Below, piece after piece: positions 1-64,000 of a DNA stretch of 64,000 bases (positions within the stretch are counted from its first letter, which is position 1; each line of letters starts with the position of its first letter). This DNA comes from Sulfurimonas sp. HSL-1656 (GTDB lineage: Bacteria; Campylobacterota; Campylobacteria; Campylobacterales; Sulfurimonadaceae): positions 744,001-808,000 of the forward strand of contig NZ_CP147915.1 in assembly GCF_039645585.1 (NCBI RefSeq), in the 5' to 3' direction. A program made the translations under genes and the position numbers. The notes beneath the pieces are model-generated. The model had not been told where the DNA came from. It saw nothing but the letters and a program-made list of their open reading frames with translations, and made no database searches.

Positions 1-2642
1 ACGGATTTGATGTGCGAAAAGCCCGAAGCGCGGAGGTTTTCCATCTCGTTCATGCGCCGCCGCTCGGTGGCAAAGGTCTGCAGGACCTCCCGCAGGCGGT
101 GCAGGATCTCGTGGGGGGCCAGGGTGAGGAGGGTTTCATAGGCGTCGCCCACCGCCTGGGAGGTCTCGCGGCTGATGCGGCTGACGAGCAGCTGGACGAA
201 GTACCAGGTCCGCACGGTGATGAGCTGATCGAACAGTTCCGGTTCGATGCGGATGAGGTGGCCGAGGTGCAGGATGATCTCCTGGGTCAGGACCGTTTCG
301 GCGGCGCTGCTGCCGCAGTAGGCGTAGATGGTCTCGACGATGCCTGTACTCTCCACCGGGTGGCAGAAAGTCGCTTTTTCGAAGTAGGCTCGCCCGACGG
401 CGAGGCGTTTCTGGCGGATGATGATATCGAGCAGGACGTCTTCGAGGCGTTCGTCATAGCGGTAGAGCAGGTCCGCCAGGCGGCGGACGGCAGCCCAGTC
501 GTGGCGGGCGGATGCGGCTTCGTACTGCTGTTGCGCGATCTCCGTGAGGGGCAGCTCGCCATCGGCGGTCTGCACCGCAAACGCTTCGCCGTGACGGCGC
601 CACAGCTGCTGCAGCGCTTCGACGGCGCGCGGGTCCGGTGCAAGCGCATAGAGCAGCTCTGCCAGGGCCTCATCATCGTGCTGCTCGATCTGCTGGCGTT
701 CGGCAAATCCCAGCTGGTAGGGGACAAAGGTCCCGGTGTCGCTTACGGAGGTGCCGCGCAGGGGGCGGAATGACGGGGCTTCGGGCAGGAAATCCTTGCG
801 CGCACCCATCTGTTCGCGGGAGGCGGTGCCCAGCAGGGTGTGCAGCGGACCCGATTGGACCGCCGTGCCGCAGCAGCTGCCGGATTCGACGGCGCGGAGC
901 AGCTCAAGCACGCTCTCCTGCGTTGCCCCTTCAAGCATGTCGTCACGCACGAGCAGCAGCATCAGAGGCCGTCCGGGCTGGTCCCAGTTTTCGGCCAGGA
1001 ACTTCAGCGACGAGCGGACATGTTCGACGAGCAGGCGGTTGTCGTAATGGAGATAGAACGCCCGGGGGTCGAAGTGGTAGGGGAGGAAGACGTACGTTTC
1101 GTCGCCGACCTGGTAGAGGCGCGAGGTGGCGATAGTGCGCGAAACCTGCTGCGGCCGTCCGGAGAGGTGCAGTTTCCGGTTGGCGCCGACGCTGCTGAAA
1201 AGACGGGTGAGTTCCGAAGCGTGCAGGACTTTTGCCGGCGCGGCTTCTTCGAGGGTTTCCGTACGGATACCGAGGGCATGGAGCCGCGCTTTGACGTCAG
1301 GACTTTCGGCGACGACGGCGACGAGCGGTGTGGTCGTCCGGGTCGCTCCGACGCGTTCGCGCCGCCGCAGCGGGTCGATGTCGTCGGGGATGAGCAGCCC
1401 GTCGTCGAGCAGGGAAGCAAGCAGGTAGAGGCTCTGGGCCCAGACAAGCGGGACGTTCTCATTGGGACGGCGCTCCTGGGAACCGGGGGCGGCTTTTTCC
1501 GCTTCGATGGCTGCCTCGGGGACGATGTAGAGCTCGGGCAGCAGCCTCACGCCGTCCACTTCGACAAAGAGCGGTTCGAGTTTCGCTTTCCACTCCTGTG
1601 CTGCCGCCGTATCGCCGCGCAGCAGGGCATCGAGCATCAGGTAGGTGAAAAAGAGCGGCCACTCCGATTCGATGTGCTCGAACTGGCGCAGCTCTTCGGC
1701 TTCGTAGTGGAGGCGGGAAGTGTCTTCGAGCACGCTCTGGTGCCCGTCGAGCAGGAAGCGTTTACACCCATAGCGGCCGGCAAGCTTCTTGCGGATCTTC
1801 TGCGCCGTTTTGCGTGCCAGTTCGGCATCTTCGACGGCATAGGCTGGATAGCCGATGATGCTGAGCAGCGCGGCATCGGTCTCTTTGGAAGTCGATTCGC
1901 GCGGCAGCAGGCCGTGCAGGGTGAAGCGGGAGCGCGCGATGTCGCTGGCGACGACGTGGATCACCCCCTCGAGCCCCCGGGAAGTGCCGTAGAGGTTGAA
2001 ACCGTCGAGGGCTTCCAGGGCGGCCTTGGCCATGCCGACGGAGCTGCAGTTGATCTCGGGGTCGCCGTGGTTGATCTTGTTCCCCCGTTCCCAGATCCCG
2101 TAATCGGGGGTGGCGTAGGTGCGGCTGATGTAGTGCACGAGGTTCTGGACGAAGTCGACTTCGTCGTCGGTGTAGACGATCTGCAGCCCCGAGGCGGTCA
2201 TCTGGGCCAGCATCAGCAGAAACAGCGAGGTGGCGTCGAGCTGCAGATGCCCCCACTCGTTGTCGGCGACGACCGCGAGCCCGCTCTGGGTGCCGTACTT
2301 GGCGTGCAGGGCATCGAGGGGGTTCTGGGTGCGTTTGAAACGCTCGACGCGGTCGGACTGGCGCATCATGGCCGTGAGCAGGCCGCGCATCAGTTTGACA
2401 ACGCTGAGCGAGAGCGAAAGGGAACGGGCATTGGCAGGGTCATGGCGTTTGTAGGCCAGGGAGAGGCCCCAGACGCAGAGGATACTGTAGACGTTATCGC
2501 GTACCCAGGCATCGGTATAGTCGCCGTGGGCGTTGACCGCCGTACTGGCGGGCAGGAGCCCCGTGACGGCATCCTGACGCTCGAGGATGATCTTCGAGAC
2601 GGTGTCATAACGCTCGGAAAGTCGTGCTTCGAATGTCATCAT
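1..2642 (-). CDS. GH15 / phosphorylase-kinase alpha-beta-like protein, 3' end missing
   Basis: The first ~880 residues are in the window and the gene continues past the left edge; no stop occurs in this frame down to base 1. The N-terminus (LSERYDTVSKIILERQDAVT, then a YTDAWVRDNVYSI motif) is typical of the glucoamylase-like alpha/alpha-barrel of phosphorylase-kinase-type proteins. These sit in GH15 and are annotated in cyanobacteria and some Campylobacterota as glycoside hydrolase family 15. No signal peptide is visible, so a cytoplasmic role in glycogen or alpha-glucan metabolism is inferred, not shown. The start is ATG ATG at 2642/2639, after GGGACGACAGG. It is divergent from the molybdopterin oxidoreductase. 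Family assignment is fairly secure; the reaction, catalytic or regulatory, is not. Confidence 0.75.
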   Translation of the reverse strand, partial: MMTFEARLSERYDTVSKIILERQDAVTGLLPASTAVNAHGDYTDAWVRDNVYSILCVWGLSLAYKRHDPANARSLSLSLSVVKLMRGLLTAMMRQSDRVERFKRTQNPLDALHAKYGTQSGLAVVADNEWGHLQLDATSLFLLMLAQMTASGLQIVYTDDEVDFVQNLVHYISRTYATPDYGIWERGNKINHGDPEINCSSVGMAKAALEALDGFNLYGTSRGLEGVIHVVASDIARSRFTLHGLLPRESTSKETDAALLSIIGYPAYAVEDAELARKTAQKIRKKLAGRYGCKRFLLDGHQSVLEDTSRLHYEAEELRQFEHIESEWPLFFTYLMLDALLRGDTAAAQEWKAKLEPLFVEVDGVRLLPELYIVPEAAIEAEKAAPGSQERRPNENVPLVWAQSLYLLASLLDDGLLIPDDIDPLRRRERVGATRTTTPLVAVVAESPDVKARLHALGIRTETLEEAAPAKVLHASELTRLFSSVGANRKLHLSGRPQQVSRTIATSRLYQVGDETYVFLPYHFDPRAFYLHYDNRLLVEHVRSSLKFLAENWDQPGRPLMLLLVRDDMLEGATQESVLELLRAVESGSCCGTAVQSGPLHTLLGTASREQMGARKDFLPEAPSFRPLRGTSVSDTGTFVPYQLGFAERQQIEQHDDEALAELLYALAPDPRAVEALQQLWRRHGEAFAVQTADGELPLTEIAQQQYEAASARHDWAAVRRLADLLYRYDERLEDVLLDIIIRQKRLAVGRAYFEKATFCHPVESTGIVETIYAYCGSSAAETVLTQEIILHLGHLIRIEPELFDQLITVRTWYFVQLLVSRISRETSQAVGDAYETLLTLAPHEILHRLREVLQTFATERRRMNEMENLRASGFSHIKS

Positions 2643-2836
2643 TCCTGTCGTCCCGCTAAGAGATATTATTGGGCTGATGATAGCATAAACGCCCATGGTC
2701 GGATGGAAGAGAGCTGACGTTTTTTTGACCATAGGCAGGAGTTTGAAATTCTCCGAAAGGCAGGGAAGAACAGACGAATTATAGAGCTGCGCATAAGCCA
2801 AAACGGGATAGAATTGTCCCAAAAAACGGGAGCCCC
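2643..2836. promoter_or_regulatory. Divergent intergenic promoter region
   Basis: This 194-bp gap lies between two divergent genes. For the plus gene a -10-like TAGAAT lies at 2809-2814, inside a small inverted repeat GGGA-N8-TCCC. For the minus gene, TGCTATCAT (minus strand; TATCAT at 2682-2677) is a plausible extended -10. No -35 boxes are clear. Confidence 0.45.
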
Positions 2837-4576
2837 ATGCAGAATAAAACCGCCTGTCCCCTGGACTGTTACGATGCCTGCAGCGTCATTGTCGACACGG
2901 GCAAACTCAAAGGGGATAAAGCGCATTCCTACACCAACGGTTACCTTTGTCCCCACCTCAACCATTTCTGGAAACAGGAGCGCATCACCCAGCCGAGGCT
3001 GAAGGGCGAAGTCGTGTCGATGGAGACGGCCCTGGCACACCTGGAGACGCTGGTACGCGATGCCCGCGAGGGCAACGGGATCCTGCACTACCGCAGTTCG
3101 GGCAACTTCGGCCTGATGCAGGGGGTGACGGACCACTTTTTCGCTTCCGTCGGCGCGGCGCTGACAAAGGGCTCGCTCTGCGACGGGGCCGGGGAAGCGG
3201 GCGTGGTCGAGGGGCGCGGCGCGAACCGCGTGCTGCCGCCCGAACAGATCGCCGAGGCCGACGTCGTCATGGTCTGGGGGCGCAACGTTCCCGTGACCAA
3301 TTCCCATCTGCTCCCCTTCCTCAAAGGCAAGGAGCTGATCGTCGTCGACCCCGTGCGGACCGCCTTTGCCGACAGTGCGGATATCCATATCCAGCTGAAA
3401 CCCGGCGGGGACCTCTATTTCGCGTTGCTGCTGGCCCGCTTCATCGTCATCGAGGGGATGCATGACGCCGAGTACCTGGCCGAGCATGGCGAGGCGTTCG
3501 AAGAGTACTACGAGCTGACCCAGACGGTGCGGATCAAAGCCGCCCTTGATGGCATCGGGCTGGGGCTCGGTGACATCGGCCGCGTGCTGGAGCGGCTGCG
3601 GGGCAAAAAGGTGGCCATCCTCGTGGGCACCGGCGTCCAGAAGTATCGTCACGGCGACGAGGTGCTGCGCGCCATCGATGCCATCGGCGTCCTTTTGGGG
3701 CTGTTCGGGAAACCGGGCTGCGGCGTCAGTTTCCTGGGCAGTTCGTCCAGCGGCATCCCTTCGCCTTTCACGGCGGCCCGCCGGTTCGAACCCAAGGCCG
3801 CGGCGTCCTTTTCCGATTATGACCTCGTCTTCGTCCAGGGGGCGAACCCGGCGGCGCAGATGCCGGATACGGGGCGGGTGGCGGACAGCCTCTCCAAGGC
3901 GGGGCACGTCGTCTATTTCGGTTTGTACGAGAACGAGACGTCTGCGATGGCCGAACTGGTCATCCCGGCCAAGACCTTCCTGGAGAAAGCGGACGTGCGC
4001 ACCGCCTACGGCCACAATGCGCTGCTGGAGATGCCCGTATGCGAATCGGGTGCGACCGGCATCAGCGAATATGCGCTGAGTGCGGCGCTGTGCGCTGCCT
4101 TCGACGTGGCTATAGAGCCCGAAGCGGCCTACCTGGAGCATTTCCGCTCCTGCGGGGAGGTAGCCGGGGGGAAGACCCTGGTGCGGGGACGCGATGCCGT
4201 GCCGTATGCCGACGGATTCGACACGGATGACGGGCAGTTTTTATTCCTCGAGGAGTATGATTTCGACTTCGATATGCAGGAGGATTATTTCCTCATCTCC
4301 CCGAAGAGCCCGCGAAGCCTCAACTCCCAGTTCGAGCGCGAATCGCAGGCCTTTATGCACCCGGGCTGCGGCATCGAGGAGGGGACGCCGGTGCGGCTTG
4401 TCTCCGCGCAGGGAAGCGTCGTGCTGCCGCTGGCCCACGACGAACGGCTGCTCGCCGACTGCGTTCTGGTCTACGCCGGGACGCCGGGCGTCAACAATCT
4501 GACCTCTTCTGCACTCAGTTATGCAGGGGGGAACGCCTGTTACCAGGCAAACAAAATCAAGGTGGAAGCATGTTAG
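2837..4576 (+). CDS. Molybdopterin oxidoreductase, Fe-S containing
   Basis: This 579-aa protein has the N-terminal Fe4S4 motif of the DMSO-reductase superfamily: Cys7, Cys11, Cys15 and Cys38 (CPLDCYDAC, then GYLCPH). The molybdopterin-binding core follows, with a Cys at 115 (KGSLCDGAGEAG) at the usual position of the Mo ligand. The C-terminal Asn-rich cofactor-binding fold ends with TPGVNNLTSSALS. No Tat or Sec signal is present, so it should be cytoplasmic. It is shorter than respiratory members. No electron-transfer subunit is adjacent, and the next gene, argD, overlaps it by 7 bases. The substrate cannot be named. The start follows GGGAGCCCC. Confidence 0.85.
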   Translation: MQNKTACPLDCYDACSVIVDTGKLKGDKAHSYTNGYLCPHLNHFWKQERITQPRLKGEVVSMETALAHLETLVRDAREGNGILHYRSSGNFGLMQGVTDHFFASVGAALTKGSLCDGAGEAGVVEGRGANRVLPPEQIAEADVVMVWGRNVPVTNSHLLPFLKGKELIVVDPVRTAFADSADIHIQLKPGGDLYFALLLARFIVIEGMHDAEYLAEHGEAFEEYYELTQTVRIKAALDGIGLGLGDIGRVLERLRGKKVAILVGTGVQKYRHGDEVLRAIDAIGVLLGLFGKPGCGVSFLGSSSSGIPSPFTAARRFEPKAAASFSDYDLVFVQGANPAAQMPDTGRVADSLSKAGHVVYFGLYENETSAMAELVIPAKTFLEKADVRTAYGHNALLEMPVCESGATGISEYALSAALCAAFDVAIEPEAAYLEHFRSCGEVAGGKTLVRGRDAVPYADGFDTDDGQFLFLEEYDFDFDMQEDYFLISPKSPRSLNSQFERESQAFMHPGCGIEEGTPVRLVSAQGSVVLPLAHDERLLADCVLVYAGTPGVNNLTSSALSYAGGNACYQANKIKVEAC

Positions 4577-5757
4577 ATACGATCAAATCCATGGACGAAC
4601 AGTTCGTTCTGCCGACCTATGCACGTCAGGACCTCGCGTTCGAGAGCGGCGAAAATGCGCGCCTCAAAGATACGGAGGGCAAAGAGTACATCGACTTTAC
4701 CTCCGGCATCGGTGTCGTCAGCGTCGGGCACGGCAACCCGGTCGTGACCAAGGCGATCTGCGAGCAGGTGGGACGCATCACCCACATCTCGAACCTCTAC
4801 CGCATCGCACCGCAGGCCGACTGTGCCCGCCGCATCGTCGAGCGCAGCGGTTATGACATGAAGTGCTTTTTCGGCAACAGCGGGGCCGAGGCGAACGAGG
4901 GGGCCATCAAGATCGCACGCAAGTACGGCGAGGTGGACGGTCAGGTCAAACGCTACAAGATCATCACCCTCGAGCACTCCTTCCACGGCCGGACCATCAC
5001 CGCGCTCAAGGCGACCGGGCAGGAGGCGATGCACAACTACTTCGGCCCCTTCCCCGACGGCTTCGTCTACGCCAAGTCCATCGACGAGATCGAGGGGCTG
5101 ATTGACGGCCACACCGTTGCGGTCATGATCGAACTGGTGCAGGGCGAGGGCGGCGTACAGCCGCTCGACCGCGCCAAGGTCCAGGCCCTCGCCGCCATGC
5201 TCAAAAAGCGCGACGTGCTGCTGATGGTCGACGAGGTTCAGACGGGGATCTACCGTACCGGCGAGTTCCTCGCCTCGAATCTCTACGGCATCGAGCCCGA
5301 CGTCATCACCCTGGCCAAGGGGCTCGGCGGCGGCGTCCCGATCGGGGTCGTCATGACGGCGAAGAAGGATATCTTCGCCCCGGGTGACCACGGTTCGACG
5401 TTCGGGGGGAACTACCTCTCCACGGCAGCGGCGAATGCCGTCCTCGATGTCCTCGAAGCGTATAAAGAGAGCGGCAAGCTCGACGAAGCTTTCCTGTACT
5501 TCGAGACGGAGCTCAAGAAGCTGTTCGAGGAACACCGCGGTCTCTTTACCGATGCGGTCGGTTTCGGCATGATGCGCGGTCTGCGCGCCAAAGACGCCGA
5601 GACCCTCGCCCGCGTCATTGCGAATGCCCGCGAAGAAGGGGTCCTCGTCCTCAAAGCCGGACGGAACACGCTGCGGTTCCTGCCGCCGCTTACCATCAGC
5701 CGGGAGGAGATGGATGAAGGGTTTGCACGCCTTCGCCGCGCTCTGGCTGCTCTGTAG
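4570..5757 (+). CDS. argD: Acetylornithine aminotransferase
   Basis: This class-III PLP aminotransferase of 395 aa has the normal ArgD length. It converts N-acetylglutamate semialdehyde to N-acetylornithine in arginine synthesis and may also act as succinyl-DAP aminotransferase. Landmarks are the phosphate-binding NSGAEANEGAIK at 103-114, HSFHGRT near 136-142, LLMVDEVQTG near 217-226 and the Schiff-base Lys250 in ITLAKGLGGG. It starts inside the last codons of the molybdopterin oxidoreductase (7-base overlap) and overlaps the next gene by 44 bases, so it is translationally coupled on both sides. ArgD is the best call; ornithine or GABA aminotransferase is less likely in this phylum. Confidence 0.92.
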   Translation: MLDTIKSMDEQFVLPTYARQDLAFESGENARLKDTEGKEYIDFTSGIGVVSVGHGNPVVTKAICEQVGRITHISNLYRIAPQADCARRIVERSGYDMKCFFGNSGAEANEGAIKIARKYGEVDGQVKRYKIITLEHSFHGRTITALKATGQEAMHNYFGPFPDGFVYAKSIDEIEGLIDGHTVAVMIELVQGEGGVQPLDRAKVQALAAMLKKRDVLLMVDEVQTGIYRTGEFLASNLYGIEPDVITLAKGLGGGVPIGVVMTAKKDIFAPGDHGSTFGGNYLSTAAANAVLDVLEAYKESGKLDEAFLYFETELKKLFEEHRGLFTDAVGFGMMRGLRAKDAETLARVIANAREEGVLVLKAGRNTLRFLPPLTISREEMDEGFARLRRALAAL

Positions 5758-7009
5758 CGGCCTCTCTGCCGCCGAGCAGAACGCAACGGTCCTGTTCGGC
5801 GAGCAGTACCCCTCCGCATCCGAACGGCAGGGCGTCTCCCTCGAAGCCTACCTCTCCGACCTGAAGCGCAAAGCCTTCGGGTACGACTATGCGAAGACCG
5901 AAGAGGAGAGCGCGAAGCTGCGTGACAGCTGGATCCAGCCGGCGGTGATCAGCTACACGCTCAACCGCCAGAACCCCTACAACGGGCAGGGCGCACCGGA
6001 GACCCAGCAGGAGAGCGCCTCTATTGCCATCGACCAGCCCATCTTCCGCAGCGGCGGGATCTACTACGGCATCAAATACGCCGAGGCGTCGCGCGACGTC
6101 GGGATGCTCACCATCGCCCAGCAGGAGCGCACGCTGATCAAGCAGGCGGTCGACCTGCTGATGCAGATCAAACAGTCCGAACTCGGCATCGCCAAACAGA
6201 AGCTGCAGGTGGATAACGCCGAGATCAACCTGCTGCAGAAGCGCGAACAGTATATGAGCGGGCAGCTCGATTCGGGTTTCCTGAACAACGCCATCATCGA
6301 ACGCAACGTCGCCAAACAGGCGCTGCTGGACCTGCAGACGGCGCAGGAACGGCTCGTGAGCGCTTTTGAGAGCATCAGCGACCTCGATTACCACACGGCA
6401 AAGATCCCTTTTCTCGCGATGGTGGATGAGGCGCGCTTCATGGACGGCACGATCGACCTTGCCCTGGCAAAGCGTCTGCGCGCCCAGGAACGCTACAACA
6501 AAGACGTCACCCTCGCATCGTACCTGCCGAGCATCAGTGTGCAGGGGAGCTACAACTGGCAGAAGCAGGAGTCCTTCTTCTTTACCGGTTCGACCGCCAT
6601 CAAATCCCAGCCGCCGGAGACGGCCTACTACCGCTACGGCGTGAAGGCCTCGATGCCCATCGACATCAACAGCGTCAACGACTACGAAGCGTCGCGGCTG
6701 GCCTACCTCAAGGCAAAAGTGACCATCGACGATACGAAGCGGGCGCTGCGGGCGCTGTATGAGCAGGTCGCCGACAATCTCCGGAACATCGACGCGAAGA
6801 TCGCCCTGGCCAAAGAGAACGAAGCGCTTTACGCCACCTTGCTGCAAGACACCGAAGCGCAGTACGGGGCGGGGCTGAAAACGCAGTACGACGTCGAGCT
6901 GCTGGCCAATTCGAAACAGGTCGAGCAGCTCAGCCAGCGCAGCTACGAGATCGACCGCCAGCGCGAACTGCTGAACCTGTATGAAAAACTGAGTGACCCG
7001 GAACAATGA
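5714..7009 (+). CDS. TolC-family outer membrane channel protein
   Basis: This 431-aa exported protein starts at ATG 5714 with the signal peptide MKGLHAFAALWLLCSGLSAA. A good ribosome site (GGAGGAG, 5703-5709) lies inside the end of argD, so I reject the longer reading that starts at 5618. The mature part is helical with the two-fold pseudo-repeat of outer-membrane efflux proteins. Long coiled-coil stretches (for example LGIAKQKLQVDNAEINLLQK) alternate with short beta segments; a RYNKDVTLASYLPSISVQGSYNW stretch near residue 255 opens the second repeat. No inner-membrane pump or adaptor gene is next to it, so its partner is unknown. It overlaps the next gene by 4 bases (ATGA). Confidence 0.85.
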   Translation: MKGLHAFAALWLLCSGLSAAEQNATVLFGEQYPSASERQGVSLEAYLSDLKRKAFGYDYAKTEEESAKLRDSWIQPAVISYTLNRQNPYNGQGAPETQQESASIAIDQPIFRSGGIYYGIKYAEASRDVGMLTIAQQERTLIKQAVDLLMQIKQSELGIAKQKLQVDNAEINLLQKREQYMSGQLDSGFLNNAIIERNVAKQALLDLQTAQERLVSAFESISDLDYHTAKIPFLAMVDEARFMDGTIDLALAKRLRAQERYNKDVTLASYLPSISVQGSYNWQKQESFFFTGSTAIKSQPPETAYYRYGVKASMPIDINSVNDYEASRLAYLKAKVTIDDTKRALRALYEQVADNLRNIDAKIALAKENEALYATLLQDTEAQYGAGLKTQYDVELLANSKQVEQLSQRSYEIDRQRELLNLYEKLSDPEQ

Positions 7010-8001
7010 GATTCAGCGACTACATGACGGAGTGGCTTTATGCCGACGACGGCTACTATGCGACCTACCGCCCCATCGGCAAAAGCGGGGACTTCTATAC
7101 GGCGGTCAGTGCGTCGAAGTTCTTCGGCGGGACCATCGCCAAACACCTGATCGACGTCATCGACGAGGGGTTCTTAAGCCCGAACGCGACCGTCTGCGAG
7201 ATCGGGGCGCACCACGGCTACCTGCTGGCCGACATCGTGGAGTTCATCTATACCCTGCGCCCGGAACTGCTGCAGACGCTCTCCTTTGCCATCGTCGAAC
7301 GGTTTGAACACCTGCAGGAGCAGCAGCGGCGCTACTTCGCGGACTCTTTCGGGGAGGCCGTCACACTGCGCCACTACACCGCGCTTTCGCAGATGAACGA
7401 GCCGGAGGCGTTCTTCGTCGCCAACGAGATCTTCGACGCTTTTCCCTGCGAACTCTACTACAAGGGCAAAACAGGCCGGGTCGAGAACCACGAGGTCATT
7501 TTCGACGTCGACGACGCCTGGGTGAAAGCGAAGGCGGAGCAGTTCCACAAGGACCGGGGCGAGATCGCCGTCGGGTACGAGGCATTCGCGCAGGAGATGG
7601 CCGCAGCGGCGCAGCAAAGCGAATTCATCACCTTCGACTACGGGGAGATGCAGGCACGCCCGGACGTCTCGCTGCGCATCTACAAAGAGCACGGGGTCTT
7701 CCCCTTCTTTGACGAGGCCCTTGACCGCGCGGAGGCTTTCAAAAAAAGCGACATCACCTACGACGTCACGTTCGCCCACGTCAAGGAGGCCTTCGAAGCC
7801 GCCGGGATGCCGATGGCCGAATACGCGACGCAGATGAAAGCTTTGGTAGAGATGGGCATCCTTGAACTGCTGGAGATCTTAAGAGCGAATGCAGACGAAA
7901 AAGTCTATAAACAGGAACTCGAAAAGGTCAAAACGCTGATCATGCCCCAGTTCCTCGGGGAGCGTTTTAAAATGATACGATTCAGAAAGGAGAGAGCATA
8001 A
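7006..8001 (+). CDS. SAM-dependent methyltransferase, MidA/NDUFAF7-like
   Basis: This 331-aa protein resembles the COG1565 (MidA) family. The features seen are the N-terminal YYATYRPIGKSGDFYTAVSAS segment, the class-I SAM-binding motif VCEIGAHHGYLLADI near 64-78, FFVANEIFDAFPCELYY and EFITFDYGEM. In eukaryotes the family methylates an arginine of a complex-I subunit; the bacterial substrate is generally unknown. It is translationally coupled to the TolC-like gene (ATGA) and its stop TAATG overlaps the next start by one base. The family call is solid; the target protein is not known. Confidence 0.8.
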   Translation: MRFSDYMTEWLYADDGYYATYRPIGKSGDFYTAVSASKFFGGTIAKHLIDVIDEGFLSPNATVCEIGAHHGYLLADIVEFIYTLRPELLQTLSFAIVERFEHLQEQQRRYFADSFGEAVTLRHYTALSQMNEPEAFFVANEIFDAFPCELYYKGKTGRVENHEVIFDVDDAWVKAKAEQFHKDRGEIAVGYEAFAQEMAAAAQQSEFITFDYGEMQARPDVSLRIYKEHGVFPFFDEALDRAEAFKKSDITYDVTFAHVKEAFEAAGMPMAEYATQMKALVEMGILELLEILRANADEKVYKQELEKVKTLIMPQFLGERFKMIRFRKERA

Positions 8002-8201
8002 TGGAAATCATCATCAACGGGGAGACACGGACCGTCAAGGAAGATACCCGTCTGGGCAAACTGCTCGACGAGATGGGGCTCCGGGAAAAAGTCATGGCGG
8101 CGGCCATCAACATGGAGATCGTCAAGCAGGACCTGTGGGATACGCATGAGCTGCACAACAACGACCGCCTCGAACTGCTGGACTTTGTCGGCGGAGGCTG
8201 A
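8001..8201 (+). CDS. ThiS-like sulfur carrier protein
   Basis: This 66-aa protein has the beta-grasp pattern of ThiS/MoaD carriers: EIIINGETRTV at the start, a short helix region and the C-terminal tail DRLELLDFVGGG. The di-glycine end is where the adenylate and thiocarboxylate form. No thiG, thiF or moeB lies next to it. It could serve thiamine synthesis from a distance or another sulfur transfer. A molybdopterin enzyme is encoded nearby, but MoaD-type use is only a guess. The start overlaps the previous stop (TAATG). Confidence 0.75.
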   Translation: MEIIINGETRTVKEDTRLGKLLDEMGLREKVMAAAINMEIVKQDLWDTHELHNNDRLELLDFVGGG

Positions 8202-8231
8202 TTCGGCCCGCTGAAGGGCAGGGAGGCAATC

Positions 8232-8915
8232 ATGGGACAGGCAGCCGGCAGCCGGGAGCTCAATACCCCGGCCCGCATTGCAGGATTTGCATGGCTCGTC
8301 GTGATCATGGCGGGCATCAGTGCGGAGTTCCTCCTGCGCATGCCGCTGATCGTACAGGGGGATGCGGCGGCGACGGCCGCAAATATCATGGAAGCGGAGG
8401 GGATCTTCCGTCTCAGTCTTGCTGCGGATATCGTCATGCTGCTCTTTGACGTGACGGCCACGGTGGCGCTTTATCTCCTTTTTCGGCAGACAGACCGGCT
8501 CCTGGCACTGTTGGCAGCCGCCTTTCGGCTCATAATGGGTGCGGTCCTTGCCGCCAATCTTATCACCTTGGGTTCGGTACCCTTTGTCCTGCAGGGTTCG
8601 GACCCCGCTGCGGCCACAACCGTGCAGCTGCTTCTTGACGCCCATGGCAGCGGATACGATATCGGCCTCGTCTTTTTCGGGCTGCACTGTTTTCTTCTGG
8701 GCATCCTGATCATGAAATCCGCTTATCTTCCCCGTCTGCTGGGCGCGCTGCTGATGGCGGCTTCGCTTGGGTACCTGATCGACAGTTTTGCCCACCTGCT
8801 GCTGCCGCAGGGTACGCCTTTTCTGGCAATGACGGCATCGATCCTGATTGCGCTGGCGCTGCTGGCCGAGCTTTCGATCGCGTTCTGGCTGCTGGTAAGA
8901 GGGGTGAAATCGTAG
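8232..8915 (+). CDS. DUF4386 family integral membrane protein
   Basis: This 227-aa protein has about six hydrophobic segments and matches the DUF4386 pattern: an N-terminal ARIAGFAWLVVIMAGISAEF helix, RMPLIVQGDAAATAANIM, FRLSLAADIVMLLFDVTATVAL, and a late YLPRLLGALLMAASLGYLID segment. The family's function is unknown. It starts 30 bases after the ThiS-like gene with its own GGGAGG site, and is the last plus-strand gene before a convergent neighbour. A DNA-binding or catalytic domain is not visible. Confidence 0.75.
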   Translation: MGQAAGSRELNTPARIAGFAWLVVIMAGISAEFLLRMPLIVQGDAAATAANIMEAEGIFRLSLAADIVMLLFDVTATVALYLLFRQTDRLLALLAAAFRLIMGAVLAANLITLGSVPFVLQGSDPAAATTVQLLLDAHGSGYDIGLVFFGLHCFLLGILIMKSAYLPRLLGALLMAASLGYLIDSFAHLLLPQGTPFLAMTASILIALALLAELSIAFWLLVRGVKS

Positions 8916-8925
8916 TGCGGGAAAA

Positions 8926-8956
8926 GGAGGGCGGCGGATGCAGGCATCCGCGCCTC
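8926..8956. terminator. Hairpin between convergent genes
   Basis: GCGGAT (8934-8939) pairs with ATCCGC (8946-8951) around a 6-base loop, and the flanking GAGG/CCTC extends the stem. On the minus strand it is followed by CCTTTTCC. It likely ends both the DUF4386 transcript and the minus-strand gene that stops at 8964. Confidence 0.55.
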
Positions 8957-8963
8957 TCAAAGT

Positions 8964-10559
8964 TTATGGCTGTGCCGGTTCGACGCACTCTTCGTCGCAG
9001 AGCGGGCAGTTTGAGGTCGCGGTCGCTCTGACCTCGGTGCCGTTGAGCGGTTCGGTACCGATCCCCACAACGGTATTGCGGTGTGTGTTGTTGATCGCAC
9101 ATTCTGAGACCGTGGCCGTCGGGCGGTAAGTGCCGCTGAAACTTTCGCACTGGGTGCGTCCCTGCGGGTCGTCGGCCGGGTAAAGCGCATCGTAATCGAA
9201 CATCTCGCCGGACTTGTCGTCGGTGACGTGCACGTTGGTAAGCAGGGTCCCGTTTTGTTCGTTACAGACCCTGCCTTCGTAATCAACGCGGACGACGACT
9301 TGGCCCCCGAGCGTTTCGAGCTTCTGTTTACAGGTTTTCGTAATGGAGATCGCCGGGTTGAGGGTGATCTTCTGACAGGTTGACTGCGCTGTTTCCGGTG
9401 CCATGGCGTACTCCCCGATATGACCGGTCGCCGTAATCGTGTTGGTCGGCGGGTTGAGGTAGGAGTTGATCGTATAGCTGTAGCTTCTTGACTCGCCCGT
9501 TGCCAGATCCGTCATATCGCTGAGGGTCGGATCATCGTTCGGGTCCTCCGGGCTTCCCGCGTCGTCATGGAACTCGATACGGTCGATCGTTCCGAAACCT
9601 TCGTTGGTCACGGTGTACTTGAAGGTGTGGTTGATGGTGATATAGTCGGAACGTTCGAGCTCGGAGGAGAGACACTCTTTGGAGATGCTCAGTTTACAGG
9701 TATCGAGATTGCCGCTGACGAAGTCTTTGAGCTGGGCGTTGACACGGTGGGATGAGCGTGTCTCCATAAGATAGGAGCTGAAGCAGGGGACCGCATTCTC
9801 AAAGATCCAGCTGAGGTTGATCCCCCCTTCGAAGAAACTGTTCTCGGGATAGGTGTGCTCGGGCATGCCGTCGACGAGCGATTTGGGCGTATAGGTATCC
9901 CAGGCCTGCGTCGGGCTGCCGTTGGAGGTGGCGAAGTAGTAGTTGTCGCCGCCGCCCTGGCCTTCGAAGATGAGTTTCAGGTTGTCTTTTTGGGTGTCGT
10001 CCCATTCGTAGAGTTTGACGTGCGCCTGGGTTCCCCCCTGCACGAACTCCGCGAGCATCAGCACGTCGCCGTTTTTGTGGACGCCTGAAAACGTACCGTC
10101 CGGTTTGGGGGCGACACGGTCCTGGAAGAACCAGACACCCATCTGGGCCGATCCGTCGGTGGAGTAGCGGTCGCCCATCAGGTAGACGATCAGCTCGCCG
10201 TTGGCGTTGTAGGCTGCGGCGGCGGAGTGGAGGATCTCATCCTTGTCCGGGACCGAACCGTCCGTCCAGCGCCACTGGGTGACATCGCGTATGTCTTTCG
10301 AACCTCCGCCGGTAAAGATGCTCATACCGAGCCCGTCCACGATGATCCCACTGTCGCTGAACGCGCTGTCGAGCCCGTTGGCGATATCCTGCCAGTCATC
10401 CCCCGGGACGGCCGCTTCGCTGATGATGTTGCCGTCGAGTTCAAACTGCCCCGTGGCGTGGGGTTTTTCCCATGCCAATCCGTTTACGGCAGCGCCGAAT
10501 AGTAAGCCTGCGGCCAGGAGATTTCTCCAAATCCGCCCATTAGAAGTGATCTGTTTCAT
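8964..10559 (-). CDS. Secreted cysteine-rich protein with DUF11-like C-terminal repeats
   Basis: This 531-aa protein has an N-terminal signal segment (IWRNLLAAGLLFGAAVNGLA, cleavage near WA/W). The first half (about 30-270) has no family I recognise. From about residue 300 two immunoglobulin-like segments follow the conserved-repeat pattern of surface proteins: YTVTNEGFGTIDRIEFHDD, then VCNEQNGTLLTNVHVTDD. Both are cysteine-bearing. The tail contains CPLCDEECVEP. No anchor, sorting motif or lipobox is seen. It is expressed alone, with a long leader upstream and a hairpin downstream. A cell-surface or extracellular role is inferred from the signal peptide and repeats only. Confidence 0.6.
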   Translation of the reverse strand: MKQITSNGRIWRNLLAAGLLFGAAVNGLAWEKPHATGQFELDGNIISEAAVPGDDWQDIANGLDSAFSDSGIIVDGLGMSIFTGGGSKDIRDVTQWRWTDGSVPDKDEILHSAAAAYNANGELIVYLMGDRYSTDGSAQMGVWFFQDRVAPKPDGTFSGVHKNGDVLMLAEFVQGGTQAHVKLYEWDDTQKDNLKLIFEGQGGGDNYYFATSNGSPTQAWDTYTPKSLVDGMPEHTYPENSFFEGGINLSWIFENAVPCFSSYLMETRSSHRVNAQLKDFVSGNLDTCKLSISKECLSSELERSDYITINHTFKYTVTNEGFGTIDRIEFHDDAGSPEDPNDDPTLSDMTDLATGESRSYSYTINSYLNPPTNTITATGHIGEYAMAPETAQSTCQKITLNPAISITKTCKQKLETLGGQVVVRVDYEGRVCNEQNGTLLTNVHVTDDKSGEMFDYDALYPADDPQGRTQCESFSGTYRPTATVSECAINNTHRNTVVGIGTEPLNGTEVRATATSNCPLCDEECVEPAQP

Positions 10560-10680
10560 TGTCAGAGCCTTTTCTGTTAAGGGGCAGGGACAGCGAGGCG
10601 TTTCGGTGTATTTCCCCTTCGCCTATTGGCCTTGAGAGCCAAACCGTTTCAGTTCTTCCATAACTAAATATTATTCCTAT
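10560..10680 (-). promoter_or_regulatory. Structured 5' leader of the secreted protein gene
   Basis: Read on the minus strand, the leader can form TTGGC/GCCAA (10642-10638 with 10630-10626), followed at once by AGGCG/CGCCT (10624-10620 with 10600-10596) with a 19-base loop. GGGG and CCCC tracts there could also pair. An AT-rich AATAATATTTAG start-like region lies near 10665-10675. It matches no riboswitch class I know; in particular the GCAAAGC core of the c-di-GMP-I class is missing. Confidence 0.3.
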
Positions 10681-10724
10681 CGACCTTAAGAACCGGTAAA
10701 CACAAAATTAAACTTTGGATAATA

Positions 10725-10742
10725 CCTGCCGGAAGGGGCAGG
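10725..10742 (-). terminator. Hairpin after the FtsH-like gene
   Basis: CCTGCC (10725-10730) and GGCAGG (10737-10742) form a 6-bp GC-rich stem with a 6-base loop, 14 bases past the stop of the minus-strand FtsH-like gene. The tail is TATTATCC rather than a clean T run, so termination strength is uncertain. Confidence 0.45.
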
Positions 10743-10756
10743 GAAAAGCGGTATGT

Positions 10757-13126
10757 TCAGGCAGTATGCGGCGCGTTTACAAGGGCTTTGAGCTCGCTGC
10801 CTTCGATGAACTCCGTAGCGATAAGCCGTTGGGCAACGGTCTCGATCAGGACCCAGTGCGTCTCGATCACCTCTTTGGCCCTGGCGGTTCCCTCGGCGAT
10901 CCAGACGGCAATGCGCGCTTCCAGCGGCGCATCGAAAAGGGTATTACTGACATTTTGCTGCAGCAGTTCGACGCTGATATTCTGCAGCTCGCTGTCCATG
11001 CCGTACTGGGCGACGGCGCTGTAGGCGTAGAGGGTGGCCTGCTGCAGGTCGTTGTAGGCCCCCGTTTCGATCCCTTCGCCCTCGCCGAACTGCTTGACCG
11101 TGGCCAGCCGTCCTGCCAGCGCGACGGCAATGTTGGCGCGCAGCTCATCGGCACTCATGTTTGTCTGGAGCTTCTCCTGGGTGTAGGAGACGAGCCCGAG
11201 GGTCTCGCTGCGGGGGATGACGGTGACCTGTTCGATTTCGACGGTAGGAAGCAGGACCATGGAGGTGACGGCATGCGCGGCCTCGTGGAAGGCGCTGCGC
11301 CGCAGATCCTCCTCGAAGTTCTTGAGCCGTTTCTTCTCCAGGCGGCTGCCGTATTTGATGGTATTGATCTGGTCGATGATGATCTGTTCATCCAGCTGCG
11401 CCTTCCCCTGCTTGATCGCCTCCAGTGCACAGGCTTTGGCGATACGGCCGAGTTCGTAGCCGTTCATCCCGCTCATATAGCGGGTGATACGTTCGATGTC
11501 GATTTTCGCATGGGGTTTGTCCAGCAGCTGCTTGGCGAAAAAGAGGCGGGCCTCCCTGTCAAGTTCGGGCACCTCGACAAACTGGTCGATGCGCCCGGGG
11601 TGCATTAGCGCGGCCGGCACCTCCTCTTTGTGCTGCGCTGTCATCACGGTGAAGACAAAGTTGTCCGGGGCGTCGGGAGCCGCGTCGATGGAGGCACCCA
11701 GGGTTTCGGTCGGGATCGGGGTGTAATTTCCCTCGATGATCCCCTTGACGTCGACGTTATCGAGGATGATAAGCAGGGGGGCGGCCTGGCGGGCGCGCTG
11801 GAAGGCCGCTTCGATCAGCTCCTCGTTGAAAAGGTCGCTTCCCCGCAGGTAGAGGTAGGGGAGGCCGGCTTCCTTGGCGAAGGCTTTGACGAGCAGGGTT
11901 TTTCCGACGCCCTCGGGACCGTAGAGCAGCAGCCCCTTCGGAAGCGTGATGTTGAACGTATTGAGCCCCCGCTCATTGTGCAGCAGCGTGACCAGCGCGG
12001 TGAGCTGCTGTTTGACCCGGTTCTGGCCGGCGATAGCGTCGAAACCGATGCGGCCGACCGGATGGATGGTGAGGCGGTCGCTCTGCAGCGGCTGCGGGAC
12101 GTACTCCTGGGCATGCTCTTCGACGGAACGCAGGCGCAGCTCCATCCCCTCTTTGCCGCTGCGGCGTTCCCAGTTCAGGCTGAAACGGCGGTCGTATTTG
12201 CCGAAGGATTTCAGGTCCGACTCATCCGCAAAAGTACTCTGCAGCCAGTGGCGCGCATCTTTGGAAACATCAAGGATTATCGACCCCGTCTCCGGCATGC
12301 CCGTCTGGGCAAGGTCGAAGAGGTAGGCGGGCAGGCGGTGGGCGATGCGGGTCGTGTTGAGGTAAGGGGAAAAAGAGAGGAGCATCGCCAGGGCGAGTTC
12401 GGAGGGGTGCTGCAGTTCAAGCGTGACGGGCTGGGTCGCATTCCAGCGAGCGCTCGCGGTCCGGAGCACCTCTTCGGTAATGGTCTGCAGCGCCGGGAGG
12501 TCATGGGGGTAGAGGAGGATAAGGTCCGTCTCGCTCATGACATTGAGCAGTTCCGGGTCGAAAAGCGCCCGGAGGCCGCCGTTGTCATCGGGGATGCCCG
12601 TGGTCGCCAGGGTCTCAAAGAGGTGGGCCTGTTCCAGCAGCGGCTGGTCGTAGTAACGCTCGAGGCGGCTCTTTTCGACCCACTCCGGAGCCTTGATCTT
12701 AAAGAGGAAGACGAAGAGGGTCTGTCTAAAACGTTCCGGCGCACCGGGCGCACCGTCCGTGACGATGGCGGCGACGGCGCGCTGGATCGCATGGTCGGTC
12801 GCGTCGATATCTTCGAAAACGATTGCCCCTTCGGGGTGTGCGGCGACCCACGTTGTAAGGATCCCTTTGGGCCCGAGCAGCCGGTCGAGGTCATCCGAAA
12901 AGGCAAACTCGCCCATATGTAGGTGCAGACGCTCCCGCTTGAGCAGCGCCAGGGTCTGCAGCATCAGCAGCTTTTTCCCCGACGCGGGCGGACCGGCGAT
13001 GACCAGGAGATCGGCCACACCGCCGAAATGGAGGCAGCTTCCCAGCCGCTGAAGCCAGCTGCGCAGCAGTGACGCCGGTTTGTCCTGGCCGATCGGTGCG
13101 GGAAAGGTGTCGGGTGTCGTATTCAT
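10757..13126 (-). CDS. FtsH-like double-AAA zinc metalloprotease
   Basis: This 789-aa protein has two AAA modules and a C-terminal M41 peptidase. Module 1 (about 20-200) has GPPASGKK at 45-52 and IVFEDID at 102-108. Module 2 (about 355-595) is FtsH-like, with Walker A GPEGVGKT at 403-410. Its Walker B reads LLIILDN (Asn457 instead of catalytic Glu), and the second-region motif reads HPGRIDQ (Gln515 where FtsH has the second arginine finger). The protease site looks intact: HEAAH at 614-618 and Asp693 in AYNDLQQAT. No transmembrane segment is visible, unlike true FtsH. The start is ATG 13126; a reading extended to 13447 would run through acpS in another frame. It is the last gene of the carbonic-anhydrase/acpS unit, 8 bases from acpS. 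The substrate is unknown. Confidence 0.8.
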   Translation of the reverse strand: MNTTPDTFPAPIGQDKPASLLRSWLQRLGSCLHFGGVADLLVIAGPPASGKKLLMLQTLALLKRERLHLHMGEFAFSDDLDRLLGPKGILTTWVAAHPEGAIVFEDIDATDHAIQRAVAAIVTDGAPGAPERFRQTLFVFLFKIKAPEWVEKSRLERYYDQPLLEQAHLFETLATTGIPDDNGGLRALFDPELLNVMSETDLILLYPHDLPALQTITEEVLRTASARWNATQPVTLELQHPSELALAMLLSFSPYLNTTRIAHRLPAYLFDLAQTGMPETGSIILDVSKDARHWLQSTFADESDLKSFGKYDRRFSLNWERRSGKEGMELRLRSVEEHAQEYVPQPLQSDRLTIHPVGRIGFDAIAGQNRVKQQLTALVTLLHNERGLNTFNITLPKGLLLYGPEGVGKTLLVKAFAKEAGLPYLYLRGSDLFNEELIEAAFQRARQAAPLLIILDNVDVKGIIEGNYTPIPTETLGASIDAAPDAPDNFVFTVMTAQHKEEVPAALMHPGRIDQFVEVPELDREARLFFAKQLLDKPHAKIDIERITRYMSGMNGYELGRIAKACALEAIKQGKAQLDEQIIIDQINTIKYGSRLEKKRLKNFEEDLRRSAFHEAAHAVTSMVLLPTVEIEQVTVIPRSETLGLVSYTQEKLQTNMSADELRANIAVALAGRLATVKQFGEGEGIETGAYNDLQQATLYAYSAVAQYGMDSELQNISVELLQQNVSNTLFDAPLEARIAVWIAEGTARAKEVIETHWVLIETVAQRLIATEFIEGSELKALVNAPHTA

Positions 13127-13133
13127 ACGACTA

Positions 13134-13493
13134 TTATAGGGAGTTTTTACCTTCAAGTGCAACGACGGCGATGGCGAAGCCGCCGTCATGGGTGATGGAG
13201 AGGGAGGCGTCGGTAATGCCGTACCGTGCGCGGACGCTTTCGGAGAGGGTGAGCCGGGGGGCGCCGCGATCGGTTTTGCTGATGGTGATGTCGTGGAAAC
13301 CGCACTCGCCGCCGATGCCGCACCCCAGCGCTTTGGCACAGGCCTCCTTGGCGGCCCAGAAGCCTGCGGCGGTATGGGGTTTGCTGACAAGGGTGATCTC
13401 CTCGGGGGAGAGAAAGCGCTGCAGTGCCCGGTCACCGTGCCGCTCAATCAGCCCTTCGATCCGCTCGATCTTGACGAGGTCGATGCCGATCAT
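13134..13493 (-). CDS. acpS: Holo-[acyl-carrier-protein] synthase
   Basis: This 119-aa protein transfers 4'-phosphopantetheine from CoA to apo-ACP in fatty acid synthesis. The N-terminal MIGIDLVKIERIE carries the Mg-binding Asp5. FWAAKEACAKALG holds the second acidic ligand and the Lys. The C-terminal LSITHDGGFAIAVV strand is also present. Length and motifs match AcpS. The start overlaps the carbonic anhydrase stop (ATGA), so the two are translationally coupled. Confidence 0.92.
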   Translation of the reverse strand: MIGIDLVKIERIEGLIERHGDRALQRFLSPEEITLVSKPHTAAGFWAAKEACAKALGCGIGGECGFHDITISKTDRGAPRLTLSESVRARYGITDASLSITHDGGFAIAVVALEGKNSL

Positions 13494-14158
13494 AGCTGTT
13501 CGTAGTCGGCGATCTGGTGCTGTTCTGCGAGGTCGCTCAGCGGTACAAAACGCTTCTGTTCGGGGTCATAATAGCGGATGTGCCCCGTCTCGATGTCGTA
13601 GTACCAGCCGTGAATGAAGAGTTTCTCCTCTTTGACCAGTTTGTTGACATAGGGGTAGGTGAGGAGGTTCTCGATCTGGGAGAGGATGGAGAACTGCTCG
13701 GTGAGGCGCAGCAGTTCTTCGCGGTCGCCTTCCGTTCCCAGGACGGCGACCGCATTCTCTTTTGCCTTCATCCCCAGGGAGAGCCATTTGCGCGTATGGA
13801 TGAGCCCGGGATCGCTGATCTCTTCGAAGAGCGCCTGACAGGCACCGCAGTGGGTATGCCCGCAGATGATGATCTCGGAGACTTTGAGGACGCTGACGGC
13901 GTATTCGATGGCCGTGGCGGTGGCGTGGAAATCTTCGTCGGGCTTGTAGACGGGCACGAAGTTGCCGACGTTGCGCATGACGAAGAGGTCGCCCGGCTTG
14001 CTCTGGATCATCAGGTCGGGGATGACGCGCGAATCGGAGCAGCCGATAAAGAGGGCCTTGGGGCTCTGCCCCTCCTTGGCGAGGCGGAGCAGTTCGGCCT
14101 CATGCTCTTTGAAGTAGACCTTTTGAAAAAGTTCGTTGCCTTCGGCGTATGTCTGCAT
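13490..14158 (-). CDS. Beta-class carbonic anhydrase
   Basis: This 222-aa enzyme interconverts CO2 and bicarbonate. Zinc ligands are Cys40 (GCSDSRV), His101 and Cys104 (GHTHCGAC), with the Asp42-Arg44 dyad present. The protein has no signal peptide and is expected in the cytoplasm, where an autotroph would use it to supply carbon for fixation. It sits 9 bases after the small upstream gene and overlaps acpS, so it belongs to the 14443-10757 transcription unit. Confidence 0.92.
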   Translation of the reverse strand: MQTYAEGNELFQKVYFKEHEAELLRLAKEGQSPKALFIGCSDSRVIPDLMIQSKPGDLFVMRNVGNFVPVYKPDEDFHATATAIEYAVSVLKVSEIIICGHTHCGACQALFEEISDPGLIHTRKWLSLGMKAKENAVAVLGTEGDREELLRLTEQFSILSQIENLLTYPYVNKLVKEEKLFIHGWYYDIETGHIRYYDPEQKRFVPLSDLAEQHQIADYEQL

Positions 14159-14167
14159 GGGAGGGGA

Positions 14168-14443
14168 TCAGAGCTTGCAGCGCTCGATGTTGAGCATCTT
14201 CATCAGTTTTTCAAAGATGGCACCTGCTTCGCGGTCGTAGTCGTCGTGGTATTCGATAACGATGAGCTTGCGTCCGTTGACGCTTTCGGTCAGGTAGACG
14301 CTGCGGTCCAGTTTATGTTCTTCGTGGATCTGTGCCAGGGCGGCATTGATCTCTTTGTACTGCTCCTCGGTGTCGTAAGCCAGTGTGATTTTGGTGTAAC
14401 GCTCTTCGCCTTTGTAATCCGCATCAATGCATGGTGCTGCCAT
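14168..14443 (-). CDS. Small protein of unknown function
   Basis: This 91-aa protein is not a family I recognise. It is soluble and highly charged (AQIHEEHKLDRSVYLTESV, then VIEYHDDYDREAGAIFEKLM) and predicted alpha/beta, with two cysteines (C5 and C89). It is the first gene of the unit with carbonic anhydrase, acpS and the FtsH-like protease. A -10 lies upstream at 14479-14474, and AGGA precedes the start. The good ribosome site, tight spacing and clean frame support a real gene. Confidence 0.7.
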   Translation of the reverse strand: MAAPCIDADYKGEERYTKITLAYDTEEQYKEINAALAQIHEEHKLDRSVYLTESVNGRKLIVIEYHDDYDREAGAIFEKLMKMLNIERCKL

Positions 14444-14473
14444 AGGAATCCTCTACCGTTTATCTTTGGGTTG

Positions 14474-14479
14474 ATTATA
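14474..14479 (-). promoter_or_regulatory. Promoter -10 of the carbonic anhydrase unit
   Basis: On the minus strand TATAAT reads from 14479 to 14474, preceded by GTTTCAG. It lies 31 bases before the start of the 91-aa gene. No conventional -35 is evident. Confidence 0.65.
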
Positions 14480-14643
14480 CTGAAACTCTTTTGAAGGAAG
14501 CGAATCCCGGGGGCGTTTACGGGCCGGGGCGCTCAACGTGCTTCGATTCTGACCGTGAAAGATGCGGCGACGAAGCGTTTTAGGATCGGGGGAAGACGGG
14601 GGTGCATGGGCATTTTCTCGAAGTCAGGTTGTGCTTCAAGAAA
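14480..14643. other. Intergenic stretch without a gene
   Basis: I see no coding region with a ribosome site here. It lies between the promoter of the carbonic anhydrase unit and the end of the DsrE-like gene, both on the minus strand. Confidence 0.5.
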
Positions 14644-14656
14644 ACCCATAGTGGGT
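14644..14656 (-). terminator. Short hairpin at the end of the DsrE-like gene
   Basis: On the minus strand ACCCA-CTA-TGGGT, followed by TTTTC, overlaps the stop codon of the DsrE-like gene. The stem is only 5 bp, so this is a weak intrinsic terminator candidate. Confidence 0.4.
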
Positions 14657-15117
14657 CAGTCGCCGACGGGAAGGTAGGCGTACCCCTCGTTCTGTTTTTC
14701 GATCAGGCCGACACCGGCGTTCAGGACGGTCGCGATGCCGGGGTAGACATCCCTGGCGTCGATCTTCTTCTTGGTCATCCCCGCCTGGCACATCAGGAAG
14801 GTGACGTCATAGGTTTCTGCCAGCGCGGCGATGCGCTTGGCGAGCTCCGGGGCGGCTTTGAGCAGTTCCGGGTCCTTGGCAAAATCAAAGTGCGCCGGCT
14901 CTTTGAGAAAGAACTTGTAGGCGTTCCCGTGGATGACGACGGCGACGTCGAGCTCTTTGAGCTGGTTCTCAAAGTAGGTCTTGTGGGCGACGATCCCTTT
15001 GAGGATCTTCTGTTCAAAGGTGTGCATATCGCCGGTGGTCAGGTCGATGACGACTTTGGGGTTCTCCGCAGCAGAGAGCGAGAGTGCGGTCAGCAGGACG
15101 AGGAAGAGTTTTTTCAT
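14656..15117 (-). CDS. Exported DsrE-family protein
   Basis: This 153-aa protein has a Sec signal (MKKLFLVLLTALSLSAA) and a DsrE/DsrF-type alpha/beta core. The single core Cys sits in FLMCQAGM, near residue 113. The same Cys-x-x-x-Met signature recurs in the two other DsrE-like proteins of this window. The family binds sulfur as a cysteine persulfide in several known members; here a periplasmic sulfur-carrier role beside Sox is inferred. The start at 15117 gives the signal peptide and follows AAGGAG, so the longer reading to 15249 is rejected. It has its own candidate operator at 15155-15176, separating it from the sox operon upstream. Confidence 0.78.
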   Translation of the reverse strand: MKKLFLVLLTALSLSAAENPKVVIDLTTGDMHTFEQKILKGIVAHKTYFENQLKELDVAVVIHGNAYKFFLKEPAHFDFAKDPELLKAAPELAKRIAALAETYDVTFLMCQAGMTKKKIDARDVYPGIATVLNAGVGLIEKQNEGYAYLPVGD

Positions 15118-15154
15118 GCGGTCTCCTTGGTGGAGTGCATCATATCGGGGGAAA

Positions 15155-15176
15155 GTAAAAACTATGTAAAAATCGC
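15155..15176 (-). promoter_or_regulatory. 11-bp direct repeat, candidate response-regulator site
   Basis: On the plus strand GTAAAAACTAT (15155-15165) is followed directly by GTAAAAATCGC (15166-15176). The site lies 38 bases before the DsrE-like start codon. The same layout occurs before soxX, the sensor operon and the 28413-29819 porin. Confidence 0.5.
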
Positions 15177-15184
15177 GATCTAGT

Positions 15185-15301
15185 GTCCGGTCCCCGTGGC
15201 TGCCTGCGGTTTGTGACGGAACGAACGTAGGAGTAGAAGAATGAATCAAACCAGTTCGGCAGGGAGGGGGCCGAGTATGCAGGCAGCCCCGGGGACCGGA
15301 C
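15185..15301. repeat. 117-bp element with 23-bp inverted ends
   Basis: The 23 bases at 15185-15207 and the reverse complement of 15279-15301 differ at one position. They flank a 71-base spacer with no gene. The right arm ends 7 bases past the stop of the DUF302 gene. It could be a miniature inverted-repeat element, or a very stable stem that separates the sox operon from the DsrE-like gene. No clear target-site duplication is seen. Confidence 0.6.
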
Positions 15302-15307
15302 GGAGGG

Positions 15308-16234
15308 TTACTCCGTCAGGTCGCTCAGGAGGGTTTCGAAATCGTCCTGGGCCTTCATGAGCTCGGCCGTGGCCGCAGCATCCTGGACGCGTGCGCTGCT
15401 CATCCAGTTATAGACGCCGGGGAAACCGATGACGATCTTGTCTTCGCCTTTTTTCTTGTACATCATCATCGTACAGGGCGCGAAGGCCGAAGCCTGCGGG
15501 CGCGTCTTGGCGACGTTGTAGATCACCTTCAGCTTACAGATGGAGTAGCTGTCATAAAAATCAAACGGGTTGTCGATGCTCTCATCCTCACCGACGACCA
15601 TCTCGAAATCGAGGGTGTTGGAGAGCACGAAGCCTTTGGGGCTGAGGCCGCCCTGGATTCCCATGGCGAGCTCCTCTTTTGCATCTTCGTACTCATCCTC
15701 TTCCACTTCGAGGCTGTAGGTTGAAACCAGGGGCCCCGTTGCCGGGAGCGGGTTCTCGTTCTCGATCGCGACGGTGGCTTTCGGCATCGCTTTTTCCAGA
15801 GCTTTCATCGCGGCCGTTTCGATACCTTTCACGATCGGGTCGACACTCTTAAGACCGATGATCTTTGCCATCGCTTCGGCGGTCAGCACGGAGACGTGCA
15901 GCTGCTTCTCGCCCTTGTGCTGGTAGATCCCGAAGCCCATCGGCACGAAGATACCCGCGTCGGGGTATTTTACGACGAGCTTACGGGAGAGGTCCGTATG
16001 GTACGCCGTCAGCAGGTAAAAGACCTCGAAGTCGCTCTGCTGGAACTGGATGTTGAACGGTTTGTTCATCTCCGTATTGGCGGCGATAGTGAAGCCGTTG
16101 GCTGCAAGTGAACGTTCGATCACCTGCGGCAGGTCGCTCTTGGGATCGTTGTCGACGCTGTAAATGCGCAGGTCACCCTGGGCATGCAGCGCGACAACGG
16201 CGGTTATCAGGAAAAAAAGCATCTTTTTCATCAT
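15308..16234 (-). CDS. Exported protein with two DUF302-like domains
   Basis: This 308-aa protein has a signal peptide (MLFFLITAVVALHAQG). Two DUF302-type halves follow. Half 1 (about 45-130) contains FEVFYLLTAYHTDLSRKLVV and VPMGFGIYQHKGEKQLHVSV. Half 2 (about 205-290) contains DSYSICKLKVIYNVA, FAPCTMMMYKKKGEDKIVIG and VYNWMSSARV. DUF302 proteins are common beside sox genes in this phylum, but their activity is unknown. Half 2 has two cysteines (SxC and PC) shared with the lipoprotein at 39660. It is the last gene of the sox run, 11 bases after the DsrE-like gene. Confidence 0.72.
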   Translation of the reverse strand: MMKKMLFFLITAVVALHAQGDLRIYSVDNDPKSDLPQVIERSLAANGFTIAANTEMNKPFNIQFQQSDFEVFYLLTAYHTDLSRKLVVKYPDAGIFVPMGFGIYQHKGEKQLHVSVLTAEAMAKIIGLKSVDPIVKGIETAAMKALEKAMPKATVAIENENPLPATGPLVSTYSLEVEEDEYEDAKEELAMGIQGGLSPKGFVLSNTLDFEMVVGEDESIDNPFDFYDSYSICKLKVIYNVAKTRPQASAFAPCTMMMYKKKGEDKIVIGFPGVYNWMSSARVQDAAATAELMKAQDDFETLLSDLTE

Positions 16235-16245
16235 GGTGTAATCCT

Positions 16246-16677
16246 TTAGGGTTTGATGTAGACCCAGCCCTCTTTGACCCGCTCGATCATCTCGACGATG
16301 CCGGCGGTGACGACTTCGACGTCGTCGATCAGCTGGTCTTCGGTAATGTTTTTGGTACGCATCGTATTGCCGCAGGCGACAAACGTGACGTCGTACAGCA
16401 TCAGCGTGCGTACCCGCTCCGCAATCTTGGGATTGTCCTTGAGCAGGGTACGGATCCCGCCGGAATAGGCGACGATCTCCATTTGGACCTTTTCCGGTCC
16501 GTAGAACTTCAGCACATTGTTGGCGGAGCTGAGCACATGGTTGATCGCCTCGTCACTCCCTTCGGTCACCGAGAAAACGACCTGGCGGGGGTTATCAAGG
16601 GCCGGTTTGGGGTCGGCGAACGCCGTATCGGCACTCAGCCAGGCGGCGAACGCCAGTAAAATGATCAGAAAACGCAT
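16246..16677 (-). CDS. Exported DsrE-family protein of the sox operon
   Basis: This 143-aa protein has the signal peptide MRFLIILLAFAAWLSA. The DsrE-type core includes VVFSVTEGSDEAINHVLSSA, MEIVAYSGGIRTLL and FVACGNTM (core Cys near residue 102), ending EGWVYIKP. It is close in sequence to the DsrE-like proteins at 14656 and 27898. Inferred role: periplasmic sulfur binding or transfer during thiosulfate or sulfide oxidation. It begins one base after the thioredoxin gene ends, so it is co-transcribed with the sox genes. Confidence 0.78.
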   Translation of the reverse strand: MRFLIILLAFAAWLSADTAFADPKPALDNPRQVVFSVTEGSDEAINHVLSSANNVLKFYGPEKVQMEIVAYSGGIRTLLKDNPKIAERVRTLMLYDVTFVACGNTMRTKNITEDQLIDDVEVVTAGIVEMIERVKEGWVYIKP

Positions 16678-16678
16678 G

Positions 16679-17056
16679 TTACTCCTTTGTGCACGCCGCT
16701 TCGGTCAGCGCGGTAAAATCTTCACGGTTCCATGACCCGGGCACCGTCTTGATGACGCGGCCCTCCGGGTTCAGGATGATGAAAGTCGGGCTCATTGGGA
16801 CCCTTGCCTCGAAGGGAACGTCCCGCTTCGAGAGGTTGATCTTGACCGGCACGAAACACCCCTCCACCCAGCGGCTCATCTCCGCGTCGTCGAAGACGGC
16901 ACGCTCCATGTCGTGGCAGTAGTGGCAGTCGTCGCGGACCAGGGCGGCGAGGATGTTCCTGCCGCGCTGCGCAGCTTCGGCCGTCCCCGCTGCCCAGCTG
17001 CGCCATTCGACGGCGTCGGCGAACAGCGGCAGCAGCAGCCACAGCAGCTTATTCAT
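16679..17056 (-). CDS. soxW: Periplasmic thioredoxin, SoxW-like
   Basis: This 125-aa protein has an N-terminal hydrophobic segment (LLWLLLPLFADAVEW) and a thioredoxin fold of the DUF255/thioredoxin-7 kind. The redox pair is Cys44-His-Tyr-Cys47 (DDCHYCHD), and the cis-Pro lies in VPMSPTF. In Sox systems such proteins keep the SoxY cysteine or its partners reduced. It starts 8 bases inside the end of the upstream hydrolase gene. The symbol is used for the role suggested by context; the match to SoxW proper was not tested. Confidence 0.7.
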   Translation of the reverse strand: MNKLLWLLLPLFADAVEWRSWAAGTAEAAQRGRNILAALVRDDCHYCHDMERAVFDDAEMSRWVEGCFVPVKINLSKRDVPFEARVPMSPTFIILNPEGRVIKTVPGSWNREDFTALTEAACTKE

Positions 17057-17957
17057 CGTCCCACTCCAGCATCCGGTAGGCCACTTCGACGTTTTGCGCA
17101 TGCATCGCGTCATAGAGCGCGACACTGCGGAAAGCGTCGAGGCGGATCGTTTTGGTGGCCTCGGCAATACCGATGCCGTCGTCGATGGCATCGCGGACAC
17201 GGTCGCGCAGCTGCGTCAGGTAAACATAGGTCATCTGCAGTGCGTCTTTGCCGGTGTTTTTGCCGTGGCCGCCGATGATGTGCTTCAGCGGCATCGCCTG
17301 CACCGTCTCCAGCGCGGCGATCCATCCGTGGAGGTCGCCGTCGCGCAGGGAGGGGATACGGTCGTTGAAGACGAGGTCGCCCGCAAAGAGCGTTTCACGT
17401 TTGGGCAGATAGACCATGAGGTCCTCTGCCGTGTGGGCCTTCCGGGTGAGCCGGATGATCCGCAGCGTTTCGCCGTCGACATCGAGCGTTTCATTGGCAT
17501 CGATACTGTGTGAGGGCAGCACGACTTGAGTCCCGGCATAGGCTTCGGGGCTGATGCGTTTCTGCATCCGCGTCGTCTCCTGCGGGTTGACCGCTTTTTG
17601 AAAGAGGCCCGGTCCGTAGACGGGAATTCCCGCTGCGGCGAAGTAGCCGTTGCCGAGCCAGTGGTCGTCATGCACGTGGGTGTCGATGACCAGGGCGGTC
17701 GGCTGTGCTTTGATTGCCTGCATCTTGGCCGCGGCCTCTTTGGCATAGGCATGGGTCGGGCCGCTGTCGATGACGAGCCAGCGGCGGCCGGTATCGACGT
17801 AGCAGCTGTTGACCATGTTGCCGTTGTTAACGGTGTTCATCGCCTCCGGCTTCCCGAAGAAACAGTAAATGCCCCGGTCGACGTTGACCGGTTCGAGGTG
17901 GTACTCGAACGCCAGCGCCGATGTGATACTAAGCCACACTGTCCAGAGCATTTTCAT
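17049..17957 (-). CDS. Exported metallo-beta-lactamase-fold hydrolase (SoxH-like)
   Basis: This 302-aa protein has a signal peptide (MKMLWTVWLSITSALA). The metal site is His94-Val-His96-Asp-Asp98-His99 (DTHVHDDHW), with later ligands in RKAHTAEDL, FAGDLVF and IIGGHG. The family includes SoxH and the hydrolases found with periplasmic quinoprotein and sulfur systems. The substrate is unknown; a thiol or persulfide hydrolase role is possible. It lies 13 bases after the porin gene and overlaps soxW by 8 bases. Confidence 0.78.
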   Translation of the reverse strand: MKMLWTVWLSITSALAFEYHLEPVNVDRGIYCFFGKPEAMNTVNNGNMVNSCYVDTGRRWLVIDSGPTHAYAKEAAAKMQAIKAQPTALVIDTHVHDDHWLGNGYFAAAGIPVYGPGLFQKAVNPQETTRMQKRISPEAYAGTQVVLPSHSIDANETLDVDGETLRIIRLTRKAHTAEDLMVYLPKRETLFAGDLVFNDRIPSLRDGDLHGWIAALETVQAMPLKHIIGGHGKNTGKDALQMTYVYLTQLRDRVRDAIDDGIGIAEATKTIRLDAFRSVALYDAMHAQNVEVAYRMLEWDDE

Positions 17958-17970
17958 CTGTCGATCCTTC

Positions 17971-19527
17971 TTAGAAGAGGTAGTTCAGCTCGAAGCGGTA
18001 CTCGTTGTAGGAGTCTTTGTCATACCCCGCTTCGCGATCTTTTGCATCGACCAGGCCGACGCGGACTTTGGCTTCCATACCCGGAATCGCCTTGATCTTT
18101 TCGATAAGGTCGATATGGAGGATGTTGCTGTCCGCCTGGACGCCTGCCGCCTGCTTTTCCTCGTCGAAGTCCTGCATCGCATAGCGGACCATCGCGCTCA
18201 GACCCGGCACCAGCCCGGCTTTGTCAAAGTTGTAGTTGACCTGTGCGGCAGTCGTCTTGGTATTGGCGTACCAGTTGTACTGCGCCATCGCACGGGTATA
18301 GCCGCCCGTCGGGAAACCGCGCCACGGCGCGACGATGTCCGCTTCGTCGGCGACGGCGGAGTAGGCGACCATCATTTTGAGCGGGCCGCTTTCGGCGACG
18401 AGGCGCGCCATCCAGAGGCTGGAGTCGAGGCTATCCGGCGTAGCGTAGCCTTTGGTGTCGTCAAAGACGGCCGTGCCGCCCGTCCAGTCGACAAGGGTGC
18501 CTTTGAGGGACGCACCACCGACTTTCCCGCCGCCGTCATCCATCTGCTGCATATAGCGTGCACCCGGTGTAACCGTCCAGCCGCCGACAGGGATGGCATA
18601 GTTGATCTCACCGGTCAGGGAGCTGACGACGCCCGGCACGCCGCCGTAGGTCAGGTCGAGCTGCAGGTTTTTGATCGACTTGTTCTGAATATCGGCGACG
18701 ATCAGCGAATGGGTGATGTCCTCTCCCGCCGCGCGGAAGTTGTTGACGCTCAGACCCTTGTGGACCGCGGAGTCGTCGTTGCCGTCCCAGTGCGTTTTGA
18801 CGCTGGTGTTGGAGTCGTCGTAGGTAAGGACGTCGTGGAAGGTCTCGTGGTCACGCAGCTTCTGCTGGTAGAACCAGGCACCGCGGATCCGTGTCTGCGG
18901 GAGCTCTTTGGTCGTGAAAGAGTACCCTTCGAAGGTGTTCGGGATCATCTTCGTGTCGTTGGACTTGGTCAGAAAGCTTTCGAAGATCTGACGGCCGGCG
19001 ACGAAGGAGGTCTTGGAGATGTCGTACTGGACATAGGCCTGTGCCAGTGTCGCGAAACCGTAGGTGCCGAGGCGGTTGACGTTGTAGCGGCTGGTCGTAT
19101 CCTTGCCCGCCTTCAGGTAGCCGATGTCCGCTTCGGACATGCGCTCGCCCGGGAACGGTTCGTCGGTATAGTACAGACCCGCGCCGACACTCAGGCCGTA
19201 GAGGGATGCGGTCTTGTAGATCAGGTTACCGCCGAGCCCCAGGGCACGGTTGTCTTTGTTCTTGGTCTGGGCCGTGTCGTCGTTCTTCCAGTCCCAGTTG
19301 AAGGAGTTGACGCGAAGGCGGCCGTAGACGATCCCTTTGGAGAACATCTCGGTAATGGTGTCCGCCGTGCCGGGAACAACATTGTAGACTTCCATCATAT
19401 TGCCTTTCAGGGAGCGTTTGACCTTGAATGCTTCACCGTCGTCCGCATACGCGTTGCTTGCCAATGTACAGGCCAGTGCTGCTGCCGCAGCTGCCGAAAT
19501 GAATTTGATTGATTGAATAGTAGCCAT
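17971..19527 (-). CDS. OprD-like outer membrane porin
   Basis: This 518-aa protein has a signal peptide (ISAAAAAALACTLASNAYA). Many short alternating beta-strands follow (GLGGNLIYKTASLYGLSVGAGLYY), with a C-terminal aromatic strand RFELNYLF typical of outer-membrane barrels. It resembles OprD-type porins found in Campylobacterota. Its place between soxB and the SoxH-like gene suggests uptake of a sulfur substrate into the periplasm, which is inference. The 149-base gap to soxB contains a hairpin, so its mRNA level may differ from that of soxXYZAB. Confidence 0.72.
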   Translation of the reverse strand: MATIQSIKFISAAAAAALACTLASNAYADDGEAFKVKRSLKGNMMEVYNVVPGTADTITEMFSKGIVYGRLRVNSFNWDWKNDDTAQTKNKDNRALGLGGNLIYKTASLYGLSVGAGLYYTDEPFPGERMSEADIGYLKAGKDTTSRYNVNRLGTYGFATLAQAYVQYDISKTSFVAGRQIFESFLTKSNDTKMIPNTFEGYSFTTKELPQTRIRGAWFYQQKLRDHETFHDVLTYDDSNTSVKTHWDGNDDSAVHKGLSVNNFRAAGEDITHSLIVADIQNKSIKNLQLDLTYGGVPGVVSSLTGEINYAIPVGGWTVTPGARYMQQMDDGGGKVGGASLKGTLVDWTGGTAVFDDTKGYATPDSLDSSLWMARLVAESGPLKMMVAYSAVADEADIVAPWRGFPTGGYTRAMAQYNWYANTKTTAAQVNYNFDKAGLVPGLSAMVRYAMQDFDEEKQAAGVQADSNILHIDLIEKIKAIPGMEAKVRVGLVDAKDREAGYDKDSYNEYRFELNYLF

Positions 19528-19607
19528 TTTCTCATCCTTTTTTTATGAGTGGCGTGAGATAATGTCCATGGTGAAGAATCACTGTCCATGCGACATTCTC
19601 ACTGCTT

Positions 19608-19630
19608 GGCGGCAGGTACCAGCTGCCGCC
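19608..19630 (-). terminator. Hairpin between soxB and the porin gene
   Basis: GGCGGCAG (19608-19615) pairs with CTGCCGCC (19623-19630) around a 7-base loop, 47 bases past the soxB stop. There is no T run after it on the minus strand, so it is better read as a partial terminator or mRNA 3'-end stabiliser than as a full stop. Confidence 0.45.
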
Positions 19631-19676
19631 TTCCTCTGGTTGAAACTCTACACTCCGTGCACGAAGCCCGTGCCGC

Positions 19677-21446
19677 TTACGAACATCCCCCGCCTTTTGC
19701 AGGACAGCCGCAGTCGTAGTCGAGCAGTTTGACGTTGCCCGCATTGCTGACATCGACCGTTTTCTTGCGGCGGATGTAGTCGCGGACGACGTCGTAGACC
19801 GGGCGGGTCTTCCCTTTTTGGAGGTTGGAACCCGCATTCTGCAGGTTGCCGCCCCAGGAAGAGACCACGTAGGTCTTCTTCGGATCGAGCGGCTTGCCGC
19901 CGATACGCAGGTTGCTGATACGCTTGCCGCGCGGGTTGCCGACGGTGATCTCGTAGGTCACCCCGCCCAGGCGGCTCATGTCGCCGCCCTGCTGATAGAG
20001 CGGGTTGGCGTTGAAGACGTTGTCGGCGATATCCTCGAGCAGGGCGGCGATACGCTCGCCTCCCAGTTCGAAGGTATAGACGTTGGGATAGGTGATCCCG
20101 CACATCTCGTAGACGTTGTCCATCAAAATGTCGTCGCCCGGCAGGACCGTTGTCCCCCAGCGGTAGCCCGGCGTGAAGGAGATGTCACACTTCATCTCGT
20201 CCATGATCGCGTCGTTGATGAGCTGGTCGAAGGTCGAGAAGAAGGTGTCGCGCTTGTAGAGCAGCCCCTTCGTCTTCCCGAGTACTTCGTTCAACTCCTT
20301 GTCAAACGGCGCATAGAGCTCCGCGACGAGCTTTTCGCCCGCCGGGTCCGCCGGAATGATGTTCGACGCGACCGGGATAAGCTTGTACTCGTACCCCTTG
20401 ACCTTGTGGTCACGGATATCGATATCGAGGCGGCCGACATATTTGCCGTGGCTGCCCGCGATGACGATAACCGTACCGTCGATGACAATAGGTTTCGGCG
20501 AGGGGTCGTGCGTATGGCCGCTCAGAATGAAGTCGATGCCGTGGACCTTGCGGGCCACCTCCTGGTCGACGCTGAAACCGTCGTGCGACAGCACGACGAC
20601 ACAGTCGACCTTGTGCTCTTCGCGCAGCTCGTCGACATACTCCTGGAGGGTGTCAAGCCGCAGTCCGAAGCTCCACCCCTCGGTAAACTCTTTGGGGTTC
20701 GCCGTCGAGGTGAACGGGAAAGACTGGCCGATGATGCCGATCTTTGCGCCGCCGCGCTCTTCGATGGTGTACGGTTCGAAAATAAGCTCTTCGTACTCCT
20801 CGGCAAACGGATCATCCCCGATGATGTTCTGGGAGACGAACTTCGCGTCGAGCATCCCGATGAGCTCCTTGACACGCTCTTTGCCGTAGGTGAACTCCCA
20901 GTGGCCGACCATGACGTCGACACCGAGGTAGTTCTGCGCCTTGACGATCGCTTCGCCCTCTGTTTTCAGTGCGACGCCGGTACCCTGCCAGGTGTCGCCG
21001 GAGTCCAGCAGCAGGACTCTGTCCTTGCCGCGGCGCTTCTCGACCTCGTCGATCAGGGTCTTCATGTGGGCGATACCGCCCATCTTTCCGAATTTTTTCG
21101 CCAACGTTTCGAAATCCATGTGGGTATCGAAGTAGGCGTCAAGGGAGCTTGGCTCCAGCCCGTAGTGTTTGGCGAAGGATTCGCCGCACAGGAACCCGGG
21201 GGTTCCGACGAGGTTCGGCGCCGAGATCAGCGTCGAAGGCTCGCGCCAGTAGAGCGGCTTGATGTGCGCATGCAGGTCACAGATGTGCAGCAGGGTCACA
21301 TTGCCCGTCTCTTTGAAATCGTACAGATCGGCAAGCGTGATGTCCGCGGGGCTTTTGCCCCCGACGGTCGTCGCGTAGCTGTTGGAAACCGTCACCAGTC
21401 CCAGTGCCGCCGCGATCTGTAGAAAATCTCTTCTCGAAATATCCAT
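19677..21446 (-). CDS. soxB: Thiosulfohydrolase SoxB
   Basis: This 589-aa protein hydrolyses the terminal sulfone from SoxY-bound S-sulfonate in the periplasm, releasing sulfate. A twin-arginine signal (SRRDFLQIAAALGL) starts the protein. The calcineurin-like dimetal site is seen in HICDLHAHI (Asp57, His59), LDSGDTW, VGHWEFTYG, LSHDGF and SGHTHD. A 5'-nucleotidase-like C-terminal domain follows. The C-terminus is cysteine-bearing (DYDCGCPAKGGGCS). It comes 12 bases after soxA. Confidence 0.95.
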   Translation of the reverse strand: MDISRRDFLQIAAALGLVTVSNSYATTVGGKSPADITLADLYDFKETGNVTLLHICDLHAHIKPLYWREPSTLISAPNLVGTPGFLCGESFAKHYGLEPSSLDAYFDTHMDFETLAKKFGKMGGIAHMKTLIDEVEKRRGKDRVLLLDSGDTWQGTGVALKTEGEAIVKAQNYLGVDVMVGHWEFTYGKERVKELIGMLDAKFVSQNIIGDDPFAEEYEELIFEPYTIEERGGAKIGIIGQSFPFTSTANPKEFTEGWSFGLRLDTLQEYVDELREEHKVDCVVVLSHDGFSVDQEVARKVHGIDFILSGHTHDPSPKPIVIDGTVIVIAGSHGKYVGRLDIDIRDHKVKGYEYKLIPVASNIIPADPAGEKLVAELYAPFDKELNEVLGKTKGLLYKRDTFFSTFDQLINDAIMDEMKCDISFTPGYRWGTTVLPGDDILMDNVYEMCGITYPNVYTFELGGERIAALLEDIADNVFNANPLYQQGGDMSRLGGVTYEITVGNPRGKRISNLRIGGKPLDPKKTYVVSSWGGNLQNAGSNLQKGKTRPVYDVVRDYIRRKKTVDVSNAGNVKLLDYDCGCPAKGGGCS

Positions 21447-21458
21447 AACTGCTGTCCT

Positions 21459-22229
21459 TTAGCGTTTCAGACCGGGGATGGCGATCGTTTTGTTTTTCGC
21501 CTTGGCCAGGTTGGTCACGTAGACCTCCAGCCCCACCATCTCGTCCGAACCGATCGGCAGCACCGCCAGCAGGGCGTTTTGCATACAGCCCTGGAAACGG
21601 CGCTGAAGCGTGCGCAGGGAGGACTTCGTCATCCGGTAGGCCGGCCAGGTCGCGCCGGCGGCGTTCTCACCGAGATCCGGCAGCGGCTGCGTGCGCAGGA
21701 CCGAGCCGATGATGTCGGCCGAGTGGCAGCTGTTGCACGAAAGCCCGCGCCCGCCGCGTGCGGTCATGAAGACCTCTTCGCCGAGTTTGTACGCCGCCTG
21801 CATCTGCGGGTTGGCGTTGACGTCGACGCGGACCGGCTCTTCGTTCGCCAGTGACTTGGCGTAGGCCAGCATCGCGAACATCTCTTTGCTGCCGAGCTTG
21901 AACGGTTTGTGGCCGTTCTTGGCCATCAGCGCCTGCATCACCTGGTCGACGCCGAGGACGGCGTCGAACTGCTTGATGTAGCGCGGGAATCCCGAGATGT
22001 ATTCGGGGAGTTTCGCCTCGGAGACGCCCATGAACTTCGCCAGGCCGGCGTCGCCGCCGCAGTTCTCCTCGACGAGTTCGCCGCCCCATTCGACGTCCAT
22101 CTCCGCGGGGTTGTTCTCCAGCAGTTCGGCATAGAGCGCACGGTCGGCGTCGCTCATGGCGAACTGCTCACCGCCGAATGCCAGCGTGCCCAGAAGCAGG
22201 GTGGCTGCAATGATTGATGTAGCTTTCAT
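21459..22229 (-). CDS. soxA: Sulfur-oxidation cytochrome c subunit SoxA
   Basis: This 256-aa protein is the catalytic half of SoxXA, which joins thiosulfate to the SoxY cysteine. It has a signal peptide (MKATSIIAATLLLGTLAFGG). One haem c site is seen, Cys165-Asn-Ser-Cys168-His169, so it is of the single-haem kind. The conserved distal Cys215 (RRFQGCMQNA) supplies the modified cysteine ligand. It starts 3 bases after soxZ. Confidence 0.93.
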   Translation of the reverse strand: MKATSIIAATLLLGTLAFGGEQFAMSDADRALYAELLENNPAEMDVEWGGELVEENCGGDAGLAKFMGVSEAKLPEYISGFPRYIKQFDAVLGVDQVMQALMAKNGHKPFKLGSKEMFAMLAYAKSLANEEPVRVDVNANPQMQAAYKLGEEVFMTARGGRGLSCNSCHSADIIGSVLRTQPLPDLGENAAGATWPAYRMTKSSLRTLQRRFQGCMQNALLAVLPIGSDEMVGLEVYVTNLAKAKNKTIAIPGLKR

Positions 22230-22232
22230 GGC

Positions 22233-22568
22233 TCAGCCTTTCGGTTTGAGTTTTTTCGACTGCTCTTGGACTTCGCCGGTGTTGGTCTTGTAGACGACTT
22301 TCAGTGTCCCTGCGGCGGGTACTTTGAAGTTGATCGTGAAGACCGGGTTCGTCGAGACGGATTCCCAGACCTGCATCGTCGTGAACGGGGTGTCGTTGTA
22401 GAAGAACTTCACCTCCGTGATGTAATCGGCGGGAACGATCTTGCCGCTCTTCTTGTCTTTGCGCATCCCGGTTTCCATCGGGTGCATGACCATGAAGTTG
22501 ACCTTGACGACGTCGCCGCTCTTAAACTTTTTCGGTTTGATCTTGATCAGTGATTTTCTTTCTGCCAT
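22233..22568 (-). CDS. soxZ: Sulfur carrier partner SoxZ
   Basis: This 111-aa protein has no signal peptide, as usual; it is exported with SoxY. It has the beta-sandwich pattern of SoxZ: GDVVKVNFMVMHPMETGMRK, YITEVKFFYNDTPF and TLKVVYKTNTGEVQE. It forms the SoxYZ carrier on which all sulfur intermediates are held. It is separated from soxY by 41 bases. Confidence 0.93.
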   Translation of the reverse strand: MAERKSLIKIKPKKFKSGDVVKVNFMVMHPMETGMRKDKKSGKIVPADYITEVKFFYNDTPFTTMQVWESVSTNPVFTINFKVPAAGTLKVVYKTNTGEVQEQSKKLKPKG

Positions 22569-22609
22569 TGTCTATCCTTTAATGTTGTTGCTCGGGTATT
22601 GCGCGGCGA

Positions 22610-23086
22610 TCAGCCGCATCCGCCGATCGTGACTTTGACGCTCTGCTTTGCGCTGAGAAACTCGCCGGTGCTGGTTTCGGCGACAACAAGGACGTCCTGG
22701 GAGCTGCCGAGTTTGATACGTGTCGCGAACATCGCCGCGCCGTTGGCCGGTGTCAGCATGATGTCGGCACAGCGTACGTTGCTGTTTTTCGTCGCGAAGA
22801 CGTGGATCGCTTTGACATAGTCGTCGTTGGTCATCGGGGAATCAACCTCGATGGTGACGGGTACCACGGCGCCGTTTTCCGCGATTTCAGGGGCTTTGAG
22901 GTGCACTTTCTTCGAAGGTGTCACGGCCTTGCCGCCGGTGATGGCCTTGAGGGCCGTATCGATATCCATCGTGTTGGGCCCTTTGGGCGCTTCCGCTGCG
23001 AGCAGGCTCTGCGGGGTGAGGGTTGCTGTTGCTGCCGTGGCCGCTGCGGCCAGTCCGATACGTTGTAAGAAGCTTCTTCTTTGCAT
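22610..23086 (-). CDS. soxY: Sulfur carrier SoxY
   Basis: This 158-aa protein has a twin-arginine signal (MQRRSFLQRIGLAAAA) that also carries SoxZ across the membrane. The C-terminal swinging arm ends VTIGGCG, with Cys157 as the covalent sulfur attachment point. The textbook arm is GGCGG; here the protein stops one glycine earlier. It is the second gene of the operon, 11 bases after soxX. Confidence 0.92.
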   Translation of the reverse strand: MQRRSFLQRIGLAAAATAATATLTPQSLLAAEAPKGPNTMDIDTALKAITGGKAVTPSKKVHLKAPEIAENGAVVPVTIEVDSPMTNDDYVKAIHVFATKNSNVRCADIMLTPANGAAMFATRIKLGSSQDVLVVAETSTGEFLSAKQSVKVTIGGCG

Positions 23087-23097
23087 AGGGTTCTCCT

Positions 23098-23628
23098 TTA
23101 GTGTTTGATGGAAACGATATACGAGGTGATATCGCAGATTTCACGTTCGGTAAAGAGGCCGGTCGTGAGGTTGATCGTCATATGGGTGTTCGGATTGTCG
23201 ACGCGTGCATCGGCGATCTTCTGGTAGACGAACTGGTTGTCGCGGGTACCCGTTTCAATGAAAAACGCGTGATAGTTTGTCAGGTCCGGCCCGATATTCC
23301 CGGCGCCTTTGGCCCCTTCGATATTGTGGCAGGCGACACAGTTGCCGTACTGCTTCGGCGAGCCGTCAGCATTCTTTTTCGTCAGACCCGCGGGCAGCTT
23401 GCCTTTGGCTTTTTCTCCATTGAGATTATGGAAAATATAGGCGCCCCGTGCGATCGCGTCCTTGTCGTCCGTGATACACCCTGCAGGCATCGTGTAGGCC
23501 TTGGCCGGCCCGAACAGATCCTTTTGGATGATCGACGCCGCTTCGGGGCGTTCGATGGCATCGGACAGGTTGGACGCGAACGCCACACCCAGACCGATGG
23601 TTGTACTGAGTAGCAGCCATCTCTTCAT
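23098..23628 (-). CDS. soxX: Sulfur-oxidation cytochrome c subunit SoxX
   Basis: This 176-aa protein is the electron-accepting haem subunit of SoxXA. The signal peptide is MKRWLLLSTTIGLGVAFA. The haem c site is Cys97-Val-Ala-Cys100-His101 in QYGNCVACH, with a later Met in NTHMTI as likely axial ligand. The start at 23628 follows AAGGAGAAACACG and gives the signal; the longer reading to 23718 would pass through the promoter. It is the first gene of the sox operon, with the candidate operator 44 bases upstream. Confidence 0.92.
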   Translation of the reverse strand: MKRWLLLSTTIGLGVAFASNLSDAIERPEAASIIQKDLFGPAKAYTMPAGCITDDKDAIARGAYIFHNLNGEKAKGKLPAGLTKKNADGSPKQYGNCVACHNIEGAKGAGNIGPDLTNYHAFFIETGTRDNQFVYQKIADARVDNPNTHMTINLTTGLFTEREICDITSYIVSIKH

Positions 23629-23671
23629 CGTGTTTCTCCTTGCTTGGTTTCGAAAATTGTAACGGTGGAAT

Positions 23672-23693
23672 GTAAAAACAATGTAAAAAAATA
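23672..23693 (-). promoter_or_regulatory. 11-bp direct repeat before soxX
   Basis: On the plus strand GTAAAAACAAT (23672-23682) is followed by GTAAAAAAATA (23683-23693), and a partial third unit ATAAAGATTT begins at 23693. It lies 44 bases before the soxX start codon and is the clearest example of the repeat shared by four promoters in this region. Confidence 0.55.
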
Positions 23694-23735
23694 TAAAGAT
23701 TTTTGATGCGAGGGGCAAAAAGTTTTATTACCCGT

Positions 23736-24911
23736 TTAAATAGCGGGTTTTTGGCAGAGTTCCGGCGGGAATACGTAGGTGAATGTGCTTCCCTGTTGCG
23801 GCGCGGAGGTGACCTCGAGACCGATGCCGGCCTCCTCCATGATCGCCTTGACGATGTTGAGCCCGATGCCGAAACCGCCCTTGCCGGTCTCTTCGCGGTA
23901 GTAGCGCTCAAAGATCTTTTCGGTGTTCTCGATCCCCAGGCCGTAATCCTTGAAGGTGAGTTCGCAGCGGTGGTCGTACTGTTTCAGGGCCACCTCGACG
24001 ATGCTGTTCTCGTGGGAGTACTTGATGGCGTTGGAGATGTTGTTGTCGATGATGCGCTGCAGCTGGGTCTGGTTGAAGTGCAGGACCACCCCGGGGTCGA
24101 TTTCGGAGGCGATGGTGATCCCTTTCATGGCGGCGACCTCGTTGAAGTAGAGGATGCGCTCGCGTACGAAGGCGCTGACGTCGATGTCGTCGTACTCGAA
24201 AACGATCTGGCGGTTCTTGATGAGGTACTCCATATCGTTGTAGATGTTCGAGAGGGTCTTGGACGCCGCCTTGATGCGTTGCAGATATTTGCTTTGCGGG
24301 TGTTTCCGGTTGTAGAGATCGATGTTGATGTTGATGATCGAGAGCGGGGTGTTGATCTCGTGGACGGTATCTTTGATGAAGTTGTCCAGCTTCTGGTTGA
24401 CGCGTTTGAACGGCAGGGCGAAACGCTGCAGGAAGAGCAGCGAAAGGAAAAAGACGAGGACGACGATGGCGATCAGAATTGCGGCGACCCGTTCGTAGAC
24501 GGGTGCGTAATTGAGGTGGTTGGCGACGATGAGGTACTCCGCGCCGAAATAGCGCTCCCGGGGGAGGGGAATGATGAGGTAGGCACTATGGCTTTCGTCG
24601 ATATGGTAGCCGGCGGCGAAGTGCTCCATCGGGAAATCGATCAGGGTGAAGACCGGTTTGAAGTGCAGGTCGTAAAGCCCCGAGACGATCCGCTTGAAAC
24701 GGGGGTACTCGAAGTAGTTGTCACGGTTTTCGTCATACTCCTCCATGGCGCTGATGATGCGCGAGGCGTGCTGTTTGAGCATCAGTTCGTTCTGGATCCC
24801 GTGGATCTGCTTCATGTAGACGGTATAGACGTAGAGCGGGGCGAGCAGGATCACCGTGATCAGTCCCGTGTAAAGCGCGGCGTTCTTGAGGGCGTACTGG
24901 CTATCTTTCAA
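23736..24911 (-). CDS. Sensor histidine kinase
   Basis: This 391-aa membrane kinase has two transmembrane segments (about 11-32 and 143-162). Between them is a ~110-residue periplasmic sensor part. Then come the HisKA helix with His184 in DTVHEINTPL and an HATPase domain with NNISNAIKYS, KDYGLGIE and GGFGIGLNIVKAI. The start is TTG 24911, 11 bases inside the regulator gene, so the two are coupled. It should phosphorylate the OmpR-type regulator next to it. The signal is unknown. Confidence 0.88.
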   Translation of the reverse strand: MKDSQYALKNAALYTGLITVILLAPLYVYTVYMKQIHGIQNELMLKQHASRIISAMEEYDENRDNYFEYPRFKRIVSGLYDLHFKPVFTLIDFPMEHFAAGYHIDESHSAYLIIPLPRERYFGAEYLIVANHLNYAPVYERVAAILIAIVVLVFFLSLLFLQRFALPFKRVNQKLDNFIKDTVHEINTPLSIININIDLYNRKHPQSKYLQRIKAASKTLSNIYNDMEYLIKNRQIVFEYDDIDVSAFVRERILYFNEVAAMKGITIASEIDPGVVLHFNQTQLQRIIDNNISNAIKYSHENSIVEVALKQYDHRCELTFKDYGLGIENTEKIFERYYREETGKGGFGIGLNIVKAIMEEAGIGLEVTSAPQQGSTFTYVFPPELCQKPAI

Positions 24912-25554
24912 TGATGTATCCTACGCCGCGGCGGTTCTTGATGATGTCGGCGGGCAGTTTCTTGCGCAGGTTGTTGATCTGGACGCGGATATTGGCCGGG
25001 TCGACGTATTCGCCCCACACCTCGTCCTGGAACATTGCCATGGAGACGGCCTGGTTCGTGTGGCGCAGCAGGACCTCCAGGATGTCATTCTCCGTCTTGC
25101 TCAGCGTGATGGGCTCTTCCCTGTAGCTGAGCTGCATCCGTTTCGTGTCATAGAGCAGGTCCGGGGCGAGCTCGATCGCTTCGCTGTGCTTGTAGTAGTA
25201 GCTGCGCAGTGCATGTTCGATGCGCAGCTGCAGCTCGGTGAGGTCGAAGGGTTTGCGGATGTAGTCGCAGCAGCCGCGCTTGTACCCCTCTTCGAGGTCC
25301 TTGGTCTGGGTGCGGGCGGTGATGAAGATGGCCGGGGTCTCGTTGCCTTCGGCACGCAGGGTTTTGAGCAGTTCGAAGCCGCTGAGGCCGGGGACGTTGA
25401 CATCAAAGAGGAAGAGGTCGAAGTGGGCCGCGCAGGCGGCGTCAAAAGCGTCGTCGCCGTTGGCGTAGGTCTCGACGGTGAAATCAAGGTCTTCGAGAAA
25501 CTCCTCGATGCTGACGCGCAGGGCGTATTCGTCTTCCAAGAGCAGGATTTTCAT
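24901..25554 (-). CDS. OmpR/PhoB-family response regulator
   Basis: This 217-aa protein has a receiver domain (acidic Glu7-Asp8, phospho-acceptor Asp51 in FLFDVNVP, Lys in IRKPF) and a C-terminal winged helix (EPITLSKTENDILEVLLR, then VQINNLRKKLPADIIKNRRGVGYIIER). OmpR-family regulators bind head-to-tail repeats about 10-11 bp apart. Four promoters in this window carry 11-bp direct repeats, including the one before this operon. It is coupled by ATGA to the upstream cache-domain gene. Confidence 0.9.
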   Translation of the reverse strand: MKILLLEDEYALRVSIEEFLEDLDFTVETYANGDDAFDAACAAHFDLFLFDVNVPGLSGFELLKTLRAEGNETPAIFITARTQTKDLEEGYKRGCCDYIRKPFDLTELQLRIEHALRSYYYKHSEAIELAPDLLYDTKRMQLSYREEPITLSKTENDILEVLLRHTNQAVSMAMFQDEVWGEYVDPANIRVQINNLRKKLPADIIKNRRGVGYIIER

Positions 25555-26684
25555 CGTATCTCTCCTTCGATCTTTCGGGCGAGTTTGTAGTGGAGCATCA
25601 GCGCGATCAGCTCCTCCTTGGTGTAGGTGGAGAGCACGTCGCGCGCCTCCTCCATGAAGAGCTCCCGGTCCTCTTCGGGCACGGTGTCTTTGAGCGAGAG
25701 CAGGGCCTTGTCGTAACCGCTGTGGTAGACCTTGTTGTCGTACTGCTCTTTTTTGACGATGTCGTAGAGGTTGTTGCGTGAAAAGGCGAGCAGGAAGGAG
25801 AGGTTCTCCCCGCTGCGGGCGAAATGTTCGATGCTCTGTTTCGGCATGACGAAGACGAAGGCGCCGATGGTCTCGCCGTCGCCGTTGTGCATCGGCTCGA
25901 AGAAGATGTATTTGTTTTCCCGGAGCATGACACGCTCTTTACGCAGCTGTTTCATATCCAGGCGCTGCAGGACCTTGAGGTTGACGTTGTTGTAGCGGCG
26001 GTTTCCGACAAGGTACCAGGCGACGGAGGGGTTGTTCTGCATCAGCACGGCGGTATTGTAGTAGCTGTCGTCGAGCAGCGCGTAGAGGTCGATGCCGAAC
26101 TTGTGGAAGAAGTCGGTACTGGCGTCGAAGAACTTTAGCACTTCGACGAAGCCGATGAGCTCCCCCTCTTCGTACATGGGGACCGTCGCTTTGATCCCCA
26201 GCCGCCGTCCGACTTCGATGGAAGCGCGCGGTTTTTTATGGAGGATGATCTCTTCGAGATCGCGGCGGTAGGTGTCGAGCGGCATGCCCGAAAAGAGGTT
26301 GTCCGCATCCCAGCTGCGGGCGAAGAGCGTTGAATCCGCCGTGATAACCTGGGCGCGTACAAGCTCGGAAGTGTTCTGCTGGACGCTCTGGATCATCCGT
26401 TTGAGCAGGGCGAAACCGGCCTCGTCGTCATCCTCTTTGAGGGCGTTGCGCAGGGTGTCGTTCTCGGAGAGGATCAGCGCGAAGCGCAGGGCGTCCTCCC
26501 TCTCGTTGCGCAGCTCGGTGCGGAGCGAAAGGCTGAGCTGGTCGCTGACCTCGTCGACGACCTGCCAGGAGACCTCTTTGTTCAGGGAGTAGACGGTCCA
26601 CGAGAGCAGGGCGAGCATGGCTGCAAAGGGGAAAATGAACCAGAACCGCTTCGGTGTGATGATCGTCAACTTCTTCTCCGTCAT
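25551..26684 (-). CDS. Membrane-anchored cache-domain sensor without output domain
   Basis: This 377-aa protein has one N-terminal transmembrane segment (FWFIFPFAAMLALLSWTVY). A large periplasmic part follows, with the double-cache features VRAQVITADSTLFARSWD, KPRASIEVGRRLGIKATVPM and GELIGFVEVLKFFD. After that comes a region ending KEELIALMLHYKLARKIEG. No kinase, HAMP, GGDEF or methyl-accepting domain is present. As first gene of an operon with a response regulator and a kinase, it is probably an accessory ligand-binding sensor acting through the kinase. That role is inference. Confidence 0.7.
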   Translation of the reverse strand: MTEKKLTIITPKRFWFIFPFAAMLALLSWTVYSLNKEVSWQVVDEVSDQLSLSLRTELRNEREDALRFALILSENDTLRNALKEDDDEAGFALLKRMIQSVQQNTSELVRAQVITADSTLFARSWDADNLFSGMPLDTYRRDLEEIILHKKPRASIEVGRRLGIKATVPMYEEGELIGFVEVLKFFDASTDFFHKFGIDLYALLDDSYYNTAVLMQNNPSVAWYLVGNRRYNNVNLKVLQRLDMKQLRKERVMLRENKYIFFEPMHNGDGETIGAFVFVMPKQSIEHFARSGENLSFLLAFSRNNLYDIVKKEQYDNKVYHSGYDKALLSLKDTVPEEDRELFMEEARDVLSTYTKEELIALMLHYKLARKIEGEIR

Positions 26685-26709
26685 AAGGGAGTGATGATAG
26701 CCGGATAAT

Positions 26710-26731
26710 ATAAATATTGTATAAAGATTTC
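26710..26731 (-). promoter_or_regulatory. 11-bp direct repeat before the sensor operon
   Basis: On the plus strand ATAAATATTGT (26710-26720) is followed by ATAAAGATTTC (26721-26731), 26 bases before the first gene. It is a more degenerate form of the sox-region repeat and suggests autoregulation. Confidence 0.4.
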
Positions 26732-26857
26732 AAATCTGATGAGAGCTTTTTGAGGAGACGGTTCCGACCTATTTCAAAATGTTGAATTAGGAACACAAAA
26801 GACGCAAGGGAGAAGGAAGTTTGAAAAACTGTCTGTAATCGTTAAAGATGGTTTGAG

Positions 26858-26863
26858 TACAAT
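26858..26863 (+). promoter_or_regulatory. Promoter -10 for the exported protein at 26917
   Basis: TACAAT lies in GTTTGAGTACAATGG, 53 bases before the start codon. No -35 match is clear. Confidence 0.4.
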
Positions 26864-26916
26864 GGCCGCTACGGTTTCGGGCATATACCAAAAATGACGA
26901 GACAAAGGATGGCGGG

Positions 26917-27756
26917 ATGTTCAGAACGATTTTGGTAACGGTGGTGTTGCTCTCGGGACTGCTGGCGCAGGCGGCACCGAGCGTGACGTTGAAGGTGAAA
27001 CAGCAGGAGCAGCACCTCTACAAGACGGTGTCGAAGACGGTGACGGTCAACGTGTTCGACATCAAGGGGTCGAAGGAGACGATGGACCAGATCGCGGCGG
27101 CGGGGGTAAAACTGCCGATGGAAGTCAACCAGACGCAGGCCATGACGAAGATCCTGAAAACGGGCCGCACGGCGAAAGGCGGAAAACTCCCTTTCTCCGG
27201 AAGCCTGGAAACGGCGGCCAAGGCCAGCAGCAGCCGCGGTGCCCAGGACTCGCACAAAAAGTTTGAGGTGACCGGTACGCTGGAAGGTACCAGGCCCACC
27301 ATCGAAACCGTCAAGGGGGAGGGGATCACCGCGGAGCTTGAAGGGCGGGTGAAACAGGCCCTTGCAAATGCCATGGCCACGCCCGTCTACCCGGAAAAAC
27401 CGCTCAAGGTCGGTGAGCATTTTACGCAGCAGGTGCCGGTCACGCTGCCGATGCAGGGGGCGGCGCCGATCCAGATCGTGCTGACGACCGAATATACCCT
27501 GACAAAGATCAACGGTTCCAAAGCCTACTTTGATATCGTGCAGCAGTACGCCCCCGCCCCGAGTACGGACGGTAAGGCGGTCAGACTCAGCGGAGCAGGG
27601 AAAGGGAAGATGACCTATGACAGCAAGCTGCTGCAGGTCCTCACACTGAAGACGGATTCTGTGATGGATATGAGCGTCAAAAGCGGCGACAAAGTCTCCA
27701 TGATCAAAACGAAAACGTCCAGCGATATCACGACGACCGTCACCCCGGTCAAATAG
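26917..27756 (+). CDS. Exported protein of unknown function
   Basis: This 279-aa protein has a signal peptide (MFRTILVTVVLLSGLLAQAAP). The mature part is rich in Thr, Lys and beta-strand patterns (VSKTVTVNVFDIKGS, TTEYTLTKINGSKAYFDIVQ, GKMTYDSKLLQVLTLKTDS, TSSDITTTVTPVK) and has no cysteine. The arrangement resembles periplasmic proteins of the DUF6263 kind, but I cannot confirm the family. It is the only plus-strand gene in the sulfur region and stands alone, between the sensor operon and the porin/DsrE-like pair. Confidence 0.6.
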   Translation: MFRTILVTVVLLSGLLAQAAPSVTLKVKQQEQHLYKTVSKTVTVNVFDIKGSKETMDQIAAAGVKLPMEVNQTQAMTKILKTGRTAKGGKLPFSGSLETAAKASSSRGAQDSHKKFEVTGTLEGTRPTIETVKGEGITAELEGRVKQALANAMATPVYPEKPLKVGEHFTQQVPVTLPMQGAAPIQIVLTTEYTLTKINGSKAYFDIVQQYAPAPSTDGKAVRLSGAGKGKMTYDSKLLQVLTLKTDSVMDMSVKSGDKVSMIKTKTSSDITTTVTPVK

Positions 27757-27769
27757 CTTCTCTCTTTTA

Positions 27770-27786
27770 GCGGCCCGTTGGGCTGC
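27770..27786 (+). terminator. Hairpin after the gene ending at 27756
   Basis: GCGGCCC (27770-27776) pairs with GGGCTGC (27780-27786), with one G-T pair and a 3-base loop. The tail CCTTATGC has no T run, so it is a weak terminator candidate. Confidence 0.35.
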
Positions 27787-27897
27787 CCTTATGCTGTCTT
27801 ATCCCTCGTCCCCTTGTTCGTTTGAAGAGCCGGAAGGCCCTTCGATAACGTACCGGTCAGAAATACTATAGCGGTGCAGTAGTACCGAACGCTGCCG

Positions 27898-28401
27898 TTA
27901 CTGGATTTTAATATAGGCGAACCCGTCGCGCTGATCGTCAATGACCTTGATGATGCCGCCGGGGGTGATCTCCACGTTGTCGGCGATCTGTGCCGCTTTG
28001 ACGTTCTTTTTATCCATGGTGTTCTGACAGGCGAAGAAGGTAATGTTGTCGCCGCCGAGCAGTTTGAGGCCGTTAAAGCGTTTGCGCGTCCCTTCGCCCG
28101 TCGGCCCTCCTTTCTCCAGGTAGGGTTTGGCCTCGAAGCCGGTCCCTTTGAAGTCCTTCATGAAGTATTGCAGGCAGGGCCCCAGTGCGACGACGTCGAT
28201 CTGGTACTGGATCAGGTTTTTCTCGTAATATGTCACGGCGTTGTTCAGCGTGTTCAGCATGAGGTGGACCCTCTGGACGTCGGGGAAGTCGCACTGATAG
28301 ACGATCTTGACGACGTCATCATCGTCATCGGCCCAGACCGTCGGTATGAAAAAGGTGAGTGCCAGTGCCATCACCATCCGTGTCATCGATACTTTTTTCA
28401 T
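27898..28401 (-). CDS. Exported DsrE-family protein paired with a porin
   Basis: This 167-aa protein has a signal peptide (MTRMVMALALTFFIPTVWA). The DsrE-like core reads VKIVYQCDFPDVQRVHLMLN, YQIDVVALGPCLQYF and ITFFACQNTM, ending GFAYIKIQ. Three cysteines are seen; the one in ACQNTM matches the core Cys of the sox-operon paralogue. The start 28401 has a signal peptide and follows AAAGGAGAAAAC; the longer reading to 28557 would sit in the porin gene. It is 11 bases after the porin and in one operon with it. Confidence 0.75.
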   Translation of the reverse strand: MKKVSMTRMVMALALTFFIPTVWADDDDDVVKIVYQCDFPDVQRVHLMLNTLNNAVTYYEKNLIQYQIDVVALGPCLQYFMKDFKGTGFEAKPYLEKGGPTGEGTRKRFNGLKLLGGDNITFFACQNTMDKKNVKAAQIADNVEITPGGIIKVIDDQRDGFAYIKIQ

Positions 28402-28412
28402 GTTTTCTCCTT

Positions 28413-29819
28413 TTAAAATGCCGCGGTGACCTGGATCGCGAGCCGATCGCCCATGTTGTCCAGAACGTCCTGCGCTGCAGCGTTGCCCGGTGCTTTCGCA
28501 TCGCGGATCATATAGTTGAAATCGATCCGCGTCGGTCCGCGGAAACGATAAGAACATCCCAGGGTGAAGGTCTGGAAATCGCGTTCGCCCTTGGTGTCGT
28601 TGGTCAGTCGGTTCATAAAGTCATAGCGGCCGAAGACCTCGAACTGCTTGGGGAGGAGTTCATATTGCAGGTTGAGGTAGCCGCCCGCTGCCTTGTTCTC
28701 GGTGCCGACGGCGAACTGCAGTTGCCAATCTTCCTGATAGGGGTCCGGGTCTTTGTCCTTGGCGCCCGTGTAGATCATCCCTTCAGCCCACATGTATTCC
28801 GCTTCCGCCCGCAGGCCATTTTGATAGTAGGAAAGGCCGATGCCGTAGCGTTTGCGGTCGTGTTTGACGGGCGTGGTCGTGCCGTTGACGTCGGTAGAGT
28901 AGAGCAGCCGCTTACCGGTCTGGCCCCAGACAAAAAACTTAAGGGCTTCGGTATAAAAGCCTCTGCCGGCGCCGAAGTTGTCTTCGAGGGCCAGATAGCC
29001 GTAATGGGTTGCCTGGTGGTCTGAAGCAATGTGGGAAATCCCGCTACCGTTACCGTACATATAGGCGTAACTGAGCGTCCACCCCTGGCCGAGTGCAAAG
29101 GTGTCAAAAAGCTCGAGTCCCATGTCCCGGAATGCGGCGATCGGGCGTGTAACATCGGTGCTGGTATAGTGCACCGTCGAAGCGCCGCCGGCTGCTTTGC
29201 CGGTCTCTGCCGTGCCGACCTTTGACACCTGGCGCTCGAGCAGCTGCTGGTTCGTCATTGTGGTGAATTCGATGTAGGGGGAGACGAAGACGGCCCGAAG
29301 TCCTTCTTCGCTGCCCGGGGTTTTAAACATACCGATGCGTGCATTAAGTCCCGGGATGTGGCGGAGGGTCACCGACGCGTCGGTGAAGTAAGTGGCGGTA
29401 TCATGTCCGGCAAGATTATTGACGGCGTTATTGCCGAATTCCGTCATGAAAAAATAGTTGACTTTATTGTCATTGTCGGCCATACCGCGTGCGGCGAGTC
29501 TGGCACGAAACAGGCTGAACCCCTCCTGGTCGGTCAGGTTGGGGTTCAATAAAGAGAACGGTGTCTTGTTCACACCGTTGGGATCGATGAAGACATCGCC
29601 GTAATCTTGTTTGTAGTTGGCCTGGATGAAGCCCCAGACGACAGGCATCTTGTTGCGATAGGGCCCGACAACCCCTTTGGGTGCGACGTTGTCGGGCTGT
29701 GTACCCTGCAGCATCAGCCAGTTGGCCGCCTCCAGTGACATGGCGCTAAAAAGCATGACTATTATTCCTGCAACTCCCCTGAAAAAGAGGCGCATTAAAC
29801 CGTTTCCTTGCGTGGGCAT
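28413..29819 (-). CDS. Outer membrane porin
   Basis: This protein of about 468 aa has a signal sequence (LFFRGVAGIIVMLFSAMSLEAA). Barrel strands follow, such as GWTLSYAYMYGNGSG and YGIGLSYYQNGLRAEAEYMW, with a terminal DRLAIQVTAAF ending in Phe. It looks like a phosphate-selective (OprO/P-like) or related anion porin. Two starts are possible: ATG 29819 after AAGGATGGGAA, or ATG 29795 after AAGGAAACGG, the latter giving a more typical signal length. Its promoter carries the sox-type repeat and a DsrE-like gene follows, so it may admit a sulfur anion. The substrate is inference. Confidence 0.72.
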   Translation of the reverse strand: MPTQGNGLMRLFFRGVAGIIVMLFSAMSLEAANWLMLQGTQPDNVAPKGVVGPYRNKMPVVWGFIQANYKQDYGDVFIDPNGVNKTPFSLLNPNLTDQEGFSLFRARLAARGMADNDNKVNYFFMTEFGNNAVNNLAGHDTATYFTDASVTLRHIPGLNARIGMFKTPGSEEGLRAVFVSPYIEFTTMTNQQLLERQVSKVGTAETGKAAGGASTVHYTSTDVTRPIAAFRDMGLELFDTFALGQGWTLSYAYMYGNGSGISHIASDHQATHYGYLALEDNFGAGRGFYTEALKFFVWGQTGKRLLYSTDVNGTTTPVKHDRKRYGIGLSYYQNGLRAEAEYMWAEGMIYTGAKDKDPDPYQEDWQLQFAVGTENKAAGGYLNLQYELLPKQFEVFGRYDFMNRLTNDTKGERDFQTFTLGCSYRFRGPTRIDFNYMIRDAKAPGNAAAQDVLDNMGDRLAIQVTAAF

Positions 29820-30194
29820 TTCCCATCCTTTTGATTTGAATGGCGATGATCATAGACACGGAGTGTAAAATTAATATAAAAATTTCGAATATTTTTGATA
29901 TTTTTGTGATTAGATTTTATTATGCAGTATGGCCGAAGGCAGGGCGGGTCCTATTTGCAGATAAGAATTGCAGTACAGCATTGTTCGGGCAAGAGTGACG
30001 CTCGGTTTTCCCTGCTTTTGTAACGGTTGACTATTGATTTGAGGCCTTCGGCAGTGCTACGCACATCGCCTTCGGTTTGTCCTAGCTGCGCTCCGGAATT
30101 CCGCTACGCTGCATCGCTCGCCGAAACGCCAAAACAAGGGTACCACTCGCCTAGCGATGTTTCCTTGAGCAATGGGCGTTTCTTTATGGCGAGC
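29820..30194. other. 375-bp intergenic region with inverted repeats
   Basis: It holds the porin promoter and operator (29865-29886), an AT-rich tract to about 29925, then G+C-rich sequence with no open gene. GCCGAAGGC near 29933 and GCCTTCGGC near 30043 are inverted copies. CTCGCCGAAACGCC (30117-30130) can pair with GGCGTTTC (30175-30182) and GGCGAG (30188-30193), ending just past the radA stop. It may be a decayed repeat or gene remnant, with the last stem acting as radA terminator. Confidence 0.5.
29865..29886 (-). promoter_or_regulatory. 11-bp direct repeat before the porin gene
   Basis: On the plus strand GTAAAATTAAT (29865-29875) is followed by ATAAAAATTTC (29876-29886), 46 bases before ATG 29819. 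It has the same spacing and orientation as the site before soxX. Confidence 0.45.
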
Positions 30195-31541
30195 TCACAT
30201 CCAATCGATCAGTTTGGTGACTTCGTCGACGGCGTAGCATTTCACGCCGTGGCTCTGCTGGGGTTTCTTAGCGACGAGGGCCTTCGCAATGCCGTGCATG
30301 GAAAGCTCGCGCAGGCGGGTGTCGAGCTGGAAAACTTCGCGCACGTCCCCCACCAGGGAGACCTCGCCGATGAAGACGGTCTCCTTGGAGACGGTGCGGT
30401 CGCGGAAGCTGCTGATGATGGCGGCGAGCACGGCGAGGTCGGCGGCGGTCTCGTTGATCTTGATGCCGCCGGTGATGTTGATGAAGACGTCGTAGGAGTT
30501 CAGCGGCAGCTCCAGTTTGCGCTCCAGCAGCGCCAGGAGCATGTTGAGGCGGTTCGTGTCGAAGCCCGTCGCCTGGCGCTTGGGGTTGGAAGCGTGCGAT
30601 TCGCTGACAAGGGCCTGCACCTCGAGAATGATCGGACGCGACCCCTCCATGATGACGGTAAGCGCCGAACCGCTCTGCGCACGGTTTTTGTCGAAGAAGC
30701 GCGACCCGATGTCCTTGGCGCTGACGAGTCCCTCGTTGCGCATTTCGAAGACGCCGATCTCGCTGGTGGGGCCGAAGCGGTTTTTGAAACCGCGCAGGAT
30801 CCGCAGCTCCTGGGCGCTGTCTCCTTCGAAGTAGAGCACGGTGTCGACCATGTGTTCCAGCACCCGCGGCCCGGCGATGGAGCCCTCTTTGGTGATGTGG
30901 CCGATGATGAAGATGGCGATGCGCCGCTCTTTGGCGATGCGCATCAGCTCGAAGGTGATCTGGCGCACCTGGGTGACGGAGCCGGGGGCGGAGGTGACGG
31001 CTTCGCTGTAGAGCGTCTGGATGGAGTCGATGATGAGGCATTCGTAGCTGCGGTGGGCCAGTTCGGAGAGCACCTGCTCCAGGCGGATCTCGCTGAGGAG
31101 GTAGAGGTTGTCGGCATTGGCGTCGAGGCGGTTGGCCCGCAGTTTGACCTGCCCTTCGCTCTCTTCGCCGGTGACGTAGAGGGTGTTGCGGCCGCCCTTG
31201 GCGATGTTCGCGCCGATTTTGAGCAGCAGGGTCGATTTACCGACACCGGGGCTGCCGCCGATGAGTGTCAGTGATCCGGGCACGACCCCGCCGCCGAGGA
31301 CCATGTCGAGTTCGACATCGTCGGAGCTGAAGCGCTCCACTTCGGTATGGGCGATCTCGTTGATGGGCTGCGCCTTGGCCTTGCCGGTGACGGAAGAAGC
31401 GGTCTGTTTCAATATCTCCTGCTGCTGGTCACTGAGCTCTACGAGCGAGTCCCACGCCCCGCAATTGGGGCATTTGCCCATCCATTTGGCCGAGGTGAAG
31501 CCGCAGTGCTGGCATTCGAAGAGGGATTTTTTCTTGGCCAC
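30195..31541 (-). CDS. radA: DNA repair protein RadA
   Basis: This 448-aa protein is a RecA-like ATPase that processes recombination intermediates. It has an N-terminal C4 zinc finger (CQHCG then CPNCG), Walker A GGSPGVGKST, the RadA signature KNRFGPT and a C-terminal Lon-like domain. The start is GTG 31541 (VAKKKSLFEC) after GGAGGCATC; the longer ATG reading to 31577 is rejected on ribosome-site grounds. It follows ftsY by 88 bases. Confidence 0.93.
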   Translation of the reverse strand: MAKKKSLFECQHCGFTSAKWMGKCPNCGAWDSLVELSDQQQEILKQTASSVTGKAKAQPINEIAHTEVERFSSDDVELDMVLGGGVVPGSLTLIGGSPGVGKSTLLLKIGANIAKGGRNTLYVTGEESEGQVKLRANRLDANADNLYLLSEIRLEQVLSELAHRSYECLIIDSIQTLYSEAVTSAPGSVTQVRQITFELMRIAKERRIAIFIIGHITKEGSIAGPRVLEHMVDTVLYFEGDSAQELRILRGFKNRFGPTSEIGVFEMRNEGLVSAKDIGSRFFDKNRAQSGSALTVIMEGSRPIILEVQALVSESHASNPKRQATGFDTNRLNMLLALLERKLELPLNSYDVFINITGGIKINETAADLAVLAAIISSFRDRTVSKETVFIGEVSLVGDVREVFQLDTRLRELSMHGIAKALVAKKPQQSHGVKCYAVDEVTKLIDWM

Positions 31542-31629
31542 GATGCCTCCGTAGATTCGTGATGTTTTGGAAAGCATAGCATACCGCCTGAACAGGCGGT
31601 CATACTATGGCGCAGTGACAGATGGGTAT

Positions 31630-32508
31630 TTAGGCTTCCGCCTCAAAAATCGGATCGAGAAAGCCGTCGATGAACTCGAACTTGTTGAAGGGAACGAGGT
31701 CATCGGGCTGTTCGCCGACGCCGACGAAGAAGATCGGCAGCCGCAGCGCGTAGGCGATGGAGAAGATCGATCCCCCCTTGGCCGTGCCGTCGAGCTTGGT
31801 GATGATGATGCCGTCGACGTCGACCATGTCGTTGAAGGCCTTGGCCTGCGCGATGGCGGAGTTGCCCTGGGTACCGTCGATGATGAGGATCTTGCGGTGC
31901 GGGGCGCCGGCATGCGCCTTGTCGCAGATGCGGACGATCTTCTTGAGCTCTTCGGAGAGGTTCGTCTGGGTGTGGAGCCGCCCGGCGGTGTCGATGATGA
32001 CATGCTCGAAACCGCGTGCCTTGGCAGATTCAATGGCGTCGTAGGCGACGGCGGAGGGGTCATGCCCCTGGCGCGAGGAGACGATGGGCACGCCCAGGCG
32101 GTCGGCCCAGCGGGTCAGCTGCTCGATCGCCGCGGCGCGGAAGGTGTCGGAGGCCCCCAGCAGGACCCGCTCCCCCGCGTTCATGTAGTGCTGGGTGAGT
32201 TTGGCGATCGTCGTCGTCTTGCCGGCGCCGTTGACCCCGATGATCAGGTCGACGAAGGGCTTTTCATGATCGGGTTTTTCATAGTTCGCCCAGGCGAGGG
32301 TCGCCATCAGCTTCGATTCGAGCTGTTCGCGTGTCACGTCGTCGGTGTAGAGTTCTCGCATGATGATCTCGATGAGATCGTATTCGACGTCCGCTTCAAG
32401 CAGAATATCCTCGAGTTCATCCTTGGGAATGCGTTTGCGTTTTTTCGGGGCGACGCTTTTCATCGCCTCCGCGGTTTTCTGAAGCCCTTTTTTGAAGAAA
32501 CCGAGCAT
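31630..32508 (-). CDS. ftsY: Signal recognition particle receptor FtsY
   Basis: This 292-aa SRP GTPase targets membrane proteins to the translocon. A short basic N-terminal segment (MLGFFKKGLQKTAEAMK) suits membrane contact; the long acidic A-domain of E. coli FtsY is absent. The NG domain has GVNGAGKTTT at 91-100, DTFRAAA, DTAGR and TKLDGTAKGG. It starts 3 bases after the TlpA-like gene, so the pair is co-transcribed. Confidence 0.93.
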   Translation of the reverse strand: MLGFFKKGLQKTAEAMKSVAPKKRKRIPKDELEDILLEADVEYDLIEIIMRELYTDDVTREQLESKLMATLAWANYEKPDHEKPFVDLIIGVNGAGKTTTIAKLTQHYMNAGERVLLGASDTFRAAAIEQLTRWADRLGVPIVSSRQGHDPSAVAYDAIESAKARGFEHVIIDTAGRLHTQTNLSEELKKIVRICDKAHAGAPHRKILIIDGTQGNSAIAQAKAFNDMVDVDGIIITKLDGTAKGGSIFSIAYALRLPIFFVGVGEQPDDLVPFNKFEFIDGFLDPIFEAEA

Positions 32509-32511
32509 GGT

Positions 32512-33087
32512 CTAGTTTGCCTCCGCCAGCGCTTTCAGGTCGGATTCGAGCATCTCTTCCGGGACGAGGCCGGAGTAGTATTTGACGAACCGTCCGTTTT
32601 TGTAGACCACCATGAGCGGGATGGGGAAGTCCTGCCCGACCCCGATGGCGCCGGCGACGGCGCGGGAGAACTTCTGGTTGTCGGGCGAGTTCACGAGGCT
32701 GTACTCCACGCCGATATCTTCCGCAAAACGCGCGTAATAGGCGTTGTCGTTCCCCTCTTCGATGGTGACACCGATGATCTTGACCTTGCCTTGCAGTTTT
32801 TTCTGCAGGCTGCTGAGGTGCGGCGCCTCGGCGCGGCAGGGCGGACACCAGGTGGCGAAGATGTCGTAGACGATAACCGGTTCGGCAACACCGCTGATGC
32901 GGAAATCCGTGCCGGATTTGGTCACTTCGTAGCTCGAGCCGTTGATATCGTTGAGGGTGTAGACGGTCTTGGCGATCAGCGCTTCCGCGTCGCCTTCCTG
33001 CGCACCGTTTTTGCTGTCGCTGCAGCCGCCGAGCATCATCAGGGCGACAAGTGCGGTTATCGTAAACTGTTTTACCATCATTTTCAT
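32512..33087 (-). CDS. TlpA-like thioredoxin lipoprotein
   Basis: This 191-aa protein has a lipobox (MMLGGC, Cys22), so it should be anchored in a membrane facing the periplasm. A TlpA/ResA fold follows, with the redox pair Cys81-Pro-Pro-Cys84 (ATWCPPC) and cis-Pro in FPIPLMVV. It probably reduces disulfides of exported proteins such as apocytochromes c, of which this window encodes three. It comes directly before ftsY. The start ATG 33087 precedes a second ATG (33078). Confidence 0.85.
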   Translation of the reverse strand: MKMMVKQFTITALVALMMLGGCSDSKNGAQEGDAEALIAKTVYTLNDINGSSYEVTKSGTDFRISGVAEPVIVYDIFATWCPPCRAEAPHLSSLQKKLQGKVKIIGVTIEEGNDNAYYARFAEDIGVEYSLVNSPDNQKFSRAVAGAIGVGQDFPIPLMVVYKNGRFVKYYSGLVPEEMLESDLKALAEAN

Positions 33088-33110
33088 ACCTGTTTGTTAA
33101 AATGGCCGAT

Positions 33111-33116
33111 ATTATA
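33111..33116 (-). promoter_or_regulatory. Promoter -10 for the TlpA-like/ftsY operon
   Basis: On the minus strand GGGTTATAATATCGG contains TATAAT, 23 bases before the TlpA-like start. A plus-strand TAAAAT at 33098-33103 may serve the divergent gene at 33178. Confidence 0.55.
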
Positions 33117-33177
33117 ACCCATCTCCGGTAAAGCCCCATTACCCGGGCCGCGGAGGTGGTTTCGAACGAGGTGCCTC

Positions 33178-33777
33178 ATGACGAAAGCCGCATTCCGCGA
33201 CATCTGCCTGGAAAGGCAGCGGTCGGTCTGGGAACACAACCGGCTCGAGCGGGATAAACGGCTCTGCGATGCCCTCTATGCGGAGGTGCGTGCCACTGGC
33301 GGAAAAGATATCCTGCTCTTCTGGCCGCTGGGCAGCGAACCGGATCTGCGGCCGCTGCTGCACCGGTTGCGACGGGAGGGGTGGAACGTCTATCTGCCTT
33401 TTATGGTCGGTGCAAGCTTCCGGATGGTACCATTTAGATACCCGATGTACCGTAAAAAATTTGGGATTTACGAACCGGGATACAGTAACAGAAACATTAA
33501 TAAGATTGATATAGCTGTGGTGCCAGCCGTCGGGGTTGACGCACAGGCACGCCGCATCGGATTCGGCAAGGGGATGTACGACCGTTTCTTTGCCCGATTG
33601 AACAGAAAACCAAAAACGATCTTTGTTCAACTCGAAGAGTGTATGACAAACGAGAAAATTTGCGATGATTACGATGTTTCGGCTGATGTGCTGTTGACAC
33701 CGTCGGCCCGCTACGAAGCAGCGGGGACGATACATGATAAACGAAATACTCTCCGGAGGCGCGATCGCCACGATTAG
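33178..33777 (+). CDS. 5-formyltetrahydrofolate cyclo-ligase
   Basis: This 199-aa enzyme converts 5-formyl-THF to 5,10-methenyl-THF using ATP. Seen are the N-terminal basic KAAFRDICLERQRSV, LLFWPLGSEPDLRPLL, the substrate loop KKFGIYEPGY and the C-terminal nucleotide motif VGVDAQARRIGFGKGMYDRF. The last 44 bases overlap the rny start. The stretch from about 33420 to 33720 is markedly more AT-rich than its surroundings, although the protein motifs there are well kept. Confidence 0.88.
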   Translation: MTKAAFRDICLERQRSVWEHNRLERDKRLCDALYAEVRATGGKDILLFWPLGSEPDLRPLLHRLRREGWNVYLPFMVGASFRMVPFRYPMYRKKFGIYEPGYSNRNINKIDIAVVPAVGVDAQARRIGFGKGMYDRFFARLNRKPKTIFVQLEECMTNEKICDDYDVSADVLLTPSARYEAAGTIHDKRNTLRRRDRHD

Positions 33778-35302
33778 CGGCGTCGTGGGCTTTTTCATTT
33801 CGAAGAAGATTACGAGTGCCCACCTGGATTTTTATACGGAACAGGCGAAAGCCAAAGCAAGAACGATTGAAAAAGAGGCAGAGGCCCTGCTGATCAGCGC
33901 GTCTGAAAGGGCGCGCAAGACCGAAGAGCGTGCCGAACACCGCTACGAGGACGCCGTACGGCGTGCCGAACACGACATGGCCGAACGCGAATCGAGCATG
34001 TCCCGACGCGAAAAGGACCTGGAGCGTTTTGTCCGCCAGGAGCGCGAAGCGGTCGAACATGAACTGAAAGTGGCCGGCAGCAAGCGGCTGGCCGTCGAGC
34101 GGCGCGAGAAAGCGCTGATCCAGCTTCAGAACGATTTCGAGCGCCGCACGGACGAGGCGATCCGTGCCGTCGAGCGCAGTGCGGGGATGACGAAGGAAGA
34201 GGCGCGCCAGCTGCTGCTTTCGCAGGTGGAAGCGCGGTCGCGTGACGAAATCGCCCACATCGTGCGCCGCTACGAGACCGAAGCGCGGGAGCAGGCCGAG
34301 CGGCATGCCAACTTCCTGCTGGCACAGGCGACGAGCCGCTTTGCGGGCACCTTTGCTTCGGAGCGCCTGATCAGCGTCGTGCACCTGGACGATGACGAGC
34401 TCAAGGGACGCATTATCGGCAAAGAGGGGCGCAACATCAAGGCCCTGGAGATGGTGCTGGGTGTCGATATCATCATCGACGAGACGCCCAAAGAGATCGT
34501 GGTAAGCAGCTTCAACCTTTTCCGCCGCGCCATCGCGACGCGGACACTGGAGCTGCTGATCGAGGACGGGCGCATCCAGCCTGCAAGGATCGAGGAGATC
34601 CACGCCAAGGTGACGGCTGAATACGAGGAGAAGATCCTGCACGAGGGCGAAGAGGTCGTCTTCGAAACCGGCGTCGGCCCGATGCATCCGGAGCTGATGA
34701 AGTTGATCGGGCGGCTGCGCTACCGTGCCAGTTACGGGCAGAACGCCCTGGCGCACACCCTCGAAGTCGCCAATATGGCGGGGATCATCGCCGCGGAACT
34801 CGGCGGGGACCCAAAGATGGCCAAAAGGGCGGGGCTGCTGCATGACATCGGCAAGGCGCTGACGCATGAGCATGAGGGGAGCCACGTGGACCTCGGCGCC
34901 GAGGTGTGCCGCCGGTATGATGAGGATACCATCGTCATCAACGCGATCTTCGCCCACCACGGCCAGCAGGAGATGGACTCCATCGAGTGTGCCGCCGTCT
35001 GTGCGGCCGATGCCCTCTCCGCCGCCCGCCCGGGTGCGCGCCGCGAGGTGCTCGAGAGCTTCCTGAAACGGGTGACGGAGATCGAGGAGATCGCGTCGCG
35101 CCATCCCGGTGTACGCCAGGCCTACGCCATCAACGCCGGCCGGGAGGTCCGCGTGATCGTCAATGCCGAAGTCGTCAGCGACGACGAAACGGCGCTGCTG
35201 GCCAAGGAGATCGCTGACGAGATCGCTCAGAGCGTAAGCTACCCGGGCGAGATCAAGGTAAACGTCATCCGCGAACTGCGCAGCGTGGAGTACGCACGCT
35301 GA
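33734..35302 (+). CDS. rny: Ribonuclease Y
   Basis: This 522-aa endoribonuclease starts mRNA decay at the membrane. It has an N-terminal membrane segment (GGAIATISGVVGFFISKK), a long coiled coil (about 30-180) rich in Glu, Arg and Lys, a KH domain (GRIIGKEGRNIKALEM) and a C-terminal HD domain (LLHDIGKALTHEHEGSH). Length and layout match RNase Y. It is coupled to the cyclo-ligase gene through a 44-base overlap. Confidence 0.94.
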   Translation: MINEILSGGAIATISGVVGFFISKKITSAHLDFYTEQAKAKARTIEKEAEALLISASERARKTEERAEHRYEDAVRRAEHDMAERESSMSRREKDLERFVRQEREAVEHELKVAGSKRLAVERREKALIQLQNDFERRTDEAIRAVERSAGMTKEEARQLLLSQVEARSRDEIAHIVRRYETEAREQAERHANFLLAQATSRFAGTFASERLISVVHLDDDELKGRIIGKEGRNIKALEMVLGVDIIIDETPKEIVVSSFNLFRRAIATRTLELLIEDGRIQPARIEEIHAKVTAEYEEKILHEGEEVVFETGVGPMHPELMKLIGRLRYRASYGQNALAHTLEVANMAGIIAAELGGDPKMAKRAGLLHDIGKALTHEHEGSHVDLGAEVCRRYDEDTIVINAIFAHHGQQEMDSIECAAVCAADALSAARPGARREVLESFLKRVTEIEEIASRHPGVRQAYAINAGREVRVIVNAEVVSDDETALLAKEIADEIAQSVSYPGEIKVNVIRELRSVEYAR

Positions 35303-35353
35303 AACACGGTAACTGTGTCTGTTTCTTAAACGGAAAGTGTTATTAAACAGTGC

Positions 35354-35359
35354 TAAAAT
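35354..35359 (+). promoter_or_regulatory. Promoter -10 for the CZB gene
   Basis: GTGCTAAAATGCC is a typical Campylobacterota -10, 59 bases before the start codon at 35418. Confidence 0.5.
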
Positions 35360-35417
35360 GCCCGCTGTATTTTAAAACCGGTTTTTAGAGAACCGGATGA
35401 AGCCAAGGAACGTATCG

Positions 35418-35873
35418 ATGGATAAAGCACAGACGCTTGAACAGCTTAGCGCGGCTAAAAAAGCGCACATCAAATGGGTCAACCGTGCGAAGGCCCTTGT
35501 CGGGGGACTCCCGGTGGAAAAGGACGCCATCCCTGTCGACAGTACCGACTGCCAGTTCGGCCAGTGGTTTTACGGCGAGGGTCAGAAGCTGCATGCAATC
35601 CCCGGCATGGACCGCCTCAGTACGATCGAAACCCTGCATTTTACGCTGCACGACACCTATCTGAAGATTTTCGAACTCTATTTCGGGGAGATGAACCGCT
35701 CGTTTTTCAGCAAACTGTTCAATATGAAGCCCAAGGTTTCCGACAGTGACAAAGCGTTGGCAAAGGAGTATTTCCAGCAGCTCGAAGGGGTATCGAAGGA
35801 GCTGCTCGACGAGATCGGCCGGCTGGAGCGGCGGCTCAACGCGATGAGCGCGGAGAGCTTCGAGGAGAAGTAG
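35418..35873 (+). CDS. Standalone CZB-domain zinc-binding protein
   Basis: This 151-aa soluble protein fits the chemoreceptor zinc-binding (CZB) signature: His17-x2-Trp20, Cys45-Gln-Phe-Gly-Gln-Trp50 and His74-x3-His78. These supply the 3His/1Cys zinc site. In known proteins CZB is attached to chemoreceptors or diguanylate cyclases; here nothing else is fused, and the C-terminal third is helical and charged. It may sense zinc or oxidants such as hypochlorous acid and act on a separate partner. The start at 35418 follows AAGGAACGTATCG; an ATG at 35397 has no good ribosome site. Confidence 0.82.
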   Translation: MDKAQTLEQLSAAKKAHIKWVNRAKALVGGLPVEKDAIPVDSTDCQFGQWFYGEGQKLHAIPGMDRLSTIETLHFTLHDTYLKIFELYFGEMNRSFFSKLFNMKPKVSDSDKALAKEYFQQLEGVSKELLDEIGRLERRLNAMSAESFEEK

Positions 35874-35880
35874 CCGGAGC

Positions 35881-36456
35881 CTAGTGCTTGACGGTGACGA
35901 CGACCGCGCCGCGCAGGTCGTTCATGCGATAGCCCGTCGCTTTGTCCTCGGGGTAGCGTTCACGGATCGCTTTGGCGAGCTCCGGCAGTTTGTCGATATC
36001 GCCGTGGCATTTGAGGCAGGCCTCTTTGTTGATCAGCAGCGGTTTGTAGTATTTGTAGACGCCGTCTCCGACGACTTCGACGACCTCGTCGGGCAGAACG
36101 ACCCCGTTGGCCTGCAGGGTTTCGAGGGATTCGAGGATCGCTTTTTCACTCCCCTGGGGTGCATTCACCGGGTTGCGGTACTTCAGACTGATGCGCTTGA
36201 CGCTGACGTCGGAGCCCATGGACTGGTCGACGACCTCCGTCAGGGTGTAGGCGTGGTCGCTGCAGAACCCGAAGGCCTCCATCGGGCCGCCGGATTTGAG
36301 GTGCTTCTGAAGGTTTCCGCCGAGGCTCTTAAGCAGGGCGGCCGAGGCTTTCTGACCGGTGGCTTTGACGGCGGCGATCTCCTCGGGTTTGCTCTCATAG
36401 GGGTTGGCCAGCAGGGCCGCCGCAGCAAAAGTGGTCGTCAATAGTAATCTTTTCAT
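35881..36456 (-). CDS. Tll0287-like (DUF3365) mono-haem periplasmic protein
   Basis: This 191-aa protein has a signal peptide (MKRLLLTTTFAAAALLA). One haem c motif is seen, Cys147-Leu-Lys-Cys150-His151, with another Cys65 in GFCSDHA. The layout (helical N-part, RISLKYRNPVNAP, then the haem motif) matches the Tll0287-like/DUF3365 family, which includes soluble c-type haem sensors. It may carry electrons or sense redox or small ligands. It converges with the CZB gene, 7 bases apart. Confidence 0.8.
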   Translation of the reverse strand: MKRLLLTTTFAAAALLANPYESKPEEIAAVKATGQKASAALLKSLGGNLQKHLKSGGPMEAFGFCSDHAYTLTEVVDQSMGSDVSVKRISLKYRNPVNAPQGSEKAILESLETLQANGVVLPDEVVEVVGDGVYKYYKPLLINKEACLKCHGDIDKLPELAKAIRERYPEDKATGYRMNDLRGAVVVTVKH

Positions 36457-36534
36457 TTTTATCCTCCAAAAGTAATGTAGTGTAATTCTAACGCTTTTTT
36501 CAGCAACACCGAACGGCAGGGGCTGTCCGGCTGT

Positions 36535-37440
36535 TTAGGTGGCGTAGAGCTGTTCGACTTCCATCTCGTTGATGTCCGAATCGTCATAGGGATCGGTGTG
36601 GATGAAGGGGTGTACCCGGTCGTTGGGAAAGAGCATCCGCATCATGCTCTCGACCTGGTCGCTGACCTTGTGGGCGTCGAGCAGGGAAGTCGCGTCGTCA
36701 AAGACGAGGTGGACGGAGACGAAGATGTCGCTGCCCGCCCGCCGTGTCTGCAGATGGTGGTGGCCGTTGATCCTCTGCAGCCGGTTGAGCATCGTCGTGA
36801 TGCGGGCCGTCTCCTCTTTGGTGAGGGAGACGTCGAGGAGCATCATCAGCCCCTCTTTGAGAATAGGGAAAGCGGAGTAGATCATGTAGATCGCGATGCC
36901 GATCCCCAGCAGCGGGTCGATCAGCTCAAACCCGCTGAAGTGGATGATCCCCAAAGAGAGGAGGATTGCTCCGTTGGTGAAGAGGTCGGTCTTGTAGTGC
37001 AACGCGTCGGCACGGATGACGAGGTTGTTGTTCTTTTTCGCGACGTGGTTCAGAAAGAGGACCAGGGCGCCGGTGAGGATGATGGAGAAGAGCATGACCC
37101 CCATCGAGGCCTCCATGTATTCGATCGCCCGCGGCGTGATGATCTTGTCGATCGCGCTGTAAAGGATGAAGAGCCCCGAGATGGAGATGATGGTCCCTTC
37201 GATAACCGAGGCGACCGCTTCGAGTTTGCCCAGGCCGAAGTTGAAGTTTTCGTCCGGTTTGCGCTCGGACTGGTGGAGGGCAAAAAAGTTGAAGATGGAG
37301 ACCGAAAGGTCCAGCAGGGAGTCGATCGCGGACGCCAAAACGGCAACCGAACCGCTGATGATCCCGATGGCCAGCTTGAAGAGGACGAGGATACCCGCCG
37401 TTGTACTGGAGATTAAAGTCGCTTTTTTCTCGATACGCAT
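36535..37440 (-). CDS. Cation diffusion facilitator, FieF-type
   Basis: This 301-aa transporter has about six transmembrane helices. Two conserved metal motifs place it with FieF-type Zn/Fe exporters: Asp-x3-Asp in ASAIDSLLDLS (helix 2) and His-x3-Asp in ALHYKTDLFTNG (helix 5). A C-terminal cytoplasmic dimerisation domain follows (GHHHLQTRRAGSDIFVSVHL, DRVHPFIHTDP). It uses the proton gradient to expel divalent metal. It is divergent from the DUF2231 gene, with mirrored -10 elements between them. Confidence 0.88.
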   Translation of the reverse strand: MRIEKKATLISSTTAGILVLFKLAIGIISGSVAVLASAIDSLLDLSVSIFNFFALHQSERKPDENFNFGLGKLEAVASVIEGTIISISGLFILYSAIDKIITPRAIEYMEASMGVMLFSIILTGALVLFLNHVAKKNNNLVIRADALHYKTDLFTNGAILLSLGIIHFSGFELIDPLLGIGIAIYMIYSAFPILKEGLMMLLDVSLTKEETARITTMLNRLQRINGHHHLQTRRAGSDIFVSVHLVFDDATSLLDAHKVSDQVESMMRMLFPNDRVHPFIHTDPYDDSDINEMEVEQLYAT

Positions 37441-37447
37441 GAGGCCG

Positions 37448-37471
37448 ATTTTAGCGAAAGATGGCTAAAAT
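37448..37471. promoter_or_regulatory. Symmetric divergent promoter
   Basis: ATTTTAGC (37448-37455) and GCTAAAAT (37464-37471) form a perfect 8-bp inverted repeat with an 8-base spacer. Read outward each gives GCTAAAAT, a -10 for the CDF gene (minus) and for the DUF2231 gene (plus). Confidence 0.5.
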
Positions 37472-37507
37472 GCGTCTCATAAGGGCCTAGGTCAGCAAGG
37501 AGTTTTC

Positions 37508-38254
37508 ATGCAGTTACCCCAGATTTCAATCCCCCTGACACTGCCGTTCGAGGTGCCGGTGATGCTGCACCCGGTCATCATCCATTTCGCACTCGTACTG
37601 CCGATTATCGTGTTGCTCCTGGAGCTGGCAAACCTCGGTTTCAAGCGCCGTGCGCTCAGCCTGTCGTCGCTCGGACTGCTGCTGCTGTCGGTACTCTTCT
37701 ATGTGGCGGCCTATTTCACCGGTAAAGCGGACGGCAGTGAAGCCTTCGAACTGCTCGGCGATGAGGCACGCGAAGCGCTGGGCGCGCACAAGATGCTCGG
37801 TACCTACCTCGTCTACGCGCTGCTCATTCCCCTGGCGTTCAAACTGGTGGCGATGCTGCTAGCGCAGAAATGGGCCCGCGGGGCGCTGATCGTGACGCTC
37901 ATCATGTTCATCAGCTTTATGATCAAGCAAGGCTATGACGGCGGCGAGCTCGTCTACCGTTACGGCGTTAATGTGGCGGCGGTAACGGAGGCGCAGGAAG
38001 CCGCCTCCGATGCGCGCGATGAGTTGGCGGATATGAATGAAACGCTCACGGAACAGGCCGCGGAGATCGAAACCCTCAAGGCGCAGATCGCGGCGATGCA
38101 GCAGCAGGCCGGCGAGAGCTTCGGGGAGAAGATGGACAAGGCGGTAACCGATGCCGTCTCCAAGGTGAAGAAGATCTTCAGTGACGACAACGCCACCAAA
38201 GCGGCGCCGCAGGAGCAGAGCGCGCCGTCAGCCGAGGCGAACGGGACCATTTGA
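37508..38254 (+). CDS. DUF2231 membrane protein with C-terminal coiled coil
   Basis: This 248-aa protein has four hydrophobic segments. The first includes the DUF2231 hallmark [16 protein letters not shown], whose His residues may bind a cofactor. After the last helix ([14 protein letters not shown]), residues 160-205 form a coiled coil ([20 protein letters not shown]) and the tail is acidic and low in complexity. Function is unknown; the family occurs with cytochromes and redox proteins. It overlaps the cmoB start by 4 bases. Confidence 0.75.
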
Positions 38255-39168
38255 GCGTGACGTCTTCCCCCCTCGATGCCGTCCGCCGCGAACGCGAAGC
38301 GTGGATGGGATGGAAAAACATCGCCCCGCTGCGTGAAGCCCTCGCAGCCCTCCCGGAGATCGAAACGGTCTGCAACTACGGGGATACGGTCCGTCTGACG
38401 ACGGTGGCCGATGTCGATCATACTCAGATCGAAAAGGTCGCGCGTATGCTGATGCCGTGGCGCAAAGGCCCGTTCGAGCTCTTCGGGCTCTTCATCGACA
38501 CCGAGTGGCAGAGCTTTATGAAATACAACCTGCTCCGTCCCCACTTCAATCTGCAGGGGAAACGGGTTGCGGATATCGGCTGCAACAACGGCTACTACCT
38601 TTTTCGGATGCAGGAGGATGCGCCCGCGAAACTGGTTGGGTTTGACCCCTCGGCGCTTTACAAGACCCAGTTCGATTTCATTAACCATTTCGCGAAGACG
38701 GAGATCGTCTATGAACTGCTCGGCGTCGAACATCTGCCGCAGTACGAAGAGAAGTTCGATACGATCTTCTGCCTGGGGGTGCTCTACCACCGCAGCGATC
38801 CCGTGGCGATGCTCAAACAGCTTTACAAGGGGCTGGAAAACTGCGGCGAAGTTTACCTCGATACCTTTATGATCGACGGGGAGGAGGAGATCTGCCTGAG
38901 CCCGGCGGGGGCGTACTCCAAGATTCCCAACATCTACTTCGTCCCCACCATACCCGCGCTGCGTAACTGGTGCCTGCGGGCGGGATTCTCCGGCTTTGAA
39001 GTGCTGGAGACCTCCGTGACGACCCCCGAAGAGCAGCGAAAAACCGAGTGGATCGAGGGGCAGAGCCTGGAAGATTTCCTCGACCCCGAAGACCCCTCCA
39101 AGACCGTCGAGGGGTATCCCGCCCCCAAGCGGGTCTACGTCCGACTGACAAAGGAGCCCAAAGGATGA
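38251..39168 (+). CDS. cmoB: tRNA U34 carboxymethyltransferase
   Basis: This 305-aa SAM-type enzyme uses carboxy-SAM to make 5-carboxymethoxyuridine at the tRNA wobble base. Seen are [20 protein letters not shown], the nucleotide fold [42 protein letters not shown] and a C-terminal ERVY-like [10 protein letters not shown]. The start is TTG 38251, overlapping the DUF2231 stop; GTG 38257 is an alternative. CmoA, which makes the cofactor, is not in the window. Confidence 0.92.
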
Positions 39169-39548
39169 TGCTCAACACCCACCTGAAAATAGACAAGGGC
39201 CTCTGCGGCACCGTCATTGCCCTGAATGAAGGGTATGCGGCGGTTGAACTGGAGACGATACCGGTTATGGCGGCGGACGAGCAGGGGCTGGTGCACGGCG
39301 GCTTTATTTTCGGCGCGGCCGACTACGCGGCCATGGCCTGCGTGAATGAACCGCATGTCGTTCTGGCGGGAAGCAGCTGCCGCTTTCTTGCCCCGACGCG
39401 CGTCGGGGAAACCCTGCTGTTTAAAGCGCGGTGCATCGAAAGCGACGGCAGAAAATATAAGATCACGGTAAATGCATTTTACGGCGAAACGGAAGTGTTT
39501 TCGGGGGATTTTAAAGCCGTGGTCCTGCCCAAACACGTGTTGGGTTGA
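39165..39548 (+). CDS. Hotdog-fold thioesterase
   Basis: This 127-aa protein has the hotdog pattern of PaaI/YbgC-like acyl-CoA thioesterases: [17 protein letters not shown] (the central helix with the active Gly/Asp region), [19 protein letters not shown] and [22 protein letters not shown]. The start ATG 39165 follows AAGGAG and overlaps the cmoB stop (ATGA). The substrate is unknown. The reading extended upstream to 39048 lies inside cmoB and is rejected. Confidence 0.82.
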
Positions 39549-39552
39549 GCGG

Positions 39553-39574
39553 TTTCTACACAGTTTTTGTATAA
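39553..39574 (+). promoter_or_regulatory. Weak 11-bp repeat before the DUF302-like lipoprotein
   Basis: TTTCTACACAG (39553-39563) then TTTTTGTATAA (39564-39574) resemble the coding-strand form of the sox-region repeat (TTTTTACATAG, TTTTTACTTTC). It is about 50 bases before the -10 TACAAT (39624-39629), further than in the other cases, so the match is tentative. Confidence 0.25.
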
Positions 39575-39623
39575 AAAAATCAAAAAAGTTCGATTTCCTC
39601 TAAGTTATTTAATTTTTTGATAG

Positions 39624-39629
39624 TACAAT
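39624..39629 (+). promoter_or_regulatory. Promoter -10 for the DUF302-like lipoprotein gene
   Basis: TACAAT occurs in a very AT-rich stretch, 31 bases before the TTG start at 39660. The AAGGAG ribosome site lies at 39647-39652. Confidence 0.5.
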
Positions 39630-39659
39630 TTTATCACATTGTTTACAAGGAGTAGTAAG

Positions 39660-40244
39660 TTGAAAAACGTAATCACAGCAGTAGCTGCAATCATGATGAC
39701 CTTCATGATCAGTGGTTGTTCGACAATGCACATGGGATGGACCGCGGTAACGCAACAGTACAAACTGGACGACAAGGCAATGGATGCCTATGACAACATG
39801 TTCACGAAAGTCACTGAGTACGGTGACCCGGCAAGAGCGATGATGCAAGAGTGGCTGGTCAAAGACGATATCGCGAACGACGATGTCGCCGAGACGATCA
39901 AATCACTGGCAGAAGAGTACAACATGCGCGTCACGGGCGACATCAAAATGTACACGAAAGACGATGCGGCACCGACCGAAGTTAAGCACGCACGTATCTT
40001 CTCCCTGTGTAGTCTTCCGATTGCGAAAGTCTTCCTGAACTATTCACGCTACTACGGCGGTTTCATGCCGTGCCGTATCATGCTGGTTGAATACGGTAAC
40101 GGTGAGCGCTGGCTGGTCAGCATGGACATGACACTTGCGATCCACGGTGGTTACGAGCTCCCGGCTGATATGCTTAAAATGGCACTCAGCGTCAAAAAAG
40201 CAATGGACGAGATCCCGGCACGCGCTGCTATCGGCGACTTCTAA
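39660..40244 (+). CDS. DUF302-like lipoprotein
   Basis: This 194-aa protein has a lipobox (FMISGCSTMH, Cys20). The rest resembles DUF302: YDNMFTKVTEYGDPARAMMQ, ARIFSLCSLPIAKVFLNYS, FMPCRIMLVEYGNGERWLVS. The pair SxC and PC matches the second half of the sox-operon DUF302 protein at 15308, so the two are probably paralogues. The start is TTG 39660, placed 7 bases after AGGAG; a TTG at 39639 would put that ribosome site inside the gene. Codons are strongly optimised, suggesting high expression. Function is unknown. Confidence 0.7.
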   Translation: MKNVITAVAAIMMTFMISGCSTMHMGWTAVTQQYKLDDKAMDAYDNMFTKVTEYGDPARAMMQEWLVKDDIANDDVAETIKSLAEEYNMRVTGDIKMYTKDDAAPTEVKHARIFSLCSLPIAKVFLNYSRYYGGFMPCRIMLVEYGNGERWLVSMDMTLAIHGGYELPADMLKMALSVKKAMDEIPARAAIGDF

Positions 40245-40264
40245 GACCTCTCGCTTCCAACGGG

Positions 40265-40282
40265 GGCGTGCCGCGGCACGCC
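40265..40282 (+). terminator. Perfect GC palindrome after the DUF302-like gene
   Basis: GGCGTGCCG and CGGCACGCC form an 18-bp palindrome 21 bases past the stop. No T run follows, so it may terminate weakly or protect the mRNA end. Confidence 0.45.
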
Positions 40283-40321
40283 GCCACCCTCTACAACCAA
40301 CTCTCCCTAAGCCGTTTTAGC

Positions 40322-40327
40322 TATAAT
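40322..40327 (+). promoter_or_regulatory. Promoter -10 for the mutS7 gene
   Basis: TTTTAGCTATAATC is an extended -10 of the phylum type, 42 bases before the GTG start. AAGGG (40355-40359) is the ribosome site. Confidence 0.6.
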
Positions 40328-40368
40328 CTTTCCTTACAAAAACAACGTTATCGCAAGGGTTTTATGTC

Positions 40369-43300
40369 GTGCTACACAGCGAGATTGATGGGATTCTCAA
40401 CAGCAAAGACCGCCTGCTGACCGAGGTCTATTTCGACCTGCAGCGCCGTTTCGAAGAGAAGTACGGCAGCGATACGGTCGTCTTTATGGAGATCGGCACT
40501 TTTTACGAAGTCTACGAGGTCAACAATGACGACATGCAGGTGGGCAAGGCCAAGGAGATGGCCGAACTGCTCAATATCCAGCTGACGAAGAAAAACAAGA
40601 ACATCCCCGAAAACAGCGTCAAGAACCCCTTTCTCGCCGGTGTGCCCTCCGTCTCGTTCGAGCGCTATCTGGGGCGCCTGATCCAGGAACAGCGCTACAC
40701 GATCATCGTCATCCGCCAGAAGGGGGTGCCGCCGAAGCTCAGCCGCTTCATCGGGCAGATCATCTCCCCGGGCACGAACTTCGACCATACCGTCGATAAC
40801 GACGACAACTACATCGTCTCCCTCCTGATCGACCGCCACAAAGATATCTACAGCGTCGGCTATGCGGCCATCGACGTGACGACGGGGAAAACCTGGCTCT
40901 ACGAGACCTACGGCACGAGCGAAGACCCCACCTATGCCCTGGACGAGATTTTCAACCTGCTCAACATCTACCGCACGACGGAGGTGGTATTGACCTTTCT
41001 GGAGGGGGTGGAGAACCAGAAAGAGGTGATCCGCTACCTCGAGATCAGCGAGCACTACGCCTACAGCGTCAACCACGAACGCCCGAAGATCGATTACCAG
41101 AACGAACTCTTTGAAAACGTCTACCAGATCCAGTCCCTGCTGTCGCCGATCGAACACCTCGACCTGGAGCGCCACCCCTTCGTTTCCGAAGCGCTGGCGA
41201 CGCTGGTACACTTCGTCATCGAACACGACTACCACATCATCCAGAAGCTCGCCCGCCCGAAGATGATCGACAACACCCGCTACATGTACCTGGGCAACAA
41301 TGCCCTGGAGCAGCTGGCCGTCATCTCCAAAGACCGCAGCGACATGACGCTGCTCAAACTCGTCGACAAGAGCGTCACCGCGATCGGGAAGCGCCTGCTC
41401 AAGGAGCGCCTGCTCAACCCCATCCAGGAGCGCAGCGAGCTGGAGCGCCGCTACGGGCTGATCGACCGGGTAATGCCGCATGTGCGGATGCTCGGGGATG
41501 CCCTTCGGGGGGTCTATGACCTCGAGCGCCTGCACCGCCGGATCGCCCTGGCGCGCCTGCACCCCTTCGAGATGAACTATGTCCACGCCTCGCTCGTCGG
41601 CATCCGGGAGCTGATGGAGTTCGTCAAACGGCACAAGCTCATCAAGACCCCCTTCAGCGAGCAGGAGGTCGACACCTTTATCCGCGACATCGAGCAGAGC
41701 ATCGACCTGGAGGTGTCCCGCCGTTTCACCGTCAGCACGGTCGACGACAACTTTCTGCGCCGGGGCGTCGACGTGCAGGTGGACGCACTGGTGGACGAGA
41801 ATGCCCGGATGCTGCAGCACTTCGCGATCATCATGGACGCGATGGAACGGATGCTCGGCGAACAGGGGGCGGCGGCCGGAAGCGGCGGTTACGTCTCCCT
41901 GGGTGTCCTGGACAAAGAGGGGCACTACATCTCCATGAGCCGCACCCGCTGGGCGATGATTGAGAAGGAGTTCGCCTCCGGCAGCGTCGACCTGGGCGGC
42001 GAGACGGTCTGTTTCAGCGACTTCAGCGTCAAGCGGCTCACCAACAGCGTCAAAATCACCTCGGAACTGACCGAACAGCTCTCCGACAAAATTATGCGCA
42101 ACCAGGCCAAGATCATCGCCCTGGTCAAGGAGCGCTTCATCGCCCTGCAGCGCACCTTTGAGCGGCGCTATACGCTTCTGTTCGAGCGCCTTATCGGCTA
42201 CGTGGCCGACCTCGACGTCGCCGTCGCCTCCGCGCGGGCGGCGCAGCAGTACAACTTTGCCTGCCCGACGATCGTCGACGTCCATGAGGACGAGAACTTC
42301 CTGCAGCTCATGGCGCTGCGCCACCCGCTCATCGAGATCCAGGAGCGGCAGGGGATCTACGTGCCCAACGACATTGTCATGGGCAACCGCGCCTACATGG
42401 ACCTTCCCTATCCCGAAACGGTCATGCTCGATCCCGCCGTGCACGACGGTCATGACGTCAACGGCGTCCTGCTCTACGGCATCAACTCCAGCGGGAAATC
42501 CTCGCTGATGAAGAGTGTCGGGCTGGCCGTGCTGATGGCACAGGCCGGTTTCTACGTGCCGGCGTCGTCGATGAAGTTCTCGCTCTTCGAGTCGCTCTTT
42601 ACACGGATCGTCTCCCGGGATAACCTGCAAAAAGGGCTCTCCACCTTCGCCGTCGAGATGATGGAACTCAAAAACATCTTCAACCGCGCCGGGACACGGT
42701 CGCTGATCCTCGGCGACGAGATCTCCCACGGGACGGAGACACTCTCCGGCGTCGCCATCGTCGCGAGCGCGATCATGAAGCTGGCGAAACTGCGCTCCAT
42801 CTTCCTCTTTGCTACCCACCTGCACCAGCTGGCCAACATGGAAGAGATGCGGCGGCTGGAGAATGTCGTCGACCTGCACCTGAGCGTGGAGTATGATGCG
42901 CTCAAAGACAAGCTTGTCTTTAACCGGGTGCTGCAGTCGGGCAGCGGTTCGAGCGTCTACGGTCTGGAGTTCGCCCGCTCGCTGCACATGGATTCGGAGT
43001 TCCTGGAGGCGGCGAACCGTATCCGCAAGCGGCTCTCCAACGACTTTGACGAACTGGAGCTGCTGGTGAAAAAACGCACCAGCAAGTACAACAAGGATCT
43101 CTACGTCACCACCTGTGTCATCTGCGGGGCGAAGGCGGAGGATGTCCACCACATCGCGCACCAGTCCAGTGCCGATGCCCGCGGGTTTATCGGCCACGTG
43201 CCCGTCAACCACCGCCACAATCTTGTCCCCCTCTGCCGTGACCACCACCGGGAGATCCATGAGGGCAAGCTCGTTGTCAAGGGCTTCGTGATGACCTCCA

Positions 43301-43443
43301 GCGGGCTGGAGCTTGACGTCGAGGAGCAGCTGGCCAGAGTGCAGGTCGTCAAAGAGGAGGTCCCGGAGATCAACACGGTCGACGTACCGGAGAGCGAACC
43401 CGAAGCGCCGCGGAAAGCCTCCATCGACATGGATGATTTCTAG
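40369..43443 (+). CDS. MutS7-type mismatch repair ATPase with HNH nuclease
   Basis: This 1024-aa protein is a MutS with its own nuclease. The N-terminal mismatch-binding domain keeps the Phe-x-Glu motif (Phe45, Glu47 in EIGTFYEV). Connector, lever and clamp domains fill about 130-640. The ABC ATPase has Walker A GINSSGKS at 704-711, then [23 protein letters not shown] and FATHLHQL. The C-terminus (about 910-975) is an HNH domain with Cys916/Cys919, His927/His928, Asn951, Cys956 and His959/His960. This is the layout of the MutS7 subfamily known from Campylobacterota, octocoral mitochondria (mtMutS) and giant viruses. It could recognise and cut without MutL. The start is GTG; no in-frame ATG with a ribosome site is near. 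Confidence 0.92.
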
Positions 43444-43457
43444 CAGGAGGGCAACCG

Positions 43458-43682
43458 ATGTTCAAACCCCATTCGCAGGAGCAGCTCAAAGCCCTCAGGG
43501 TGACGGCGGGGGAGCGCTACACGATCGAGTACCGCAACAAAGACTACTTCAACGGCGAAGAGACTGTTGAAAGGGGCACGGGGACGGCCGTGGTCACGGA
43601 ACAGGGGATCTTTTTCAACGTCGAGGACCCCTACGGGATGGAGAAGCTTATAATGCAGGCACGGGTCATCGCCCGCGGCTGA
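43458..43682 (+). CDS. Small protein of unknown function
   Basis: This 74-aa soluble protein is not a family I recognise. It reads as a small beta-rich domain (GERYTIEYRNKDYFNGEETV, GTAVVTEQGIFFNVED). It begins 14 bases after the mutS7 stop with an AGGAGGGCAACC ribosome site, so it is probably co-transcribed with it. Whether it has anything to do with repair is not known. Confidence 0.65.
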   Translation: MFKPHSQEQLKALRVTAGERYTIEYRNKDYFNGEETVERGTGTAVVTEQGIFFNVEDPYGMEKLIMQARVIARG

Positions 43683-43712
43683 ATCGTAAGGGGCGCTTGA
43701 AACGAAGACGTT

Positions 43713-43718
43713 ATAATC
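43713..43718 (+). promoter_or_regulatory. Promoter -10 before the small lipoprotein
   Basis: GACGTTATAATCC carries a perfect TATAAT, 33 bases before the start at 43751. Confidence 0.5.
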
Positions 43719-43750
43719 CGGTGATTGATTTGCCGGAGAAGGAGACCAGG

Positions 43751-44092
43751 ATGAAAAAAGTATGGATTGTTTTGACCGTCACGTTGCTGATGCTCGGCGG
43801 CTGTACCCAGGAGACGCAGAACAAGCTCGGCCACGGGCTGCAGAACTGGACGGGGACGAACGGGGTGCTCGATATCTACAGCGGCGGCAAGCTCGTGATG
43901 CGCTTTATCAAGATCGGCAAGATGAGTACGGCAAAGGGGACCGACGACAGTTCCCCGAGACCCTACCGCTACAGCTACGGCGTACTTGACAGCAACTTCA
44001 ACTATGAGGTGGACAGCGGCGAGAAGAAGCTCTATTTCGAAATCAGCGACTATTCGACCGAATATGTCTTTTATGAGAACCCGAAAGGCTGA
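43751..44092 (+). CDS. Small lipoprotein of unknown function
   Basis: This 113-aa protein has a clear lipobox (LLMLGGCTQE). The mature part is a short beta-rich domain (GVLDIYSGGKLVMRFIKIGK, YRYSYGVLDSNFNYEVDSGE, LYFEISDYSTEYVFYENP) that I do not recognise. The start at 43751 follows GGAGACCAGG. It lies 2 bases before dapE, so the two share a transcript. Confidence 0.72.
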   Translation: MKKVWIVLTVTLLMLGGCTQETQNKLGHGLQNWTGTNGVLDIYSGGKLVMRFIKIGKMSTAKGTDDSSPRPYRYSYGVLDSNFNYEVDSGEKKLYFEISDYSTEYVFYENPKG

Positions 44093-44094
44093 GT

Positions 44095-45189
44095 TTGGAC
44101 GTCGTTGAACTCTTCAAACACCTGATCGAACGCAAAAGCGAGACGCCGGACGACGGCGGCATCCTTGACTTCGTCGAAGGCTACCTCGACGGCTATACCG
44201 CCGTGCGCATCGACGTGGACGAGGTGAAGAACCTCTTTATCTACAAGCGTTTCGGCAGCGGGAAGCATCTCTGCTTCGCCGGGCACGTCGACGTCGTCCC
44301 GGCCGGGGAGGGGTGGGAGACCGACCCCTATACGGCCGTCGAAAAAGAGGGCAAGATCTACGGCCGCGGCGCGCAGGATATGAAAGCCGGCGTCTCGGCG
44401 TTCCTGCAGGCGGTCAAAGAGACGGAGAGCTTCGGCGGCACCCTCTCCTTGCTGCTCACGTCCGACGAGGAGGGGCCGGCGAAACACGGTACGGTGGAGC
44501 TGCTCAGGTGGCTGCAAGCGGAGGGGATGCTCCCCGATGCCTGTATCGTCGCCGAACCGACCTGCGAAGAGCGCTTCGGCGACGCCATCAAGGTCGGCCG
44601 CCGCGGCTCCATCAACGGGGTGATTGAAAAGCGGGGCAAACAGGGGCATGCCGCCTACCCCGAAAAGGCGAAGAACCCAATCCACAAAGTCGCCCAGGTG
44701 CTGCACCACATGGCAGGGGTCAACCTGGACGAGGGGGACGAATATTTCAGCCCCAGCCAGTTTGTCGTGACCGATATCCGTGCGGGGATGGAGGTGACCA
44801 ACGTGACGCCGGGCAAGCTGAAGATGATGTTCAATGTCCGCAACTCCACGAAAACCTCGAAGGAGGACATCGAGGCTTTTGTCCACCACTATTTCAAGGA
44901 GATGGATTACACCCTGACCCTCGACCAGAGCGCCAAGCCCTTTGTGACCGATGCGAACACCCACATCGTCCGGACGATCGATGCGGCGATCGCATCGGTC
45001 ACGGGCCTGCGTCCCAAACACTCCACGGCGGGCGGCACCTCAGATGCGCGCTTTATCGCCGAATACGGTATCGACGTCATCGAGTTCGGGGTACGCAACG
45101 ACACCATCCACGCGCCGAACGAATGCACGACGCCGGAGCAGGTCCGCGGGCTCTGCGACGTCTTCAAGCAGGTGATCGCCACCTACTGA
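44095..45189 (+). CDS. dapE: Succinyl-diaminopimelate desuccinylase
   Basis: This 364-aa M20 metallopeptidase removes succinate from N-succinyl-LL-DAP in lysine and cell-wall synthesis. The dizinc site is His64/Asp66 in FAGHVDVVPAG, Asp95 in GRGAQDMKAG, and Glu126-Glu127 in TSDEEGPA. A dimerisation domain follows (NGVIEKRGKQGHAAYPEKAK), then GGTSDARFIAEYG. The start is TTG 44095. Its 3' end overlaps the convergent ATPase/GNAT gene by 7 bases. Confidence 0.92.
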   Translation: MDVVELFKHLIERKSETPDDGGILDFVEGYLDGYTAVRIDVDEVKNLFIYKRFGSGKHLCFAGHVDVVPAGEGWETDPYTAVEKEGKIYGRGAQDMKAGVSAFLQAVKETESFGGTLSLLLTSDEEGPAKHGTVELLRWLQAEGMLPDACIVAEPTCEERFGDAIKVGRRGSINGVIEKRGKQGHAAYPEKAKNPIHKVAQVLHHMAGVNLDEGDEYFSPSQFVVTDIRAGMEVTNVTPGKLKMMFNVRNSTKTSKEDIEAFVHHYFKEMDYTLTLDQSAKPFVTDANTHIVRTIDAAIASVTGLRPKHSTAGGTSDARFIAEYGIDVIEFGVRNDTIHAPNECTTPEQVRGLCDVFKQVIATY

Positions 45190-46631
45190 GCCTCCGGTTC
45201 CGCGGAGGTCACCCTCGCTTCATCCTCCTGGATATACTCCAGCAGCCTTTTGGCGTTCTGTGAGTAGCACACCAGCTGCTCTTCGTCGACAAAGCGGCTG
45301 TTTTTACGCTGCAGTCGCACATAATCCTCATTATGGTAGAAACTGAAGAAGACCCCGCTGTAGAAGAAGTGGCGGCGGTTCAGCATAGTGACGACCTCGT
45401 CGATCTCCTCGATGTGGTGCAGGTTGAGATCAGCGTAGACCATTTCACAGTGGTCGGTGTGCATCAGGTCGATCAGCTCATCCAGTGCTTCGGGGTCGGG
45501 CAGCCCCTCGATGATGATGAAGCCGACATTGATGTGGGGGTTGAAGTGGTGGGTGAGGACCTGCCGGTTGGGGTTGGCCGGGCGGCTGACGGAGGCTTCG
45601 ACCTTGGCACAGTGGTAGGCGGCCTCGATCTGCTCCGCATAGCGGCCGGGCAGGAAGCGGTAGCGCTTATGGGTGTCAAAGACGAGAAAACTGATCATCG
45701 CCCCGCTGCGCAGGGATGCCTTGATCTGGCGTTCGATCTCCGTCTGTGAAGGGACCTCGCCGAGCACGATCGCCGTTTCGCACATCCCGTGGGAGAGGTT
45801 GGCCTTCTGGCTGTAGGGGTGCAGCATCAGGGCCTCGCCGTAGATGGCGTTGAGGTGCATCTGCGCGGCGGTGGCGATGATCGTATCGAACATCCGGTTC
45901 ATGATTCCCATCTTCTTGAACTCGGGATCGACGGCGGCAATGGCGATCTCGGCGATCTCGGCGTGGCGGGAGAGGACCAGGGCGAAGTGCCCGACGACGC
46001 GGACCCCGTAGACGGCGACGATGGAGACGACTTCGCGGTCCTCGTTGAGCTGGCGGATCTTGACGGGATCGTAAAACTGACTCTTGTAATAGGTGTAGTG
46101 GTAGTTCTTGTAGATGAGCTGCGCGATCCCCTCGGCGTCGGACGCTTCGAAACGTCGGACATCCAGCCGCTCAAGGATGGTCTGCTTGTCGGGCAGGACG
46201 GTGGAGGTCTTCCCGGTACGGATGTCATAGCTGTGCTCGAAGGCCTGGATGACGCTGAAACGTTTTCCCTTGTTCTCGAGCATGGTGAACCAGAAGCGGT
46301 CGACAAGATCGTAGATGCGGTAAAACCCCTTTTCGTGCGCCGCCGAACGGTCGACCGCCTCGCTCATGAACGGGGTGAAATCAAACGGAAGCCCGCTGTC
46401 CTCGACGTCGATCTGCAGCTGGCGGGGGGTGATGGTGAAACGGACCGTGACGTCCATGTTCTCTATCTTGATGTAGGCATGTTCGACGACGTTTTCCAGC
46501 AGCTGGTCGATCGCCTCGGAGAGCTGCTCGGGGCGGTGCAGCGGCAGCAGCTGCCGCAGGTGCTTGCAGGTGTAGCGTAGAAGCGAAAAGTGGGTCCTGC
46601 TGGTGAGGCGGATTTCGATGAGGTCACGCAT
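45183..46631 (-). CDS. GHKL ATPase / GNAT acetyltransferase fusion
   Basis: This 482-aa protein joins two domains. Residues 1-125 resemble RsbW-type anti-sigma ATPases (SEAIDQLLENVVEHAYIKIE with the N-box Asn, then LQIDVEDSGLPFDF). Residues about 145-270 are a GNAT domain (VSIVAVYGVRVVGHFALVLS, AIAAVDPEFKKMGIMNRMFD). The last 200 residues look like a degenerate second acyltransferase-like region, with no clear motif. The start is ATG 46631 (MRDLIEIRLTS), 8 bases inside the upstream gene. An RsbW-like switch coupled to acetylation is plausible, but neither the partner sigma nor the substrate is known. Confidence 0.72.
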   Translation of the reverse strand: MRDLIEIRLTSRTHFSLLRYTCKHLRQLLPLHRPEQLSEAIDQLLENVVEHAYIKIENMDVTVRFTITPRQLQIDVEDSGLPFDFTPFMSEAVDRSAAHEKGFYRIYDLVDRFWFTMLENKGKRFSVIQAFEHSYDIRTGKTSTVLPDKQTILERLDVRRFEASDAEGIAQLIYKNYHYTYYKSQFYDPVKIRQLNEDREVVSIVAVYGVRVVGHFALVLSRHAEIAEIAIAAVDPEFKKMGIMNRMFDTIIATAAQMHLNAIYGEALMLHPYSQKANLSHGMCETAIVLGEVPSQTEIERQIKASLRSGAMISFLVFDTHKRYRFLPGRYAEQIEAAYHCAKVEASVSRPANPNRQVLTHHFNPHINVGFIIIEGLPDPEALDELIDLMHTDHCEMVYADLNLHHIEEIDEVVTMLNRRHFFYSGVFFSFYHNEDYVRLQRKNSRFVDEEQLVCYSQNAKRLLEYIQEDEARVTSAEPEAQ

Positions 46632-47814
46632 CTTCCATCGCCTCCAGGGCGGCAAGCGCCATGATTTTCATGCCGTAGCGCAGGGCGTCGTCATCGACGT
46701 CGAAGCGGGCATTGTGCTGCGGAACGCAGGTCCCCTTGTCCGGGTCGCAGGTCCCCAGGCGGAAAAAGGCGCCCGGGACGATCTCGAGGTAGCGCCCGAA
46801 GTCCTCGCCGCCCATGACCGGGTCGGCGAGGTCGATGACGTTCGGTTCACCCAGGACGGTTGCTGCGGCGCGCCGTACGATGTCGACCATGGCGTCGTCG
46901 TTCGTGACCTCGGGGGAACCGAAACGGTAGGCAAAGTCATACGTCGCGTGCATGGAGTCGCAGATCCCTTTGATGGAGACCTCCATCATCCCGGGGATGG
47001 CGTGGCGCACGTCGTGGTTGACGGTCCGCACCGTCCCGCACACCTTGACGTGGTCGCAGATGACGTTGGGGGCCCTGCCGCCTTCGACGGTCCCCAGCGA
47101 GATGACGGCGGGGTGGAGCGGGTCGATCCGGCGCGAGACGATATGGTTGAGGGAGTTCACCGCCATCGACATGACGAGGATGGCGTCCACCCCCTCGTGG
47201 GGGCGTGCCCCGTGCGCGCTTTTGCCGAAGATCTCGATCTCGAAGGTGTCGGCGGAGGCGAGCATCACCCCGTACTTGTAACCGATCTGCCCGGTCGGCA
47301 GATAGGGGTAGGCGTGCAGGCCGAAGATGGCCTTGACCCCCTCCAGTGCCCCGTGCTCGATCATCTGGGAGCTTCCCCCTTCGGTGATCTCCTCGGCCGG
47401 CTGGAAGATGAAACGGAGATTCCGGCGGAGCTCGCCTTCAATGCGTTTGAGGGCCAGGGCGGCTCCGAGCAGGACGGCGGTATGGGCATCGTGCCCGCAG
47501 GCGTGCATGATGCCCGGTGCCTGCGAGGCATAGTCGCGTTCGGTGCGCTCCTCGATCGGGAGGGCGTCAATGTCGGCGCGCAGGGCGACAAAGGGGGCAT
47601 TTTCGTCGACGATGATCTCCGCGATCAGGCCGTAGTGCTCTTCGAAAGAGCGGACCCTTATTCCCTCCGCTTCGAGAATACCTTTGAGCATCAGGGTCGT
47701 CTGCGCTTCCGCCCCGGAGAGTTCGGGATGGGCATGCAGTTCATGCCGCAGGGTCACGATCCGCTCCTGGATAGTGTCAATCGTTTCGAACAGCACGGTA
47801 TGATCTGTTTCCAT
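46624..47814 (-). CDS. M20 family amidohydrolase
   Basis: This 396-aa enzyme belongs to the aminoacylase/hippurate-hydrolase branch of M20. Metal ligands appear in MHACGHDAHTAVLLGAA, FQPAEEITEGG and later in MGGEDFGRYLEIVPGAFF. Likely activity is hydrolysis of N-acyl amino acids; the exact substrate (hippurate, N-acetyl-amino acids or an auxin-like amide) cannot be told. The start follows GAGGTGATGT. It overlaps the ATPase/GNAT gene by 8 bases. Confidence 0.85.
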   Translation of the reverse strand: METDHTVLFETIDTIQERIVTLRHELHAHPELSGAEAQTTLMLKGILEAEGIRVRSFEEHYGLIAEIIVDENAPFVALRADIDALPIEERTERDYASQAPGIMHACGHDAHTAVLLGAALALKRIEGELRRNLRFIFQPAEEITEGGSSQMIEHGALEGVKAIFGLHAYPYLPTGQIGYKYGVMLASADTFEIEIFGKSAHGARPHEGVDAILVMSMAVNSLNHIVSRRIDPLHPAVISLGTVEGGRAPNVICDHVKVCGTVRTVNHDVRHAIPGMMEVSIKGICDSMHATYDFAYRFGSPEVTNDDAMVDIVRRAAATVLGEPNVIDLADPVMGGEDFGRYLEIVPGAFFRLGTCDPDKGTCVPQHNARFDVDDDALRYGMKIMALAALEAMEDA

Positions 47815-47893
47815 ACATCACCTCACCTATGTGGTTTGATTATAGTGCACTCCGATTGAAAGCAATCTTTGATGCGGCAGTCCTCACTTATGC

Positions 47894-47899
47894 TAAAAT
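47894..47899 (+). promoter_or_regulatory. Promoter -10 for the thioredoxin/RidA pair
   Basis: TTATGCTAAAATG is the phylum-type -10, 21 bases before the ATG at 47920, with GAGGGG between them. Confidence 0.55.
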
Positions 47900-47919
47900 G
47901 AACCGACACGAGGGGACTT

Positions 47920-48312
47920 ATGCGGTATGCACTGATACTTATTTTTTTCACGGCACTGTTGACGGCGGCACCGGCGGAGTGGGCCAAGGATTACGACACG
48001 GCCAGGCAGATCGCGGCGCAGGAGGGGAAGATCGTCTACCTCCTTATCACCGCGCCCGGCTGCCGCTGGTGCAAACGCTTCAAACGGACGACGCTCAAAG
48101 ACAAAGCGGTCCGGGAGCGTCTGGCGGCGCTGGCCGTCGGCGTGGAGGTCGAGCGTGACAGCGGCGCTTATCCCGCCAAATTCAAGGCGCCGATGATCCC
48201 CATGCACTATTTTTTAAGTGCCGATGAGAGGGTTTTGGTTAAAATGCCGGGCTACTGGAACATAGAGGATTTTATGTCCATACTCGACGATGTGGAAAGG
48301 AAACGAAAATAA
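47920..48312 (+). CDS. Exported thioredoxin-fold protein
   Basis: This 130-aa protein has a signal peptide (MRYALILIFFTALLTAAPA). A thioredoxin fold follows, with the redox motif Cys-Arg-Trp-Cys (APGCRWCKR) and a short form ending GYWNIEDFMSILDD. It resembles SoxW-like and DUF255-type periplasmic thioredoxins, including the one at 16679. It should act in periplasmic thiol exchange. The stop TAATG overlaps the RidA start by one base. Confidence 0.8.
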   Translation: MRYALILIFFTALLTAAPAEWAKDYDTARQIAAQEGKIVYLLITAPGCRWCKRFKRTTLKDKAVRERLAALAVGVEVERDSGAYPAKFKAPMIPMHYFLSADERVLVKMPGYWNIEDFMSILDDVERKRK

Positions 48313-48686
48313 TGCAGTACGTGCAGACAGCAGACGCCCCGGCGGCGATAGGACCCTATTCTCAGGCGGTGAAGGTAAACGGGATGGTCTACACCTCCGG
48401 GCAGATCGCACTGACCCCGGCGGGCGAGATGTGTGAAAACGACATTACGGTTCAGACGAAACAGGTGCTTTCAAACCTGACGGCAGTCCTTGAAGCGGCG
48501 GGAAGCGGGCTGGACAAAGTGATCAAGACGACGATCTTCCTCGATAACATGGACGATTTCGCGACCGTTAACGCCCTCTATGCCGAAGCCTTCGGCGACC
48601 ATAAACCGGCACGTTCGACGGTAGCGGTCAAAACACTGCCCAAAAACGCCCTGGTGGAGATTGACGCGATCGCCCTTGCGGATTAA
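48312..48686 (+). CDS. ridA: RidA-family enamine/imine deaminase
   Basis: This 124-aa protein hydrolyses reactive 2-aminoacrylate and related imines from PLP enzymes. The family run is intact: PAAIGPYSQAVKVNGMVYTS, GQIALTP, NLTAVLEAAGSGLDKVIKTT, and the C-terminal ARSTVAVKTLPKNALVEIDA with the conserved Arg and Glu. It is coupled to the thioredoxin gene by a one-base overlap. Confidence 0.92.
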   Translation: MQYVQTADAPAAIGPYSQAVKVNGMVYTSGQIALTPAGEMCENDITVQTKQVLSNLTAVLEAAGSGLDKVIKTTIFLDNMDDFATVNALYAEAFGDHKPARSTVAVKTLPKNALVEIDAIALAD

Positions 48687-48698
48687 AGCCTTTTTGGC

Positions 48699-48704
48699 TA
48701 TAAT
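48699..48704 (+). promoter_or_regulatory. Promoter -10 of the rplU leader
   Basis: TTTTTGGCTATAATTCG is a strong extended -10. Transcription should begin near 48711, about 200 bases before rplU. Confidence 0.7.
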
Positions 48705-48721
48705 TCGCCCACTAAAAGAAC

Positions 48722-48885
48722 AGGGACCTCTCTTGAAGACTGAGAGTGTAACCAGAGGATTGCGCTGAAACAGCGGCATGCGTGTCGCTGATGGCTCTCC
48801 TCCATCCAGGCGCTAAAAGGCCTGATCGAACTGATTGTCACGTTTTGATGGGTCGGATACACTCTGAGTCTTTAAGTAGAGATTC
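48722..48885 (+). ncRNA. Highly structured leader RNA before rplU
   Basis: A long closing helix joins 48736-48750 to 48858-48872: 14 of 15 positions pair, with one G-G mismatch, and further pairing extends outward from CTCT near 48728 to AGAG near 48877. Inside are a helix GAGGA (48755-48759)/TCCTC (48798-48802), a hairpin CAGCGGCA (48771-48778)/TGTCGCTG (48783-48790) with a 4-base loop, and a hairpin CAGGC (48807-48811)/GCCTG (48820-48824). It may be an L21-type autoregulatory leader or a separate small RNA. The length and closed-rod shape also allow a 6S-like RNA. Confidence 0.6.
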
Positions 48886-48911
48886 TTTTCTATACATTAC
48901 AAGGAAATGCT

Positions 48912-49220
48912 ATGTACGCAATCATCAAAAACGGTGGCAAGCAGTATAAAGTAGAAGAGGGCGATATCCTCCTGCTTGACAAAATGAGCCTTGAGCCGAA
49001 AGCAACGCTCGAGATCAAAGAAGTACTCGCGGTCAATGCCGGTGAGCTGAAAGTCGGTGCTCCTTTTGTTGACGGTGCGGTTGTAACTGCAGAAGTCATC
49101 AACGAAGGCCGCGACAAGAAAGTCACGATCTACAAAAAGCGCCGTCGTAAGGACAGCAAACTCAAGCGCGGTTTCCGCCGCAGCTTCACACGCGTTCGCA
49201 TCACGAAGATCGCGGCGTAA
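48912..49220 (+). CDS. rplU: 50S ribosomal protein L21
   Basis: This 102-aa protein starts [14 protein letters not shown] and has the basic [19 protein letters not shown] segment and RVRITKIAA end typical of L21, which binds 23S rRNA. Codon choice is highly optimised. AAGGAAATGCT precedes the start. The long structured leader upstream suggests feedback control of rplU-rpmA. Confidence 0.96.
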
Positions 49221-49237
49221 TCTAGGAGGAGTTCGAT

Positions 49238-49495
49238 ATGGCACACAAGAAAGGTCAAGGTAGTACACAGAATAACCGCGATTCCGCGGGACGTAGACTT
49301 GGTGTGAAAAAGTACGGCGGCGAAACTGTCAAAGCCGGAAACATCATCGTTCGCCAGCGTGGTACGAAAGTACACCCGGGTCAGAACATCGGCATGGGTA
49401 AAGACCACACGCTGTACGCACTGGTTGACGGCATCGTTCAGTTCGAGCGCAAAGACAAGACCCGCAAGCAGGTCTCTATCGTACCGGCTTCCTAA
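49238..49495 (+). CDS. rpmA: 50S ribosomal protein L27
   Basis: This 85-aa protein starts [20 protein letters not shown], so its N-terminal tail reaches toward the peptidyl-transferase centre without the cleaved extension seen in Firmicutes. [15 protein letters not shown] is the family core. It lies 17 bases after rplU with an AGGAGG site. Confidence 0.96.
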
Positions 49496-49514
49496 GCTCT
49501 CTACCCCTAAATCA

Positions 49515-49534
49515 GGCGCTGCTTCGGCAGGGCC
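49515..49534 (+). terminator. UUCG hairpin after rpmA
   Basis: CTGC-TTCG-GCAG with an outer GGC/GCC pairing (one G-G mismatch) lies 20 bases past the rpmA stop. CGCTTTC follows, so termination is probably partial. Confidence 0.45.
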
Positions 49535-49563
49535 GCTTTCATCTATTCACCTTTATTTAACAG

Positions 49564-49569
49564 TATACT
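49564..49569 (+). promoter_or_regulatory. Promoter -10 for obgE
   Basis: TATACT in AACAGTATACTTC lies 56 bases before the obgE start and downstream of the rpmA hairpin. Confidence 0.45.
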
Positions 49570-49624
49570 TCTAAAACGGATGTCCAAGTCTTCTGTTGAG
49601 TGAAGCCCTACAAGGATTTAATGT

Positions 49625-50725
49625 ATGTTTGTCGATCAGATCGAATTGGAATTATCATCGGGAAAAGGCGGCGCAGGCTGTGTGGCGTTCCGCCGCGAGA
49701 AATTTGTGACCAACGGCGGTCCGAACGGCGGTGACGGCGGACGGGGCGGGGACGTCTGGTTCCGCGTCGACAACAATACCCATACCCTGGCGCACTACCA
49801 CGGCAAGCATAAGCTCGTGGCGGAAAACGGCCGCCCGGGGCTTGGCTCCAACATGACGGGCAAGTCGGCACCGAAGCTCTTCGTGATCGTGCCGCCGGGC
49901 ACCCAGGTGTTCGATGCCGAGAGCGGCGAGCTGCTGATGGACCTTGTCCATGAGGGCCAGGAGCAGCAGCTGCTGCAGGGCGGCAAGGGCGGCCTGGGCA
50001 ATACCCACTTCAAATCCTCGACGAACCAGCGCCCGACCTATGCGCAGCCGGGCGAACCCGGTGAGACCCGCCGGGTCCGTCTGGAGCTGAAACTGATCGC
50101 GGACGTCGGTCTCGTCGGCTTCCCCAATGTCGGGAAATCGACGCTTATTTCGACCGTCTCCAATGCGACGCCGGAGATCGCCAACTACGAATTTACGACT
50201 TTGACACCGAAACTGGGACAGGTCCGCGTCAGCGATTTCGAGTCGTTCGTCATGGCGGATATCCCGGGGATCATCGACGGCGCCAGCGAAGGGCGCGGCC
50301 TTGGGCTGCAGTTCCTGCGCCATATCGAGCGGACGAAGACGCTGCTTTTCATGATCGACCTGGCATCGTATATGACGATGACCTACCAGTACGAGACGCT
50401 GCAGCAGGAGCTGGAGCGGTTCAGCGAACTGCTCGCCACGCGCGCTTTCGCGATCGCGCTGACCCGCGTCGACGCCCTCTCCAAAGAGGAGGCCGAGGAG
50501 AAGATCGCCGAGATGATGAAGCTGGTGGGCGTCAAGCCGTCACAGCACAGCCGTTTCGGTTTCGATGACGCCCTGCCGTTTTACGAGCAGGACCTCTCCG
50601 ACGAGACGCAGCAATTTGACCGCGAGAAACCGTTCTTCATGGCAGCCATCTCCTCCGTTGCCCATGAAAATATCAAACCGCTCAATTTTGCGCTGCATAC
50701 CCTGATAGGAATGGAGCAAGCTTGA
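49625..50725 (+). CDS. obgE: GTPase ObgE/CgtA
   Basis: This 366-aa GTPase acts in late 50S assembly and stress response. The glycine-rich Obg domain is at the N-terminus ([31 protein letters not shown]-like loop). The G domain has [18 protein letters not shown] and TRVDALS. There is no extended acidic C-terminus. The order rplU-rpmA-obgE is widely conserved. It overlaps proB by 4 bases. Confidence 0.95.
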
Positions 50726-51492
50726 AACGCATCGTCCTCAAGGTCGGCAGCGCCGTCCTGACAGAGAACAACCGCATTGCCCGCGACCGGATGCAGAACC
50801 TGGTCAACCTGATCGCCCGCCTCAAAGCACGCTACGAAGTGATCCTCGTTTCCAGCGGCGCCGTCGCGGCGGGCTATACGGAGCTCAAGCTCGATAAAAG
50901 CGTCCTGGCGAACAAGCAGGCCCTCGCCTCCATCGGGCAGCCGCTGCTGATGAACCGCTACAAGAAGAAGTTCGAAAAGCACGGCATCCTGCCGGCGCAG
51001 GTCCTGGTGACGGCGGCGAACTTCTACACGGAGAGCCAGGCGGAAAAGGCCCGCAATACCATCGATACTCTCATTGGGAACGGGGTGCTGCCGATCATCA
51101 ACGAGAACGACGCCACCGCCGTCGAAGAGCTGGTCCTGGGCGACAATGACCAGCTTTCCGCCTATACGGCATACCATTTCAACGCCGACCTGCTGGTGAT
51201 CCTCTCCGATATCAACGCCTATTACGACAAGGACCCGCACTGCCATGACGATGCCTGCGTCCGCCCGCTCGTACACGCTATCAAGGCGGAGGAGCTCTCC
51301 AAAGAGGTGACACCGCACAACAGCTTTGCCACGGGGGGCATCGTTACCAAGCTTAAAGCGGCGCATTTCCTCCTTGAACGCGGCCGCAGCATGTTCCTGG
51401 CCAGCGGGTTTGACCTAGAGGATGTTGAGAACTTCCTTCTGAATGATAAGCAGAGCGGCGGCACGCTCTTCACACCTGAGAGTGCCGCATGA
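50722..51492 (+). CDS. proB: Glutamate 5-kinase
   Basis: This 256-aa amino-acid kinase performs the first step of proline synthesis, ATP-dependent phosphorylation of glutamate. Seen are [32 protein letters not shown] and a [17 protein letters not shown] motif. The C-terminal PUA domain of longer ProB proteins is absent, as usual in this phylum. The start is TTG 50722, coupled to obgE. Confidence 0.93.
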
Positions 51493-52397
51493 AAGTGATC
51501 TTTATGGGGACGCCGGATTATGCCTCCCGGATACTGGAAACACTGATCGCGCAGAGTGATATCGAGGTCGTCGCGGCCTACACCCAGCCGGACAAACCGG
51601 TCGGGCGGAAAAAAGTGATGACGCCGCCGCCGGTAAAAACCGTCGCACTTGAAGCGGGCATCCCGGTCTACCAGCCTGAGCGTCTCCGCGAGGCACAGAC
51701 CGTTGAGACACTGCGGACGATCCCCTGCGACTATATCGTCGTCGCCGCCTACGGGCAGATTCTGCCCAAAGCCGTGCTCGATCACGCCCCCTGTATGAAC
51801 CTGCACGCCTCTATTTTGCCGCAGTACCGCGGCGCGAGCCCCATCCAGCAGAGCCTGCTGAACGGCGATAAAGAGACCGGTGTGACGGCGATGTTGATGG
51901 AGGAGGGGCTTGATACCGGGCCTATTCTCACAATCGAACGGATAACGATCGGTGATGATGAAACGGTCGGCACTCTTTTTGAACGCCTGACCGACCTCGC
52001 TGCCAAGATGACGCCGGAAGTGCTGCGGGCCTATCCGACACTGACGCCGGTAGCGCAGAATGATGCCGAGGCGAGCCTCTGCAAGAAGATCAGCAAGGCT
52101 GACGGCGAAGTGATCTTTGACGACGCCGTGACGCTCTACAACAAGTACCGCGCCTTCACCCCCTGGCCGGGGGTCTACCTGGAAAGCGGCCTGAAACTGA
52201 CGAAGATGACGCTGGCGGAACCAACGGGGACAAACACCCCCGGTCGTATTCTTGCCGTCGAGAAAACGCGGGTGAAAGTAGGCTGCAGCAACGGTGCACT
52301 CTGGGTCGAAACGGTTCAGCCGCCCTCCAAAAAGGCGATGGCGGTGAACGATTACCTCAACGGAAAACGGCTCGGTCTTGACGATACGCTGGCTTGA
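51489..52397 (+). CDS. fmt: Methionyl-tRNA formyltransferase
   Basis: This 302-aa enzyme formylates initiator Met-tRNA using 10-formyl-THF. The signature region [19 protein letters not shown] contains the catalytic His and the SxLPxxRGxxPIQ-type motif. The N-terminal [13 protein letters not shown] and C-terminal OB-fold ([15 protein letters not shown]) are also present. ATGA overlap with proB; 20-base overlap with birA. Confidence 0.95.
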
Positions 52398-53010
52398 GCA
52401 GGTCGATTCGACCCAGCGCTACCTCATTGATGCCCTGAAAGCGGGGGAGACGCCCCCTTTGGCGGTGGTCGCGGATCTCCAGGACGCAGGACGCGGAAGC
52501 CGGGGGAACAGCTGGACGGGGTTGGAAGGGAACCTCTTCTTCTCATTTGCCGTGGCGCGCAGCGCACTGCCCCCGGATCTGCAGCTTGAATCCTCCTCCA
52601 TCTATTTCGCTTTTCTGCTCAAAATGGCCCTTGAAGATGCAGGGTCGGAAGTGTGGCTGAAATGGCCGAACGATTTTTACATCGGCGAACAGAAAATCGG
52701 CGGAACGATCACGACAATGCGGCAAAATACCCTGGTGTGCGGCATCGGGCTCAACCTGAAAAATGCCCCCGAGGGTTTCGGCGTCCTTGATATCGATGTT
52801 TCACGAGAAATGTTATTAAATGATTATTTTTCAAGGGTGGAAGGATTTCCGAAATGGAAGGAAATCTTCAGACTATACGCGCTAGAATTTGACAAAAGCA
52901 GACGGTTCCAAACGCATAATAATCATCATAACTTTTCCTTAGAAAACGCGGTGTTGTGCGACGATGGATCGGTTATGTGTGACGGGCAAAGGATATACAG
53001 CCAGCGATGA
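52378..53010 (+). CDS. birA: Biotin-[acetyl-CoA-carboxylase] ligase
   Basis: This 210-aa monofunctional ligase attaches biotin to the carboxylase carrier protein. It lacks the DNA-binding domain of E. coli BirA. Seen are [31 protein letters not shown] and the catalytic-Lys region [16 protein letters not shown]. The start is TTG 52378. The 3' third (about 52790-52990) is unusually AT-rich and uses codons rare here (TCA, CGA, TTA). A parS-like sequence lies in it at 52797-52812. Confidence 0.9.
52797..52812. promoter_or_regulatory. parS-like centromere site
   Basis: TGTTTCACGAGAAATG matches 13 of 16 bases of the general bacterial parS consensus TGTTTCACGTGAAACA. It sits inside birA, about 195 bases before parA and 1 kb before parB, the usual neighbourhood for parS. 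The local codon use is atypical for the genome, consistent with a DNA-level constraint. Confidence 0.55.
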
Positions 53011-53789
53011 GTGAAGTAATTGTAATCGCCAATCAAAAAGGCGGGGTAGGCAAGACGACGACTGCAGTAAATCTCGCGGCATCCCTTGCCGTTGAAGGCA
53101 AAAAGGTGCTGCTGATCGATGCCGATCCGCAGGCCAACGCCACGACATCGCTGGGATATACCCGTAACGACTACGAGTTCAATATCTACCATGTGCTGAT
53201 CGGGGCGAAAAAGCTCGGGGACATCATCCTGACGACCGAACTGCCGATGCTGGACCTTGCACCGTCGAACATCGGCCTGGTCGGGGTGGAAAAAGAGTAC
53301 TACGACTCCAGCCAGAGCAAAGGGCGCGAGCTGATCATGAAAAAAGCGATCGCGCAGGTCAAAGAGCATTATGACTACGTCATCATCGATTCGCCGCCGG
53401 CCCTGGGGCCGATGACGATCAATGCCCTGAGCGCATCGAACTCCGTTATCATCCCGATCCAGTGCGAATTTTTCGCCCTGGAAGGTCTGGCGCAGCTGCT
53501 CAATACCGTGCGACTGATCCGTAAAACGATCAATCCGTCCCTGGCCATCAAAGGGTTCCTGCCGACGATGTACAGTTCGCAGAACAACCTCTCCAAACAG
53601 GTACTGGCGGATCTGCGCCAGCACTTCAAAGAGAAACTCTTTACCGATGAGACGGACGACTGCATCGTGATCCCGCGCAACGTCAAACTGGCGGAGAGCC
53701 CGAGTTTCGGGAAACCGGCCGTGTTGTACGACGGACGCTCCAGCGGTTCCGTGGCCTACCAGAACCTTGCCCAGGCGATCCTGGCGTAA
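53007..53789 (+). CDS. parA: Chromosome partitioning ATPase ParA (Soj)
   Basis: This 260-aa deviant-Walker ATPase moves ParB-bound origin DNA by binding the nucleoid in its ATP form. The motif [16 protein letters not shown] starts at residue 9, with signature Lys11. [11 protein letters not shown] and [13 protein letters not shown] follow. The short N-terminus without a DNA-binding extension marks it as chromosomal. It is coupled to birA (ATGA) and 3 bases before parB. Confidence 0.95.
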
Positions 53790-53792
53790 CGG

Positions 53793-54644
53793 ATGGGTAT
53801 GGCAAAAACGAAATCCCTCGGACGCGGACTGGGTGAACTCCTCGGTGAAATCGAAGAGGCCTATGACCACGAAATTCCGAAAAATGCCCAGGTCGTAGAA
53901 GTTCCCGTCTCTCAAATCCGTCCCAACCCTTTCCAGCCGCGCAAACATTTCGATGAAAAAGCGCTGAGTGAACTGGCCGCTTCTATCAAGACCCACGGCC
54001 TGATCCAGCCCATTGTCCTGGTCGAGGACGTCGACGGCTACATCCTCGTCGCCGGCGAGCGCCGCTGGCGTGCGAGCAAGCTGGCGAAGATTAAAACGAT
54101 CCGTGCGGTCATCGCTTCCCTGGACGAAGCGCAGATGCGCCAGCATGCCCTCATCGAGAATATCCAGCGCGAACAGCTCAATGTCGTCGAACTGGCACAG
54201 GCTTACGAAGAGCTGATCAACCTGCACGGTCTCACCCAGGAGGAGCTCTCATCGGTGGTACACAAGAGCCGCAGCCATATTACCAATACTCTCCGTCTTC
54301 TGCAGCTCTCCAAGAAAACCCTCTCCTCGTTGATCGACAGTACGATCAGCGCCGGGCATGCCAAGGTCATGGTCGGGCTGACGGATAAAGAGCAGAAGGT
54401 GATGGTCGATTCCATCCACGGCCAGAAACTGAGCGTCCGCGAAACCGAGCAGATGGTCAAACGGATGAAGAGCCGCGGCGAAACGGAAACCCTGGAGAAG
54501 CCGAAAGCTCCGGAATACGACCTCGGGGCCGTACGGAGCGCACTCTCGGACGGCGGCTTTGCCGTGGCCGCCGGCACGAACAAAATCACCATTACCTTCC
54601 GCGATGAGCAGGAGGTTGCCCGTTTTCTGGACATCCTCGGCTGA
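53793..54644 (+). CDS. parB: Chromosome partitioning protein ParB (Spo0J)
   Basis: This 283-aa protein binds parS and spreads as a CTP-dependent clamp. The N-terminus KSLGRGLGELLGE contacts ParA. The CTP-binding motifs are seen in RPNPFQPRKHFDE, GERRWRASKL and ALIENIQREQLN. The helix-turn-helix (TQEELSSVVHKSRSHITNTL) reads parS, and a C-terminal dimer domain ends VARFLDILG. ATG 53793 is used; ATG 53799 is equally possible. Confidence 0.95.
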   Translation: MGMAKTKSLGRGLGELLGEIEEAYDHEIPKNAQVVEVPVSQIRPNPFQPRKHFDEKALSELAASIKTHGLIQPIVLVEDVDGYILVAGERRWRASKLAKIKTIRAVIASLDEAQMRQHALIENIQREQLNVVELAQAYEELINLHGLTQEELSSVVHKSRSHITNTLRLLQLSKKTLSSLIDSTISAGHAKVMVGLTDKEQKVMVDSIHGQKLSVRETEQMVKRMKSRGETETLEKPKAPEYDLGAVRSALSDGGFAVAAGTNKITITFRDEQEVARFLDILG

Positions 54645-54775
54645 CCGCTGCATTATTTTGTAACCAAAAAATTTCCCCCCTTTGTAATTTTTCTCCTTTT
54701 TCGCTTTTTCCCCTCCCAACTTAACAGGGTTTTTAATTTATAAATTGTATAATCACGCAACTTTTAGGAGGTGAT
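54645..54775 (+). promoter_or_regulatory. atp operon promoter region
   Basis: TATAAT at 54748-54753 follows a long AT-rich tract, TTTTTAATTTATAAATTG, like an UP element. An ideal ribosome site AGGAGGTGAT (54766-54775) touches the start codon. Upstream lies a pyrimidine-rich stretch (about 54668-54716). Confidence 0.65.
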
Positions 54776-55198
54776 ATGTTAGATATTAGTCCACTGCTGC
54801 TCATCAGTACAGCTGTTGTCTTCCTTATCCTTATCGCCGTTCTAAACGGTATGCTCTACAAACCTCTCTTTGCTTTCATGGAAAAACGCGACCAAGACAT
54901 TCAGAACGATCTGACAGCTATCGGCTCTAACGACGCCGAAGTCAGCGCTCTGAACGAAACCGCGGACTCCATTATCAGCGAAGCACGTTTGCAAGCGGCT
55001 GGGGAACGGGAAAAAGTGATTGCGGATGCAAAAAATGCGGCGGAAGCCGCCATCGGTGCCAAGCGTGCTGAGCTGGCCAAAGCTTATGAAGCCTTTGAGG
55101 CGGAACTTGCGACAGAGCGCGAGAACCTCCGGAATGCGCTTTCTGCTGAGGTCCCGGCTTACGTCGAGGCTGTTAACGCCAAGATCAGCAAGATATAA
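54776..55198 (+). CDS. atpF': ATP synthase F0 subunit b'
   Basis: This 140-aa subunit forms half of the peripheral stalk. It has one N-terminal membrane helix (PLLLISTAVVFLILIAVL) and the typical MLYKPLFAFMEKRDQDI start of a long charged coiled coil. Paired b and b' genes at the head of the operon are the norm in Campylobacterota, while the a and c subunit genes lie elsewhere, as here. Confidence 0.92.
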   Translation: MLDISPLLLISTAVVFLILIAVLNGMLYKPLFAFMEKRDQDIQNDLTAIGSNDAEVSALNETADSIISEARLQAAGEREKVIADAKNAAEAAIGAKRAELAKAYEAFEAELATERENLRNALSAEVPAYVEAVNAKISKI

Positions 55199-55204
55199 GG
55201 AGAC

Positions 55205-55723
55205 ATGATGAAAAAACTGTTGGTTATGACCCTGTTCGTTTCAGCATCGCTCTTCGCTTCGTCCGGTGCCGAGCACGGTGCGACAGATATCCTTCCGCGT
55301 ACGGTCAACTTCCTGATCTTCGCCGGGATCCTGTGGTATTTGCTGGCGAAGCCGGTCAAAGGTTTCTTTACCGGCCGTGCCGGTGAAATCGCCGACCGTC
55401 TGAACAGCATTCAGGACAAACTGCGTGCCTCCGAAGCGGAAAAAGTCGCTGCGGAAGCCCGTGTCGAAGAGGCGAAGACCTTTGCGAGCGAACTGGCTGC
55501 GACAACGGAAAAAGAGAAAGACGTTCTCAAGAAGCAGATTGAAGCCCAGTCTGCGAACGAGATCGCCGTTCTCGAAAAACAGATGAAAGACAAAGAGAGC
55601 CTCGCGGAGCGCCAGATGGTGCGCAGTGTCGTTGAAACCGTCCTTTCAGATGTGACAGCACAGAGCACAGCCTCCCTCGACAAAGAGAAGATGGCTGACA
55701 TCATTGTGAAGAAGGTGGCGTAA
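55205..55723 (+). CDS. atpF: ATP synthase F0 subunit b
   Basis: This 172-aa second stalk subunit has a signal-like first segment (KLLVMTLFVSASLFAS), then a membrane helix TVNFLIFAGILWYLLAKP and a long coiled coil (GRAGEIADRLNSIQDKLR). Two N-terminal hydrophobic stretches are common in this phylum's AtpF. ATG 55205 or 55208 may be used after AAGGAGAC. Confidence 0.92.
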   Translation: MMKKLLVMTLFVSASLFASSGAEHGATDILPRTVNFLIFAGILWYLLAKPVKGFFTGRAGEIADRLNSIQDKLRASEAEKVAAEARVEEAKTFASELAATTEKEKDVLKKQIEAQSANEIAVLEKQMKDKESLAERQMVRSVVETVLSDVTAQSTASLDKEKMADIIVKKVA

Positions 55724-56256
55724 TGGAAGCGATGATCGCACAACGTTATGTAAAAGCCCTGACTTCCCTGATGGATGCCGAGGCACTGGCCAATACGAAA
55801 ACACTGTTTGATGCACTCGCGGAGGCCTTCGGCGAGAAGGCGTTTGCCGATATCATCAATGACCCCAATGTCGCCGACACCGCGAAACAGGAACTCCTGC
55901 TCGCGATCGTCGCCGGCGCAAACAGTGATGCTGTCAACAACCTGGTCAAACTCCTGGTTGAGAAGAAGCGCCTGGCGATTATCCCGGCAATTGCCGAGTC
56001 ACTCCGCCTGACACTGGCAGGGATGAACAGAACTTATGAAGGCAAGGTCTACAGCAACACGGCCGTCGAAGCATCGACACTCGCCGCACTGAGCAGCGAC
56101 CTTGGTAAAAAGATGGATGCGACGATCACGCTCGCTTTCGTCGCGTCGGATTATGACGGTATCAAAGTCGAAGTGGAGGACCTCGGTGTCGAAGTCAGCC
56201 TCTCGAAGAGCCGCATGAACGCTCAACTCGTTGAGCACATCTTAAAAGCAATTTGA
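55723..56256 (+). CDS. atpH: ATP synthase F1 subunit delta
   Basis: This 177-aa protein joins the peripheral stalk to the top of F1. It starts MEAMIAQRYVKALTSLMD, has a helical N-domain and a C-terminal part GVEVSLSKSRMNAQLVEHIL. The start overlaps the atpF stop (TAATG). Confidence 0.92.
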   Translation: MEAMIAQRYVKALTSLMDAEALANTKTLFDALAEAFGEKAFADIINDPNVADTAKQELLLAIVAGANSDAVNNLVKLLVEKKRLAIIPAIAESLRLTLAGMNRTYEGKVYSNTAVEASTLAALSSDLGKKMDATITLAFVASDYDGIKVEVEDLGVEVSLSKSRMNAQLVEHILKAI

Positions 56257-56277
56257 TCTTGGAAAGGAGATAGCATA

Positions 56278-57795
56278 GTGGTAGCAAAAGTACAAGCAGA
56301 TGAAATCAGTTCGATCATCAAAGAACGTATCGAGAACTTTGAACTGAACGTCGATATTAATGAAACAGGGAAGATCGTCTCTTACGGAGACGGTGTTGCT
56401 CAGGTCTATGGCCTGTCCAATGCAATGGCCGGTGAAATGGTCGAATTCGAAGACGGGACTCAGGGTCTTGTCCTCAACCTCGAAGAGAGCAGCGTCGGTG
56501 TTGTTATCCTCGGTAAAAGCGGTGCACTGCGCGAAGGCATGAGCGTCAAGCGCCTGGGCAAACTGCTGCGCGTACCGGTCGGCGACGCACTGCTCGGTCG
56601 CGTTGTCAACGCCCTCGGTGAGCCTATTGACGGCAAAGGCCCGATCGAAGCAACGGAAAACCGTTTCGTCGAAGAGAAAGCACCGGGTATCATGGCACGT
56701 AAATCCGTCCATGAACCGATGGCTACCGGTATCAAGTCTATCGACGCCCTCGTGCCGATCGGCCGCGGTCAGCGCGAGCTGATCATCGGTGACCGCCAGA
56801 CAGGTAAAACAACTGTTGCACTCGACACGATCATCAACCAGAAAGGCAACGGCGTTGTCTGTATCTATGTTGCTGTCGGTCAGAAAGAGTCTACGGTCGC
56901 TCAGGTTGTCCGCCGCCTCGAAGAGCACGGTGCCCTCGAGTACACGATCATCGTTTCCGCGACAGCGTCCGAAGCGGCTGCACTGCAGTTCCTCGCGCCG
57001 TACACGGGTGTCACGATGGGTGAATACTTCCGTGACAACGCGCGCCACGGTCTGATCGTTTACGATGACCTTTCCAAGCATGCGGTCGCTTACCGTGAAA
57101 TGTCCCTGATCCTCCGCCGCCCTCCGGGCCGCGAAGCGTTCCCGGGTGACGTTTTCTACCTCCACTCCCGCCTCCTCGAGCGTGCTGCGAAGCTCAACGA
57201 TGAGAAAGGTGCAGGTTCACTGACGGCACTGCCGATCATTGAAACGCAGGCAGGCGACGTTGCGGCATACATCCCGACAAACGTCATCTCCATTACCGAC
57301 GGACAGATCTTCCTCGAGACAGACCTGTTCAACTCCGGTATCCGCCCGGCGATCAACGTCGGTCTCTCTGTATCACGCGTCGGTGGTGCAGCACAGATCA
57401 AAGCAACCAAGCAGGTTGCCGGTACACTGCGCCTCGACCTGGCACAGTACCGCGAACTCCAGGCGTTCGCCCAGTTCGCTTCCGACCTCGACGAAGTCAG
57501 CCGCAAGCAGCTTGAACGCGGTCAGCGCATGGTCGAAGTTCTGAAGCAGCCGCCGTACTCTCCGCTTACTGCAGAGAAGCAGGCGCTTGTGATCTTCGCG
57601 GGTAACGAAGGTTACCTCGACGACCTGCCGGCGAGCAGCGTTGTCAAGTTCGAAGCAGAACTGTATCCGTTCGTAGAGGCTTCTTATCCTCAGATTTTCG
57701 AGAACATTCGTTCTACATCCAAAATCGACGATGAGACGAGTGCCCTGATGAAAAAAGCGATCGAAGAGTTCAAAGCGTCTTTCGTCGCTGAGTAA
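56278..57795 (+). CDS. atpA: ATP synthase F1 subunit alpha
   Basis: This 505-aa non-catalytic nucleotide-binding subunit has Walker A GDRQTGKT at 171-178 and [20 protein letters not shown]. The alpha signature [13 protein letters not shown] is also present. The start is GTG 56278 after GGAAAGGAGATAGCATA. Codon use is optimised. Confidence 0.96.
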
Positions 57796-57803
57796 GGACC
57801 ATC

Positions 57804-60102
<2,299 letters not shown>

Positions 60103-60129
60103 TCTTTTTCAGTGCAAAAGGAATAAGTA

Positions 60130-60522
60130 ATGGATACTTTTAAACTGGAAGTGATCACGCCTAACGGTCTCATTTTTGATAATGAAGCCGTTGAAGTCAC
60201 GCTGCCGGGTGAAGAGGGTGAATTCGGTGTTCTGCCGCGCCACGCTTCACTGACGACGCTGCTCAAAGCCGGCGTTATCGATATCGTCACTACAGACAAG
60301 CGCACTGAGTCCATCGTCGTAAACTGGGGCGTTGTCCAGGTGACGGAAGACAAGGTGACGGTACTGGTTGACGGTGCCGTCGCGATCCGCGGCGAAGGCG
60401 AAAGCGAAGTCGCCAAAGTGCTCGAAGATGCGAAGAAACTTCTTTCAGACGTTTCCGACTCCAAGATGGCACTGGCTTCGGTCTCAGCCAAGATCGAATC
60501 GGCTGCACACAAACTGCTCTAA
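60130..60522 (+). CDS. atpC: ATP synthase F1 subunit epsilon
   Basis: This 130-aa protein has the beta-sandwich (TFKLEVITPNGLIFDNEAVE, GEEGEFGVLPRHASL) and a C-terminal helical hairpin that can brake the rotor. It is the last atp gene here. The Tol genes follow after only 9 bases and are likely read through. Confidence 0.94.
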   Translation: MDTFKLEVITPNGLIFDNEAVEVTLPGEEGEFGVLPRHASLTTLLKAGVIDIVTTDKRTESIVVNWGVVQVTEDKVTVLVDGAVAIRGEGESEVAKVLEDAKKLLSDVSDSKMALASVSAKIESAAHKLL

Positions 60523-60531
60523 GCAATTATC

Positions 60532-61107
60532 ATGTTTGAATCGCTCAGCGACTACTATCTCACAAGCAACAGTGTCACCCTCGGGGTACTGGCACTGCTT
60601 GCGGTCTATTTCATCGTCATCAACTGGACTTTTTTCTACCGCTTTCTTGCATTGAACCGCTGGGTCGACAAAGAGACGGATTCGCTTGAATCGCTTCTGA
60701 TGGGTGCACAGGGGATCGCAGCGAACTCCTACCTGAACCACTTCATCAAAAGCAGCAAGCGCCTCTCGAACGAACTGTTTGACCTGGGGCTTTTCGCCGG
60801 GACGAAAGAAGCGACCAAGGGGCTGGCTATCCTCTCTGTCGTCGCATCAACGGCACCGTTTATCGGTCTGTTCGGTACAGTCGTGTCGATTCTCGATACG
60901 TTCAACAACATCGGAAGTTCCAGCGGAACGATGGCGGTCATCGCCGCCGGTGTCTCCGACGCACTTGTTGCGACGGCGGCCGGTATTTTCGTGGCCATTT
61001 TCGCCTATACCTACCATCAGATTGTCAAACGCCGGGCGTATGAACTGACCGGTCTGCTGCAGATGCAGCGTGATGCCCTGATGGCCAAAGCGACGGACGC
61101 GGCGTGA
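60532..61107 (+). CDS. tolQ: TolQ/ExbB-type proton channel protein
   Basis: This 191-aa inner-membrane protein has three membrane segments (VLALLAVYFIVINWTFFY, LSVVASTAPFIGLFGTVVSI, ALVATAAGIFVAIFAYTYHQ). The ATAPFIGLFGTV and SDALVATAAG motifs are characteristic of the family. It couples proton flow to the periplasmic TolA/TonB-type protein. TolB and Pal downstream make the Tol role more likely than siderophore uptake. Confidence 0.88.
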   Translation: MFESLSDYYLTSNSVTLGVLALLAVYFIVINWTFFYRFLALNRWVDKETDSLESLLMGAQGIAANSYLNHFIKSSKRLSNELFDLGLFAGTKEATKGLAILSVVASTAPFIGLFGTVVSILDTFNNIGSSSGTMAVIAAGVSDALVATAAGIFVAIFAYTYHQIVKRRAYELTGLLQMQRDALMAKATDAA

Positions 61108-61502
61108 GTGTCTTTGACTGGGAAGAGCGGCCTGAGCTGAACATCACCCCTCTGGTGGATGTCATGCTCGTGCTGTTGGCGATCCTCATGGTTATCGCAC
61201 CGAATATCGTCTACGAAGAGCTTATAAACCTTCCCCAGGGCTCGGCGCAGAAGCAGCTTGAGAAGAAGCCGCAGGTCCATATCGTCATCACGAAAGAGGG
61301 CGAGATCCTCGTCAACAAAGAGAAATTCGACCGTCTCGGTTTCATCGACAATTTCTACCGCTTTGCGCAGGAGAACCTCGATGCCAAGTCGACGGTTACG
61401 ATCAGCGCCGACCGTTCCCTCGACTACGGGATGGTCATGTCGGTACTCGCAGCGGTAAAACAGGCAGGTTTTAGTGAAGTCTCTCTCGCTACCAACGGTT
61501 GA
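61104..61502 (+). CDS. tolR: TolR/ExbD-type protein
   Basis: This 132-aa protein has one N-terminal membrane helix with the proton-carrying Asp (LNITPLVDVMLVLLAILMVI) and a periplasmic domain (VTISADRSLDYGMVMSVLAA). The start is GTG 61104, overlapping the tolQ stop (GTGA). Confidence 0.88.
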   Translation: MSVFDWEERPELNITPLVDVMLVLLAILMVIAPNIVYEELINLPQGSAQKQLEKKPQVHIVITKEGEILVNKEKFDRLGFIDNFYRFAQENLDAKSTVTISADRSLDYGMVMSVLAAVKQAGFSEVSLATNG

Positions 61503-62253
61503 CAATCCCCGGGACTTCTACCTGGGCGGTCTCTACGCCGTTGTCCTGTTCCTCCTCATTGTATTGCTTTTTTTCCAGCTCCTGCGGGGATTGGACAAAA
61601 TGCATAGCTATGCGCTGACGAAGAGCTCGACGGTCTCCGTTTCGCTGGTCGACGTGCCGCTCATCACCTCCAAGCAGAACAATACGCCCAAGCCCGTTCC
61701 CAAGCAGGAGGCGGCGCCGGAGCCGACACCCGAACCCGAAGAGTCACCGACGCCGGTCGAGGATATCTCGTCGCTCTTTTCGGATATTCAGACCCAGAAG
61801 ATCGTCCATACCAAGCGCCCCGAACCGCAGCAGAAAATCGATACGAAACGGCTGGCCAACCTCCAGAAACGTATCAAAACGACAAAAAAACGCGATGCAA
61901 CGGCGACCGCAGAACAGGTGAAGAACCTGAACCTGGTGCGTCCCTCGCAGGAAGCCGGAGGGCAGAGCGCATCGGGCGGTGCGGAAGTCAATGCGTATTA
62001 CGCTAAAATACAGGCCACTATCTATGAGAACTTCTTCCCGCCGGTCAATTCCGAAGGCTCCGTTTCCCTGATCCGGATCTGGATATCGGCCGGCGGGAAG
62101 ATGACGCGCTTCAAAGTCCTCCGGGCTTCGGGCGAATCGTTTTTCGACCGGGAGGTCGGGCAGCTTGAAAAGCGGCTGGCGCGTGTCACGTTCGATAGAA
62201 ACCCAAAAGGAAACGAGGCCGTTCTGGACGTCAGTCTGGTCTCCAAGGAGTAA
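61474..62253 (+). CDS. TolA/TonB-like periplasm-spanning protein
   Basis: This 259-aa protein has one N-terminal membrane anchor (GLYAVVLFLLIVLLFFQLL), then a Pro/Glu/Lys-rich stretch (PKPVPKQEAAPEPTPEPEES), a basic helical part and a TonB/TolA-type C-terminal domain (ATIYENFFPPVNSEGSVSLI, then FDREVGQLEKRLARVTFD). Its place between tolR and tolB suggests a TolA role, despite TonB-like composition. The GTG start overlaps tolR by 29 bases. Confidence 0.8.
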   Translation: MKSLSLPTVDNPRDFYLGGLYAVVLFLLIVLLFFQLLRGLDKMHSYALTKSSTVSVSLVDVPLITSKQNNTPKPVPKQEAAPEPTPEPEESPTPVEDISSLFSDIQTQKIVHTKRPEPQQKIDTKRLANLQKRIKTTKKRDATATAEQVKNLNLVRPSQEAGGQSASGGAEVNAYYAKIQATIYENFFPPVNSEGSVSLIRIWISAGGKMTRFKVLRASGESFFDREVGQLEKRLARVTFDRNPKGNEAVLDVSLVSKE

Positions 62254-62255
62254 CG

Positions 62256-63497
62256 ATGCGTTTTTTCATTGCGTTGATGATGAGTGTGACGTTGATGTTC
62301 GCCGCCGATGCGACCATCGAAGTAGTAAAAGAGGCCGACAGCCTTCCGTCCATTGCGGTCGAGGATGCCTCCGTTGATTTTACCGGTACGCCGGCCAAAC
62401 GCTTTTACAACCTGCTCTCCAGCGACCTGAATGTCTTGACGCTGTTCAATGTCGATCACCATTATGCCACCACGCATTTCGATAACGCTTCCGTGCTCAA
62501 CCGGGCCATGGACTATACACTGCGTTTCCGTCTTCGCGACGACGATGCCGCTTTTGTCGCGGACATCCGTCTTTTCCAGGAAGATAAGGTGGTCCTGCAG
62601 AAAAGCTACCGTGTTGCCAACACCGCAATGAGTCCGTTCGTCTCCCATGCAATTGCCTATGACATCAACGAATTTTTCGGTCAGGCACCGCTGGACTGGC
62701 TCAAGCGCAAGATCATCTTTGCGCGTGTGAAGGGACGCATGGAGAGCGAAATCGTCATTGCCGACTATACGCTCTCTTATCAGCATGTCATGATCAAAGG
62801 GGGGTTGAACGTCTTCCCTAAATGGGCGGACGAAGCACACTCGGCGTTCTATTACACATCGCTCAGCGGCAACAAGCCGACCCTGTTCAAAATCGATGTC
62901 CGTACCGGTGCGCGTACGGCAATGCTGAGTTCGGACGGGATGCTGGTCTGCTCCGATGTCAGCCGGGACGGGCGTGATCTTCTGCTTACCATGGCGCCGC
63001 AAGGGCAGCCGGATATCTATCAGTACGATACGGTGACGAAAACCGCCAAGCGCGTCACGACCTACGGCGGCATCGATGTCAACGGGCAGTTCATGAATGA
63101 CGGCCGGGTCGTCTTCATCTCCAACCGCCTCGGTTATCCGAATGTCTTCGCCAAACGCCCGGGCGAAGCCAAAATAGAGCAGCTGGTCTTCTACGGCAAG
63201 GACAACTCCGCGTGCAGCGCGCATAACGAATACGTGGTCTACAAAGCCCGCGAAACCAGTGATGCGTTCGGGACCAACACGTTCAACCTGCACCTGATCT
63301 CGATGAAGACGGACTTCATCCGCCGCCTGACGGCAACGGGCGTCAACGAATTCCCGCGTTTCTCCAACGACGGTGATGCGATCATCTACATCAAGAACTA
63401 TAAGCAGCAGAGCGCCATCGGCGTCATCCGCCTTGCCCAGAACAAGAACTTCCTGTTCCCGCTGGCCAGCGGAAAAATCCAGTCGCTTGACTGGTAA
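62256..63497 (+). CDS. tolB: Tol-Pal system protein TolB
   Basis: This 413-aa periplasmic protein has a signal peptide (MRFFIALMMSVTLMFAA), an N-terminal alpha/beta domain (about 20-140) and a beta-propeller with repeated Ser-x-Asp-Gly motifs (VSRDGRDLLLTMAPQGQPDI, FMNDGRVVFISNRLGYPNVF, FSNDGDAIIYIKNYKQQSAI). It binds Pal and TolA during outer-membrane constriction. It comes 2 bases after the TolA-like gene. Confidence 0.92.
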   Translation: MRFFIALMMSVTLMFAADATIEVVKEADSLPSIAVEDASVDFTGTPAKRFYNLLSSDLNVLTLFNVDHHYATTHFDNASVLNRAMDYTLRFRLRDDDAAFVADIRLFQEDKVVLQKSYRVANTAMSPFVSHAIAYDINEFFGQAPLDWLKRKIIFARVKGRMESEIVIADYTLSYQHVMIKGGLNVFPKWADEAHSAFYYTSLSGNKPTLFKIDVRTGARTAMLSSDGMLVCSDVSRDGRDLLLTMAPQGQPDIYQYDTVTKTAKRVTTYGGIDVNGQFMNDGRVVFISNRLGYPNVFAKRPGEAKIEQLVFYGKDNSACSAHNEYVVYKARETSDAFGTNTFNLHLISMKTDFIRRLTATGVNEFPRFSNDGDAIIYIKNYKQQSAIGVIRLAQNKNFLFPLASGKIQSLDW

Positions 63498-63519
63498 ATT
63501 GGTTGCTTAAACCAATTTG
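63497..63519 (+). terminator. Hairpin between tolB and pal
   Basis: AAATTGGTT pairs with AACCAATTT (9 bp, 5-base loop), starting at the tolB stop codon. A T8 run comes 15 bases later, so this is a partial terminator or attenuator; pal has its own -10 just downstream. Confidence 0.45.
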
Positions 63520-63544
63520 CTATATTCTGTTAAGTTTTTTTTGC

Positions 63545-63550
63545 TAAAAT
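63545..63550 (+). promoter_or_regulatory. Promoter -10 for pal
   Basis: TTTGCTAAAATC is the phylum-type -10, 64 bases before ATG 63614. It would give extra pal transcript beyond read-through from tolB. Confidence 0.5.
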
Positions 63551-63613
63551 CTTCAGGATTATTTCGAGGACATCCTGCATAAGGCTCTGTTCGGACTCCC
63601 CTAAAGGATTGTG

Positions 63614-64000
63614 ATGAAAAAAGTGTTGGTTTACAGCAGTGTAGTTCTGATGTTGTTGGCTGGTTGTAGCTCTAAAACACCGGCGATCGATGAGACGCAG
63701 GGTGCGGATAGCAGCCAGATGGAGAGTGCGGCGGATGCCGATACTGTCGTTGTTGATGAAAATGCCGGTGTCAGTGACAGCACGATCGAGCTCGGCGAAG
63801 AGACGATGAGTGCCCTGGAGCGCCAGATGCTGTCCATCTATTTTGCGTTCGATAAATTCGACATCAGTATGGAAGCGTCTACGAAACTGCAGACGAATGC
63901 TGCACTGATGCAGAACAAAGCGGCTGCCTTCAACATCAAAATCGAAGGTAACTGTGACGAATGGGGTAGTGACGAGTACAACTTCGCACTGGGTCTGAAA
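63614..64000 (+). CDS. pal: Peptidoglycan-associated lipoprotein Pal, 3' end missing
   Basis: The first 129 residues are in the window. A lipobox (VVLMLLAGCSSK) is followed by an acidic linker rich in Asp, Ser and Val, then the OmpA-like domain begins (MLSIYFAFDKFDISMEAST and KIEGNCDEWGSDEYNFALG). The core has the family's F-x-F-D-K start and the NxDEWGSxEYN peptidoglycan-binding motif. It tethers the outer membrane to the wall. AAAGGATTGTG precedes the ATG. Confidence 0.93.
   Translation, partial: MKKVLVYSSVVLMLLAGCSSKTPAIDETQGADSSQMESAADADTVVVDENAGVSDSTIELGEETMSALERQMLSIYFAFDKFDISMEASTKLQTNAALMQNKAAAFNIKIEGNCDEWGSDEYNFALGLK

Follow-up and report, generated by a model that had tools for sequence, protein, structure and literature searches.

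A direct repeat that precedes four transcripts in Sulfurimonas sp. HSL-1656 is, with a probability we put at roughly 0.86, the operator recognised by the response regulator whose gene adjoins soxXYZAB, a protein that would bind as a tandem dimer in the place of the -35 box and activate sulfur-oxidation promoters. The window, the whole stretch of DNA analysed, covers 64,000 nucleotides (NZ_CP147915.1, positions 744,001 to 808,000). All eight 11-mers named in the original prediction were found on the plus strand in a single copy each (15155/15166, 23672/23683, 26710/26721 and 29865/29876), forming four direct repeats before four transcripts exactly as it had described. The start codons were also placed correctly, but the repeats lie 26-46 bp upstream of them and not 26-48 bp. 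Read on the transcribed strand, all four sites have the form TTTACA-N5-TTTACA, two direct half-sites of 7 bp with 4 bp between them and a step of 11 bp. The 11-mers themselves are poorly conserved, the conserved unit being TTTACA (7 bp as tTTTACA) followed by an A/T-rich spacer of 4-5 bp. A -10 hexamer follows exactly 9 bp downstream of the repeat at 4/4 sites (Table 1); this box had no part in the earlier description.

Table 1. Predicted operators and genes of the sulfur region, in window coordinates.
Feature	Position	Strand	Remarks
Predicted operator before dsrE1	15154..15170	-	TTTACATAGTTTTTACT; -10 TATGAT 15139-15144; 9-bp gap
Predicted operator before soxX	23671..23687	-	TTTACATTGTTTTTACA; -10 TACAAT 23656-23661; 9-bp gap
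Weak predicted operator before the cache-regulator-kinase operon	26709..26725	-	TTTATACAATATTTATA; -10 TATCAT 26694-26699; 9-bp gap
Predicted operator before porin-dsrE3	29864..29880	-	TTTATATTAATTTTACA; -10 TATGAT 29849-29854; 9-bp gap
dsrE1 (DsrE-like gene 1)	14656..15117	-	N-terminus signal-peptide-like
OprD-like porin, metallo-beta-lactamase (SoxH-like), thioredoxin-like, DsrE-like 2, DUF302	15308..19527	-	Downstream genes of the sox locus, conserved
soxY, soxZ, soxA, soxB	19677..23086	-	
soxX	23098..23628	-	Opens soxXYZAB
Histidine kinase	23736..24911	-	HisKA + HATPase_c; two TM segments; no large sensor domain annotated
Response regulator, proposed binder	24901..25554	-	OmpR/PhoB family, receiver + Trans_reg_C; recognition helix DPANIRVQINNLRKKL
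dCache_3 membrane sensor, stand-alone	25551..26684	-	Overlaps regulator start codon; tandem-Cache fold by model
dsrE3 (DsrE-like gene 3)	27898..28401	-	Behind porin; no Pfam hit; BLAST similarity to dsrE1/dsrE2
Outer-membrane porin-like, heads porin-dsrE3	28413..29819	-	No Pfam hit; porin identity from sequence character and co-occurrence

The pattern formed by the four sites is beyond chance. Using a matrix trained solely on soxX promoters from other genomes, with whole-genome searches and 18 sampled 20-kb stretches as background, we found that the four sites take ranks 1-4 in 424 kb of the organism's own genome (porin-dsrE3 36.3, soxX 34.7, dsrE1 22.5 and cache 21.5 bits), with the next match at 11.7 bits. 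An independent profile run placed the same four sites first within the window (soxX 28.3, porin 21.1, dsrE1 15.9 and cache 8.7 bits), and over the whole genome the scores were 28.0 bits for soxX, 21.1 for the porin and 15.9 for dsrE1, followed by 11.0 for the next match. When 150-bp upstream regions were shuffled with dinucleotides preserved, the observed score was reached in 0/2000 shuffles for soxX, dsrE1 and the porin and in 1/2000 for the cache site. If one mismatch at most is allowed, the 2.556-Mb genome holds 11 copies of TTTACAN5TTTACA, which is not above the reversed control, so the argument rests on where the matches fall, on those that are perfect and on the trained matrix, and not on genome-wide excess. 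Three of these 11 matches, including the sole perfect one, fall within the 14.7-kb interval that holds the four sites, where 0.06 would be expected (Poisson P ~4e-5). That the repeat might be equally frequent in other AT-rich promoters, the outcome named at the outset as fatal to the prediction, is not what we observed. No Rfam family was found between positions 13000 and 32000 of the window.

Comparison of upstream regions indicates that the repeat is a promoter element conserved across the order Campylobacterales. A perfect TTTACAN5TTTACA is present in 67 of 85 distinct soxX upstream regions and a copy with one mismatch in 12 more. Over 79 soxX promoters the TTTACA positions are 97-100% conserved (89% for the last A of the first half-site) while the flanks diverge, and in 72 of the 79 the gap to the -10 box is 9 bp, placing the element just 5' of that box in lieu of a -35 as at all four window sites. 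A cassette of dCache sensor, OmpR-type response regulator and kinase stands immediately 5' of soxXYZAB at about 40 loci from Sulfuricurvum, Sulfurimonas and Helicobacteraceae MAGs, and this synteny also holds in most soxX loci of Campylobacterales. Counted by presence, 82 of the 84 distinct regions 5' of soxX contain the element, and the genomes that lack it, G295 and G014, are the sole sampled sox genomes without a cassette orthologue. Such co-loss would be expected in 1 of 3486 cases if the two were independent, a figure to be read with the relatedness of the genomes, which makes them not independent, and with only two cassette-free soxX genomes. In G028 the cassette is unlinked from sox and the soxX element is retained. 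Of two apparent exceptions, one (L191) is a contig edge, and the other, in G006, reflects an insertion between soxX and an intact element (30.3 bits).

The linked response regulator carries PF00072 (E 7e-25) and PF00486 (E 2.4e-15) and thus belongs to the OmpR/PhoB family; against the NCBIfam PhoB equivalog TIGR02154 it scores 114.6 bits, below the cut-off of 296.2, and is not a PhoB orthologue. Across the sequences compared, its recognition helix and the half-site change together. A V to A change in the helix at locus L073 goes with the half-site TTTCACA, and in G003 a paralogous regulator with the helix TEADIRMCIKGIRDKT is paired with CTTACA before a TsdA-like cytochrome. In G004, where the helix is near-identical, the element precedes multihaem cytochromes and no sox match was seen in the region. 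Together, the co-occurrence with the cassette and this covariation, both of them going beyond the checks first proposed, argue indirectly but strongly that the linked regulator is the protein that would bind the element.

The presumed sensor of the cassette matches PF14827 (dCache_3) with an E-value of 6.5e-16. Its structural model (pLDDT 81) has the Vibrio cholerae DctB sensor as best PDB match (Z 14.9, 212 residues, 3.9 Å), which makes it a dCache_3 sensor with a modelled tandem Cache fold; it has no sequence relative in the PDB, and the fold gives no pointer to a ligand. We propose that this periplasmic protein perceives a sulfur-related signal, which may be thiosulfate or some other reduced form of sulfur, and relays it to the histidine kinase, which would phosphorylate the regulator. 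Two regulator molecules would then bind head-to-tail to tTTTACA-N4-tTTTACA on one helix face, just 5' of the -10 box at the usual -35 place, and, in the manner of PhoB, bring in sigma-70 RNA polymerase. In this way soxXYZAB and the genes behind it may be switched on, as may dsrE1 and porin-dsrE3, and perhaps the cassette too. Activation is argued from the position of the site, and we hold it with moderate confidence.

It could be that no dedicated regulator is involved and that the repeat is simply the ordinary sigma-70 signal of Campylobacterota, an A/T-rich periodicity of 11 bp that takes the place of the -35. Such a pattern has been described for ~89% of C. jejuni promoters (PMC3656092), and the sites are rightly placed relative to the -10 box. 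Against it, no more than four sites in 424 kb score above 12 bits, TTTACA is conserved in a sequence-specific manner over 79 promoters, and the element has gone from G295 and G014 along with the cassette; the cache promoter of congeners, TGATATAAT, also does without the repeat. We regard this reading as very unlikely. We would give marginally less weight still to a different OmpR-family regulator such as HP1043/HsrA of Helicobacter pylori, a member of the same phylum whose site, TTTAAG-N5-TTTAAG, is a hexamer direct repeat with the identical 5-bp spacer and 11-bp step and a similar hexamer (PMC5253667). HP1043 requires the A and G of TTTAAG (PMC5253667), whereas the 79 promoters have C (99%) and A (89-97%) there, and presence of the element tracks the sox-linked cassette, with the half-site covarying with the helix of the linked regulator. 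HsrA itself is an orphan regulator with other targets and no tie to such a cassette, and is told apart by its described site; it is distinct from CemR, which is HP1021.

If the linked regulator is the binder it might still act as a repressor, the cassette shutting off sox when reduced sulfur is missing, since the element overlaps the -35 region and a protein bound there could block polymerase. This seems unlikely to us: exact 11-bp repeats just 5' of the -10 box are the geometry of PhoB as an activator, and in G295, where element and cassette are lost, the soxX promoter has TATAAT in place of TACAAT, a change that would fit a promoter making up for the loss of its activator. A narrower scheme in which the soxX, dsrE1 and porin sites alone are operators, the cache site being an A/T-rich promoter that resembles them by chance, is a good deal more plausible, although we lean somewhat against it. 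The cache site has the lowest profile score, was the one site whose score a shuffle exceeded, and overlaps conventional promoter-like matches. Its element is shared with G007 only and is absent from G001 and G006, where the cassette lies ~130 bp behind the porin-dsrE3 operon, so conservation among congeners lends the cache promoter no support as an operator. On the other side, it ranks fourth in 424 kb, far above the fifth match, keeps the 9-bp gap to the -10 box seen at the other sites, and is retained in G007. The suggestion that the regulator operon controls itself thus has the site's rank in its favour; autoregulation is nonetheless doubtful because the site is weak, the poorest of the four, and not conserved in G001 and G006, and self-control of the cassette can be put forward weakly at most.

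The activator scheme that we favour has close precedents. PhoB of E. coli, an OmpR/PhoB-family regulator, binds a pho box of two 11-nt units (7 conserved + 4 less conserved) head-to-tail over the -35 and contacts sigma-70 (PMC4415409, PMC3348028), an arrangement predicted here with a half-site, TTTTACA, that is not a pho-box sequence, a regulon of sulfur oxidation and a separate dCache sensor protein. Mycobacterium tuberculosis PhoP, one of the nearest relatives of this regulator with a solved full-length structure, binds as a tandem dimer to direct repeats of 7 bp that are strictly 4 bp apart (PMC4832192), the same spacing as here; its motif is TCACAGC and its regulon unrelated. TspS-TspR and RsrS-RsrR of Acidithiobacillus caldus are likewise two-component systems adjoining sulfur-oxidation clusters, but TspR is sigma-54 dependent and the RsrR site is a 19-bp inverted repeat (PMC5093147), whereas in our regulator receiver and Trans_reg_C were the only domains found, with no AAA+ sigma-54 interaction domain such as a TspR-type activator has. 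SoxR, the ArsR-type regulator that controls sox in Proteobacteria in response to sulfane sulfur, is stated to be strictly confined to that phylum, while Sox occurs in 30.7% of Campylobacterota species (PMC10451225). In a review of how Campylobacterota regulate respiration, sox is named once and its control not at all (PMC6682613). SoxR is moreover a cytoplasmic one-component repressor, and the regulator of the present locus is of OmpR/PhoB and not ArsR type. In the literature searched we found no described regulator of Campylobacterota sox genes, in agreement with what had been supposed at the outset; the type of system is already known, and this regulator and its regulon appear to be undescribed. 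Campylobacterota are major sulfur oxidizers in vents, sediments and groundwater. The cassette offers the sulfur-oxidizing members a first concrete, testable candidate sox regulator, and with a named protein, an exact predicted operator and conserved targets the sensing of usable sulfur is open to direct experiment.

The element before dsrE1 is shared by congeners and recurs in other genera in front of unlinked orthologues of dsrE1; that before porin-dsrE3 is kept in G001, G006 and Sulfurimonas MAG313. The regulon lists are lower bounds, since the profiles were run against more than 40 genomes under tighter filters and with at most 150 candidates scored in each. In other genera they include at least 14 dsrE1-orthologue loci, at least three YeeE/YedE and at least six dCache chemoreceptors, together with DUF302, porin and rhodanese-like genes. 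This concentration of matches, here and in other genera, which was the outcome named at the outset as support, strongly supports the predicted control of the sox, DsrE-like and porin transcripts by the linked regulator, as first proposed. In the unlinked sox gene set, soxC was considered as a target (best match 15.4 bits) and not counted because its second half-site is not 9 bp from the -10 box. The wider set would give a shared functional context to the uncharacterised secreted DsrE-like and DUF302 proteins, the porin, the YeeE transporter and the chemoreceptors. More tentatively, and with slightly under an even chance, the dCache_3 sensor, a kinase without a large sensor of its own and a PhoB-like regulator may constitute a dedicated thiosulfate/sulfane-sulfur sensor of Campylobacterales that commands sox, secreted DsrE-like proteins, porin, YeeE and dCache chemoreceptors, with paralogues re-aimed at TsdA-like or multihaem cytochromes and a small RNA also driven in Sulfuricurvum. 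The transcript of this apparent small RNA, which the element precedes, matches no Rfam family and contains an invariant UUCGAUUCUCCUUCG segment complementary to Shine-Dalgarno sequences.

The sox genes lie in the order soxX-soxY-soxZ-soxA-soxB (NCBIfam equivalogs), followed by genes for an OprD porin, a metallo-beta-lactamase (MBL) protein, a thioredoxin-like protein, a DsrE-like protein and a DUF302 protein, beyond which sits another DsrE-like gene with its own promoter. Upstream of soxX are three genes encoding a stand-alone dCache_3 membrane protein, an OmpR-type response regulator (RR) and a histidine kinase (HK), together the cassette, and farther upstream a porin-like gene and a third DsrE-like gene. 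Comparing relatives of the regulator from Sulfuricurvum, Sulfurimonas, Helicobacteraceae MAGs and further genomes of the order, we observed the recurring arrangement cache-RR-HK-soxXYZAB-(oprD)-MBL-thioredoxin-like-dsrE2-DUF302, often with dsrE1. In Sulfurimonas MAG313 (L052) the porin gene and dsrE3 share this locus, directly behind the cassette, soxX and MBL. In the window, a gene with a weak DUF6263 match sits between the cassette and porin-dsrE3; the near relative G007 (L081) has no porin-dsrE3, and the congeners G001 and G006 have no such inserted gene.

Features of the window and of related loci (plain coordinates are window positions; elements lie on the strand of the gene that follows)
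Feature	Location	Strand	Element with -10 hexamer, or other sequence
dsrE1	14656-15117	minus	TTTACATAGTTTTTACT-N9-TATGAT
GC-rich block before dsrE1 operator	~15175-15255		ATTCTTCTACTCCTACGTTCGTTCCGTCA...CAGGCAGCCACGGGGACCGG
soxX	23098-23628	minus	TTTACATTGTTTTTACA-N9-TACAAT
HK	23736-24911	minus	
RR	24901-25554	minus	
dCache_3 sensor (cache gene)	25551-26684	minus	TTTATACAATATTTATA-N9-TATCAT
Gene with weak DUF6263 match	26917-27756	plus	
dsrE3	27898-28401	minus	
Porin-like gene	28413-29819	minus	TTTATATTAATTTTACA-N9-TATGAT
soxC	G000:C1:2481670-2482920 (L314)		
G003 paralogous cassette with TsdA-like cytochrome and porin	L261 7261-13430 (G003:C25)		CTTACATAAAACTTACA-N9-TACCAT
G004 cassette and elements before multihaem cytochrome genes	L204 around 8412-8446 and 9419-9453; L262 5607-8534		TTTACAN5TTTACA
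G006 insertion	L268 ~750-1020		GGGCACCTCTAAAAACCCTGCATGG (terminal inverted repeat)
Sulfuricurvum non-coding target	L346, L347, L349, L351, L353-L358, L360, L362, L376, L298, L312		

The original prediction had placed a repeated 11-mer before dsrE1, soxX, the cache gene and porin-dsrE3. Each of its eight 11-mers was found once, at the position reported, and the four sites share two TTTACA-type half-sites with an 11-bp step and a -10 hexamer exactly 9 bp downstream. A weight matrix was built from soxX sites taken from other genomes, leaving out both this genome and its close relatives, and the top four hits in 424 kb of this genome were the predicted sites before the porin gene (36.3 bits), soxX (34.7), dsrE1 (22.5) and the cache gene (21.5), rank five scoring 11.7 bits. 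A differently built profile gave 28.0 (soxX), 21.1 (porin) and 15.9 bits (dsrE1) across the whole genome, the next hit reaching 11.0, and 28.3, 21.1, 15.9 and 8.7 bits in the window only. The repeat is therefore no general promoter feature in this genome. The obvious null explanation, the periodic A/T pattern known from Campylobacter promoters (PMC3656092), fails, as it leaves unexplained the fixed TTTACA, the rarity of the element and its co-occurrence with the cassette. The GC-rich block before the dsrE1 operator resembles one upstream of the paralogous cache gene of G003 (L009); an Rfam search with it gave no match.

Among 85 distinct soxX upstream regions, TTTACAN5TTTACA was perfect in 67, with one mismatch in 12, two in two and more in four, and the gap between the second half-site and the -10 hexamer was 9 bp in 72 of 79 promoters. 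One of the four worst regions (L191) is cut off by a contig end, and in another (L083, from G006) an insertion splits soxX from the element, which is intact farther upstream (30.3 bits). This insertion carries ~25-bp terminal inverted repeats and looks like a miniature mobile element. Scanning the soxX upstream regions of G295 (L176) and G014 (L196) did not reveal the element; in these genomes a search for the cache gene gave no match, the best RR was 39-40% identical and no cassette adjoins sox. They are the only sampled soxX genomes without a cassette orthologue. Where the cassette is not adjacent, for example on another contig in G028, the element before soxX is still kept.

Sites away from soxX were sought in 41 family genomes and in 41 Sulfuricurvum genomes. 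The predicted concentration before sox, dsrE-like and porin genes extends to these genomes: the element precedes dsrE1 orthologues mostly unlinked to sox (L299-L302, L305 and nine further loci) and a porin gene (L361). It also precedes genes for a DUF302 protein (L308), YeeE/YedE sulfur transporters (L307, L372, L382; Pfam Sulf_transp for L307, E 7e-52), a rhodanese-like protein (L369, likeness judged by eye) and PAS-GGDEF proteins. The strongest case for a regulon operator, as opposed to a local repeat, comes from this recurrence before unlinked sulfur genes. YeeE-like SoxT proteins serve sulfur import and sox signalling in a proteobacterium (PMC11582611), and in Sulfurovum indicum dsrE, soxW and soxH1 adjoining soxABXYZ go up with thiosulfate (PMC10045233). 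In several genomes the element lies before dCache chemoreceptor genes (L304, L309, L366, L370, L373, L379; full sequences were obtained for L304 and L309), which suggests shared regulation of sulfur chemotaxis and sox. Because soxC, ~1.7 Mb off, has no well-spaced element, some other control probably governs the second sox gene set. As to the proposal that the regulator operon controls itself, the cache site is present, although it is the weakest of the four and is kept only in G007; autoregulation is possible in this genome. In the congeners G001 and G006 a plain TGATATAAT promoter precedes the cassette, which follows dsrE3 of the porin operon at a distance of ~130 bp. That operon has a good element, and therefore the porin promoter may feed the regulator in these two genomes.

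The recognition helix D-P-A-N-I-R-V-Q/H-I-N-x-L-R-K-K is nearly invariant in orthologous RRs, and their half-site is constantly TTTACA. In L073 the central valine of the helix is alanine and both half-sites read TTTCACA. The paralogous cassette of G003 has the helix TEADIRMCIKGIRDKT and an element of the CTTACA type that precedes genes for a TsdA-like dihaem cytochrome and a porin; here one and the same module is directed at a different thiosulfate enzyme. These two independent deviations, few as they are, both go in the expected direction. The congener G004 has a nearly unchanged RR helix, DPANVRVQINNLRKKL, and two of its multihaem cytochrome genes are preceded by perfect elements; no sox match was found in the neighbourhood of its cassette or of these elements.

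Regulators of the OmpR/PhoB family bind to direct repeats in the form of tandem dimers (PMC4832192). At the pho box, which comprises two 11-nt units, sigma-70 is contacted (PMC4415409, PMC3348028). Our element is equal in unit length and overlaps the -35 region. By this analogy, the best reading is that the regulator would activate sulfur promoters by standing in for the -35 contact, although a regulator bound at the element may instead repress. The dCache model (pLDDT 81) has one N-terminal transmembrane helix and then a tandem Cache domain, and its best match among solved structures is the Vibrio cholerae DctB sensor (Z 14.9). Because this protein stands apart and the kinase has two transmembrane segments with no annotated sensor domain, we propose that a separate dCache sensor may feed the signal to the kinase. 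From the targets alone, the ligand would be thiosulfate or a sulfane-sulfur species. This kind of system is already known; we found no described sox regulator of Campylobacterota in the open-licence papers searched.

The commonest second target in Sulfuricurvum has no clear gene. Its 15 distinct sites, of which L298 and L354 are near variants, are intergenic, near a gene for a 145-aa membrane protein or tRNA-Ser, and of the 61 family genomes searched only those of Sulfuricurvum had them; an Rfam search matched no family. The element and a -10 hexamer are followed by an invariant TTCGATTCTCCTTCG and then by a hairpin of variable sequence, in which both partners change in 5 of 8 predicted pairs. 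Judged from sequence, the natural reading is a putative regulator-driven small RNA, outside the window, and the invariant segment includes CUCCUU, which is complementary to a Shine-Dalgarno sequence.

Follow-up and report, generated by a model that had tools for sequence, protein, structure and literature searches.

A predicted leader RNA with a four-way junction upstream of rplU–rpmA in Sulfurimonas sp. HSL-1656 and its relatives

The leaders of ribosomal protein operons have mostly been worked out in Escherichia coli and Bacillus. In the 64,000-nucleotide stretch of Sulfurimonas sp. HSL-1656 DNA analyzed here (the window; contig NZ_CP147915.1, positions 744,001 to 808,000), the interval between a TATAAT element and the genes for ribosomal proteins L21 and L27 can be folded into a closed, branched domain. 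A first-pass annotation of the window offered three readings of this domain: an L21-binding leader that differs from the Bacillus type, a small RNA in its own right that is processed out of the leader, or an RNA resembling 6S. This raises the question of whether the domain is a genuine RNA structure and, if so, what role it has at rplU.

Architecture of the rplU leader

The leader is predicted to form a four-way junction (P1–P4) that is closed by helix P1 and is sited between TATAAT and the genes rplU, rpmA, and obgE (Table 1). The first-pass annotation described a closing helix of 15 positions with a single mismatch, three inner stems, a preceding −10 element, and the L21 and L27 genes downstream, and all of these parts were recovered. 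The helix 48736–48750/48858–48872 consists of 14 Watson–Crick pairs and one G·G mismatch (48742/48866), the inner stems correspond to P2, P3, and P4, and the two genes were confirmed by NCBIfam models. In addition, P1 extends outward (48728–48734 with 48874–48881, with one bulge) and inward past an A·A mismatch (48752–48753 with 48855–48856). A −35 consensus was not found, and a promoter scan gave only one chance-level site (48835–48863). ARAGORN detected neither tRNA nor tmRNA in the window.

Table 1. Features of the rplU leader and adjacent genes (positions in the window)
Feature	Position	Strand	Basis and remarks
Rid-family gene	48312–48686		Upstream of TATAAT and the domain
−10 element TATAAT of the rplU promoter	48699–48704	+	Sequence; precedes the element in relatives too
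P1, 5′ strand	48728–48753	+	Core 48735–48753, basal part 48728–48734; fold and covariation
P2 hairpin	48755–48802	+	48755–48759 pairs with 48798–48802; apical part variable in sequence and length; fold and covariation
P3 hairpin CAGGC/GCCTG	48807–48824	+	48807–48811 pairs with 48820–48824; fold and covariation; similar hairpin in type B
P4	48825–48849	+	48825–48828 pairs with 48846–48849; abuts P3 directly; weakest of the four helices; without both-sided change in type A
Junction P4–P1	48850–48854	+	Sequence
P1, 3′ strand	48855–48881	+	GAGTCTT invariant in 9/9 type A leaders
T-tract TTCTTTTCT after P1, possible terminator tail	48883–48891	+	T runs after P1 across leaders
Shine-Dalgarno (SD) AAGGA of rplU	48901–48905	+	Sequence; predicted 97% open when the domain is folded
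rplU, ribosomal protein L21	48912–49220	+	NCBIfam TIGR00061, E 6.4e-38
rpmA, ribosomal protein L27	49238–49495	+	NCBIfam TIGR00062, E 6.6e-41
obgE, GTPase	49625–50725	+	NCBIfam NF008956, E 1.6e-129; possibly same transcript

Pairing of this length is unlikely to arise by chance, as had been proposed: 14 Watson–Crick pairs in 15 positions were reached by none of 1000 dinucleotide shuffles. When G·U pairs are allowed, 14/15 was reached by 21 of 1000 dinucleotide shuffles, and the observed 18/19 by one. The fold energy of the leader corresponds to a z-score of −4.8, with 0 of 200 shuffles equally stable. However, 59 of 780 window segments of equal length, taken from both strands, fold as stably or better, which makes energy alone unconvincing, and the case is therefore carried by the helix and by covariation.

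Covariation in two types of leader

Leaders of the same form, here termed type A, were compared in nine genomes, which belong to the genus of the window (G000, G001, G002, G004–G007) and to two other genera (G016, G018). The nine sequences were aligned with the variable loops excluded and compared with 500 shuffles; P2 and P3 of G016 are misaligned in this alignment, and their cells were counted as they stand. Pairs form in 88.9% of cells, as against 35–42% when the 3′ strand is slid as a control, and both-sided change occurs in eight pairs (12 cells), of which four are located in P1, two in P2, two in P3, and none in P4. None of the 500 shuffles reaches 88.9% or these counts. The compensatory change that the first-pass annotation had expected in aligned rplU upstream regions is thus present.

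In particular, the central part of P1 withstands divergence, as checked on the nine leaders against the refuting case named in the annotation, a helix that relatives break and do not compensate. All 19 of its pairs are formed in the distant relatives G002 and G016 despite changed sequence, 18 in G006, 17 in G001, and 16 in the window and in the three relatives closest to it; the worst case, the partial metagenome-assembled genome (MAG) G018, retains 15 with four broken. The partner of the invariant motif in the 3′ strand of P1 varies, mostly via G·U pairs. Cells with G·U outnumber those with A·C (12 versus 8 in type A, 59 versus 12 in type B), which favors the + strand as the RNA. Judged from these alignments, the element is a structured RNA that is maintained by compensatory change. 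CTGA and TGATGA were also considered as a possible k-turn; since the second motif varies (TGATGC in G006 and G001), this interpretation was abandoned.

A second long structured leader, termed type B, was found in G013, G014, G030, and G031, from two further genera, and has P1, P2, P3, and P4 in the same order as type A. When 13 type B sequences were fitted to the model, 93.1% of cells paired and both-sided change was present in five cells (0 of 500 shuffles). These changes are carried by two pairs only, a number reached by 126 of 500 shuffles, and the covariation support for type B is therefore weaker than that for type A; the five seed sequences alone gave nothing clearly above shuffles. Two models were constructed. 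R1 was built from seven of the nine type A leaders, with G002 (misplaced by MAFFT) and G016 left out. R2 was built from five type B leaders, with L110, L112, L136, and L138 left out (two were tried and misplaced by MAFFT).

Both types have P1 outermost, four nucleotides separating P2 and P3, a P3 that follows, exactly or nearly, the pattern C-N-GGC, loop, GCCTG, and a P4 that follows P3 directly, starts with ATC or ATT, and in most sequences ends with GAT. The sole support from the models for homology is a match of R2 to one type A leader, that of G018 (18 bits, E 0.011). From the common layout we infer that types A and B share descent, although convergence could produce the same arrangement. 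Most type B leaders also have an extra 5′ hairpin, absent in G031, whose arms by eye change in step between species. In L151, L154, and L158 it is located about 40–75 nt before TTGGTGTCGG, with arms CAGGGCAT/GTGCCCTG, CAGAGTGA/TTACTCTG, and CAGAACGG/CGTTCTG.

Distribution at rplU loci

A DNA search of 60 genomes, including that of the window, detected the element in seven. rplU was located in 56 of the 60, and the leaders of 50 of these 56 were read: nine are type A, four type B, and 37 neither (one with only 90 nt of upstream sequence). A further 80 named rplU loci, at least 14 of them identical to earlier ones, comprised four type A, nine type B (one cut at a contig end), 18 medium, and 48 short leaders, and one locus with 13 nt only; the short leaders were classed by a pattern rule and only partly by eye. 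Carriers are nearly all MAGs filed under Sulfurimonas, Sulfuricurvum, Sulfurimonadaceae or Helicobacteraceae, Campylobacterales, or Arcobacter. One type B leader, L134 (CAJYBK010000204.1), comes from a bin labeled Flavobacteriales, where it occurs with an rplU of 88% identity; the contig is probably misbinned.

Among 228 genomes of the family, strong matches were obtained in eight genomes with R1 and in 13 with R2. All 21 are located upstream of rplU and on its strand, which argues that the element is not a free-standing gene. R1 misses G016, and the models therefore undercount. Carriers occur in about five of the 18 genera counted in the family search, and most of the family is without the element, which indicates that it is dispensable. 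Among 398 genomes of the order, R1 matched only four, all of them from the window's genus; R2 matched none, in a sample that lacks a known type B genome to serve as positive control. Weak matches away from rplU (R1 in G011 and G062, and all weak R2 matches, with E above 1e-4) were rejected as chance. The loci fetched for this check, which covered the weak matches other than those of R2 in G113, G083, and G133 and a partial match in G063, contained no rplU by tblastn; the one exception, in G018, corresponds to the type A leader of that genome. In G063, the partial match is a near-identical leader at a contig end and is probably an assembly duplicate.

In a midpoint-rooted tree that was built from L21, L27, and ObgE at 110 distinct loci and read for its topology alone, carriers are located outside the main Sulfurimonas clade and are interleaved with non-carriers, which implies several losses or several gains. 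RidA was not found in the available upstream stretch at nine of 22 loci (some stretches are ended by contig ends) and is about 1 kb off in G001. Since the element is kept where the upstream gene differs or is distant, it is linked to rplU rather than to that gene. On the evidence of the genomes compared, the element is a family-restricted, cis-linked leader RNA of some sulfur-oxidizing bacteria.

Known leaders and possible functions

At gathering thresholds, Rfam release 15 gave no match in the whole window or in seven relative loci; with E up to 10, the leader (48600–49000, 401 bases) gave only two chance snoRNA matches. Neither the 6S model nor the L21 leader model, both of which the first-pass annotation had suggested for an Infernal search, matches the leader. 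RF00559, the L21 leader of Firmicutes, is likewise a structured leader before rplU, but its covariance model matches neither 48600–49000 at E up to 10 nor a type B leader at E up to 5. The Rfam L21 leader is noted at rplU in a Paenibacillus study (PMC5670726), and a Shewanella screen predicts, at low rank, a structured rplU 5′ UTR (PMC2659441); the latter resembles the present element in being a structured leader of rplU, in another proteobacterium. Titles and the starts of abstracts on rplU leaders, 6S RNA in the class, Campylobacterota cis-regulatory RNAs, and Sulfurimonas small RNAs or start sites, with subscription literature mostly outside the search, gave no description of the element. 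By comparison with these families, it is a leader of a known kind with an uncatalogued fold, neither 6S nor the catalogued L21 leader.

What we infer for the function of this leader RNA is control in cis: with a probability of roughly 0.6, the element is a cis-acting control element of rplU–rpmA; its dispensability in most of the family counts against this role. The first-pass reading of a leader unlike the Bacillus type fits best, in that the linkage to rplU, the compensatory change, and the lack of an RF00559 match all stand; L21, or L27, as the putative ligand is suggested by gene context.

The mechanism that we favor is attenuation, though for attenuation by the operon's own product in particular the odds are clearly less than even. 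The junction (P2, P3, and P4) would bind a factor, most simply excess L21 or L27, and this binding would lock P1. The locked P1 and the immediately following T-tract would then end transcription ahead of rplU and release a leader RNA of about 180 nt; if the factor were absent, polymerase would read through. Ribosomal protein leaders with attenuation, such as the Bacillus L20 leader, in which bound protein favors the terminator, would act alike; here the candidate terminator is the closing helix of the whole domain, and the ligand is putative.

Attenuation is favored by the order of P1 and T-tract and by the predicted openness of the SD. At least four T residues occur within 20 nt after P1 in 19 of 22 leaders, as against a background of 12.5%, in sequences that are related and hence not independent. 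The order P1–CG–TTTTT is present in 13/13 type B leaders, and the distance from the end of the P1 3′ strand to the start codon is 24–39 nt in 21 of the 22. The closing helix and T-tract look like a terminator built from the folded domain; a terminator scan, which considers loops of 3–8 only, does not list them. Masking of the SD by the folded domain was considered and is unsupported for the window. Predicted SD openness ranges from 0.18 to 0.97 in other leaders, and since the SD in the window is predicted to be open in the folded state, masking is unlikely and control of transcription is favored.

Several observations count against attenuation. An insertion of about 270 nt sets the T-tract and rplU of G004 apart from P1, and a run of four T is missing downstream of P1 in G002 and G016 (together with G004, these are the three leaders outside the 19 of 22). 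A closing helix around 110–130 nt would be an unusual terminator. In E. coli, rplU–rpmA is reported, in a review, to be unresponsive to its own products (PMC10931766), which also argues against this mechanism. Words shared between the leader and the 23S rRNA of the same organism do not exceed chance as judged by shuffles, so that mimicry of rRNA toward L21 is invisible in the sequence.

The second first-pass reading, a stable small RNA that is cut from the leader by RNase III acting on P1 or ended at the T-tract and that acts in trans, with rplU as a mere host transcript, is unlikely. The long, near-perfect P1 duplex and T-tract would give a discrete RNA, RNase III maturation via an intramolecular duplex is known for Campylobacter jejuni CJnc190 (PMC8687705), and the domain of G004 is intact though about 270 nt separate it from rplU. 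These points are set against the finding that strong matches are always at rplU and never away from it (21/21), and against loops that vary, most of the conservation being in paired regions, in P3/P4, and in the 3′ strand of P1.

The four-way junction is compact, and nucleotides of P3/P4 are conserved in both types, so that it could also belong to a riboswitch-like RNA that senses a small molecule or a signal of growth (e.g., a nucleotide, given obgE) rather than a ribosomal protein. Most riboswitch classes precede several operons, whereas the element precedes one only, and no Rfam riboswitch matches above gathering; we consider this reading improbable. A PreQ1 match close to the SD in one type B leader (L119:1464–1497) is far below threshold (21.9 bits versus gathering 39, E 0.02) and is probably due to chance. 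Little credence is given to a passive 5′ element that shields the transcript from decay: P1 extends nearly to the presumed start of the transcript in several relatives and the SD is predicted to stay open, but any stable hairpin would suffice for such a role, which leaves the conservation of P3, P4, and the 3′ strand of P1 unexplained.

A 6S RNA placed before rplU, the third first-pass reading, is scarcely credible, since the likeness is limited to size (near 165–180 nt) and a long closing helix, whereas the element is a junction of four helices, with P1, P2, and P3 showing covariation, unlike the 6S architecture of one long hairpin with a central bubble, gives no 6S match at E up to 10, and is sporadic, missing from most of the family, and always at rplU. 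RF00013 (6S) was silent in 7/7 genomes even with permissive filters and thus gave no sign of a 6S gene elsewhere in them; this silence is weak evidence because the model misses 6S of the known type in the phylum (one match in 60 relatives, below the cut-off). That match, L059 (G040:C101:4097–4299), scores 29.4 bits, and the Rfam 6S model seems nearly blind in the order.

More broadly, control in cis may represent an undescribed class of leader RNA in one Campylobacterota family, whose compact four-way junction, with a closing helix that forms a terminator, would sense a ribosomal protein or growth signal and set the supply of L21 and L27, with two diverged forms (A and B) and repeated loss or gain; we place this proposal somewhat short of even odds. 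If it is real, control exists at an operon that is reported to be unregulated by its product in E. coli (PMC10931766), and a single bacterial family can gain or lose such control. The presence of short, medium, and long leaders in close relatives makes gain and loss directly testable, and the insertion in G004 is a natural experiment for the leader.

The G004 insertion (L004:1688–1965) has long terminal inverted repeats and lies between P1 and the T-tract with rplU. It belongs to a repeat family with matches in 6/6 genomes of the genus searched, including 22 matching stretches in G006 and six in G000, none of these in the window. The medium rplU leader (18 of the 80 named loci; L075, L081, L082, L107, L135, and others) is about 80 nt long and has a single hairpin, with matching changes in its two arms from species to species; it may be a further type of leader-based control in Sulfurimonas.
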